Positions 1-42,016 of a DNA stretch of 42,016 nucleotides are shown piece after piece; position 1 is the stretch's first letter, and every line of letters starts with the position of its first letter. Under the pieces are notes generated by a model that saw only the letters and a list, made by a program, of their open reading frames with translations, was not told the origin of the DNA and did not search any database. A program made the position numbers and the translations under genes. Location: assembly GCF_001636845.1 (NCBI RefSeq), contig NZ_LITT01000018.1, positions 1-42,016 of the forward strand, read 5' to 3'. This DNA comes from Clostridium ljungdahlii (GTDB lineage Bacteria; Bacillota; Clostridia; Clostridiales; Clostridiaceae).

Positions 1-211
<211 letters not shown>

Positions 212-527
212 AAGTTTTTATGGCTCTATAGAAAATTGCTATTAGCTTCGCAATACTGCGTCAAAGCTTTCATTGCGGTGCTCATTTACTTAAGTAAACT
301 CCGCTCCTCATTCAAACTTTTCCTTGTCTTGCTCGCTACTACCAATTTTTAATATATTACATTTTAGCTTGTTAGCAAAATATAATACACTATTCTTACG
401 AAATTACTTTTTTAGCTGCTCTCGCAGCTCAAAAGAATTGCTGGTTTATTCTAAATAAGTTGTACTTATATCTTCCTCTGTTTAATTTTCAAGGATCATT
501 TTGTCGCCTCATCTCGACGACTTTTTT
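212..527 (-). other. rRNA operon leader
   Basis: This is the transcribed spacer between the rRNA promoter and 16S, about 315 bases with no plausible protein gene. Near the promoter it has a GTCGTCGAGATGAGGCGAC hairpin-like segment. It then has the GATCCTTGAAAATTAAACAG stretch that in clostridia commonly precedes rRNA genes. Several short inverted segments, such as the one around GAAGCTAATAGC, probably pair with the 3' side of 16S during processing. That role is inferred, not shown. Confidence 0.7.
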
Positions 528-556
528 AGCATAACATATTTTTTTAATAGTGTCAA
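528..556 (-). promoter_or_regulatory. rRNA operon promoter
   Basis: On the minus strand a perfect -35 box TTGACA (551-556) is followed after exactly 17 bases by TATGCT (528-533). The DNA upstream is A+T rich, as expected of a strong stable-RNA promoter. Transcription would start near 520 and run left into the leader and 16S. Confidence 0.88.
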
Positions 557-589
557 CACTATTTTAAACACTTTCAACAAATAATATGA

Positions 590-614
590 GAATATCAGAA
601 AACATCTGATATTC
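590..614 (-). other. inverted repeat upstream of the rRNA promoter
   Basis: A perfect 10-bp dyad, GAATATCAGA and TCTGATATTC, has a 5-base loop. It lies between thiC and the rRNA promoter. No clear T-run follows on either strand, so it could be a weak second terminator protecting the rRNA promoter or just a cruciform-prone spacer. Confidence 0.45.
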
Positions 615-688
615 TATATGTCTAAAGAGTTGAATTTATTCAGTTGTATACTGGTTGCTCTGCAGAAATACGAAAACTTTTATTACAA

Positions 689-728
689 TTTAAATAAGCA
701 TAAGTATTTCCACCAATGCTTATTTAAA
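689..728 (-). terminator. probable thiC terminator
   Basis: A perfect 13-bp inverted repeat, TTTAAATAAGCAT and ATGCTTATTTAAA, has a 14-base loop. It lies about 65 bases past the thiC stop on the minus strand. The stem is A+T rich and the tract after it is only moderately T rich, so termination is likely but not textbook. Confidence 0.55.
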
Positions 729-791
729 GATTCTATCCAATAGCTACCATCCGTAACACTTCCATCACACACAATGAAAGCAATTCACACA

Positions 792-2105
792 TCAATCATC
801 ATCTCTTAAAACATTTAGATTTTTTCCTTCCATAACCCTGTTCATATTTCTAACAGCACACATTTTTCCACACATAGTACATGTATGTTCATCTTCTGGT
901 TTTGATTCCTCTCTGTACCTTCTTGCTTTTTCTGGATCTATGGATAAATTAAATATTTTTTCCCAATTAAGCTCTCTTCTAGCTTTACTCATGGCATCAT
1001 CTAAGTCTCTTGCACCTTTTACTCCCTTTGCAATATCTCCTGCGTGAGCTGCAATTTTAGCAGCTATGATTCCTTCTTTCATATCTTCCAAGTTTGGAAG
1101 TCTTAAATGTTCTGCTGGAGTTACATAACATAGGAAATCTGCTCCTGAAGATGCAGCTATTGCTCCTCCTATAGCTGATGTAATATGATCATAACCAGGA
1201 GCTACGTCTGTAACTAAAGGTCCTAACACATAAAATGGTGCATTATGACACAATTTCTTTTCTAACTGCATATTTGCTTTTATTTCATCTAAACTCATAT
1301 GTCCTGGTCCTTCTATCATAACTTGTACATTTCTCTTCCAAGCTCTTCTTGCAAGCTCTCCTAAAGTCATAAGTTCCTTAATCTGTGAAGCATCTGTAGA
1401 ATCTTTTATAGCACCTGGTCTGCAGGCATCTCCCAAACTTATAGTTACATCGTATTTTTCACATATATCTAAAACTTTGTCAAAATACTCATAAAAGGGA
1501 TTTTCTTTTCCATTTAGTTCCATCCATGCATATATCAAGGCTCCTCCCCTAGATACTATGTTCATAAGTCTTTCATTTCTCTTAAAAACTGCTGCAGTTT
1601 CTCTATTTATACCTGCATGAATCGTCATAAAATCCACACCATTTTGCGCATGTTTTTCAATCACACCTAAAAGTTCTTCTTCAGTTATATCTTTTAATTC
1701 TTTGTCATAAAATCCCACTGCATCATATATAGGTACTGTACCTATCATGGCAGGTGACATTTCTACTAGGCTAGTTCTAAATTCTTCAGTTTTTCCAAAG
1801 CAGCTTAAATCCATTATAGCTTCCGCTTCCATTTTCAAAGCTACCTTAACTTTTTCCAATTCATTATCTATACAGTTGCAATCCTTTGAAATTCCCAAAT
1901 TTACATTTATCTTAGTCTTAAGTCCTTGTCCTACACCTTCTGGATCTAATGCATTATGATTTTTATTAGCTGGTATTACAACTACACCCTGCGCAACTAA
2001 TTCCATTAGTTGCAATGCCTCCATGTTTTCTTTAGCAGCTACTCTCTCCATCTCTTTTGTGATTATGCCTTTCTTAGCAGCGTCCATTTGTGTTGTGTAA
2101 TTCAT
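792..2105 (-). CDS. thiC: phosphomethylpyrimidine synthase ThiC
   Basis: ThiC is the radical-SAM enzyme that rearranges aminoimidazole ribotide into hydroxymethylpyrimidine phosphate, the pyrimidine half of thiamine. The 437-aa product is the short clostridial form, without the extra N-terminal domain of the 631-residue E. coli enzyme. The conserved core includes [11 protein letters not shown] and [18 protein letters not shown]-terminal CTMCGKMC cluster provides the cysteines for the [4Fe-4S] centre. GGGAG lies 8 bases before the ATG. It is the only thiamine gene here and sits behind its own TPP riboswitch, so it is a single-gene thiamine-repressed unit. Confidence 0.97.
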
Positions 2106-2194
2106 TTAAAACATCTCCCTTAACATATTTTTTTTAAAATTATGTTAAATAAAAAAGGAGGAGATTACACATCTCCCTCATATCCATCTTTAAT

Positions 2195-2231
2195 ATAATA
2201 AAAAAATGCAACCTTATAAAGTTGCATTTTA
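2195..2231 (-). terminator. riboswitch expression-platform terminator
   Basis: On the minus strand AAATGCAAC and GTTGCATTT (2204-2212, 2221-2229) form a hairpin with an 8-base loop, followed by a run of T. It lies between the TPP aptamer and thiC, the expected place for a terminator that forms when thiamine pyrophosphate is bound. Confidence 0.88.
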
Positions 2232-2244
2232 AAACTATATAAAG

Positions 2245-2331
2245 CTCTTCCCTACGCTAGAATTATCCAGATCAGGTATGAGGGTCAGAACTAACAGTTC
2301 TATCTCAGCCTATAACATAGGCCCCCCTAGA
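2245..2331 (-). ncRNA. TPP (THI-box) riboswitch
   Basis: The minus strand carries the diagnostic THI-box elements in order: a closing P1 strand with GGGGGGCC, the GGCTGAGA loop, a variable stem ending in GACCC, then ATACCTGATCTGGATAAT and CTAGCGTAGGGAAG. It senses thiamine pyrophosphate. With the terminator hairpin just downstream it should switch off thiC when the ligand is abundant. Confidence 0.96.
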
Positions 2332-2351
2332 TTATTTAATTTTACGTACAA

Positions 2352-2381
2352 ATCATATCATAATATAGTTAATTTTTGCAA
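2352..2381 (-). promoter_or_regulatory. probable thiC promoter
   Basis: TTGCAA (2376-2381) and TATGAT (2352-2357) are separated by 18 bases on the minus strand. They lie about 20 bases upstream of the first riboswitch helix, which fits a sigma-A promoter starting just before the aptamer. Confidence 0.6.
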
Positions 2382-2470
2382 CTATATATTTTTATATCTA
2401 CAATTCATAATAAACAGTTTATCATAGAAAATTTATGTTACCAGAAAAATATTCATTGTCTATAACAGTA

Positions 2471-3304
2471 TTAAATATTTATAACTTTAGTAAAATATAA
2501 TATAAGTATTATCGCTCCTATAAATATTCTATATACAGCAAAAACTCTCATTGGTTTTCTCTTCAAAAAATTTATAAACTTTTCTACTACAACTAATGCT
2601 ACTATAAATGAAACTATAAATCCAACTGCCAGCGCAATAACTTGAGGAACATCCATAGCTACCTTTACTTTTATAAGTGACCATCCTGATGCTGCTATCA
2701 TAGTAGGTATAGCAAGGAAAAAGGAAAACTCTGCTGCAGCTACATTTGTAAGTCCACTTATCCATCCACCCATTATTGTGGACGCAGATCTAGACATTCC
2801 TGGCCAAAGTGATAGACATTGAAAACATCCTATCTTAAATGCTTGTACAATATTTATATCTTCAATTCTATTTGTACTATTTCCTCTCCTGTATTTGTTC
2901 TCCATATATATCATGAGAAAACCGCCAAATACTAATGCACAGGCAACAGTAACCGGATTAAATAATTTGCTTTTAATAATATCATTGAAACGCAATCCTA
3001 CAATAGCAGCAGGTATAAAAGCAACTAAAATAGTAAACCAAAGTTTAAATCCCCATTTGCCAGGTTTAAGATTTTTAAGCGAATTAAAAATCTTATCCCA
3101 ATAAAGCACTACTATAGCAAGTATGGCACCTAGCTGAATTACTACTTCAAACATATCTATATAAGCGCCATTATATGTTGGTGCTTTAAAGTTTATCAGA
3201 TTTCCTACTATTATCATATGACCTGTTGAAGATATTGGCAGGAACTCTGTTATTCCCTCGACTACTCCAATAGCAGCAGCTTTAATAATAAATAATAATT
3301 CCAT
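2471..3304 (-). CDS. uppP: undecaprenyl-diphosphatase UppP (BacA family)
   Basis: This integral membrane enzyme dephosphorylates undecaprenyl pyrophosphate to recycle the lipid carrier for cell-wall synthesis, and excess enzyme gives bacitracin tolerance. The 277-aa protein has the two family motifs: GITEFLPISSTGH near the N-terminus and PGMSRSASTI in the middle, each in re-entrant membrane loops. Several hydrophobic helices surround them. A GTG at 3313 is in frame, but the ribosome site GGGAG is 8 bases before the ATG at 3304, so the ATG is preferred. It is flanked by thiC and pckA without evident functional linkage. Confidence 0.95.
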   Translation of the reverse strand: MELLFIIKAAAIGVVEGITEFLPISSTGHMIIVGNLINFKAPTYNGAYIDMFEVVIQLGAILAIVVLYWDKIFNSLKNLKPGKWGFKLWFTILVAFIPAAIVGLRFNDIIKSKLFNPVTVACALVFGGFLMIYMENKYRRGNSTNRIEDINIVQAFKIGCFQCLSLWPGMSRSASTIMGGWISGLTNVAAAEFSFFLAIPTMIAASGWSLIKVKVAMDVPQVIALAVGFIVSFIVALVVVEKFINFLKRKPMRVFAVYRIFIGAIILILYFTKVINI

Positions 3305-3432
3305 TAACTTCACTCCCTATTAAATTTATAAACAAGTATTATTATACTATTACCGTAAGCTTTTTCACAGCATATATATTATTAATAATTTGTTACATAA
3401 GTAAAATTATCTTTTATTTCATATACAAATAA

Positions 3433-3475
3433 AGGATTTAGTGATGAAAATAAAATCAACTCATCACCAAATCCT
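3433..3475 (-). terminator. pckA terminator hairpin
   Basis: A 15-bp inverted repeat with one G-T mismatch (arms 3433-3447 and 3461-3475) lies about 60 bases past the pckA stop on the minus strand. A T-rich tract follows on both strands. The plus strand has the better T-run, but no rightward gene reads into it. Confidence 0.65.
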
Positions 3476-3536
3476 ATTTTTTATATTACTAAATATTTAT
3501 ATATAAATTTCACTTAAATTAGCTATAATAAACAAT

Positions 3537-5105
3537 TTAAGCTTTAGGTCCAGCTTCTGCTATATCTTCGGAAACATCTTTAAACTTCTCAAAGTTTTTA
3601 CTAAACTTCAGTGCCAGATTTCTCACTGTTTTATCATACGCTTCTTTATCTTGCCATGTATTTCTAGGGTTTAATATTTCATCAGGTACACCTGGACATC
3701 TTGTAGGCATCATTACTTTAAACACAGGATGTTCCACAAAGTCAACACCTTTGAATTTTCCTTTCAAAGCTTCTCTAATCATAGCTCTTGTGTAGGAAAG
3801 TTTTATTCTATCTCCATTTCCATATCCTCCAGATAACCATCCAGTATTCACTAAATATACCTGAGTATTATACTTGTCTATTCTTTCACCTAACAGCTTT
3901 GCATACACAGCAGGATTCATTAACATAAAAGGTTCACCAAAGCAAGAGGAAAAAGTAGCTTGAGGTTCAATTATTCCTCTTTCAGTTCCAGCTATCTTGC
4001 TAGTATATCCAGACATAAAGTGATACATTGCTGCTTCCTTAGAAAGTCTTGATATAGGTGGCATTACACCAAAAGCATCTGCAGTTAAAAATATTATAGT
4101 CTCTGGATTTTCTCCTACACCACTTTCTTCTATATTATCTATATAATTTATAGGATATGCTGCCCTTGTATTTTCAGTATATCTACCATCATTATAATCA
4201 GGTACCCTATTCTCATCTGCCACTACATTTTCAACTACAGTTCCAAATTTTATGGCATTGTATATCTGACTTTCTTTTTCCTTATCAAGTCTTATAGTTT
4301 TAGCATAACATCCGCCCTCAAAATTAAATACACCTTCATTAGACCATCCATGTTCGTCATCACCAATCAGCCTTCTTTCACCATCTGCTGATAAAGTAGT
4401 TTTTCCTGTTCCTGACAATCCAAAAAATAAGCAAGTTTTGTTATCTTGTCCTATATTAGCAGAACAGTGCATAGGCATGACCCCTTTTTGTGGAAGCAAG
4501 AAGTTCATTACTGAAAATACTGATTTTTTTATTTCTCCTGAGTAACTGGTTCCCCCTATTAATATAATTTTTTTATCAAAATTCACTAAAATAAAGGCAT
4601 CTGAATTTAAACCGTCTTCTTTCCCCTTAGCCTTAAATCCAGGTACCGATATTATGTTAAATTCAGGAGTAAAACACTTTAAATTCTCCTCCGTTGGTCT
4701 TCTAAACAATTGATTTGCAAACAACGCCTGGGATGCTCTTTCGCATATTACTCTTATAGGAAGGGTATATTTTTTTAAAGCTCCAACAAATCCATCAAAC
4801 ACAAAAATGTCTTTATCACTTATATAATTTAAAATCTTATCATACATTCTATTAAAAATATCTTCTTCTATAGAAAGATTTACATTTCCCCAGTTTATTT
4901 TGTTTCTAATGCTTTCTTGATTAACTATAAATCTATCTTTAGGAGATCTTCCTGTGTACTTTCCAGTATTAATCATAAGAGCTCCTTTATTTGATAAAAA
5001 CCCTTCTCCCCTTTTAATTGAAAATTCCGTTAATTCTGATGGTGATAAATTTTTATACATATTTCTATATTTATTAATATTTAAATATGATAAGTCAATG
5101 TTCAT
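3537..5105 (-). CDS. pckA: phosphoenolpyruvate carboxykinase (ATP)
   Basis: PckA interconverts oxaloacetate plus ATP with phosphoenolpyruvate, CO2 and ADP, linking the C4 acids to gluconeogenesis or, in some anaerobes, running in the carboxylating direction. The 522-aa protein is full length for the ATP-dependent family. It contains the P-loop GLSGTGKTTLS near residue 235, the GRSPKDRF substrate-binding segment near the N-terminus and the metal-binding HCSAN and DDEHGW segments. GGGGG precedes the ATG by about 8 bases. It is a single-gene unit with its own candidate promoter and terminator. Confidence 0.97.
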   Translation of the reverse strand: MNIDLSYLNINKYRNMYKNLSPSELTEFSIKRGEGFLSNKGALMINTGKYTGRSPKDRFIVNQESIRNKINWGNVNLSIEEDIFNRMYDKILNYISDKDIFVFDGFVGALKKYTLPIRVICERASQALFANQLFRRPTEENLKCFTPEFNIISVPGFKAKGKEDGLNSDAFILVNFDKKIILIGGTSYSGEIKKSVFSVMNFLLPQKGVMPMHCSANIGQDNKTCLFFGLSGTGKTTLSADGERRLIGDDEHGWSNEGVFNFEGGCYAKTIRLDKEKESQIYNAIKFGTVVENVVADENRVPDYNDGRYTENTRAAYPINYIDNIEESGVGENPETIIFLTADAFGVMPPISRLSKEAAMYHFMSGYTSKIAGTERGIIEPQATFSSCFGEPFMLMNPAVYAKLLGERIDKYNTQVYLVNTGWLSGGYGNGDRIKLSYTRAMIREALKGKFKGVDFVEHPVFKVMMPTRCPGVPDEILNPRNTWQDKEAYDKTVRNLALKFSKNFEKFKDVSEDIAEAGPKA

Positions 5106-5136
5106 GATGTTTCCCCCTAAATTAGTTTATATTTAT

Positions 5137-5164
5137 ATATTACACCATTTATAGAAAAATGCAA
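5137..5164 (-). promoter_or_regulatory. candidate pckA promoter
   Basis: On the minus strand TTGCAT (5159-5164) and TAATAT (5137-5142) are 16 bases apart, about 30 bases upstream of the pckA start. The fit is moderate in a region where A+T richness makes chance matches easy. Confidence 0.4.
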
Positions 5165-5552
5165 TAAAAAAATTATTTTAAATTTAATTATAAAGTATTT
5201 TATATATTATACCTGTAATAATACATTATATACTTTGTATATTTTTATATGTACTATATTAATTCTATATATTTTTTAATATAAGCTATACTTTTTATTT
5301 ATAAGTTAGGTTGATAATGAATTTTTTCTATTTGAACTTGCAAAACTACTCGGTAAATTATTCAGATATTATAATTTATTTAACTATGTCTTTATATTAT
5401 AATTTTAACATTCTTATATATACCCTCATAAACATACATTCTTTTAAATGTTTATTCCCACATTCTATTATCCGGCCTAAGAAATGCAGTAAATTTACAA
5501 CTTTTTAATGTAAAAATTATAATATTGTATTATAATATTAAGAGTTATTTAC

Positions 5553-5581
5553 TTGCTCGTGTATTTGTTGTGTACTATAAT
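5553..5581 (+). promoter_or_regulatory. candidate murT-gatD promoter
   Basis: A perfect -10 box TATAAT (5576-5581) lies 17 bases after TTGCTC (5553-5558), about 80 bases before the murT coding region. The -35 half is weak. Confidence 0.45.
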
Positions 5582-5660
5582 AGACTTCAATCTTAAATTT
5601 AGAGCCTATAGACTTATGACAAACAATATGTAAAGTAAATAAACAAATGCTTTACTTAAG

Positions 5661-7028
5661 TTGAAGGTGGTGTTAAAAATTAACATAAAATCTTTTTTTA
5701 GTATTATTATTTCCAAGATCGTAATAAAATTATCAAAATTTTTATTTAAAGGAGGAAGTAATTTTCCTGGAAAAGTTGCTTTAAAATTAGATAAGAATAT
5801 TCTTAAAACCATATGTAAGGATTATAAAATTATACTTATAACAGGTACAAATGGTAAAACTACAACTACAAGTATGGTCTACAACATGCTAAAGGATGCT
5901 AAAAAACGTGTAATTACAAACAATACAGGTGCAAATATGCTGACAGGTATAGTTTCATGTTTTATAGAAAATTATTCATTTAAAAAATGTAGTGAGACAA
6001 ACTATGCAGTTATAGAGTGTGATGAAGCAAATGTTCCTTTATTTACAGATTATATAACTCCAGAAATTATAACTGTAACAAACTTATTTAGAGATCAACT
6101 TGACAGGTATGGAGAAGTTTACACTACATTAAACAAAATTCTAAAAGGTATCAAAAAAGTACCTCTTTCAAATTTAATACTCAATGGAGACGAATCTCTT
6201 CTTGGAGATCTAAATTTACCAAACAGAACTATTTATTATGGATTTAATTGTTCTCCAACAAATAGAAAAAAAGTAGATACTAATGCAGATGCCAAGTTCT
6301 GTAAGAAATGCAAAAATCCTTACAAATATAATTTTCTTACATATAATCATTTAGGCGATTACTACTGTGAAAAGTGTGGATATAAAAGACCTGAATTGGA
6401 TTATACTTTAGATGAAATAAAAGATCAAACTCCAGATGGATCATTAGTAGTAATTAATGAGAAGGAATATTATATAAATCAACCAGGTACATATAATATG
6501 TATAATGCCCTATGTGCTTATTCTATAGCAATGGTTTGTGGAATATCTACTTCCTGTATATGTGATTCTCTAAAAAAACAAAAGAGCAGTTTTGGAAGAC
6601 AAGAAGTCATAAATATAGAAGGTAAAGAGGTTAAAATTATCTTAGTAAAAAATCCTGCCGGTTATGATCAAGCTATAAATACTTTAAGCCTTGACAACAG
6701 GACCTTTAACCTAGCTGTACTTCTAAATGACAATTATGCAGATGGAAGGGATGTATCCTGGATATGGGACGTGAATTTTGAAAAGCTGTCTTCACTTGAT
6801 ATAGATAAAATAATGATTTCAGGTATAAGACTTTATGACATGGCTGTAAGATTAAAAGTAGCAGGATTACCCCAAGATAACTTTATAATTTGTAAGCACT
6901 ATGAAAATCTAATTGATGAAATAAAAAATTGCAAATCAAATACAGTATATGTATTAGCCACTTATACTGCCATGATAACTTTCAGGAAATTTCTCAATTT
7001 CAAGGGATATATCAAAAAGCTGTGGTAA
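5661..7028 (+). CDS. murT: lipid II isoglutaminyl synthase, Mur ligase subunit MurT
   Basis: MurT with GatD amidates the D-glutamate of lipid II to D-isoglutamine, using ammonia from glutamine. The 455-aa protein has the Mur-ligase P-loop GTNGKTTTT near residue 62. A four-cysteine zinc ribbon unique to MurT (CKKC and CEKC near residues 211 and 237) and the DGRDVSWIWD segment near residue 365 follow. The start is uncertain: the frame opens with TTG at 5661, but the ribosome site AAGGTGG is inside it at 5664-5670. Translation may therefore begin at GTG 5670 or, with ideal spacing, at a rare ATT at 5679. gatD follows 30 bases later. Confidence 0.93.
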   Translation: MKVVLKINIKSFFSIIISKIVIKLSKFLFKGGSNFPGKVALKLDKNILKTICKDYKIILITGTNGKTTTTSMVYNMLKDAKKRVITNNTGANMLTGIVSCFIENYSFKKCSETNYAVIECDEANVPLFTDYITPEIITVTNLFRDQLDRYGEVYTTLNKILKGIKKVPLSNLILNGDESLLGDLNLPNRTIYYGFNCSPTNRKKVDTNADAKFCKKCKNPYKYNFLTYNHLGDYYCEKCGYKRPELDYTLDEIKDQTPDGSLVVINEKEYYINQPGTYNMYNALCAYSIAMVCGISTSCICDSLKKQKSSFGRQEVINIEGKEVKIILVKNPAGYDQAINTLSLDNRTFNLAVLLNDNYADGRDVSWIWDVNFEKLSSLDIDKIMISGIRLYDMAVRLKVAGLPQDNFIICKHYENLIDEIKNCKSNTVYVLATYTAMITFRKFLNFKGYIKKLW

Positions 7029-7058
7029 AATATTAGAGAACTAGGGAGTGTATCTAAA

Positions 7059-7793
7059 ATGGAATTAAACATATGTCACTTATATCCTGATTTATTAAAT
7101 GTATACGGAGATTTAGGAAATATACTCATATTAAAATATAGGGCACAGCAGCGGGGTATAGATATAAATGTATTTAATATATCTCTTGGAGATCCCTTTG
7201 ACAGCTCTAAATATGACATAACTCTTTTTGGCGGTGGCCAGGACTATGAACAGTCCATAGTATCAGAAGATCTTGTCAAAAATAAAAGAGAAGGCATCGT
7301 AAGTTACATCGAAGAGGGTAAAGTATTTTTATCAATTTGTGGAGGCTATCAACTTCTTGGAAAATACTACTCTACACCCGATGGTCAAAAGTTGCCAGGT
7401 CTTGATGTACTTAATATATATACAGAGGGCGGCAGCAATAGATTTATAGGAAATACAGTTATATATAACGAAAAATTTAAGGAAACTTATGTAGGCTTTG
7501 AAAATCATTCTGGAAGAACTTATATAGGAGATTTAGAACCTCTTGGAAAAGTAATTGTAGGTTATGGTAATAATGGGGAAGATGGATACGAAGGCTGCAT
7601 ATACAAAAATTGTTTTTGTACTTATTTTCACGGTTCTCTCCTTTCTAAAAACCCTGAATTAGCAGATAGATTTATATCTACAGCTATTTCTAAAAAATAT
7701 GGTGATACAAAACTTGACCCTCTAGATGATACCTTAGAATTAAATGCTAAAAAATTTATAATAGAAAGAGAAACCAAAAATAAATCTAATTAA
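7059..7793 (+). CDS. gatD: lipid II isoglutaminyl synthase, glutaminase subunit GatD
   Basis: GatD is the class I glutamine amidotransferase partner that hydrolyses glutamine and channels ammonia to MurT. The 244-aa protein has a CobB/CobQ-type glutaminase fold. The nucleophile cysteine is in SICGGYQLLG near residue 94, and the catalytic histidine is in the C-terminal FHGSLLSKNPELADRF. AGGGAG precedes the ATG. The short gap after murT indicates one operon and one complex. A long palindromic repeat begins 18 bases after the stop and probably acts as terminator. Confidence 0.95.
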   Translation: MELNICHLYPDLLNVYGDLGNILILKYRAQQRGIDINVFNISLGDPFDSSKYDITLFGGGQDYEQSIVSEDLVKNKREGIVSYIEEGKVFLSICGGYQLLGKYYSTPDGQKLPGLDVLNIYTEGGSNRFIGNTVIYNEKFKETYVGFENHSGRTYIGDLEPLGKVIVGYGNNGEDGYEGCIYKNCFCTYFHGSLLSKNPELADRFISTAISKKYGDTKLDPLDDTLELNAKKFIIERETKNKSN

Positions 7794-7810
7794 TTTACAT
7801 CTTTATGTAG

Positions 7811-8059
7811 AGTTTCTAGTTTGAAAGTTTACTTATATCAGCCATATACTAACAAATTTCATCACACTAAAAACTTTTTATAAGTCTAAAGCTCGGTATT
7901 TTGAAAATCTAAAGAAGCTTATATAACTCGTACCTCAAACATATATAAGCTTTTAAGATTTTCTAAAATACCTCGCTAAGACTTATAAAAAAAGTTTTTA
8001 AGTGTGATTTCCGTTTTGTTAGTATATTTTATGTATAAGTTAAAATTTCAACTAGAATC
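7811..8059 (+). repeat. long palindromic repeat, full-length copy 1
   Basis: This is an imperfect palindrome of about 249 bp. Outer ends GTTTCTAGTT and AACTAGAATC pair, as do AGTATATTTT-type and TCACACT/AGTGTGA segments further in. An inner arm TATAAGTCT pairs with AGACTTATA. At the centre is AACTCGTACCTCAAAC (7925-7940), shared with the other two full copies. No reading frame is present. The arms are diverged from the other copies while the centre is conserved. Confidence 0.85.
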
Positions 8060-8066
8060 ACTCATA

Positions 8067-8171
8067 TATAGGGTTTTTAACTAATAACTTAAATTATACA
8101 TTAATTGAAATCTACTGATTTCAATGGCTTAACTATATGAATAATTTAATTTTAAACTTATAAACCCTATA
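8067..8171. repeat. related 105-bp palindrome between two repeats
   Basis: Ends TATAGGGTTT (8067-8076) and AAACCCTATA (8162-8171) are inverted. The centre is the perfect dyad ATTGAAATC-TACT-GATTTCAAT (8104-8125). It lacks the AACTCGTACCTC core. Its end resembles the TATAGGGTTTCC end of the 150-bp copy at 25606, which suggests a distant member of the same family. Confidence 0.75.
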
Positions 8172-8174
8172 GCA

Positions 8175-8422
8175 GTTTCTAACTTAAAAATAAAACTTAT
8201 ATGCAGAAATATTTTACAATAAACAAACACATTTAAATATTTTGTATATAAGTCTTAGTAGAAAATTTTTTAAAAAACTTAGGTCTTTTGAATTGTTCGA
8301 GGTACGAGTTTTCAAAAGGCCTTAGTTTTTATAAATTTTCTTCTTAGACTTATCAAAATATTTAACCGTGTTTGTGGTTGTAAAAATATTCGGAGTATAA
8401 GTTTTATTTTTCGTTTAGAAAC
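8175..8422 (-). repeat. long palindromic repeat, full-length copy 2
   Basis: This is a 248-bp palindrome with perfect 8-base ends GTTTCTAA and TTTAGAAAC. The outer arms contain AAATAAAACTTATA and TATAAGTTTTATTT. The inner arms contain TAAGTCTTAG and CTTAGACTTA. The core AACTCGTACCTCGAAC is on the minus strand (8295-8310). It ends 15 bases past the stop of the leftward deacetylase-side gap, so it lies between convergent gatD and the deacetylase gene. Confidence 0.88.
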
Positions 8423-8437
8423 TCTCTATAATTTTAG

Positions 8438-9244
8438 TCATCTATTAATGATTCCTTTATCTGTCATTCTAAACTCTTCCTCTAAAGTTATATCATCAAA
8501 AGTTCTAAAAACAAAACCTTCTTTTTTTAAATAACTTATAATGTCTGGCAGTGCTTCTACTGTAGAAGTTTTATAGTAAGAATCATGCATCAAAACTACT
8601 GCAATTTTTTTATTCTTGCATCCATTTATTACATTTTGTTTTACAATATCTTTGGACACAAAACGTTTATCTGCATCCCCTGAGACCACGTTCCAATCTA
8701 CATACTTCATTCCGTTTCCCTTTAAAGTCTTCTTTATAATATTTAAATTGCTTACGCTTGCTGCTAAGTTATCTGACCCACCTGGAAGCCTCACAAATAC
8801 TATAGAATCTTTTCCTGTTATATTCTTTATTACATTTTTACAAACTCGAAAATCCTCTAAGTATGCATCCAAACTGCTGTACATCTCTTTATAATTATGA
8901 GAATATGTATGCACTCCTATACTCATACCGCTGTCACTTAGCTGCTTTAATATAGAAGGATTTTCTTTTGCCTTTTCACCTACTATAAAAAAAGTGGCTT
9001 TTACTCCATTTTGTTGTAATATATTTAATATCTTTGTAGTGTTATTTACAGAAGGACCATCATCAAAAGTTAAGAATACTTCTTTAGAATACGTTGGTGC
9101 ATTATCTTTAGCTAAAACAATATTCTTTCTCTCTCCCGTAAAATTATATTTTACACAATCCCATTTACATATTAAGCTTATACAAGCAATTACAAATAAA
9201 TAGATAAAAGTACCATATATGATTGAATAGACAGGTTTTTTCAT
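8438..9244 (-). CDS. membrane-anchored polysaccharide deacetylase
   Basis: This NodB-type deacetylase probably removes acetyl groups from peptidoglycan GlcNAc or another cell-surface glycan. The 268-aa protein has one N-terminal membrane segment (about residues 5-25), then the deacetylase domain. The catalytic and metal motifs are TFDDGPS, GVHTYSHN (the two metal histidines), RLPGGSDN and VVLMHDS. A GTG is in frame 9 bases upstream, but GAGGG is 8 bases before the ATG at 9244, which is chosen here. The exact substrate cannot be read from the sequence. It may share a leftward transcript with clpB, 60 bases upstream. Confidence 0.92.
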   Translation of the reverse strand: MKKPVYSIIYGTFIYLFVIACISLICKWDCVKYNFTGERKNIVLAKDNAPTYSKEVFLTFDDGPSVNNTTKILNILQQNGVKATFFIVGEKAKENPSILKQLSDSGMSIGVHTYSHNYKEMYSSLDAYLEDFRVCKNVIKNITGKDSIVFVRLPGGSDNLAASVSNLNIIKKTLKGNGMKYVDWNVVSGDADKRFVSKDIVKQNVINGCKNKKIAVVLMHDSYYKTSTVEALPDIISYLKKEGFVFRTFDDITLEEEFRMTDKGIINR

Positions 9245-9304
9245 AAAAAACACCCTCTTTTTTAATCTTCTATCATATATGGTAACCTTTATTTTAATAA
9301 ATAA

Positions 9305-11902
9305 TTATAGTTTTTCTATTTTAAACTTATCATCTTCATAATCTACTCTTACCCTGCAGCCTGTATATATATCTCCATTAATTATCTTCTTTGCAATAGA
9401 TGTTTCCAGAACGCTTTCTATATATCTTTTTAAAGGCCTTGCTCCATAAACAGGATCATAACCTTCTTGTGCCATAACTTCTTTTGCTTTTGAGGTTATT
9501 TGTATAGATATATTTTTCTCCTTAAGCCTATTTTCTATATCCCTTAGGAATATATCTATTATGAATTTAATTTCTTCCGTATTTAGGGGTTTAAACATTA
9601 TTATATCATCTAGTCTATTTAAAAATTCAGGTTTAAATTTAAATTTCATATCATTCATTACTTTGTCTCTTACATCTTTATCTATTCCATTACTACTTTT
9701 GTTCTGTAATAAATAGCTGCTTCCTATATTAGAAGTCATAATTATAATAGAATTTTTAAAATCAACTACCTTACCCTGATTGTCAGTAAGCCTTCCATCA
9801 TCTAATATTTGAAGGAATATATTAAACACATCTTCATGAGCTTTTTCTATTTCATCAAATAATATTACACTATATGGTTTTCTCCTCACTGCCTCCGTAA
9901 GCTGACCTCCCTCGTCATATCCTACATATCCTGGAGGAGCTCCTATAAGTCTTGAAACAGAATATTTTTCCATATACTCTGACATGTCTATTCTTATTAT
10001 GTTTTCTTCACTATCAAACAGTGTCCTTGCTAAAGTTTTTGCAAGTTCAGTTTTACCTACACCTGTAGGTCCTAAAAATATAAAAGAACCTATTGGCCTT
10101 TTAGGATCTTTCATACCCGCTCTTGCTCTAAGTACAGCATTTGAAACTGCTGTAACTGCTTCCTTCTGGCCTATAACTCTCTTTGCAAGTTCATCCTCTA
10201 ATTTTACTAATTTCTGTCTTTCCCCTTCTACCAATTTTGAAACAGGTATTCCAGTCCATTTAGATACTATCTGAGAAATTTCCTGTTCTGTAACTTCTTC
10301 CTTTAACATTGCAGCTTCATTGTTTTCTTTAATAGATTGCTCTTTTTCATCTATAGTACTTTCCAGTTTGGGAATAACACCATATTTTAATTCTGCAATT
10401 TTATTTAAATCATATTCCCTCTCTGCTTTTTCAATTTGTCCTCTTGCTTCATCCAACTGTTTCTTTAAATTTCTAACCTCAGTTATATTTGACTTTTCCT
10501 TTTCATATTTAGCAGTCATTTCATTATCTCTGTCTTTAAGATTACTAAGTTCCTTTTCTACTGACTTAAGCCTTTCTATAGAGGCACTATCTTTTTCTTT
10601 GGAAAGAGCCTCTTTTTCAATCTGAAGCTGAAATATTTTTCTTTTCACATTATCCATTTCAGTTGGCATACTGTCAATTTCAGTTCTTATCATAGCACAA
10701 GCTTCATCAATTAAATCTATAGCCTTATCTGGAAGATACCTATCTGTTATATATCTATCTGAAAGCTTTGCAGCAGCCACAATAGCAGAATCATGAATTC
10801 TTATGCCATGATATATTTCAAACTTTTCCTTGAGTCCCCTAAGTATAGAAATAGAATCCTGAACAGTAGGTTCATCTATAACCACCGGTTGAAATCTTCG
10901 CTCTAAAGCCTTATCTTTTTCTATATATTTTCTGTATTCATCAAAAGTAGTAGCGCCTATGCAGTGCAATTCACCTCTTGCTAGCATTGGTTTTATTAAA
11001 TTTCCAGCATCCATAGAACCTTCTGTTTTTCCAGCTCCAACTATAGTGTGAATTTCATCTATAAAAAGCACTATTTTTCCTTCGCTCTTCTGTACTTCTT
11101 TTAATACGGCCTTTAATCTTTCTTCAAATTCTCCTCTAAATTTGGCACCAGCAATTAATGCTCCCATGTCTAGGGAAAATATTATCTTATCCTTTAAGCC
11201 TTCTGGTATGTCTCCTCTTACAATCCTCTCTGCCAAGCCTTCGATTATAGCAGTTTTTCCTACTCCTGGATCACCTATTAGTACAGGATTATTTTTAGTT
11301 CTTCTTGAAAGTATTCTAACAACTCTTCTTATTTCTTCATCTCTACCTATAACCGGATCAAGTTTATGTTTTTTTGCCTCTTCCACAAGATTTCTGCCAT
11401 ACTTGGCAAGTGCCTCATAAGTTCCCTCTGGATCCTGAGTTTCAACCCTTTGATTTCCCCTTACCTGGGACAAGGCTTCTAAAAATGCATCCTTTGTAAT
11501 ATCAAATTTCTTAAGTATGCCGTCTACGTCAGAAGAGTGAACTTCCATAATACCAAGCATTACATGCTCTACACTTATATATGAATCTTTGAATTTTTCA
11601 GCTATCTTTTCTGCCTTCAAAAAAATATCTTCAAATCTTCTAGTTGCATAGACGGAGGAACTTTGTGCTCCTTCTCCCAGTACTTTAGGCATCTTGTCTA
11701 AAACATCTTTAGTTTCATTTACCAGAGATTTTAAATTTACAGACATCTTTCCAAATATATTTGGAATGAGTCCATCTTGCTCAAATACTAAAGCTGAAAA
11801 CATATGAATCACATCTACCTGTTGATGATTATATTTCACTGCTGTAAGTTGTGCTTCATTCATTGCATTTTGAACTTTTATTGTAAGTTTGTCTATGTTC
11901 AT
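9305..11902 (-). CDS. clpB: ATP-dependent disaggregase ClpB
   Basis: ClpB is a hexameric AAA+ chaperone that pulls polypeptides out of aggregates with DnaK. The 865-aa protein is full length. It has two Clp-N repeats (about 1-150), a first AAA+ domain with GDPGVGKT near residue 205, a coiled-coil middle domain (about 400-530), and a second AAA+ domain with GPTGVGKT near residue 605. The C-terminal ClpB small domain has [10 protein letters not shown]. The start fits the family, but no ribosome site lies within 15 bases of it; GGGAGGAG is about 40 bases upstream, beyond a small hairpin. I see no CIRCE or clear CtsR operator. Confidence 0.97.
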
Positions 11903-12025
11903 AATAAAAATACGTCACGCAAAACTTAAAACAAGTTTTAACGCAGCTCCTCCCTTCTAAACCTCTTTAGATTAATTTAATTCATTGGACAACAAAATAT
12001 AATTTTTTCAGTTTTCTAAGTAAAA

Positions 12026-13288
12026 CTATAAAAAATTATATTTTTGTTTTAAATCAATAGCAATATTAAAATATTTAAGGGCCTCTTGAACCTTTTTCAT
12101 ATCATAATACATACATCCTATTTCCATATATCTTTCATATATGCAAGTATTTGTTTCAAATTTCGATAGAGCATCCAGCGAAAGATTCATATACATCTCC
12201 CCTTCAGCTAACTGACCTTTTTTTATAAATACCAACGCTTTATAATAGTATGCTCTTTCTATAAGAACTATATCATTTAACTTTATAGAACAATCTAAAG
12301 CTATATCACATATACCTTCAGCTCTATCCCAAATTTGATTTTTTATCAAAATGCCTACTATTTTGATTACAAAATCAGCAAATTCCACCGCATACTCTTT
12401 AGGATACATATTCAGTGCTTCATTTATATAAAATACTGCCTTTTCACTCATATTTAAAGTAAACATAGCTTCAGCATATTCAACCATAGATATTGATTTA
12501 TCTTTTAAATTATCTTTATAAAATTCATTTGCCTTTTTTTCATATACTTTAAATTTTTCAGTATCATTTTTTAAAGAAAGTATTGCTAAAACATGATATA
12601 CTTTTGCTTTTTTTATGTCTCCATCTACCATATCTATCAATTTTGTAATCCCATCAGACAATTCATAAGCCTTTTCATAATCATTAAGAGCAATAAAGCA
12701 AGTTATTTTATTATATGTAATTTTTAATATTAGTTCATTACTACCAGTTTCTGCTGCAATGACTAACACATTATCATAATAGTTTATAGCCTGTAAAAAT
12801 TCTTTTGCTTTAAAAAAATATTTGCCAACATCCATATAATACAGGATTGCTTTTTCTTTAGAAAAATTTCTTTGTAAATATTCATAATACTTTACAATTA
12901 TACTATGCAATTTTTCTAATTCACTTTTTTCTAGATAATAGTTAAATAAGAGATGCATTATCCTAAAACATATATTATCATATCCATACCGTTCAGCAAA
13001 TTTAAAATTATATACTAAATTTTTTTCATAACTTTTCCTATCTTGTTTTTTCTCAATATCATCTATATTTTCTATTATTTGATTTTTTATATCTAATTTC
13101 AGATACTCAAAACTAACTTCAAGTTTATCTGATAAAAACTCTAAAATCCAATCTTCTGGCTTTATTTTATCATTTTCAATGCAGCTCATTTTAGAAATTG
13201 ATATTTTACTATTACACAGTTCCTTCAAAGTATATCCCTTATATATGCGTGCTCTTTTAACCTTCTCTCCAGTAGAAAGTATCTCCAT
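12026..13288 (-). CDS. XRE-family regulator with TPR domain (second of pair)
   Basis: The N-terminal ~65 residues form a helix-turn-helix related to SinR/Xre, starting MEILSTGEKVKRARIYKGYT. The remaining ~350 residues are repeated helical pairs of TPR type, including AINYYDNVLVIAAETGS and EALKYFNIAIDLKQKY. This layout is that of RRNPP-like regulators, whose TPR part can bind a peptide. AGGTG precedes the ATG at 13288; an upstream in-frame GTG overlaps that site. It follows its paralogue by 18 bases, so they are co-transcribed. Compared with the upstream copy the HTH is less typical (ISISKMSCIENDKI), so DNA binding may differ. No downstream pheromone-like small ORF is visible. Confidence 0.85.
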   Translation of the reverse strand: MEILSTGEKVKRARIYKGYTLKELCNSKISISKMSCIENDKIKPEDWILEFLSDKLEVSFEYLKLDIKNQIIENIDDIEKKQDRKSYEKNLVYNFKFAERYGYDNICFRIMHLLFNYYLEKSELEKLHSIIVKYYEYLQRNFSKEKAILYYMDVGKYFFKAKEFLQAINYYDNVLVIAAETGSNELILKITYNKITCFIALNDYEKAYELSDGITKLIDMVDGDIKKAKVYHVLAILSLKNDTEKFKVYEKKANEFYKDNLKDKSISMVEYAEAMFTLNMSEKAVFYINEALNMYPKEYAVEFADFVIKIVGILIKNQIWDRAEGICDIALDCSIKLNDIVLIERAYYYKALVFIKKGQLAEGEMYMNLSLDALSKFETNTCIYERYMEIGCMYYDMKKVQEALKYFNIAIDLKQKYNFL

Positions 13289-13306
13289 AATTATCACCTG
13301 TTCTAT

Positions 13307-14614
13307 TTAATACTCTTTTAATATTCCAATCCTTTTAAAAATTTCAACACCTTCACTCAAATACTTAGCTGCTTCCTTATCCATCTTGATGTCCTCATAG
13401 AATTTCCCAAGCTTTATTGATATATCTGCAGCTTCTCTAGTATAATGCATTTTTGTCGCAAAGTTCAATGCATCAATTAATGTATTTTCTGCTTCTTTTT
13501 TATTACATTCAATCATATTTATTCTAAATTTCATCATATAATAATATACTAGTGATTTACTATTTTTTTCGTCTATCTTGTCCCTTATTTCTTCTAGAAC
13601 TTTCCTTGAATTTATAACATCCTTTAATTTTATATAATTTTCACATATATTTATAAGTGTATCCACAATCTTTCCATCTTTACACCTCATTCTCAATTCT
13701 TTTGCCTTATTTAAATGTATAAATGATTCCTCAATATTATTAAACTCTCCAAAAAGTTTACCTAGATTGTTTTCAATTTTTGCAGTATTTATTACATCTT
13801 CTAATTTTCTATATACATTTAATGTTTTTTTAGAATACTTTATTGCATTATTTATATCTCCCTTTTTATTATACTCTTCTGCAAGCAAAAATAAGCTTTT
13901 AGCATACTCTTCCCTATCATCTATCTGCCTAAACTTCTCATTTGCCAGATAAGAATAGTTTATTGCTTCTTCCATATTTTCTAATTTAAAATTTATACAG
14001 GCTGTATAATAATATATTTGTCCAAGCAAGAAATCATTTCCTATATTATTTTCCTTATATACATTTTCTGCCTGCTGCAAATAACTTCTGGAAGCATGAT
14101 ATGATTTCATACTTATTGTAATCTTTCCTAAATTTATAAAAGTTTTTATAATTTCTTCATATTTATTATTTTTTATAAAAACAACATTAGCAGACAATAA
14201 AAGCTGTTGAGCAATAGGATATTCTTTTCTCGCCGTATAGATTGTCCCCTTTAAATATAAATTTTTTGCTTTTTCATATTGTAGGGAATACTTTTCTGAG
14301 TAGTATATAGCCTCTTCAATATATTTTTCTGATTGACTCAAACTTCCACTTATTATATAAGATTCAGCTATATTTTCAAAATAAGTACATATTTTTTGTG
14401 CTTGAGTTTCTTCTGACTCCATTAAATATTCAATGGAAGTATTCAATTCCCCTGCTAAATATTCCAACAAATCCATACTAGGATTTGACTTCCCTGATTC
14501 CACCAAACTTATTTGTCCAGGTGTAATTCTATCCCCTGCCAAATCCTTCAAAGTCATATTGAGTTCTTTTCTTCTTCTCTTTATTTTTTCTCCTAAAGAA
14601 AGTATTTCCATCAT
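13307..14614 (-). CDS. XRE-family regulator with TPR domain (first of pair)
   Basis: The 435-aa protein starts with a well-formed XRE helix-turn-helix (about residues 8-62, with ITPGQISLVESGKSNPS as recognition region). About 360 residues of TPR helices follow. AAAGGA lies 6-9 bases before two adjacent ATGs. It heads a two-gene unit with its paralogue; both share the opening MEILSxGEKxKR, indicating duplication. A 13-bp perfect dyad about 120 bases upstream is a candidate operator. Targets and any peptide ligand cannot be told from sequence. Such proteins in clostridia often control sporulation, solvent or stress functions. Confidence 0.88.
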   Translation of the reverse strand: MMEILSLGEKIKRRRKELNMTLKDLAGDRITPGQISLVESGKSNPSMDLLEYLAGELNTSIEYLMESEETQAQKICTYFENIAESYIISGSLSQSEKYIEEAIYYSEKYSLQYEKAKNLYLKGTIYTARKEYPIAQQLLLSANVVFIKNNKYEEIIKTFINLGKITISMKSYHASRSYLQQAENVYKENNIGNDFLLGQIYYYTACINFKLENMEEAINYSYLANEKFRQIDDREEYAKSLFLLAEEYNKKGDINNAIKYSKKTLNVYRKLEDVINTAKIENNLGKLFGEFNNIEESFIHLNKAKELRMRCKDGKIVDTLINICENYIKLKDVINSRKVLEEIRDKIDEKNSKSLVYYYMMKFRINMIECNKKEAENTLIDALNFATKMHYTREAADISIKLGKFYEDIKMDKEAAKYLSEGVEIFKRIGILKEY

Positions 14615-14730
14615 TCACTCTTCCTTTATTAATCACAATTTTTGTTTCATGTCTATCTGTTCCAATATGTTACATCTTTTTTAATATATAAAAAAATAAA
14701 AGCTATACTTTGGGATAACAATATCTAAAT

Positions 14731-14758
14731 ATTACATATAATTGAAATTATATGTAAT
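14731..14758. promoter_or_regulatory. candidate operator dyad
   Basis: ATTACATATAATT and AATTATATGTAAT form a perfect 13-bp inverted repeat separated by two bases, about 117 bases before the first XRE-TPR gene. There is no adjoining T-run, so a dimeric repressor site is more likely than a terminator. Apart from this and the terminator at 14905, I see nothing in the 367-base gap. Confidence 0.45.
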
Positions 14759-14904
14759 ACAAAGATCTTTGTTTAGGATAATTTTTAAACCACATTAAAA
14801 TATTATTTTATATTAGTATCATTATAACATATTTTTAATTATAAAATAAAAACTTTAAAAAATAAAAGCATATTGCCATAAACCTAAACAATATAGTCTA
14901 AATC

Positions 14905-14963
14905 AATAAAAAAACAATGTAAAATGTACATCTTTATTATTAAAAGTGTACATTTTACATTGT
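14905..14963 (-). terminator. strong intrinsic terminator
   Basis: A perfect 17-bp inverted repeat (14914-14930 and 14947-14963, arm ACAATGTAAAATGTACA) is followed on the minus strand by eight T. It lies 18 bases after the stop of the small gene 14982-15146 and ends the leftward transcript before the XRE pair. Confidence 0.9.
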
Positions 14964-14981
14964 ACTTGTTAAGCTCCTATG

Positions 14982-15146
14982 CTATCTCATCCAATTCATA
15001 ACTCCACCATACATATTTCCTGCAGTATTTCTTAAGTATCTAGAAGTTTTTCTTATCATTCTCTTTTTAGATCTATCTAATTCTGGTACTACCATCATTC
15101 CTACTGCTGCACCAATTACTGCACCTGCTACAAACTTTCCACGCAT
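14982..15146 (-). CDS. small YtxH-like basic protein, 54 aa
   Basis: This short gene encodes a 54-residue protein. A glycine/alanine-rich hydrophobic stretch (FVAGAVIGAAVGMMVVP, about residues 5-21) is followed by a basic segment (RSKKRMIRKTSRYLR). GAGGAG lies 8 bases before the ATG, and a strong terminator follows the stop, so it is very probably expressed. The opening resembles YtxH-type small membrane proteins, but the match is to a general pattern and no function is assigned. Confidence 0.75.
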   Translation of the reverse strand: MRGKFVAGAVIGAAVGMMVVPELDRSKKRMIRKTSRYLRNTAGNMYGGVMNWMR

Positions 15147-15262
15147 TTTGCTACACTCCTCTCTTTAAAAAATGCTTTTTCTTTTACAGAACTATGATTT
15201 TTTATGTTCTTTAGATAGATTATGCAAATTTATTTTTTTTAAACAGCTTAATTTTTACATTT

Positions 15263-16021
15263 TCATATATCAATAACTTTTATATTTTTTTCACCTTTAG
15301 GTGCAATTTTTAATATCTCATTCTTTACTTCATCATTAGCTGTCTTTATCTCATTATTCATTAACCATTTTTGAACACTTTTTTTTGATTCTATTTGTAA
15401 CTTTTCCTTGCACTTTTCATCTGCCAATTCATTAAACAAATCCCCAGTATGACTATCTACTTTAACAAATATAACCTCAATGTTTTTCATAAGCTCGTTC
15501 ATTTCTTCGTAATATTTTATAGATGAGGCTTCTTTTCTCTCCCATAACCCAAGGGCATGCTTGCAGGTTCCTTCATAGTCGTGGAACAGAACAACTTTTT
15601 TCTCTCCCTTAGACAGAGCATATTGTACTCCTCTAACAGCTGCTTTTAATTCTCCAGATATTTGCCTTATATTTTTACCTTCTTCACAAGAATGTGCATC
15701 GCTTTCTATATAATAAACTACATTACCTTTAACTGCCACCAATGCATAAGAATACATTTCCGTTGAAATGTTATAACTTCCATCCACATATACATGCAAA
15801 CAATCTTTAGGATAGCTTCCCTCAGACTTTTTTAAAAGCTTATCCTCTCCTTTTAAATATTCCAAAGCTGAATTTGTATCTTTAAAGCTCTTATATGTAG
15901 CACCTTTAACACCTTTAACACATTTCAGACATTCTCCCCAGGTGTTTACTATAATATTTTCAACTTTTTCATTTTTTTCAAAATCATATCCTTCTTTTAT
16001 AGCATATACTTTCTTAACCAT
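15263..16021 (-). CDS. rnhA: ribonuclease HI with N-terminal viroplasmin-like domain
   Basis: This enzyme cleaves RNA in RNA-DNA hybrids. Residues 1-55 form a caulimovirus viroplasmin-like hybrid-binding domain (VYAIKEGY...GATYKSFKDTNSALEYL). From about residue 75 comes the RNase H fold with the four acidic catalytic residues visible: D80 in VYVDGSYN, E124 in GELKAA, D148 in FHDYEG and D201 in ELADEKC. His191 is in VDSHTGD. A C-terminal tail of about 40 residues is unassigned. No good ribosome site precedes the ATG; AAGGGA is about 22 bases upstream, inside the 26-base gap after the DUF1232 gene, which suggests coupled translation. Confidence 0.92.
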   Translation of the reverse strand: MVKKVYAIKEGYDFEKNEKVENIIVNTWGECLKCVKGVKGATYKSFKDTNSALEYLKGEDKLLKKSEGSYPKDCLHVYVDGSYNISTEMYSYALVAVKGNVVYYIESDAHSCEEGKNIRQISGELKAAVRGVQYALSKGEKKVVLFHDYEGTCKHALGLWERKEASSIKYYEEMNELMKNIEVIFVKVDSHTGDLFNELADEKCKEKLQIESKKSVQKWLMNNEIKTANDEVKNEILKIAPKGEKNIKVIDI

Positions 16022-16047
16022 ATCGATTTACGTGTTATATTAATCCC

Positions 16048-17004
16048 TTATGTAACACTTCTCCCCTCTTTTTCTTTTCTTTCAGATGATTTGAATACAT
16101 TGCTTAGCTGATTTAAAACCTTAGAAACATTTGCACTTCCAATTATTTTTGTAATATATTTTACTGCCTCTCTTGTAACCAGAATTATGTTTTCCTCACC
16201 CTGCCAATTTTCAATTATAATTTCTTCTGGTATTTCATCTATTATAGTATTAAGTGCAAAAAACGCCAGAGCAACATCATCTATTTTCCCAACAAAAGGT
16301 ATAAAATCAGGTATTATATCTATAGGACTTGCAAGGTAAGCTATTACGCCTGACAGCATAATCTTAACCTTTATTTTAACCCTTTTGTCCTTAAATAATC
16401 TTATAAATAACATTATAATATCCGGTACAAGCATCCCATACTCTACGATTTTTTCATATTTTTGCGGCACTTTACTTACAACTTTTTTTCTAAACTTATG
16501 ATACTTATCTAGAATAAGTATACTTCTTTTCTTTTTCTCTATGTTTGGAAATTTCTTTTTTTCCTCATATCTTATATCTTCTGCTTCTACCTCTAGTGCC
16601 CTAGGAAGTATTCCTACTTTTTTTAATTTGAGATTAAAGTAAGGTATAAGCTTTACTGCCAGATCTAAATCCACTCTTACTGTATCCCTGTCCACCTCTA
16701 CCCCATAAGGGGAAAAGTTATCTAATAACTTCTTAAGGACAATATTTTTTACATTCTTAAATATCTTAAACTTATACACACGTACATCAAATATTTTTAA
16801 ATTTATTATGTTGTTATTTATATTTCCTATTCCCATCTTAACTTGAAAATTTACAGATATTTTGCTCTTATATGTCCCCTCTATTGTTATTATTTCATTT
16901 ATACTTATCTTTTCTATATTAAGTCCTTCTATATTCACATACTCATGAACTATACCAAGTATGTCTTGTTCTGTCAAAATGGCTTTTCCAAAGGACACCT
17001 TCAT
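16048..17004 (-). CDS. DUF1232 (YkvA-like) protein with N-terminal lipid-transfer-like region
   Basis: This is a 318-aa protein of unknown role. Residues 1-150 are rich in alternating hydrophobic residues and resemble DUF2993/LmeA-type domains; that is a weak impression. Residues about 195-265 carry the DUF1232 signature: a hydrophobic helix then LASPIDIIPDFIPFVGKIDD. The C-terminus is charged. GGGAGGAG precedes the ATG. It is upstream of, and probably co-transcribed with, the RNase HI gene, and divergent from the FtsH-like gene. Confidence 0.8.
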   Translation of the reverse strand: MKVSFGKAILTEQDILGIVHEYVNIEGLNIEKISINEIITIEGTYKSKISVNFQVKMGIGNINNNIINLKIFDVRVYKFKIFKNVKNIVLKKLLDNFSPYGVEVDRDTVRVDLDLAVKLIPYFNLKLKKVGILPRALEVEAEDIRYEEKKKFPNIEKKKRSILILDKYHKFRKKVVSKVPQKYEKIVEYGMLVPDIIMLFIRLFKDKRVKIKVKIMLSGVIAYLASPIDIIPDFIPFVGKIDDVALAFFALNTIIDEIPEEIIIENWQGEENIILVTREAVKYITKIIGSANVSKVLNQLSNVFKSSERKEKEGRSVT

Positions 17005-17197
17005 ATATAAATCTCCTCCCTAAATTTACAAACTTCTTATTATAAAGTATACAGTAAATTAAATTTTCTGCAATAAACAATTCTAAAATTACTATACTAG
17101 TTCCATAAATTACTTTAGCAAAATTTATGATTTTAATTAGACTAATTTATAAAAATATTATAATATCATTATATGATTTTATAAAGTTTCGTTTGTT

Positions 17198-17227
17198 TTT
17201 ACAAGATTTTACTATAAAACTTATAAT
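17198..17227 (+). promoter_or_regulatory. candidate promoter of the FtsH-like gene
   Basis: TTTACA (17198-17203) and TATAAT (17222-17227) are 18 bases apart, about 60 bases before the start codon. Confidence 0.5.
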
Positions 17228-17285
17228 TTTAAGCTAATTAATATAAATCACTATAGAGAATCTATCTCAAGAAAGGAGAACTTAA

Positions 17286-19031
17286 ATGAAAAAGATAAAA
17301 AATAAGTTTATAATAATTCCTATTTTAACCTCTATTTTATCTCTTTGCATGTTACTATTTATGAATTATAGTAACAGCTCTATACCCTATAAGTCATATA
17401 TTTCGTTTCAAAAAGATGTATCAAAGAAAATAGTTTCGACAGTGTATATGACAGATTCCCCAAAAATAAGAGTAAAATTAAAAAACGGCAGCATATATGA
17501 TACGGATAATCCTAGAACCCCTAACGCTAAAGAAGTACTTTTAAACGATGGAATAAGTGTATCTGAGCAATATACTGTAAATAACAGGCAGGCTTATCCT
17601 ACTGCTATACTTATAATTTCCATTATGGCAGCTGTTTTTATGGCACTTAAGTTTTCTAGCAAATCTTCTAAAAAAATAGTATCTCTCGATTCCTTAGATG
17701 CTTCTGCCATAGAAGATTCTAATTGTAATTTTAAAAGTGTAGCGGGAAATGAGGAAGCTAAAGAGAGTGTCCAGGATATAGTTGATTTCTTAAAGAACCC
17801 TAAAAAATATACATCTTATGGTGCAAGAATGCCAAAAGGGGTTTTATTATTCGGTGAGCCAGGAACCGGAAAAACTCTCCTTGCAAGAGCTATTGCAGGT
17901 GAAGCAGAAGTTCCATTTTATGCCGTTTCAGGCTCTGATTTTGTACAAGTATATGTAGGTGTAGGTGCCAGCCGTATAAGACAGTTATTTAAAAAGGCTA
18001 AAAACAATAAATCTGGAAAAGCGGTTATATTTATAGATGAGATAGACGCTATAGGTAAAAAAAGAGATGGCTCAGGAAGTACCGGAGGCTCTGATGAAAG
18101 AGATCAAACTTTAAATGCTCTGCTTACAGAAATGTCTGGATTTAATGAAAAAGAGGGAATTGTAATAATAGCTGCTACCAATAGGTTAGATATGCTAGAT
18201 CCTGCCCTTTTAAGGCCTGGAAGATTTGACAGACATATAGAAGTAACTCTCCCTGACGTTTCTTCAAGAGAAAAAATTATATCCCTCCACTTAAAAAATA
18301 AACCTGTAGACAATATAGATGTACACGAGTGGGCTCAAAAAACTTCTTACTTTTCAGGTGCAAAAATTGAAAGCTTAATAAATGAAGCTGCAATACTTGC
18401 CTGTAAAGAAGATAGTACTTATATAGAAAACAAGCACATTGATAAAGCTTTTTCCATAGTACTAACAGGTTATGAGAAAAAAGATAGGGATTATATAAAA
18501 GATATAGACAAAAGAATAACTGCTTACCATGAAGTAGGCCATGCTTTAGTATCCTCAAAAGTACTTCCAAATGAAAAGATTTCTAAAATAACAATTATTC
18601 CAAGTACTAAAGGAGCTGGAGGTTATACATTAAGCATACCTGAGGACAAGCTCTATCAAAATAAAGATTACTTGCGTAAAAGAATAATGGTACTTTTAGG
18701 TGGAAGAGCTGCTGAAGAAGTTATCTTTGGGGCAGATTACGTAACCACAGGTGCCTATAATGATCTTCAGCATAGCACAAACATAGCCTTTAAAATGGTA
18801 ACTCAGTATGGAATGGGAAACACTTTAGGTCTTTTAAATATGAGGGAACTATCAGATTTAAATATAAATCAAAATGAGATTATTAAAGAGTGTAAGTGTC
18901 TTACAGATTCAATATATAATGATGTAAAAAATATTCTTATTGAAAATAGGCACTGTCTTAAAGCCACAGTTCAGTTACTTATGGAAAAGGAAACCTTATT
19001 TTCAAATGATTTAAAAGATTTATTTATTTAA
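17286..19031 (+). CDS. FtsH-family membrane AAA+ zinc protease
   Basis: This membrane-bound ATP-dependent protease degrades misfolded membrane and regulatory proteins. The 581-aa protein has membrane segments at about 8-28 and 104-122 enclosing a small external domain. The AAA+ module has GEPGTGKT near residue 190, FIDEIDAIG and [10 protein letters not shown]. The metalloprotease domain has HEVGHAL near residue 414 and a later zinc aspartate in [10 protein letters not shown]. It is shorter than housekeeping FtsH (about 600-650) and has no hpt/tilS neighbours. It is therefore probably an additional paralogue, so I leave the symbol blank. AAAGGAG is 8 bases before the ATG. Confidence 0.92.
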
Positions 19032-19081
19032 CAGTTACTCACCTTTCGCACATACAAAATTTTAAATTAATACAAAAAATT

Positions 19082-19352
19082 ACGAAGCAACTTTTTCAAG
19101 AGGACAATTGACAGAGGACAGAGGACAATGAAGGTGAGTTTTCCTCCTTACGTCAGAAAACTAATTTATTTTTAAGCTTGTTTTGCTAATGCAAAACAAG
19201 CTTAAAATTTATATAAGTCAACAATATTTGGCTTTAGCGAAATGAGTCATTAAAAATTTAATTAAAGATTTTTCGTAGTACAGCGGAGAAAAATCCTCCT
19301 CCACTGTCCTCTGTCAATTGTCCTCTGTCCTCTCAAAAATATTGCTTCGCAA
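19082..19352. repeat. GAGGACAATTGACAG-type palindromic element
   Basis: This is a non-coding element of about 270 bp with inverted ends. The left end runs from ACGAAGCAAC into AGAGGACAATTGACAG (19099-19133). The right end is the inverse (19303-19345), including CTGTCAATTGTCCTCT and TTGCTTCGCA. The centre contains a perfect 17-bp hairpin (arms 19170-19186 and 19191-19207). No transposase is present, so it is MITE-like. It fills the whole gap between convergent ftsH-like and rhomboid genes, where the right-end hairpin may double as a terminator. It is unrelated in sequence to the AACTCGTACCTC family. Confidence 0.8.
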
Positions 19353-19380
19353 TATTTTTAAACTGTGAAAGTTAAAACAA

Positions 19381-20403
19381 TTACTTATCGGGCAATGTTC
19401 TTATTTTTACATTGCCCAATAAATATGTTATGACTACTCCTCCTACAAGTCCTCCTAGGTGCCCAAAGTTATCTACATTTGCTATAGAAAATCCTATTAC
19501 AAGGTTTATCACGATTATAGATAATACATTCATAAAAAATTCTTTACCAATTTTATGTTTCATTTTTATAGCAAATACCAATGCTGCGCCTAAAAGTCCA
19601 AATATTGCTCCTGAAGCTCCTACTGAAATAGAGGACGAAAACATAAAACTAAATACCGAAGAAACTAAACCTGATATAAGGTACAGCACTATATATTTAA
19701 CTTTACCATACACTTTCTCAACAAAAGAACCCATTATATAAAGTGAATACATATTTACTCCTAAATGAACTATTCCAGCATGTAAGAACATACAAGTAAA
19801 AAGTCTATAATACTGTCCTGAAGCTATAAGTGAATTAACCTTAGCTCCCATAAATACAAGTACATTTACATCACTATCAAATATATTTCCAGAAAGGTAT
19901 GCAGTTACTGCATATGCAGCAACATTTAAAGCTATTATGATCCACGTTACAATTAGGTCTTTTATTTTATATATGTTTTTTGACTGCTTATTTGCTAAAG
20001 TACTTTGTTTTACATAAATCATACAATTATATATTTCTTTAGCTAACTCCTCCAAATCAGGAGTATACAAAGTTATTTGATTCAAATAAGGATTTAAAAA
20101 AATTAATCCACATTGTGGATTATCATTTTTATCCACTGTGGCATGTACTTCCCTATCTAACACTATTTGTATAAGTCTTACACTTTTATTGTCAAACAGC
20201 TTTTTTAAACGTAACTTTATATCTTCTGCATTTACATTTCTATAACTTTCCACCCTAGAAAAGAAAACTACCTGCATAATAGAATTTTGTTCTCTGCATA
20301 ACGCCCATCTACTGCATATTCCATTTATACCTTCTAGCTCTATAATATTAAAATTATAGTTTTTGCATAACTTATCTATTAAATTATCAATATATGAACT
20401 CAT
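19381..20403 (-). CDS. rhomboid-family intramembrane serine protease
   Basis: Rhomboids cut membrane proteins within the bilayer. The 340-aa protein has a soluble N-terminal domain of about 145 residues, then a membrane domain of six or more helices. The catalytic serine is in VGASGAIFGLLG and the histidine in NFGHLGGLVGG. The open frame extends 29 codons further, but GAGGAG lies 7 bases before the ATG at 20403, giving MSSYIDNL. It lies 99 bases downstream of the HD-GYP gene and may share its transcript. The soluble domain is not one I recognise; substrates are unknown. Confidence 0.92.
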   Translation of the reverse strand: MSSYIDNLIDKLCKNYNFNIIELEGINGICSRWALCREQNSIMQVVFFSRVESYRNVNAEDIKLRLKKLFDNKSVRLIQIVLDREVHATVDKNDNPQCGLIFLNPYLNQITLYTPDLEELAKEIYNCMIYVKQSTLANKQSKNIYKIKDLIVTWIIIALNVAAYAVTAYLSGNIFDSDVNVLVFMGAKVNSLIASGQYYRLFTCMFLHAGIVHLGVNMYSLYIMGSFVEKVYGKVKYIVLYLISGLVSSVFSFMFSSSISVGASGAIFGLLGAALVFAIKMKHKIGKEFFMNVLSIIVINLVIGFSIANVDNFGHLGGLVGGVVITYLLGNVKIRTLPDK

Positions 20404-20502
20404 ATTTTTCTCCTCAAAAAAACGAATACACAGTATATTATCATAAATATTTTGATATCTATAACACACTGTGTAACTTATTTTTCCCAACTTAATTCTA
20501 TA

Positions 20503-21561
20503 TTATACTATTTCTTTTACGATTACGCTTAGATTTTTAAGTAAATCCACTTCATAACCTGATATATTAGCTCCAGTTTCAGGATCTTGTAATACCCTTA
20601 TCACCGGTCTATCAGGAAATCCTCTGTTTTGTCTTACAATATATCCTTTAACTCCATTTGATAACTTAACACAGCATCCAAGTGGATAAACAGCAAATGT
20701 ATTTTTGAAATGGGATACTATTTCCTGGTCAAAACTACTTCCACTGCCTGAAAGTACGAGTTCATAGGCATCATTAGGGCGAAACTTTTTTCTATAACAC
20801 CTATCATTACTAACAGCATCATATACATCACATATACAAACCATTTTTGCAAAATTTGTTATCTGCTTATCCGTAAGTCCATAAGGATATCCTCTACCAT
20901 CAACTCTCTCATGATGCTGTTCAACTATTTTAATTATAGGACTGTATGTACCAAAAGTTTTCATTAAGATTTTTGAACCGTGTAGGGGATGCTTTTTTAT
21001 TTCAGCGAATTCTTCATCTGTCAACTTGCCACTTTTATTCAATATCTCTATAGGCACCTTCGTCTTTCCTATATCATGTAGGATAGCTCCCACGCCAAGT
21101 TTCTTTATATCAGATCCATTATATCCTGCGGAAATTCCTAAAAAAGAAGCCATAACACAAGTATCTATTGAGTGAACAAAAGTATAGTTGTCATATGTAT
21201 GTATGTCATAAAGACTTTTATTTACATCTCCAACATCAACTATGTAATTAATCATTTCTTCTACTGTTTTTAAAGATTGTCTTAATCCTCTTTCATCATA
21301 ATTATTCAAATTTACCATTACCTTTGACATACTTTTCATAGTGGACTGTTTAAGCTGCGCCAATTTTTCATCTTCTACATAAACATCTTCTAATCTTTCA
21401 TCTTCTACATATACATAAAATACACCTAATTTTTTTAATTTATCTATATAATTACTATTTAACTTTACTCCTGCTCGTAATAAAACTTGTCCTTCACAGG
21501 TTAATATGCTCTTTCCAAGTATATCTTCTTCCATAACCCTATCTATAAATTCCAGTCTCAT
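20503..21561 (-). CDS. HD-GYP domain protein, probable cyclic-di-GMP phosphodiesterase
   Basis: HD-GYP enzymes hydrolyse cyclic di-GMP. The 352-aa protein has an N-terminal region of about 120 residues with no recognised sensor. The HD-GYP domain follows, with HSIDTC, HDIGKTKVP, HPLHG, EQHHERVDGRGYP and CDVYDAVSNDR, so all the metal-binding and GYP elements are present. The C-terminal ~60 residues (YIVRQNRGFPDRPVIRVL) form a small beta-rich extension common in clostridial members. It has no membrane segment. GGGGTGA precedes the ATG. No cyclic-di-GMP riboswitch is seen nearby. Confidence 0.93.
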   Translation of the reverse strand: MRLEFIDRVMEEDILGKSILTCEGQVLLRAGVKLNSNYIDKLKKLGVFYVYVEDERLEDVYVEDEKLAQLKQSTMKSMSKVMVNLNNYDERGLRQSLKTVEEMINYIVDVGDVNKSLYDIHTYDNYTFVHSIDTCVMASFLGISAGYNGSDIKKLGVGAILHDIGKTKVPIEILNKSGKLTDEEFAEIKKHPLHGSKILMKTFGTYSPIIKIVEQHHERVDGRGYPYGLTDKQITNFAKMVCICDVYDAVSNDRCYRKKFRPNDAYELVLSGSGSSFDQEIVSHFKNTFAVYPLGCCVKLSNGVKGYIVRQNRGFPDRPVIRVLQDPETGANISGYEVDLLKNLSVIVKEIV

Positions 21562-21785
21562 AATTTCACCCCAATAAAGTTTTGCATTGTAATGTTTCTT
21601 AATAAAATAATACCATACAACCGTAAAAATTTAAATAATTTAAAATTAAAAATAGACTTAACTTCCACATAAATCCTAGCTCTACAAAATATTTTTCTAA
21701 ATAAATAAAAACGGGTATTTACTTATTTTGTAAATTTGTATATTATAATATTGAAAGCATTATTTCCATTATATGGAGGAAAATT

Positions 21786-22109
21786 ATGAAAAAATTTATT
21801 ATTCTATTTATAAGTATTTTACTTACTATTACAATAGTAGAAAAAGTATATGTATCATATAAGTGTAGAGATATAAACTATGCAGTCAAAAATTATTTTA
21901 CTACCGGCATTTTTAATAAATATAAGCTGTGCAACATGGGGGATATAAATATGTATTTTTCCAATGGAACAGTTGCATTTATTAAAGTTTCTGGTATGTC
22001 TGCTAAAATGCCCTACGAAAAACTAGAATATACCGTATTTATACAAAAAAACACTAGAGGAGTGTGGAAAATAAAAAAAGTATATCCCGCACAGATAACT
22101 TTAAAATAA
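21786..22109 (+). CDS. hypothetical exported or membrane-anchored protein, 107 aa
   Basis: I do not recognise this gene. The 107-aa product has an N-terminal hydrophobic stretch (about 3-22, FIILFISILLTITIV) that could be a signal anchor. The rest is small, mixed alpha/beta, ending in WKIKKVYPAQITL, a pattern like small NTF2-type secreted domains, though this is a guess. TGGAGG lies 8 bases before the ATG. It is the only rightward gene in a leftward block, and its stop is six bases from the stop of the convergent Fur-family gene. Confidence 0.7.
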   Translation: MKKFIILFISILLTITIVEKVYVSYKCRDINYAVKNYFTTGIFNKYKLCNMGDINMYFSNGTVAFIKVSGMSAKMPYEKLEYTVFIQKNTRGVWKIKKVYPAQITLK

Positions 22110-22115
22110 AATTTT

Positions 22116-22547
22116 TTAGTTTTTACTACTTTTTCTCTTTCTACAATCTGCACATATTCCATTTAATTTAAAATCCAGTTCTTCATCCTCAAATACAAAG
22201 CCCGTTTTGCTTTTTATAATTTCTTCTATTTGCTGCATAGGACAGTCTATTTCTACTTCTTTATGACATATTTTACACTCCAATATATGCTTATGCTTTT
22301 TTCTCATTATAGCATAACTATATTTATTTTCGCCCAAATCAAATTTTCTAACAATTTTTTTATTTTCAAACAATTCTAAGGACCTATAAATAGTGGATAA
22401 ATCTACATTTATGTTTCTCTCTCTACACTTTTCAAATAAATTATCAACAGTTATAGCATTTTCACTTTTAGATAATATATCTAAAATATTCAATCTTGCC
22501 TTTGTAACTTTTATTCTACATTTTCTCAAGTACTTTTCTACATCCAT
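22116..22547 (-). CDS. Fur-family metal-responsive repressor
   Basis: The 143-aa protein has the Fur winged helix (about 1-80, with VDLSTIYRSLELFE as recognition helix). The dimerisation domain has KHKHILEC and two CxxC pairs (CKIC and CADC) for structural zinc. Whether it is Fur, Zur, PerR or Mur cannot be settled: the histidine-rich segment after the first domain is HKH rather than a typical PerR set. It is 16 bases downstream of an MntP-like exporter gene and probably co-transcribed, which hints at manganese or related metal control. Confidence 0.92.
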   Translation of the reverse strand: MDVEKYLRKCRIKVTKARLNILDILSKSENAITVDNLFEKCRERNINVDLSTIYRSLELFENKKIVRKFDLGENKYSYAIMRKKHKHILECKICHKEVEIDCPMQQIEEIIKSKTGFVFEDEELDFKLNGICADCRKRKSSKN

Positions 22548-22563
22548 AAATTCACCCCAAATT

Positions 22564-23118
22564 TCACTTAAAAAACATCATTTTAATACCAAATATAATA
22601 AGTATTACTCCACCTATATAATCTGCATATTTACTTACAATATGTATTTTCTGAAGGTACTTCGAAATAAAAAAAGCAAATAAACACATAATAAAGGTAA
22701 TTAAGCCTATAAACACAGTACTAATAAATAGATCCATCCTATTTGCTATATTATTTAAAGTTGTAAATCCTATTACTAGTGCATCAATACTTACTGAAAT
22801 TCCAAGCACTAGAATCATTCCTGGTTTAATGAGTATGCATTCTCCTTTACTAGCAAAACCTTCTTTAACCATAAGGACGCCTACTATAGATACTAATGCT
22901 CCTCCAATTACCTGGGGAACAGACGCAATATATGTATTAAATAGAAAACCTGCATAAGCACCACATATCGCAAAAAAAAACTGAAAAAATCCACATGAAA
23001 AAGAAAGTTGAAACTTATTTCTTCTCTCCGCTGCGCCATTCAATCCCACACACAGTGAAACGCCAAAGGCATCTAAAGAAAGTGCCACTGCAATCAAAAG
23101 TAAAAAATAAAATTTCAT
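22564..23118 (-). CDS. mntP: MntP-family manganese efflux protein
   Basis: This 184-aa membrane protein has about six helices. It has the two repeated acidic motifs of the MntP family: ALSLDAFGVSLCVG near the N-terminus and VSIDALVIGFTT after residue 105. Those aspartates bind the exported metal. The related YtaF family has NLDN-type motifs, so MntP is favoured. An upstream in-frame TTG exists, but AAAGGA precedes the ATG at 23118. I see no yybP-ykoY manganese riboswitch in the 90-base gap upstream; the Fur-family gene follows directly. Confidence 0.85.
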   Translation of the reverse strand: MKFYFLLLIAVALSLDAFGVSLCVGLNGAAERRNKFQLSFSCGFFQFFFAICGAYAGFLFNTYIASVPQVIGGALVSIVGVLMVKEGFASKGECILIKPGMILVLGISVSIDALVIGFTTLNNIANRMDLFISTVFIGLITFIMCLFAFFISKYLQKIHIVSKYADYIGGVILIIFGIKMMFFK

Positions 23119-23208
23119 ATTATTTTCCTTTCGCAATTAAAATTACTTATAATAACTTACTTAATTTTACTTTATTATTTTTCTAATGTCTATAAGTTCA
23201 CTTACTAT

Positions 23209-23937
23209 TCATATGTATTTTTTTGGAAAATTAAGCATATATCCATTACATTTAAGCCATTTTCTTCTGTTTTTATATTGTGGAATTATAGATTCTACCA
23301 ATTTCCAGTAATCTCTAGAATGATCCATATGTACCAGATGGCAAAGTTCATGCACAACTACATAATCTATAATTTCCATAGGTGCCATTAATATTTTATA
23401 ATTTAAATTAATATTACCGTTAGAGGAACAGCTGCCCCATCTAGTCTTCTGACACCTAATTGTTATTTTTTGGGGATAGACATTTAGATTCTTGTAATAA
23501 ATATCCACCCGTTCTCTAAAAATCACCCTAGCCCTTTGTTTATAAAATTCACATATGCTCTTTTTAATATTTTCTTCATTTTTTAATAAAACAGCTTTGC
23601 CATAAACTATAATTTTATCTTCTGCAATTTCTACATAACATTTTTTTATGTCTGCCTGTCGAACTTCTATTTTTAAAAGATTCCCCATCCATAAAAGCTT
23701 TTTTCCATCTAACAGACCCGTAGACTTCATGGTGTAAATTCTATTTTTTGTAATTTTTACATTTTCCTGTATCCATCCCATTTTATTCTCAACTATTTTC
23801 TCTATAGATGGATAACTAACATTAAGAGGTGCTATTATATATACTTCACCTTGTTCATTAATTTTAATGGTTATATTTTTTATATTCTTCTTTATTACCT
23901 TATATTCAAATGAAGAAAGTCTATGAGTTGTTTCCAT
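23209..23937 (-). CDS. YgjP-like (DUF45) zinc metallopeptidase-like protein
   Basis: The 242-aa protein has the DUF45/YgjP signature. A beta-rich N-terminal half (IKINEQGEVYIIAPLNVS) is followed by RWGSCSSNGNINLNYKIL and the zinc motif VVHELCHLVHMDHSRDYW, with two histidines, a glutamate and a third histidine downstream. Members are often found near restriction-modification genes, but here it sits 13 bases after an S41 peptidase gene, in one operon. The biological substrate of the family is unknown. Confidence 0.9.
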   Translation of the reverse strand: METTHRLSSFEYKVIKKNIKNITIKINEQGEVYIIAPLNVSYPSIEKIVENKMGWIQENVKITKNRIYTMKSTGLLDGKKLLWMGNLLKIEVRQADIKKCYVEIAEDKIIVYGKAVLLKNEENIKKSICEFYKQRARVIFRERVDIYYKNLNVYPQKITIRCQKTRWGSCSSNGNINLNYKILMAPMEIIDYVVVHELCHLVHMDHSRDYWKLVESIIPQYKNRRKWLKCNGYMLNFPKKYI

Positions 23938-23950
23938 TTTTCACCTTTCA

Positions 23951-25576
23951 TTAGTTTTTAACAGTAACTGGCTTTATAGTGTCATTAACCTTTATATAGT
24001 AGGTCTTGCCTTTTTCTAATTTTTCTTGTGGCACAATAACTATTTTGTTATCTTCTACGCTGCCTATTTTAAAAGCAACCCTTTTACCAGTAGTGCTATT
24101 TATAATTTCCATATTTACTTTATCCTTTATATCAGAGCTTATTTTTTTATTAAAAATTACAGTAAATGCTTTATCCTGTGACACCTGCTGCATTGTATCT
24201 AAAACCTTATCTTCTGGATAAAAAAACTTATACATATTGCTAAAGTATTCCTCCGGAACCTTTGCCCATCCATCTTTAGTGCCTATACAAATTTGTGATC
24301 TATCTATATTATTCACTATATACTTAAAAGCAGACCAATATTCCTCATTTTTAGCAATACTTAAATCTATATAAAAATTTTCATTACTTATTGTAACCTT
24401 TAAAAATCCTCTTTCGTCTGTTCCATCTTTACATTGTCCCGACAATAATTGTGCTACTGCTAAGGAATTCTCATTACCTGTATCAAAATCAGGCTTTATT
24501 CCTACTTTTTGTATTGTATTACCTGCAGGGGAATAAAATTTTTCTACAGTTAACTTCAATGCTCCTCCATCTGAAAGGTCAAACATCTGCTGTGCCACAC
24601 CTTTTCCATAAGTAGTATTTCCTATAAAAAAAGCTTTTTTATAATCCTTCACTGCTGCAGACAGTATTTCTGAAGCACTAGCAGTATATTTATCTACCAA
24701 AAATATAGTAGGCTTGTCTATTATATTTTGTTCTTCTCCTGCTAGGTAACCTATTTTTTTACCGCTTTTATTTTCAACTATAAGTGCTAAATTTTGTCCT
24801 ATGAAATTTCCTGCTACATTTAGGGCAGAATCCATATATCCTCCACCATTATCTCTCAGGTCTATTATGTACCTTGCAGGTTTATTTGCTTGAAGTTCTT
24901 TTAATTTTTCATTAAACTTTTGTGATGTGTCTTCTCCAAAAGATGCTATGTGAATATATGCAGTATTACCATCCAACATTTTTCCATCTACTATTGGAAT
25001 ACTCACCTCTCCCCTTTTTACAGAAAAACTTAATACCTTGTCCTGCCTTTGAACTACAAGATTAACATTTGTATTTTCGTCTCCTTTAATATATGAAGAA
25101 GCTTGATCAAGTGTTATATTGGCAAGTGAATGGGAATTCGCCGAAATTATAATATCCCCTTCCTTAAGTCCCACACTTTCTGCTGGAGAATTTGCAACTA
25201 CAGAATCTATTTTTATCCCTGAAGGAACTTGAGACATATATATGCCTATTCCATAGATTTTATTATTTATGGAATTTAAAAAATTTGTTTCTTCATCTTT
25301 AGAAAAATACTCAGTATATGGATCATTAAGTTTTTTCAGTGCTTCATCTATACTAGATGCATTTAATACCCCGTCTGGTATATTGCCTACATAATAAGTT
25401 TTAATATCGTTTTTTACTTGATTTAGTACTTGTGACGAGTCCGCTGCCACTGCCGTGAATGAAAAGCCAAGTAAAAAAAACATAGTCCAAAATACTACAA
25501 ATAATTTTTTTGCATATAATCCCATATCTAATTTTCTCATTGAATTAGTATTTAGACTCCTAAACTTACTTCTCAT
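23951..25576 (-). CDS. S41-family C-terminal processing protease with PDZ domain
   Basis: This is an exported Ctp-type serine protease. The 541-aa protein has a signal or anchor segment (about 22-45, LFVVFWTMFFLLGFSFTAVA), a PDZ domain (about 110-190) and the S41 core. The catalytic serine is in KYTASASEILS near residue 300 and the lysine in GNTTYGKGVA near residue 325. An extra C-terminal Ig-like region (about 460-541, FTVIFNKKISSDI) may bind the cell wall. GGGAGG precedes the ATG. A 150-bp palindromic repeat begins about 30 bases upstream, so the leader may contain it. Confidence 0.92.
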   Translation of the reverse strand: MRSKFRSLNTNSMRKLDMGLYAKKLFVVFWTMFFLLGFSFTAVAADSSQVLNQVKNDIKTYYVGNIPDGVLNASSIDEALKKLNDPYTEYFSKDEETNFLNSINNKIYGIGIYMSQVPSGIKIDSVVANSPAESVGLKEGDIIISANSHSLANITLDQASSYIKGDENTNVNLVVQRQDKVLSFSVKRGEVSIPIVDGKMLDGNTAYIHIASFGEDTSQKFNEKLKELQANKPARYIIDLRDNGGGYMDSALNVAGNFIGQNLALIVENKSGKKIGYLAGEEQNIIDKPTIFLVDKYTASASEILSAAVKDYKKAFFIGNTTYGKGVAQQMFDLSDGGALKLTVEKFYSPAGNTIQKVGIKPDFDTGNENSLAVAQLLSGQCKDGTDERGFLKVTISNENFYIDLSIAKNEEYWSAFKYIVNNIDRSQICIGTKDGWAKVPEEYFSNMYKFFYPEDKVLDTMQQVSQDKAFTVIFNKKISSDIKDKVNMEIINSTTGKRVAFKIGSVEDNKIVIVPQEKLEKGKTYYIKVNDTIKPVTVKN

Positions 25577-25605
25577 ATAATAATCCTCCCAAAATATTTT
25601 ATTGT

Positions 25606-25767
25606 TATAGGGTTTCCAATTTAAAATTTGAATTTATTCACAGAGATATTTTTACAATAATGAAGTACATTTAAATATTCTTTACTTAGACTTATCAAAA
25701 TATTTAACGGACTGAAGGTTGTAAAAATATCCGGAGAATAATTCAACTTTCAATCTAGGAACTCTAT
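25606..25767. repeat. palindromic repeat, internally deleted copy (about 150-160 bp)
   Basis: The ends TATAGGGTTTCC and GGAACTCTATA are inverted. The outer arms match full copy 2: ATATTTTTACAATAA pairs with TTGTAAAAATAT, and ACTTAGACTTATCAAAATATTTAAC appears near the middle. The inner ~90 bp with the AACTCGTACCTC core are absent. It lies between the S41 gene and its upstream region. Confidence 0.8.
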
Positions 25768-25949
25768 AATTAATGAAATAATTATATCATTATTGAACAT
25801 TTACTTCCATTGCAATTTTTAAGATCTTTATTACTTTTTAAATTATTTACAATATCATTTTCATAAATTTACTGCTAAGTATATTACAAACATAATCACA
25901 TACAATTCTACATTATTTTGTAATATATTATCTACAACAATTTGCAATA

Positions 25950-25978
25950 TTGAAATAGCAATTCATTTATTATATAAT
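25950..25978 (+). promoter_or_regulatory. promoter of the 40-aa protein gene
   Basis: TTGAAA (25950-25955) and TATAAT (25973-25978) are exactly 17 bases apart. Predicted transcription starts about 57 bases before the ATG at 26042. Confidence 0.6.
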
Positions 25979-26041
25979 TAAATTACATCATGAATTATAT
26001 TAAATTTATCATTATAATTACATAATAAAAGGAGCTATAAC

Positions 26042-26164
26042 ATGAAAGAACAACTTTCTCCAATAGAATTGCATAAAAAACATATAAAAACTGCTACTAC
26101 AATTTTTTTTATAGCATTAATATTAGCGGTATCTATAATAACCTATATCATATCATCCACTTAA
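26042..26164 (+). CDS. single-span membrane microprotein, 40 aa
   Basis: A short gene encodes a 40-residue protein with a charged N-terminal half (KEQLSPIELHKKHIK) and one membrane helix (about 18-37, TTIFFIALILAVSIITYII). AAAAGGAG lies 7 bases before the ATG. A good promoter lies upstream and an intrinsic terminator just after the stop, so it is a complete transcription unit. I do not recognise the family. The amphipathic start plus one helix suggests a small regulator or subunit of a membrane complex, which is inference. Confidence 0.72.
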   Translation: MKEQLSPIELHKKHIKTATTIFFIALILAVSIITYIISST

Positions 26165-26167
26165 AAT

Positions 26168-26204
26168 AAAAATGGCTGAACCATAAAGTTCCGCCATTTT
26201 TATT
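26168..26204 (+). terminator. bidirectional intrinsic terminator
   Basis: AAAAATGGC and GCCATTTTT (26168-26176, 26193-26201) pair, with GAAC/GTTC continuing the stem, and T-rich DNA follows on both strands. It ends the 40-aa gene rightward and can end the chemotaxis receptor gene leftward. Confidence 0.85.
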
Positions 26205-26246
26205 TTGCATCTACATAATAACTATTTAATTTCTTTAGTCGAGATA

Positions 26247-27950
26247 TTAATTATTTATCCTAAATTTAGTTATATTTTTCTTAAGATTTTCTGTCATACT
26301 TTCAAGGTTTTCTGCAACCTCATATACTTTATTTGCAGACTTACTCATTTCAGTACTGGAAGCAGCTATTTCCTCAGTAGATGCGGCCATCTCTTCTGCA
26401 GTAGCTGAGGTTTCTTCTACACTACTCACTATTTTATCTTTGCTTTTTTCTAGATTGTCTACAGATACATTCACTTTTTGAATTTTAGGTATTATATTAT
26501 TAACTGCATAAGTTATATTAGTAAAAGCTTCTACAGATTCATTTATAGAGTTAGTCTGATTTACAATTTCATTGTCCATCTCTGAAGTTTCCTTTACTAT
26601 GTCTCCTATTTTATTAGAAAGCAATTTAATTAAACTATCTATGCTTGTAGAAGACTCCTTAGTCTGTGCAGCTAATTTTCTTACTTCCTCTGCTACAACT
26701 GCAAAACCTTTTCCAGCTTCTCCAGCTCTAGCTGCTTCTATAGCTGCATTTAAAGCTAGTAGGTTAGTTTGATCTGAAACACTGTTTATAATATTAGTTA
26801 TGTCATTTATTTTCAGCACATTACTACTAAATTCCGTTATATCGTCCTTAAACATTTTAAAAGAATCATTTACCTTTGTAATAGACCTTTCTATATTAGG
26901 CAGTTTCTCACTATTTTCTTTTGCCATACTGTCTATTTCATTAGAGTTCCTATCTATTTCATTTATATCCTCGACTATCTTAGACAATTCATTGCTAAAG
27001 GAATCTATAACCTCATTTACAGCAACTAATTCTTGTGCCTGATTTGTATTTGCCCCAGCCACCTGGTTTATAGTCTGGGATACATCACTTGAGGATCCAG
27101 ATAATTCTTTAGAAATCAAAGCCAAGTTATTTGATTCATCAACTATAGTTTTAAAATCATTTCTAATAGTATACAACAAATTATTCATAGATTTTCTCAT
27201 ACTTTCTATACCTTTGGCTAAAATTCCTCCTTCATCTTTATAATTCAAGTATTCTCTAGGAACTTCTTTAGTAAAATCTCCTTTTGATAAAGTGTTCATA
27301 TACCCTGCAGAATAAAGTAATACTTTAGTTATCTTAGATACAAAAATATTTGCTGCTATGACAGACAATATAGCTATTAGTACCACAATAATACCTATGC
27401 TTTTAAAAACTTCAAATATCTGATTATTTATTACACTTTTACTAATGCCTATAAAAAACATTCCCAGTACATTTCCTTCATTATCCTTGATTGGTTTATA
27501 TATTACCTCATAGGGTACATTCAATATTTTTGTTTCTCCCCTAAAGTCTTCTCCAGATTTCAACACTTTATTTGAGACCTCAGATAAAGCTTTTGTATTT
27601 ACAGCTCTATTTCCTTTGTTCATTACCGTCGTAGAAATCCTTGTATCTTTTAAGAATATAGTAACTTCTTCACCTGTCTCCGCTTTTATAGAATCTACAA
27701 ATTTAGTGTCTCCACTTATAAGTTTACTTCCCTTGTATAACTTTCCATCTTTTTCTTTCCATGCTCCACTGTATTTTTCATCTAATAACTTTAAAGCCAT
27801 ACCAGAATTTGATTTCAATTGATTGGAATAGCTTTCATCTGTTATATTACTCAAATTATGGTGTACTAATATAAGAACTGAAGCATTTAAAATCAGAATG
27901 ATACATACTATTAAAAGATTTATTTTACCCCTAACTTTTAGATTTTTCAT
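26247..27950 (-). CDS. methyl-accepting chemotaxis protein with Cache-type sensor
   Basis: This transmembrane receptor signals to CheA/CheW. The 567-aa protein has a membrane helix at about 10-30 and an extracellular single-Cache-like domain at about 35-175, with GVEVTI-like core and [23 protein letters not shown] second helix lies at about 180-205, then HAMP. The signalling coiled coil has the hairpin tip around [42 protein letters not shown] precedes the ATG. The ligand is not predictable. No other chemotaxis genes are nearby. The leader contains a hairpin terminator, listed separately. Confidence 0.95.
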
Positions 27951-28405
27951 TTACACTCCCCCTAAAAATATAAATATAATTTTATGAAAACGTTTATTTA
28001 ATTTATTTAAAAAAAGTCAGAGCACTGCTTCCGACTTTTTGTCCTGCTTTTAATTTCTTTAATCTTAAATAAATTAAAAATTTATTCATTTCCTTTATAT
28101 ACTATTATATCAAAAATTTAAATTATATTCTACATTGCAATTAAACTTATCAGTGAATCTTATTTAGTAGCTTTCACAAAGTTCATGGAAATGTTATAGT
28201 AGGTAATCATCAAACAAGATATAGCCCTATCTTACTTGCTCAAAAACACTTTTGACTATAGGACCACATAATGGCTGCCTTCCTTTTCTTTTTTTAAACT
28301 TATACTGTTTGAAAATCTAATTTGCCTGCTGCATGCAGTTACTGTAAATATAGATAAGACTATGAAAATACACCATAAAGATTTACATTTTATAAAATTA
28401 TACCT
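27951..28405. other. 455-base gap with no recognised gene
   Basis: The left 90 bases are the chemotaxis receptor leader with a terminator. A TATAAT on the minus strand (28104-28109) lacks a good -35. From about 28150 to 28310 the DNA is less A+T rich than its surroundings and has short dyads such as AAGATA/TATCTT. All frames are broken by stops. It could be a decayed gene or a structured RNA; I cannot assign it. Confidence 0.5.
28008..28040 (-). terminator. intrinsic terminator in the receptor leader
   Basis: AAAAAGTC (28011-28018) and GACTTTTT (28033-28040), with an inner GAGCA/TGCTT pairing, form a hairpin. Seven T follow on the minus strand, about 60 bases before the chemotaxis gene. It may end transcripts from the right or act as an attenuator. 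Confidence 0.7.
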
Positions 28406-28630
28406 CTAAGACAAATCCATATTATTTAATATGTTTTTTAACTCCCTCAATTCCTCTACAGTTAGGGTAACTCCCTTTCCCATTTTGTCATGTTCTTGTG
28501 ACCAATCTCTTATATCATATTTAGCAGTTCTATCATTCCAGCTAACTAAATTTAATTCTTTCTTCCATCCTTTAGGGGATTCTGATAATACTCCTTTATT
28601 CTCTTTTATTTCATATTTTATACCTGCCAT
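28406..28630 (-). CDS. YdbC/PC4-like single-stranded nucleic-acid-binding protein
   Basis: The 74-aa protein is of the PC4/p15 coactivator-like family found in Firmicutes (YdbC), which bind single-stranded DNA as dimers. The pattern is visible: strands in KYEIKENKGVLSES and WKKELNLVSWNDRTAKYDIRDW, then GKGVTLTVEELRELKNILN as the C-terminal helix. GAGAGG precedes the ATG at 28630; an in-frame start three codons earlier overlaps the ribosome site and is rejected. It is a lone gene downstream of the proA terminator. Confidence 0.85.
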   Translation of the reverse strand: MAGIKYEIKENKGVLSESPKGWKKELNLVSWNDRTAKYDIRDWSQEHDKMGKGVTLTVEELRELKNILNNMDLS

Positions 28631-28713
28631 TTTATACACCTCTCAAAATCGAAAAAATTATTTTCTATATTATACCATAATCATAAAGTATTCTCCATTT
28701 GGGAATTCCAATC

Positions 28714-28751
28714 AAAAATTAAACTTCTGAGTATACGATTCTCAGAAGTTT
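28714..28751 (-). terminator. proA terminator
   Basis: AAACTTCTGAG (28721-28731) and CTCAGAAGTTT (28741-28751) form a perfect 11-bp stem with a 9-base loop. TTTAATTTTT follows on the minus strand, starting about 22 bases past the proA stop. Confidence 0.85.
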
Positions 28752-28773
28752 GATTTAAATTCAATAAAAATCT

Positions 28774-30030
28774 CTATTTTCGTATCTGTCCTTCTCCATA
28801 GATTACGTACTTTGATGTAGTAAGTTCATTTAATCCCATAGGCCCTCTCGCATGAAGCTTCTGGGTACTTATACCTATTTCGGCACCAAATCCAAACTGC
28901 TCACCATCAGTAAATCTAGTAGAGGCATTTACATAAACTGCCGCAGCATCAACTTCATTTAAAAATCTTTGAGATGCATTATAATCATTCGTTATTATAG
29001 CTTCAGAATGTTTTGTTCCATATTTATAAATATGATCCATTGCTTCATCTAACGAATTCACTACTTTTACGGCCAATATCAAATCTAGAAATTCTGTATC
29101 ATAATCTTCTTCTTGTGCTAGTTTTGCATAGGGAATCAATTTTTTCGTTTCACTACATCCTCTTATTTCAACTCCCAAACTTTTTAAAGTTTCTCCCAAA
29201 TGAGGCAAGAACTTTTCAGCAGCATTCCTGTGTACAAGCAATGTCTCCATAGCGTTACAAACTGCTGGTCTTTGAGTTTTTGCATTTACCACTATATTCT
29301 CTGCCATATTTAAATCTGCACTTTCATCCACATAAACATGGCAATTTCCTATACCAGTTTGAATTACAGGAACTGTAGAATTCTTTACTATGGAATTAAT
29401 AAGTCCCCTGCCCCCTCTTGGTATCAGCACATCTACATATTCGTTAAGTTTCATCAAAGTTTCCACTGCTTCTCTTTCAGTTATATCTATAAATTCAATA
29501 GCCCCTTCTGGAAGTCCTGCACTAACAGCAGCTTTATTTATTATATTGTATATAGCTGCATTAGAGTTTATTGCTTCTTTTCCTCCTCTTAAAATAACTG
29601 AATTTCCACTTTTAAGACAAAGTGCAGCAGCATCTACCGTTACGTTTGGCCTAGCTTCATATATTATTCCTATTGTTCCAAGAGGTACTCTCACTTTTCC
29701 AATACGCAGTCCATTAGGCCTTTTCCACATCTTAGACACTTCTCCAATAGGATCTGGAAGTGAAGCCACCTTAACAAGTCCACCTGCCATAGAATCTATC
29801 CTCTTTTGGTTTAATTCAAGCCTGTCGATAAAAGCTTTATTTTTACCTGACTTTTTTGCATTATCAAGATCTACCTTATTAGCTTGTAAAATAAGTCCTT
29901 TATTGTTTTGAAGTGCCTCTGCCATGGCACCTAAAGCTTTATTTTTTAAATCAGGACCCATATTAGATAATATTCTTGCAGCCCTATTTGCAGTTTTAGC
30001 TTTTTCTACAACATAACTATCTATATCCAC
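28774..30030 (-). CDS. proA: gamma-glutamyl phosphate reductase
   Basis: ProA reduces glutamyl-5-phosphate with NADPH to glutamate semialdehyde, the second step of proline synthesis. The 418-aa protein is full length, with GTIGIIYEARPNVT, SGNSVILRGGKEA and the catalytic cysteine in QRPAVCNAMET. The C-terminal LHARGPMGLNELTT is also typical. The open frame runs 15 codons further and into proB, but AAGGAGG is 9 bases before the GTG at 30030, giving a gene that begins 16 bases after the proB stop. The two are one operon. Confidence 0.95.
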   Translation of the reverse strand: MDIDSYVVEKAKTANRAARILSNMGPDLKNKALGAMAEALQNNKGLILQANKVDLDNAKKSGKNKAFIDRLELNQKRIDSMAGGLVKVASLPDPIGEVSKMWKRPNGLRIGKVRVPLGTIGIIYEARPNVTVDAAALCLKSGNSVILRGGKEAINSNAAIYNIINKAAVSAGLPEGAIEFIDITEREAVETLMKLNEYVDVLIPRGGRGLINSIVKNSTVPVIQTGIGNCHVYVDESADLNMAENIVVNAKTQRPAVCNAMETLLVHRNAAEKFLPHLGETLKSLGVEIRGCSETKKLIPYAKLAQEEDYDTEFLDLILAVKVVNSLDEAMDHIYKYGTKHSEAIITNDYNASQRFLNEVDAAAVYVNASTRFTDGEQFGFGAEIGISTQKLHARGPMGLNELTTSKYVIYGEGQIRK

Positions 30031-30046
30031 CTCTATAAGCCTCCTT

Positions 30047-30847
30047 CTATTTTTCTGCTTCAAATAAAGTTCCAATTTCTTTATTTGAAACTATATCTTC
30101 TATAACAGCATCTTGGGACCCATTTGCTATTATCATAGATATCCCCGATGACACTGCTATTTTTGCAGCCTTAATTTTAGTATACATACCACCTGTTCCA
30201 ACATTACTGTGAGATCCCTTACTGCAATCTTCAATTTCCTTTGTTATTTTAGGAACACAGCTTATTAATTTAGCATCCTTATCCGATTGAGGATCAGAAC
30301 TATAAAGTCCATCAATATCTGAGAGCAGGATGAGGATATCTGCATGAATGGTCTTTGCAATCAAAGCCGAAAGCGTATCGTTATCACCAAATTTTATTTC
30401 CTCTACTGCAACTGCATCATTTTCATTAACTATGGGTATAACTCCACGTTTTAAAAGTGCTGTGAAGGTATTTTGGGCGTTAGTATAATTGTCCACTATA
30501 TCCAGATCATTTTTTGTAAGTAAAATCTGAGCAACTATTTTGCCATGTTCTGAAAATATCTTTTCATATGTATTCAAAAGTATTCCCTGCCCAATAGCCG
30601 CAGCAGCTTGCTTTTCACATATGTCTTTTGGCTTTGTTTTAAGTCCCAATTTCAAAAAGCCAACACCAATAGCTCCGGAAGTTACTAAAACTACACTTTT
30701 ACCTTGATTTTGCAAATAACAAATTTGTCTTACTATTTCCTCTATTCTATACAAATCCAAAGCTCCATCTTCGGTTATAAGAGTAGAAGTACCTACCTTA
30801 ACTACAACTTTTTTAGCATTTTTTAAATATTTTTCTCTAATGTTCAT
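30047..30847 (-). CDS. proB: glutamate 5-kinase
   Basis: ProB phosphorylates glutamate, the first and proline-inhibited step of proline synthesis. The 266-aa protein is an amino-acid kinase domain alone, with [37 protein letters not shown] and [12 protein letters not shown]. It lacks the C-terminal PUA domain of the E. coli enzyme, as in many Firmicutes. GGGGAG precedes the ATG. It is followed by proA and preceded by lepB at 60 bases. No T-box or attenuator is evident in that gap. Confidence 0.95.
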
Positions 30848-30907
30848 TTTTTACTCCCCACAATAATTTAACTTTTACATACTCAACCTTTGCACATATT
30901 ATGAATT

Positions 30908-31438
30908 TTAAAACGCTTTAATATTATTAAAAGGGTATACTCTCAAAATAACGTGTCCTCTTATATCTTTCAAGCTTATTGGTCCAAGTATTCTGCTGTC
31001 AGTACTGTTTCCCCTATTGTCTCCAAGTACAAAAACATATCCTTTAGGGATTACATATTGTGTAATAAGAGAATTAGGTTCAGTAATAGTTCCTTTAGGA
31101 AGATAATCTTCTGAAAGAAGCTGTCCATTTAAATATACATTTCCATCTTTTATTTCAACTTTATCTCCAGCTATTCCTATAACTCTTTTTATATAATCAT
31201 CATTATTTTCGTCTTTAGAATAAAAAGTAACAATTTCTCCTCTACTTATATGACCGGTTTCAGTACTTACTTTTTCCAAGAATACAGAATCCTTATCATG
31301 AAATGTAGGCTGCATAGAAGGTCCTATCACAGTTGTTCTTGCAAAAACATAGGTCCTAAATGTCAATGCAAACACAACTGCCAATGTAATATAAAATATA
31401 TATCCGCCTATATTCTTTAAAACTCCCTTATGTTCCAT
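30908..31438 (-). CDS. lepB: signal peptidase I
   Basis: This membrane protease removes signal peptides from exported proteins. The 176-aa protein has one N-terminal membrane helix (about 11-30) and box B GPSMQPTF with the serine nucleophile near residue 40. Box D DYIKRVIGIAGD has the general-base lysine near residue 82, and box E GDNRGNSTDSR is present. GGAGAG precedes the ATG. The role of proBA downstream is unrelated, so co-transcription would be fortuitous. Confidence 0.95.
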   Translation of the reverse strand: MEHKGVLKNIGGYIFYITLAVVFALTFRTYVFARTTVIGPSMQPTFHDKDSVFLEKVSTETGHISRGEIVTFYSKDENNDDYIKRVIGIAGDKVEIKDGNVYLNGQLLSEDYLPKGTITEPNSLITQYVIPKGYVFVLGDNRGNSTDSRILGPISLKDIRGHVILRVYPFNNIKAF

Positions 31439-31594
31439 TTATCATACTCTCCTTCAATATCACAAAAATTATAATTAACATTTATTATAGCATAATATAA
31501 ATTAACATACAGTTAACTTTATATAATATCCATTTAATTTCGAAAATATATACTAAGACTGTCAAATGGAAAATTAAGTTAGGGGGAAAATATT

Positions 31595-33259
31595 ATGAAA
31601 AAAAAATACTTATCAATGGTAATAGCTGCACTTATTGCTGCCACATCAACAATAGCTCCAATATACTCAGTTCATGCGGCTTACGATAGTACAACTATTA
31701 ATACTAATTTAAATTCTACTGTAAAACCTGATCACGTTACTTTAACCTGGACTAAGGACCCTAAAACTACACAGACAATCACCTGGAGAACTAGTACAAA
31801 TGTAACTAAAGGATTAGTTCAATATAAAAATTTGGCTACCGGAGAAACAAAAACCTTCAATGCTGCTAAACAAGATTTTTCCACATCAAGCACTGATATA
31901 AACACTGGATATATGAATTTATTTTCAGCTACCTTAGAAAATCTTACTCCAGGAACTAAGTATAGTTATATGGTAGGAGATGGCCAAAACTGGAGCACTG
32001 AAAATACATTTAAGACAGAATCAAACAAAGAAGATGACGTTAAATTTATTGTTTTTGGGGATTCTCAAAGTGGAAATGCAAATGTTCCAAATTATGCTCC
32101 TTGGAATAAGACAGTTCAAAACGCCTATTCTAAAAATAAAGATGCAGATTTCATGATAAATATGGGAGATTTAGTTGAAAAGGGCCAAGATTATAGACAT
32201 TGGAATAACTGGTTTGATGCTGCTAAAGGAGTTATTGACAATTTACCTGAAATGCCAGTTCAAGGCAATCACGAAACCTACAATGCAGTTGGCTGGGATT
32301 CAACTAAACCTAAATATTTTACAAATCAATTTAAAGTTCCGATGAACGGTCCCGATGGTTTCAAAGGGCAAGTATATTCTTACGATTATGGAAATGTTCA
32401 TTTCGTTATGTTAGACAGCCAAGAGGAAGAGGAATCTCCAAATAATGATGAATTTTTAAAAAAACAAGCGGTATGGCTTGATTCAGACTTGACTTCAAAT
32501 AAAAAGCCTTGGACAATAGTATCCTTCCATAAGACCCCATACTACAATAAAGCTTCAAGAGCAAATGTAACTTTAAAAAATATAATATCACCTGTATTAG
32601 AAAAACACCACGTAGATGTGGTTCTAAATGGACATGATCATGCAATGTCGAGAACTTTTCCTATTAATAATGGAAAATACTATACCGATTATTCTAAAGG
32701 AACTGTATATTATGTAACTGGCAGAAGTGGAGCTAAGTATTATGGAGATTTATCATCTAAAATTTGGGATGCATTCTTCTTTGATCCACAAGACATGCCT
32801 TGCTATGAAGTAGCAGATGTCAAAGGAAATGTACTTACGATAAATGCTTATAAACAAGATGGTACCTTAGTAGATTCCTTTGTACTAGACAAAGATCATC
32901 CTCAAAACAGCACAAAAGTAGTTCTTCCAACTGCATACAATGTAGATATGAATAATAAAGAACTAGCAGCCATAGGTGCTGATCCAAGATTAATTATATA
33001 TGGAACACCAATTGCATTTGGAAGTAATCAAGCTGAAATCATAAAGGGTAAAGCTTATGTTAATCCAAGTTATATAGCTATGTACTTAGGTGGAAGCTAT
33101 GATTCAGCTTCAATGAAATTGACTATAGATAAGCAAACTTATAGTTTTAATGCTAAAAACCTTTCTCCTAGTAAAAATGTGAGCTTAGATGCTTTAACTA
33201 AGGCGGGTTTTAATTGCAGCTATAATACCCAATTTAACATGATTATGATAGATAAGTAG
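31595..33259 (+). CDS. secreted purple-acid-phosphatase-like metallophosphoesterase
   Basis: The 554-aa exported protein has a signal peptide (about 1-28, cut near SVHAA). An N-terminal fibronectin-III-like domain (about 45-150, DHVTLTWTKDP...TPGTKYSYMVGDG) precedes the metallophosphoesterase (about 155-420). Its metal motifs are FGDSQSG, MGDLVEKG, QGNHET, VSFHKTP and NGHDHAMSR. The C-terminal ~90 residues resemble a copper-amine-oxidase-N-like stalk domain. The purple acid phosphatase GDxxY tyrosine is replaced (GDLVE), so the metal pair may differ. GGGGG precedes the ATG. Phosphate scavenging from organic phosphates is the likely role; the true substrate is unknown. Confidence 0.9.
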   Translation: MKKKYLSMVIAALIAATSTIAPIYSVHAAYDSTTINTNLNSTVKPDHVTLTWTKDPKTTQTITWRTSTNVTKGLVQYKNLATGETKTFNAAKQDFSTSSTDINTGYMNLFSATLENLTPGTKYSYMVGDGQNWSTENTFKTESNKEDDVKFIVFGDSQSGNANVPNYAPWNKTVQNAYSKNKDADFMINMGDLVEKGQDYRHWNNWFDAAKGVIDNLPEMPVQGNHETYNAVGWDSTKPKYFTNQFKVPMNGPDGFKGQVYSYDYGNVHFVMLDSQEEEESPNNDEFLKKQAVWLDSDLTSNKKPWTIVSFHKTPYYNKASRANVTLKNIISPVLEKHHVDVVLNGHDHAMSRTFPINNGKYYTDYSKGTVYYVTGRSGAKYYGDLSSKIWDAFFFDPQDMPCYEVADVKGNVLTINAYKQDGTLVDSFVLDKDHPQNSTKVVLPTAYNVDMNNKELAAIGADPRLIIYGTPIAFGSNQAEIIKGKAYVNPSYIAMYLGGSYDSASMKLTIDKQTYSFNAKNLSPSKNVSLDALTKAGFNCSYNTQFNMIMIDK

Positions 33260-33328
33260 AATTTCTAACTAAAAAATAAACTTATGCGTAAGAATATTCG
33301 GAGCATAAGTTTATTTTTCGTTTAGAAT
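33260..33328. repeat. palindromic repeat, minimal copy (69 bp)
   Basis: The outer ends of the repeat family are joined directly: ATTTCTAAC, AAAAAATAAACTTATGC, a short loop with AGAATATTCGGA, then GCATAAGTTTATTTTTCG and TTTAGAAT. It begins at the base after the phosphatase stop codon and ends 16 bases before the stop of the convergent adaptor gene. It is a strong hairpin with T-rich flanks on both strands, so it probably terminates both. Confidence 0.85.
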
Positions 33329-33344
33329 TCCATAGAAACTTTTT

Positions 33345-34016
33345 CTATTTTATGCGAATCTTGACATTTGCATTAGTTCCTAAAACCAATCCCTTAGCCT
33401 TATTGAACTGAATTTTAACTGGTACTTTTTGGTTTACTTTTTCAAACTTACCATCTTTATCTTTAGAAGATTGATTTAAACCATTTTGTGATACTAATCC
33501 AATGGATTTTACTTTTCCATTAAACTTTTTACCATTAAATTCATCCAACTTAACGGTAACAGCTTGACCAACTTTTATATTTTGAATTTCTTTTTCATCT
33601 ATATTTGCAGTTACATAAACATTATCTTCATCTGCTAAAGTAGCTATAGTTTGACCAGCTAATTTAAATTCTCCCTGAGTACTCTGCTTTTTCACAACTA
33701 TACCACTTATAGGAGCTCTCACTAAAGATGAATCTATACTTGAATCCGGGGTATTCGTAACTTCCTGTCTGGCCAATATCTCATCTTTATTAACTTCATC
33801 GCCCTCATTTAAATCAAACTCTAGTAATTTACCTTGAATTTGAGTATTTACATTAACTAAATCTGCACCCACTACTGCATCATTTGTTGAAATATAATAA
33901 GTGTTTTCATACCAAAAATAAGATATTATACCGCACAATATTACTGCAATTCCTACTAATATTCCAATAGCTGCTATTTTATATTTCTTAATCATACTAA
34001 CTATTTTATTAACCAT
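33345..34016 (-). CDS. HlyD/EmrA-type membrane fusion protein without coiled-coil hairpin
   Basis: This is a periplasmic-adaptor-type protein that in Gram-positives links to an MFS or ABC exporter outside the membrane. The 223-aa protein has an N-terminal membrane helix (about 13-35), a lipoyl-like domain (NTQIQGKLLEFDLNEGDEVNKDEILA) and its second half (VRAPISGIVVKKQSTQGEF). A beta-barrel region then ends in PVKIQFNKAKGLVLGTNANVKIRIK. The usual helical hairpin is cut down to about 12 residues. GGGGGG precedes the ATG. It is 19 bases after a second adaptor gene. No exporter pump follows. Confidence 0.9.
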   Translation of the reverse strand: MVNKIVSMIKKYKIAAIGILVGIAVILCGIISYFWYENTYYISTNDAVVGADLVNVNTQIQGKLLEFDLNEGDEVNKDEILARQEVTNTPDSSIDSSLVRAPISGIVVKKQSTQGEFKLAGQTIATLADEDNVYVTANIDEKEIQNIKVGQAVTVKLDEFNGKKFNGKVKSIGLVSQNGLNQSSKDKDGKFEKVNQKVPVKIQFNKAKGLVLGTNANVKIRIK

Positions 34017-34035
34017 GCTGTATCCCCCCTTTTCA

Positions 34036-34830
34036 CTACTCTAATCCGATTTCCGCAAACATACCTGGTTTCAAAGATGGATTTTTACCATTTATACTAA
34101 CCTGTACTAAAATATCTGAACTTTGCGGCTCTACCTTAGAATTTATGACAGTTACTTTTCCTTGGAAATCCTGATTTGGAAGGTCAGGTACCCTAATAAT
34201 TACATTTTGGCCAACGTTAATCTTATTTAAAATGTAAGATGGTGCATATGCATTTACATATAACTTATCAGAATTAACTATTGAGATAAGCGGTTTACCT
34301 GGATAAGCCATATCTCCAACATTTACATTTTTAGCACTAACTGTTCCTGCAATAGGTGATGTAACAGTAGCATTGTTAAGCGAGTTTTGAGCAGCTTTTA
34401 ATGCAGCCTGTGCCTGATTTACCTGACTTTGATAAGTACTTATATTGGACGATGCAGAACTACCTGTTAGGCTTGTACTATTATACGTACTACTTTGTGC
34501 ACTAGTTAAATTTGAATTTGCAGCATTTAATGCATTTTGTGCTTGATCAACTTGATTCTGAAGATCTTGGGTATCCAATTTTATAATAACTTGTCCATCT
34601 GTTACTTTTGTCCCTATATCTACAGATACTTCTGAAACCCTTGCCGAAATGTTTGAAGTTATCTGAGTATCTTCATTTGTTGTAATCTTTCCTCCCATTA
34701 TGAACGAACCCTTGTCATTCTGTTCATTAGAATTTGTAATTGTCTTTGTAGGAGCTGAATTTTTATTATAACTACAGCCACCTAAAAACACCCCCATAAC
34801 TACTAAACAAACTAAAATAATTTTTTTCAT
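34036..34830 (-). CDS. HlyD-family lipoprotein adaptor
   Basis: The 264-aa protein has a lipoprotein signal (VVMGVFLGGC, lipidated cysteine near residue 19). The lipoyl halves ARVSEVSVDIGTKVTDGQVI and VTSPIAGTVSAKNVNVGDMA enclose a short alpha-helical hairpin (about 85-145, rich in A, Q, N and S). A beta-barrel domain follows. Two ATGs are in frame; AGGAGG at proper distance favours the one at 34830. It is the first of two adaptor genes in an apparently pump-less operon. Partners could be encoded elsewhere. Confidence 0.9.
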   Translation of the reverse strand: MKKIILVCLVVMGVFLGGCSYNKNSAPTKTITNSNEQNDKGSFIMGGKITTNEDTQITSNISARVSEVSVDIGTKVTDGQVIIKLDTQDLQNQVDQAQNALNAANSNLTSAQSSTYNSTSLTGSSASSNISTYQSQVNQAQAALKAAQNSLNNATVTSPIAGTVSAKNVNVGDMAYPGKPLISIVNSDKLYVNAYAPSYILNKINVGQNVIIRVPDLPNQDFQGKVTVINSKVEPQSSDILVQVSINGKNPSLKPGMFAEIGLE

Positions 34831-34992
34831 TTCCATCCTCCTCTTATGTAGGCACTGTAAAATAACTTTTTAACATTTTTATTATAAGCTTAATGTTGTT
34901 TAAAATAAAGAACTTTAGTCTAAAACTTCAAAATAAATTAAGTAAGCATTTCATCCAATATCCAACAAATCTTCAACTTCATTTATACGAAG

Positions 34993-35239
34993 GTTTCTAA
35001 TCAAAAAATAAACTTATACTCCGAATGTTTTCTACAACATTCAGCTCGTTAAATATTTTGATAAATCTAAGTAAAAAATTCTAAAAAAACTAAGAACTTT
35101 TAAAAACTCGTACCTCAAACAATTCAAAAATTCTAAGTTTTTACGAATTTTTTTCTAAGACTTATATACAAAATATTTAAAAGAGCTTCATTATTGTAAA
35201 AACATATCTGCGTATAAGTTGATTTTTAAGTTAGAATAC
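34993..35239 (+). repeat. long palindromic repeat, full-length copy 3
   Basis: This is a 247-bp palindrome with ends GTTTCTAAT and TTAGAATAC. The outer arms pair ATAAACTTATACTCCGAA with CGTATAAGTTGAT. The inner arms pair AAATCTAAGTA with CTAAGACTTATA. The core AACTCGTACCTCAAAC is at 35105-35120. It occupies the divergent gap between the adaptor and macro-domain genes. The rest of that 554-base gap holds an imperfect dyad near 34872-34895 and no gene. Confidence 0.87.
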
Positions 35240-35384
35240 CTATATTCATAAAGTTAAGAAGTGATAATTAAAAAAGTAACTCATCCTTATTGTTGCTAAT
35301 TGTAGAGTAAGATATATAATTATATCAACAGAACTATACAATTTCATAATACCATTTAAAAAATTTCTGAAAGGGGATTAGTAT

Positions 35385-35927
35385 ATGATTAAAATAGGTA
35401 ATAAAACAATTGAAATCAAAAAAGGAGATATAACAAAAGAACACAGTGATGCCATTGTAAATCCTGCAAACAGCAGACTACAACATGGAGGCGGCGCAGC
35501 TCTGGCCATAGTCTCTGCTGGTGGATTTGAAATACAAAATGATAGCAATAAACTTATATCAATAATTGGAAGTGTTCCTGTTGGAAAGGCAATTATAACA
35601 TATGGACATAAGTTACCTGCCAAATTTGTTATACACACTGTAGGCCCTGTAATGGGTGAAGGCAATGAAAATGAGAAGCTTAAAAAAGCTGTAACAAGTG
35701 TGCTCAATCTGGCAGAGTGCTATAATTTACATTCTATATCCATTCCAGCCATAAGTTCTGGTATATTCGGCTTTCCAAAAGATAAATGTGCAGAAATACT
35801 TCTTGGAACTACTATAGAGTTTTTCAAAAAGAAAGATACAAGTTTAAATAAAGTTGTAATGTGCAACTTTGACGAAAAAACCTATAACATTTTCCTGGAA
35901 AAATCAAAAAAATATCTACTTAAATAA
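35385..35927 (+). CDS. macro-domain protein (ADP-ribose binding)
   Basis: The 180-aa protein is a single macro domain. The signature VNPANSRLQHGGGAALAI (about 24-41) supplies the ribose-binding loop and the asparagine of the active site, and ISIPAISSGIFGFPKDKC the phosphate-binding loop. Members remove ADP-ribose from proteins, hydrolyse O-acetyl-ADP-ribose or act on ADP-ribose phosphate. The NPAN form resembles the archaeal Af1521 subclass. AAAGGGG precedes the ATG. It is not beside an ADP-ribosyltransferase or sirtuin gene, so its partner is unknown. Confidence 0.93.
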   Translation: MIKIGNKTIEIKKGDITKEHSDAIVNPANSRLQHGGGAALAIVSAGGFEIQNDSNKLISIIGSVPVGKAIITYGHKLPAKFVIHTVGPVMGEGNENEKLKKAVTSVLNLAECYNLHSISIPAISSGIFGFPKDKCAEILLGTTIEFFKKKDTSLNKVVMCNFDEKTYNIFLEKSKKYLLK

Positions 35928-36485
35928 AATTAGGCTTCCTTTTTGCCTTGATTTTATTTTATGAACCAAATAATAAGTTACGTAAAAAATAAAAATTCCA
36001 ATCAAACTTCCCAAAAAATCTATGAGTACATCACTTACAAGAGAACTTCTACCAGGCACAAACATTTGATGAAATTCATCTGTAACAGCATAAAAAAGAC
36101 ATACAAACATTATGTATATTAAAGCTTTTGCCCCTTTTACATTAAATTCAAATAACACTCCACTAACTAAAATAGCAAGTATAAAGTACTCAAATGCATG
36201 GGCATTTTTCCTTATAATTAAATTCAGCTTCTCTTCTCTATTTTCTGTAGGATGCACATATGCGCTTTTAACTTGCTCTTTTTGAGTCTTAATTTGAACA
36301 TTGCTATTTAAATCCTTACTTAGAATTTTGTTTTCCTTGATTTGCCTGTACTCTTTTCTTAAATTGTCCAATATGTTATAACTTCTTTGGTTAGAGATAT
36401 CACCATTATTTGATGAGTTATAAAATATAAATCCCATCCAAAGAATACATAAAATAATCAAAATTATCTTTTTAATACTTGTCAC
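35916..36485 (-). CDS. VanZ-like membrane protein
   Basis: The 189-aa protein has an N-terminal membrane helix (about 5-24), a charged external loop, then three helices with the VanZ motif DEFHQMFVPGRSSLVSDVLIDFLGSLIG. The family is linked to teicoplanin tolerance in vanA clusters, but most members have no known role. The start is unclear: the frame opens with GTG at 36485, where AAGAAGG overlaps the codon. An ATT at 36476 has better spacing. Its last 12 bases overlap the end of the convergent macro-domain gene. Confidence 0.88.
   Translation of the reverse strand: MTSIKKIILIILCILWMGFIFYNSSNNGDISNQRSYNILDNLRKEYRQIKENKILSKDLNSNVQIKTQKEQVKSAYVHPTENREEKLNLIIRKNAHAFEYFILAILVSGVLFEFNVKGAKALIYIMFVCLFYAVTDEFHQMFVPGRSSLVSDVLIDFLGSLIGIFIFYVTYYLVHKIKSRQKGSLILFK
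35922..35960 (+). terminator. macro-domain gene terminator inside the VanZ coding end
   Basis: AAATAAAATTAGGC (35922-35935) pairs with GCCTTGATTTTATTT (35945-35959), and T-rich bases follow on the plus strand. It covers the macro stop codon and lies inside the last codons of the leftward VanZ-like gene. Confidence 0.7.
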
Positions 36486-36620
36486 CTTCTTTGTCTTAAT
36501 TCAATTATTATACCTCAAATTTAGGTAGCAATCACCTTCTATTTTATATTTAAATGAGGTATAATTTCCTATAGTAACACTATTATGTATTAAAGTAAAT
36601 TTGCTGAATGGAGGAATAAT

Positions 36621-37718
36621 ATGTCATACACCAAGGTTAAGTATGAAGATATAAAAAAGCTGTGTAATTTGGTTTTTGAGAAATTTGGATTCAACCAGAA
36701 AGATAGTGAAACCATAACTAGCGTTTTACTTTTGTCAGACTTATATGGAATTGAATCCCATGGTATTCAAAGACTAGTAAAATACTACAGTGAAATAAAA
36801 AGCGGCCTTATAAATATCAATTCTGAAATGAAAATAGTAAAGGAAACACCTGTATCTGCGACAATAGATGGCATGGGAGGTATGGGACAGCTCATTGGTA
36901 AAAAAGCCATGAATCTGGCAATTAAAAAAGCTAAAACTTCAGGAATGGGGATGGTAGTAGTTAGAAATTCAAATCACTATGGTATTGCAGGCTACTATGC
37001 CAAAATGGCTGAGGAGGAAGGACTTCTTGGAATTTCAATGACCAACTCTCCAGCTGTAATGGTACCAACCTTTGGAAAAGATGCTATGCTTGGTACAAAT
37101 CCCATTGCCATATCTTTTCCAGCTAAACCCTACCCATTTTTAATGGATATGGCTACTAGCGTAGTTACTAGGGGAAAAATTGAAGTTTATAATAAAAGGC
37201 ATGAACCTCTTCCCCTTGGCCTTGCTTTAAATAGTGACGGTGAAGATACTACAAATCCTTTAGATGTATTAAATAATGTAAGGGAAAATTTCGGAGGCGG
37301 ACTTCTTCCTCTTGGAGGATCAAAAGAATCAACTGGAGGACATAAAGGTTATGGATTTGCACTTGCAGTTGAAATGTTTACAGCAATTTTGTCTGGAGGA
37401 TTTACCGCAAATAAAGTTAGCTTAGATAGGGAAAATGGATCTGGAACATGTCATTATTTCTTTGCAGTGGATTATGGTATATTTGGGGATAAACAATCCA
37501 TTGAAGAAAGCTTTTCCAGTTACCTGAATGAACTTAGAAATTCAAAAAAAGCAAAAGGTGCTGCAAGAATATATACTCACGGTGAGAAAGAAATAGAATC
37601 CTATAAGGATAAAATGGAAAATGGAATTCCAGTAAACGACACTACTCTTAAAGAAATATACGACATATGTGACTACTTTAGCATAAAAGCTAGTGACTAT
37701 GTAACTAAAATAGTATAA
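36621..37718 (+). CDS. Ldh_2-family NAD(P)-dependent 2-hydroxyacid dehydrogenase
   Basis: This family (malate/L-lactate/L-sulfolactate dehydrogenase type, not the Rossmann LDH) oxidises L-2-hydroxyacids. The 365-aa protein has the N-terminal GIESHGIQRL, catalytic-region VVRNSNHYGIAGYYA, LGTNPIAISFP and the C-terminal GGHKGYGFALAVEMFTAILSGG. Length is normal for the family. GGAGG precedes the ATG. An FAD-dependent GlcD-type gene follows 30 bases later, so they form an operon that interconverts 2-hydroxy- and 2-oxo-acids, perhaps both lactate isomers. The exact substrate is not decided by sequence. Confidence 0.93.
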   Translation: MSYTKVKYEDIKKLCNLVFEKFGFNQKDSETITSVLLLSDLYGIESHGIQRLVKYYSEIKSGLININSEMKIVKETPVSATIDGMGGMGQLIGKKAMNLAIKKAKTSGMGMVVVRNSNHYGIAGYYAKMAEEEGLLGISMTNSPAVMVPTFGKDAMLGTNPIAISFPAKPYPFLMDMATSVVTRGKIEVYNKRHEPLPLGLALNSDGEDTTNPLDVLNNVRENFGGGLLPLGGSKESTGGHKGYGFALAVEMFTAILSGGFTANKVSLDRENGSGTCHYFFAVDYGIFGDKQSIEESFSSYLNELRNSKKAKGAARIYTHGEKEIESYKDKMENGIPVNDTTLKEIYDICDYFSIKASDYVTKIV

Positions 37719-37748
37719 TTGTACATTATTAAAAAGGGGGCAATATTT

Positions 37749-39131
37749 TTGAATTCAGAAATAATTGAAAATCTAAAAAAAATTACTGGGGCAGACTGGG
37801 TTACAGATGATCTATCCCAGATGCAAAGTTACTTGCAGGATGAAACGGAAGCTTTAATTCGTGTTGAATCCTCAAAAGATTGTGTGGTAGTTAAACCCGG
37901 TTCGCCAGAAGAAATATCCAAAATACTAGCATATGCAAATGAAATCATGATACCTGTAATTGCTAGGGGCGGTGGTACAGGTGTATGTGGTGCGGCAGTT
38001 CCCATAAAACCAAGTATAATCTTATCTCTGGAAAGATTAAATAAAATCGTGGAATTTGATAAAAAGAATCTAATGATTACAGTGGAGTCTGGTGTAACTT
38101 TAGCAGATTTACTTGAAGAATTAAACAAACAGTATAAATTATTCTTCCCAATACATCCCGGCGATGAAGGGGCACAAATTGGAGGAATGGTAGCTGTAAA
38201 TGCAGGAGGTACAAAGGCTGTAAAACATGGGATTATGAGAAATCATGTTAAAGCTTTAGAAGTAGTTCTTCCTACGGGAGAAATAGTCACTTTAGGTGGA
38301 AAACTAATAAAAAACAACATGGGTTATGATTTGCTTCAAATGATGATTGGGAGCGAAGGAACTCTTGGCGTGATCACAAAAGTAACTTTAAAATTATATG
38401 CAAAAAATAAATACACAGGTACTCTCCTAGTTTCCTTTGATTCAAGAAGGGATGCCTGTGACTGCGTTCCCAAAATACTTCAAGAAGGAATTACACCTTT
38501 AGCCATTGAATACATGGACAGACCTATTTCAAAAAAAGCTGCAGAACACCTTGGGACTAAATGGCCTGCATCCAAAGGCTCTGTGGATTTAATGCTCATG
38601 CTGGACGCTAAAACTGAAGATGAACTTTATGATACTAGTGAACAAATCGTAGGAATATGTGAAGAACATAATGCAGTAGACAGCATTATAGCTGAAACTT
38701 CAAAGGATCAGAAGGAAATTTTAGCTATAAGGAGCAATGCCTATACTCCTTTTAAAGACCATGTAGCTGATGGGCTTGACATGGCAGTTCCACCATCCGC
38801 AGTGCCTGATTTCTTTGACGATATATCGGCTTTATCTGAAAAATACCATACTGAAATTCCAGCAGTTGGCCATATAGGAGATGGTAATATTCATAATTTC
38901 ATACTAAGTGACAATGGTAAATTGCCTTCTTACTATGAAGAATTTAAACAGGAAATGTACAAAATTGCATTAAAATATGGTGGAACAATAACTGCAGAAC
39001 ATGGAACTGGAAAAACCAGAAAAGAATACATGCCACTTCAATTTACCAAAAGAGAAATTCAAATTATGGAAGGCATTAAGAAAGCATTTGATCCTCATGG
39101 GATTTTAAATCCAGGTACTATAGTAGATTAA
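37749..39131 (+). CDS. GlcD-type FAD-linked 2-hydroxyacid dehydrogenase (glycolate or D-lactate)
   Basis: The 460-aa flavoprotein has a PCMH-type FAD-binding half (VKPGSPEEISKILAYA, IARGGGTGVCGAAVP, HPGDEGAQIGGMVAVNAGGTKAVKHG). The C-terminal FAD-oxidase half has GHIGDGNIHNF and EHGTGKTRKEY. AAGGGGG lies 9 bases before a TTG at 37749, which I take as start; the frame is open 10 codons further upstream. In acetogens such as Acetobacterium the GlcD-type lactate dehydrogenase works with EtfAB by electron confurcation, but no etf genes are here. A terminator follows. Confidence 0.93.
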   Translation: MNSEIIENLKKITGADWVTDDLSQMQSYLQDETEALIRVESSKDCVVVKPGSPEEISKILAYANEIMIPVIARGGGTGVCGAAVPIKPSIILSLERLNKIVEFDKKNLMITVESGVTLADLLEELNKQYKLFFPIHPGDEGAQIGGMVAVNAGGTKAVKHGIMRNHVKALEVVLPTGEIVTLGGKLIKNNMGYDLLQMMIGSEGTLGVITKVTLKLYAKNKYTGTLLVSFDSRRDACDCVPKILQEGITPLAIEYMDRPISKKAAEHLGTKWPASKGSVDLMLMLDAKTEDELYDTSEQIVGICEEHNAVDSIIAETSKDQKEILAIRSNAYTPFKDHVADGLDMAVPPSAVPDFFDDISALSEKYHTEIPAVGHIGDGNIHNFILSDNGKLPSYYEEFKQEMYKIALKYGGTITAEHGTGKTRKEYMPLQFTKREIQIMEGIKKAFDPHGILNPGTIVD

Positions 39132-39132
39132 G

Positions 39133-39168
39133 AATAAGGGGAGAACAAGATCCCCCTTATTTATTTTT
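39133..39168 (+). terminator. terminator of the Ldh_2-GlcD operon
   Basis: AATAAGGGG (39133-39141) and CCCCTTATT (39153-39161) pair with an 11-base loop, followed by TATTTTT. It begins two bases after the glcD stop. Confidence 0.9.
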
Positions 39169-39302
39169 CAAGCCTATCAATGTTTTGCAAATGCTGCTTA
39201 CATCTTCATTGGGCAATCCATCAAGGTCATCTAACTCTTCCTTAATGGTATCTAAAACCTTGTATTTAAAATTTTTACGTACTCTTGTAAAATACTTCTC
39301 TA
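39159..39302 (-). pseudogene. start-less coding-like tail after the GH130 gene
   Basis: On the minus strand, just past the GH130 stop and in a different frame, there are about 48 codons ending in LIGLKNK. They read like a real soluble protein (RVRKNFKYKVLDTIKEELD, then DLDGLPNEDVSSICK). The frame is open back to a stop inside the GH130 gene (about 39353) and has no ATG, GTG or TTG at a useful place. It may be the remnant of a lost neighbour, or a frameshifted extension. GH130 proteins normally end where the main frame ends, so a remnant is favoured. Confidence 0.4.
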
Positions 39303-40352
39303 ATCTAGTGTATTCAAAATATCCTTTATTTTTACCACCGCAAGTCCAATAGAATTATCACATATTCCATAATATATATATAATTCATCTCCCCGCAAAA
39401 TACAACCACAAGGAAAAATAACATCTGAAAAGAAACCCGATTTTTCATAGTTCTCTTGAGGTTTAAGAATGGGCTCTTTACTTCGTCCAACAACTTTTTC
39501 CGGGCAATTTGCATCAAGTAAAAGTGCTCCCATAGAATAATGTTCCATATCATCTACCCCATGGTATAATTCAAGCCATCCTTCATCTGTTTTTATAGGA
39601 GGTACCCCTGCCCCTATTTTTGCAGAATCCCAGGAGTTTTCTCTAGTACCTGCCACTATTTTGTGATTTCCCCAGTTGATCAAATTATCCGATTCAGATA
39701 TCCATATTACAGGATTGCCGGTACTCTTTGATACCGGCCTATTTAATGCAAAATACTTTTCACCTATTTTTTCTGGGAAAATCACTGCGTCTTTATTTTC
39801 AGTATTAAAAATATTACCTAATTTTTTATAGCTTCTAAAATCACTAGTCACAGCTAACTCCACTACAATACCATACTTAGATACTGCGCTATAAGTCATA
39901 TAATAATTATCGCCTATTTTAGTTATTCTTGGATCTTCAACTCCAAAACTTTCATATTTGTTTTCCGGGAAAATAAAAGGAACCTCGTCTATTTTAAAAT
40001 TTACACCATCGCAGCTTCTTGCAATTCTTATATGTGACATGGAAGTAAGATAGTTAAAATCAACACTGCTGTCTACTTTTTTTATAACTCTTGAATCACT
40101 AAAATCATAGTTTTCATCTTTTTTATTTATTGTTAGCAATTTAAGTTTATTATTTCCATCTAAAAGGGGGATTCTCATATAATCTTCCGTTTCCTGCTTA
40201 ACTCTTTCAGCTATTCTCAGAGCTAAAACCACTTCTCCGTTACACTCTGCTGCTCCTGGATTAAACACCCCTACAACCTGAAGGTCTTTACTGGAGGGAA
40301 TTATATCCCTGCAGGTTATAATTGGATTACCTTTATATCTTCTTATATCCAT
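39300..40352 (-). CDS. GH130-family glycoside phosphorylase
   Basis: GH130 enzymes phosphorolyse beta-mannosides, releasing mannose-1-phosphate. The 350-aa protein is a five-bladed propeller, with RYKGNPIIT at the start, VFNPGA, the FGVEDPRITKIGDNYYMTYSA segment and GAGVPPIKTDEGWLELYHGVD. The DVIFPCG and YYGICDNSIGLAVV region is at the end. AGGAGG precedes the ATG. No signal peptide, so it acts in the cytoplasm. It follows a DUF1861 gene by eight bases. Which linkage it cuts (Man-GlcNAc, Man-Glc or mannobiose) cannot be read. Confidence 0.88.
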   Translation of the reverse strand: MDIRRYKGNPIITCRDIIPSSKDLQVVGVFNPGAAECNGEVVLALRIAERVKQETEDYMRIPLLDGNNKLKLLTINKKDENYDFSDSRVIKKVDSSVDFNYLTSMSHIRIARSCDGVNFKIDEVPFIFPENKYESFGVEDPRITKIGDNYYMTYSAVSKYGIVVELAVTSDFRSYKKLGNIFNTENKDAVIFPEKIGEKYFALNRPVSKSTGNPVIWISESDNLINWGNHKIVAGTRENSWDSAKIGAGVPPIKTDEGWLELYHGVDDMEHYSMGALLLDANCPEKVVGRSKEPILKPQENYEKSGFFSDVIFPCGCILRGDELYIYYGICDNSIGLAVVKIKDILNTLD

Positions 40353-40360
40353 TTTTCCTC

Positions 40361-41311
40361 CTATAAATTATCGAAGTATAATTCTGGATTCTTATTCATA
40401 TAATCATAAAATGGATTATCTATTTCAAGTGTCTGTGCTTCAATGTCACTTATCCCTGCATACAAAATGGCTTTCTTACCTTTAAACGTTAGTCCTCCAC
40501 TAAAGACTACATCATAAAGTGTTTCATTTTTACTAGGTCCTGGCAAAAAATCATTTCTGCTTGCAATTATCTGTACGTCTTTATATGCCATGGAATTTAT
40601 ATCCAGTACAAAAGTCATGGAATAATAGTGCTTCATTCCCTTCTCGTCTACTTTCGCTATATGCCCTAAAAGTCCTATATTATTTTGATCAATAGGATAT
40701 ATGCTGTTGATTCCTCCCCATTCATCATCATTAAAAAAGTCATTTAAAATAGGGGCATCTTCAATAACTCCCATACTCAAATCATTTAATCTTTTAATCT
40801 TTGCAAAGCCTATCTTTCCTCTTCCACCTTTAGCTCCTTGAGGACGGGTTAATACACCTATTGTACCATCTTTTAGCTCAGTTATGCGTAAATCCTTCAT
40901 TCCTTCAGGTCCTACAAAAAAAAGTTTGAGATGAAAAATGTCCTTGCCTTTATATATCATAGTTCTCCATATAAGATTATTAGGATCATTTATATCATTA
41001 AACACTTCAACTCCACCTACTACCATTTCATTACCTATCTTTGTAAAAAACGGATCTTCCAAATTCATAATAGGTGATTCTATTATATGACACCATGCAT
41101 CTTCATACTTTTCAAAAAAAAGAACCATGGAATCGTTGCTTCTCTTTGATTCAACCCTGCCAGCTATCACTGTTCTACCATTGCTTAAAAAGGGAGCTGT
41201 TATATTATAGACATCCTTGTTGAATATTCCTATAAATTTAACTCTCTTGGCTATTTTTTTTGCTTTTTTATTATCATACTCCTTCAGTAATTTATCACAA
41301 GTAACAAGCAT
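40361..41311 (-). CDS. DUF1861-family beta-propeller protein
   Basis: The 316-aa protein belongs to the DUF1861 family, predicted beta-propellers related to GH130/GH43 folds. Recognisable segments are NITAPFLSNGRTVIAGRVE, DLRITELKDGTIGVLTRPQG and DDEWGGINSIYPID. GGCNGGL-like VVFSGGLTFKGKKAILYAGISD is near the end. It has no signal peptide. It is first in a two-gene operon with the GH130 gene, suggesting that both act on the same imported mannoside. Catalytic activity of the family is not firmly established. AAGGTGA precedes the ATG. Confidence 0.85.
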   Translation of the reverse strand: MLVTCDKLLKEYDNKKAKKIAKRVKFIGIFNKDVYNITAPFLSNGRTVIAGRVESKRSNDSMVLFFEKYEDAWCHIIESPIMNLEDPFFTKIGNEMVVGGVEVFNDINDPNNLIWRTMIYKGKDIFHLKLFFVGPEGMKDLRITELKDGTIGVLTRPQGAKGGRGKIGFAKIKRLNDLSMGVIEDAPILNDFFNDDEWGGINSIYPIDQNNIGLLGHIAKVDEKGMKHYYSMTFVLDINSMAYKDVQIIASRNDFLPGPSKNETLYDVVFSGGLTFKGKKAILYAGISDIEAQTLEIDNPFYDYMNKNPELYFDNL

Positions 41312-41364
41312 ATTTTCACCTTCTTAGTTTTAATTAACCTAATTATATTATAATTCTTATTTTT

Positions 41365-41595
41365 TCAATTTTCTATATTTTTACCAAAATAAAACCAGAA
41401 AGCATAAGGAAATTCTTCTTTAGTAAGATTTGTAATGATAACCTCATAAGTATTTTCTGATATAGGAAAACGAACTACTCTAAAGTTTATTGGATAAGTT
41501 CCTTTATCGCCAATATGTTCAAAAATATTGTAACTTTCGTATCCCCTATCAGCTAATATTATAGTTTTTTCTTTAATGTTAGAACGGTCCACCAT
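41365..41595 (-). pseudogene. IS4-family transposase remnant
   Basis: The 76-codon frame matches the middle of an IS4-type DDE transposase: VDRSNIKEKTIILADRGYES (with the second catalytic aspartate) then, after an internal deletion, NFRVVRFPISENTYEVIITN. Both termini are missing: the apparent ATG is an internal methionine, and the frame ends in unrelated residues after EEFP, before the RWGIE region with the catalytic glutamate. It cannot be active. Confidence 0.85.
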
Positions 41596-41687
41596 ATATA
41601 GATGAGTGTGATGAATGTGGTTACGTAAGAATTTCTTATAATTCTTACAGAAACAGGCATCGTTCTATAGCTTGTTTCAGAAATTGA
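41592..41687 (+). pseudogene. IS91-type transposase zinc-domain remnant
   Basis: The plus-strand frame reads DECDECGYVRISYNSYRNRHRS and stops at 41685. This resembles the IS91-family zinc-binding domain (CxxCG...NSCRNRHCPKC), with two of the cysteine positions changed. It begins exactly where the IS4 fragment on the other strand ends. Only about 30 codons survive. Confidence 0.6.
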
Positions 41688-41699
41688 GCAATTTTAATG

Positions 41700-41740
41700 A
41701 CTATCATCATGTGAGTTTATACTCAAATATGATAGTTTTT
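41700..41740 (+). terminator. hairpin after the IS remnants
   Basis: ACTATCAT (41700-41707) and ATGATAGT (41729-41736) pair, with GAGT/ACTC inside the loop, followed by TTTTTAT on the plus strand. It could end transcripts from the mobile-element remnants. Confidence 0.5.
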
Positions 41741-41783
41741 ATCGGCTCAACTTCTGAATCCAAACCTATTCATTTTCACAATG

Positions 41784-42014
41784 TTATTTTTTCTTTGGCT
41801 GTGGCTTCACAATATAAACTTTTCCTGTCTTGGGGTCCAAAACGGCAGATCCTACACTGCCACTTGAACTTTTATCTTTCATCTGCGTAGTTAATTCTTT
41901 CGGATTATTGATCTTTATAAGCTGTTTTTGGTTTAAAATGACCACCAAGTTTTTCATGTTTATATTCCAGAAAATCATAATTGAAAGTAAAAGTCCGCAG
42001 ATAAAAACAAGCAT
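41784..42014 (-). CDS. small membrane-anchored protein at the window edge
   Basis: I do not recognise this 76-codon frame. It has an N-terminal hydrophobic helix (about 2-17, LVFICGLLLSIMIFW), a polar middle and a basic C-terminus (GKVYIVKPQPKKK). An ATG is present two bases from the right edge, but upstream sequence is missing. The real start and any ribosome site may therefore lie outside, and the protein may be longer. Confidence 0.5.
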   Translation of the reverse strand: MLVFICGLLLSIMIFWNINMKNLVVILNQKQLIKINNPKELTTQMKDKSSSGSVGSAVLDPKTGKVYIVKPQPKKK

Positions 42015-42016
42015 AA

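Follow-up and report, generated by a model that had tools for sequence, protein, structure and literature searches.

A family of paired hairpin elements lies directly behind stop codons in the genome of Clostridium ljungdahlii; its composites keep their sites between species while being inverted or exchanged there, the pairing of their arms persists across genera, and their hairpin tips carry a conserved module. The basic unit of the family is a composite of a subfamily I palindrome in forward orientation and an inverted subfamily II palindrome, bounded by 16-bp inverted terminal repeats (ATATAGAGTTTCTAAA). These properties would be consistent with non-autonomous mobile DNA-hairpin elements, moved by a putative recombinase and aimed at gene 3' ends, which we regard as the probable nature of the family. 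The literature searched held no description of it, and the core string occurred in 0 papers.

The window, a stretch of 42,016 nucleotides from contig NZ_LITT01000018.1, had been described in a first-pass annotation as holding three palindromic copies of about 248 bp with a shared apical core and no transposase inside. All three copies were recovered, at 7811-8059 (+), 8175-8422 (-) and 34993-35239 (+), with strands given by the core, and their RNA folds go well beyond chance (-90.3, -86.2 and -59.7 kcal/mol; z = -15.8, -14.8 and -9.7, respectively, each equalled by 0/200 shuffles). The core is present at 7926-7940 (+; in the apical loop AACTCGTACCTCAAACA, 7925-7941), 8295-8310 (-; a G variant) and 35105-35120 (+), and no ORF of at least 100 aa was found across 7811-8422 or 34993-35239. 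The positions stand, with a correction to the grouping: the palindromes at 7811-8059 (subfamily I, about 249 bp) and 8175-8422 (subfamily II, about 248 bp) form one composite at 7805-8431, with a third, small palindrome between them (about 8067-8171; ends TATAGGGTTT/AAACCCTATA). Its left terminal repeat (7805-7818, +) is the locus variant ATGTAGAGTTTCTA and its right one (8416-8431, -) a locus variant with CTCTCTATA; both are common to the C. ragsdalei locus, the left one despite a different interior. The source genome is closely related to Clostridium ragsdalei. The composite sits between the convergent stop codons of genes 7059-7793 (+) and 8438-9253 (-). Further members in the window are a tip-deleted copy at about 25606-25764, with the core lost and a terminal repeat at 25606-25619, and a 65-bp mini at 33263-33327 that consists of the hairpin base only, directly 3' of the stop codon at 33259. 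The copy at 34993-35239 is a solo subfamily II palindrome between 34836 (-) and 35385 (+), a divergent intergenic position that is the less usual one for the family.

The spread through the genome that the first-pass annotation had suggested was borne out, with the core at 84 sites in the source genome (at most one mismatch; reversed-core control 0), the terminal repeat at 106 sites (at most one mismatch; control 19) and 86 near-full copies in the genome stretches examined. Full copies (201) divide into 71 of subfamily I, 129 of subfamily II and one chimera, and the I-to-II switch point was located within the terminal repeat. Where full copies are neighbours, 37/39 pairs combine the two subfamilies, the first copy being plus and the second minus; at one exceptional pair (L146) the neighbours are both minus.

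Position relative to genes is equally regular. Element clusters begin a median of 5.5 nt 3' of a stop codon, divergent intergenic regions hold only 2/71 clusters, and in the source genome 39/40 tandem clusters are closer to the stop than to the next start and 7/8 convergent composites have each of the two stops no more than 25 nt away. Were the elements ordinary MITEs of a conventional DDE insertion sequence with a TA-type target, dispersed randomly and retained chiefly where they do no harm, this would account for the avoidance of divergent regions as well as for the terminal inverted repeats, the lack of a long ORF and the many intergenic copies. This reading is unlikely, in that random retention explains neither the median distance of 5.5 nt nor the fixed inverted pairing of I and II, and the deep maintenance of the entire hairpin would be left unexplained.

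The orientation of solo copies is also ordered: they are sense to the gene in 22/26 tandem and 16/19 convergent cases in the source genome, the gene-proximal partner being the one retained, and for 13/20 copies from other genera a sense ORF ends 2-24 nt upstream. All of this is what would be expected of a 3'-UTR RNA module that defines the transcript end (as a terminator, exonuclease block or RNase III site), is selected gene by gene and has its loop bound by protein or RNA, an explanation that we hold to be possible, if somewhat improbable, in view of the pairing and terminator results given below.

The site of the composite is conserved between species, yet its orientation is inverted in 8/17 orthologous comparisons (6/13 loci). 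In these comparisons identity was 0.57-0.66 in direct versus 0.80-0.95 in inverted orientation, with measured flanks at 0.85-0.99; blastn alone recovered one such block, at 93% identity and in the orientation opposite to its flanks. Locus-specific variants of the outer repeat remain with the flank at several loci, an exception being L030/L115, where the variant moves along with the segment, and at L046/L152 the right junction is not conserved. The reading of all inverted cases as simple inversions was dropped after copy ranking: in three of the eight (two at L031, one at L046) the orthologous copies come no higher than ranks 13-37, and these are therefore replacements. Both orientations at one site and junctions in inverted repeats, as in site-specific invertible elements, are accompanied by replacement at two loci. 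Solo copies scarcely flip, with one locus pair among 86 single-to-single rows (rows counted from both sides).

The solo and mini copies appear to have arisen by decay of the composite, and hairpin-tip deletions were common among the sites inspected. At the seven 'missing' sites inspected, part of the element was retained at each and none was a clean empty site, so that insertion and target duplication were not seen. The MITE label offered as a possibility in the first-pass annotation could not be confirmed, with no parent, target duplication or clean empty site found; the terminal inverted repeats and the absence of an internal transposase fit it.

As mobile DNA hairpins, the elements may work as follows. 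The two palindromes, both imperfect and about 250 bp long, lie in inverted arrangement within the 16-bp inverted repeats, and each would be extruded as a hairpin with the conserved apical module AAACTCG-N3-5-CTCARACA; a putative recombinase would recognise the hairpin, the terminal repeat or both, and would place the unit just 3' of stop codons. Recombination at the terminal repeat could then invert a resident composite or put a different copy in its place, and residents would degrade as one partner or the hairpin tip is deleted, leaving solo copies and minis. A bolder form of this proposal, which we advance only tentatively and consider unlikely, is a dispersed, re-usable docking system, in which the putative recombinase would read the fixed apical module (AAACTCG ... 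CTCARACA) around a variable tip of 3-5 nt and would insert, flip and exchange complete hairpin pairs at one and the same set of sites behind stops, reshuffling dozens of gene 3' ends between lineages.

The first-pass annotation had held that the arms drifted while pairing was kept, which is true across genera but not of resident copies since the species split. Arms across genera fall to 40% identity, and in a 23-copy cross-genus alignment 66/90 pairs had changed on both sides (shuffled 40.8), with 258 both-side-changed cells versus 84.0 when shuffled and at most 105 when slid (0/500 shuffles as high). Covariation at this depth shows the folded form to have been maintained over long times. In 53 orthologous copy pairs, 350 single paired/unpaired changes stood against 11 compensated (WC-to-WC) pairs, and this undefended pairing in resident copies weakens the mobile reading; it also runs counter to an RNA module, the stems having been broken freely since speciation. 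Palindrome and covariation might instead be kept by mutation alone, through template switching that copies arm onto arm without selection on the hairpin, inversion being a by-product of long inverted repeats. Double changes between orthologs (24 versus 9.1 expected under independence), the equality of G-U and A-C and the frequent tip deletions agree with such a process, but a rate of 11 WC-to-WC doubles to 350 single breaks would be too slow to keep the palindrome, and the inversion junctions lie in the short repeat while solo palindromes hardly flip, which together make it quite unlikely.

Mismatch counts bear on the nature of the folded molecule. G-U never exceeded A-C (GU:AC 74:105, 188:226, 341:400 and 124:130), which favours a hairpin formed by DNA over a sense RNA, and no family in Rfam 15 matched at the gathering score; the structured RNA raised in the first-pass annotation is, in its sense form, not supported. 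An RNA module would agree with a loop that varies less than the stem (4.0% versus 8.7%), a difference measured in 43 copies selected independently of their own core, unlike the G006 and C. ragsdalei loci, which had been chosen by exact core; 5/48 core-unselected copies, two of which had 3 mismatches in the core, were left out, which tempers this point. An earlier view of the loop as invariant was weakened by the same test and by changed-tip copies in other genera.

A role at the transcript end is possible. Canonical terminators beyond the element were found at only 2/78 sides versus 13/51 control convergent genes, which speaks for an RNA module, and the position of the element fits the transcription-ending module suggested at first. 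Against this, canonical terminators inside the element occur at only 11/78 sides (dG <= -7; 13/51 in the control genes), and no terminator-like site was found in 7600-8600; hairpins of up to 42 nt were scored. The scan of the 78 sides replaced a strict one, which had detected too few controls (11/144).

A search for the enzyme or a parent element, by ORF layout in 20 regions picked from the 106 terminal-repeat sites, found no autonomous parent or recombinase, and the only long interval between two terminal repeats (L186) carries DHFR and DUF2207 genes and no parent; both results also count against an ordinary MITE. Mediation by an IS110/Piv (DEDD) enzyme was rejected, PF01548 being unmatched in 5/9 carriers (G008, G125, G126, G131, G132). 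PF00589 was present in 13/13 genus genomes and PF00239 in 16/16 tested, so recombinase candidates abound and none is singled out.

Integron attC sites are imperfect palindromes found 3' of stop codons, and they recombine in the form of single-stranded hairpins. The present elements resemble them in palindromic form and position 3' of stop codons, and differ in being dispersed singly over the chromosome rather than in cassette arrays, in their conserved apical loop and in their longer arms. Invertons, such as the Cdi switches of Clostridioides difficile, are likewise segments flanked by short inverted repeats (10-20 nt class) that can occupy a given site in either orientation (PMC5903667). They are described mostly from intergenic or 5' regions, each at a single locus or a few, whereas here dozens of copies are dispersed over the 3' ends of genes, and at some sites one copy has been replaced by another. 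Bacterial MITEs and ERIC/RU-type repeats share the short length, lack of transposase, inverted ends and many intergenic copies (PMC10969869, PMC2759123), but the paired composite, the stop-codon-tied position, the conserved apical module and the failure to find a parent set the present family apart.

A likeness also exists to REPINs of Pseudomonas and others, intergenic units of two inverted hairpin-forming halves with solo remnants and reported compensatory changes (PMC3116915, in the parts consulted); the same inverted pairing of palindromic halves was found here in 37 of the 39 neighbouring pairs. An element of this kind driven by a Y1 (RAYT/TnpA-REP) transposase would produce both the paired hairpins and the decay to solo copies. 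We nevertheless consider it very unlikely indeed: PF01797 (Y1_Tnp), present in 10/13 genus genomes, has no match in carrier G006 despite 74 loop sites there, and REPs measure 20-40 bp (PMC3733652, excerpted) and bear a GTAG or CGTC tag, from which palindromes of about 250 bp are set apart by length. In the present family each half is its own 250-bp palindrome, the halves come from different subfamilies, the element stands behind stop codons, and it is inverted or exchanged between species, while the consulted parts of PMC3116915 do not contain the word 'inversion'.

If our reading of mobile DNA hairpins is correct, the family would be one with a nested-palindrome unit addressed to the spot directly behind stop codons, turning over in situ among sister species of industrial gas-fermenting clostridia, as well as in three other genera. 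It would offer a natural test of how long DNA hairpins are mobilised or inverted where not every carrier has a Y1 or DEDD enzyme, and a test of whether expression of a gene responds when mobile DNA changes its 3' end. Carriage is patchy: the 18-nt loop was found in 9/225 genomes of the order, in 4 genera belonging to one bacterial family (4 single control hits), with 2 to 121 loop sites per carrier, so that carriers and non-carriers could be compared. A viral origin was rejected: four contigs in IMG/VR contain an exact copy of the 16-base core, match the family model over the loop only (E 0.007 to 0.14) and are therefore attributed to chance; plasmid and phage records gave no match at 1e-5. 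Copies in other genera were chosen by the loop, which makes loop invariance among them a matter of construction; some nonetheless have an altered tip, and four adjacent copy pairs in these genera are also arranged plus then minus.

The three palindromes of about 248 bp described in the first-pass annotation were confirmed at positions 7811-8059, 8175-8422 and 34993-35239, with RNA folding energies of -90.3, -86.2 and -59.7 kcal/mol (z-scores -15.8, -14.8 and -9.7); the second also folds on the opposite strand (-92.8, z -14.0). The first two make up a 627-bp composite (7805-8431) lying between two stop codons and flanked by a CobB/CobQ-like amidotransferase gene (7059-7793, + strand), which adjoins a MurT-like gene, and a polysaccharide deacetylase gene (8438-9253, - strand). 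A third, small palindrome (8067-8171) separates its two main copies. The window also holds a tip-deleted copy (about 25606-25764) and a 65-bp mini, a hairpin base only (33263-33327), 4 bases 3' of the stop at 33259. The copy at 34993-35239 is flanked by divergent genes, an atypical position for the family. Two adjoining ORFs on the - strand (33345-34016 and 34036-34836), which are two genes or a single split one, each match an HlyD membrane-fusion domain; the window further contains a TPP riboswitch (2232-2338, - strand) and a 16S rRNA gene start (1-210, - strand).

The proposed spread through the genome was borne out, the 16-base apical core occurring at 84 sites with at most one mismatch (reversed control, 0) and an 18-nt apical loop pattern at 91. 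Together with the window, stretches fetched around 67 places contained 106 whole or partial copies, of which 86 were nearly full-length. Of 13 genomes in the genus, 3 are carriers (exact core; blastn at 1e-5 agrees). The close relative compared here is C. ragsdalei P11, the source of all 35 public-scan stretches; that scan may omit the window's own genome and its nearest neighbours.

Our classification of 201 full copies from three species (the window's genome, G006 and C. ragsdalei) distinguished subfamily I (71 copies), subfamily II (129) and one chimera. The two consensus sequences are 68% identical; the longest stretches in which they agree fully are AAACTCGTACCTCAAACA (loop), ATATAGAGTTTCTAAA (end), CTAAGACTTATA and ATAAGTCTAA. 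Neighbouring full copies (less than 250 nt apart; n = 39) comprised one member of each subfamily, with the core plus then minus, in 37 cases; the exceptions were a minus-minus pair (L146) and a pair with an unclassified member. Both orders of I and II occur (8 and 7 in the window's genome, 6 and 5 in G006, 9 and 2 in C. ragsdalei). Deletion turns pairs into solo copies, as seen at the orthologous loci L045/L086, L063/L077 and L074/L097, and tip deletions leaving a shortened hairpin are common. None of seven apparently empty sites inspected was clean, all retaining an element end or arm.

Gene context, taken from a simple ORF caller, placed the 71 clusters with a full copy in the window's genome between tandem (40), convergent (29) or divergent (2) genes, and only 3 of 86 full copies overlapped an ORF of at least 70 aa. 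At tandem sites the upstream stop was nearer than the downstream start in 39 of 40, and 36 of 40 lay within 40 nt of the stop (median 5.5 nt). Solo copies were sense to the gene they hug at 16 of 19 convergent and 22 of 26 tandem sites (binomial p 0.0005). In the other species, tandem sites were nearer the stop in 29/31 (G006) and 14/14 (C. ragsdalei), and solo copies were sense in 12/15 convergent and 23/23 tandem sites in G006 and 7/8 and 5/6 in C. ragsdalei. Both stops lay no more than 25 nt from the convergent composite in 7 of 8 cases in the window's genome, 6 of 6 in G006 and 2 of 4 in C. ragsdalei. Because some loci are common to the species, their counts are not independent. Canonical terminators (dG -7 or lower; hairpins of up to 42 nt scored) occurred within the element on 11 of 78 sides and past its far end on 2 of 78, indicating that most genes with an element have no canonical terminator elsewhere and that the element does not provide one either. 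Control convergent genes were followed by one in 13 of 51 cases (shuffled, 0/51).

Pairing was assessed in 23 aligned copies (20 from other genera, 3 from the window; identity down to 0.40), in which 83.7% of cells pair (shuffled 69.9, slid 34-49). Cells changed on both sides numbered 258 (shuffled 84.0, slid at most 105; 0/500 shuffles as high), although deriving the structure from the same sequences biases this comparison toward the unslid version. The earlier claim that the arms had drifted with pairing kept thus stands across genera, where 66 of 90 pairs changed on both sides (shuffled 40.8), but not in resident copies since the species split: 53 orthologous copies showed 350 single changes that made or broke a pair, against 11 compensated pairs. 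This would be expected if constraint acts on the moving lineage and resident copies decay, their pairing undefended. Selection on a sense RNA should favour G-U pairs. No such preference was seen in the 23 copies (74 G-U against 105 A-C cells; p 0.025, cells not being independent), within the three species (188 against 226 and 341 against 400) or among ortholog changes (124 against 130), and the counts lean slightly to the other strand. In 43 copies whose own core had played no part in their selection (5 of 48 were left out, two of these with three core mismatches), differences from consensus were 4.0% in the loop, 8.7% in stems and 20.6% at other unpaired positions.

Comparison of composites between species (17 comparisons at 13 loci: all 16 orthologous cases in which each side has a full composite, and the window compared with L111) revealed inversion in eight, at six loci (identity 0.57-0.66 direct, 0.80-0.95 inverted); the other nine were collinear (0.94-0.99). 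The window composite is inverted relative to C. ragsdalei (0.650 direct, 0.864 inverted; one flank too short to measure), and L013:1647-2204 matches L088 at 93% (blastn) but is reversed relative to its flanks. Solo copies were rarely flipped (one locus pair, L051/L156). The switch from I to II falls within the terminal repeat. Locus-specific outer repeat variants remain with the flanks in the window and on the left side of L046. At L030/L115, by contrast, the variant moves along with its segment, and L046/L152 shows no conservation of the right junction. The three assemblies include drafts, but since reads are longer than the 16-bp repeat, misassembly seems unlikely.

Ranking orthologous copies among the whole set from the other species separates inversion from replacement. 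In the collinear comparisons 17 of 18 copies matched their orthologue best (the 18th was absent from the set), compared with 5 of 16 in the inverted ones. L013 and L030 (ranks 1-4, 92-97%) look like true inversions, and L031 and L046 (ranks 13-37, 81-84%) like replacement by another copy; the window composite and L151/L086 are mixed between the two. Of 110 orthologous positions, 8 were set aside as ambiguous; among the other 102, 50 held the same subfamily as best match, 9 the same subfamily not as best match, and 43 the other subfamily.

The family is best read as a composite of DNA hairpins that is mobile, targets gene 3' ends, and inverts or exchanges at its terminal repeats. Tyrosine and serine recombinases remain candidate drivers because they occur in every genome tested (13/13 and 16/16, respectively). 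Y1_Tnp had no match in the carrier G006, nor the IS110 DEDD domain in 5 of 9 carriers; the genome G108 has 26 matches to the latter. Plasmid and phage records gave no family match. The composite resembles REPINs (PMC3116915) in its paired halves; unlike them, it lacks one defining REPIN feature. It shares short inverted repeats with invertons (PMC5903667), its own inversion being known from comparison between species.

Within the order, the 18-nt loop (at most one mismatch) was found in 9 of 225 genomes from four genera, the reversed control giving four single hits. Site counts per carrier were 91, 74 and 86 for the window's genus, 13 and 121 for genus g10, 2 and 6 for g15, and 8 and 8 for g17; copy number differed strongly within g10 (121 in G112, 13 in G108, 0 in the other five genomes). 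All 20 readable copies from other genera fold as full-length hairpins (-80 to -128 kcal/mol), and for 13 of them a sense ORF (80 codons or longer) ends 2-24 nt upstream. Four adjacent pairs (L203, L217, L218, L224) again run plus then minus. Copies not selected by their own loop kept the flanks of the apical module with a changed tip: CAGG and CAAAG (L204), CAAG (L218) or a longer variant (L217) in place of TAC.

Related structures were also observed. Between convergent genes, the 283-bp interval L181:2826-3108 carries family terminal repeats at both ends around a different interior that had no family-model match. The long near-perfect hairpin at L188:2900-3010, with another loop, adjoins one family end and is possibly another palindromic repeat. 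At L022:1916-2289, some 130 bp bearing strong inverted repeats interrupt an element copy close to the tip, and the matching G006 site holds a subfamily II mini.
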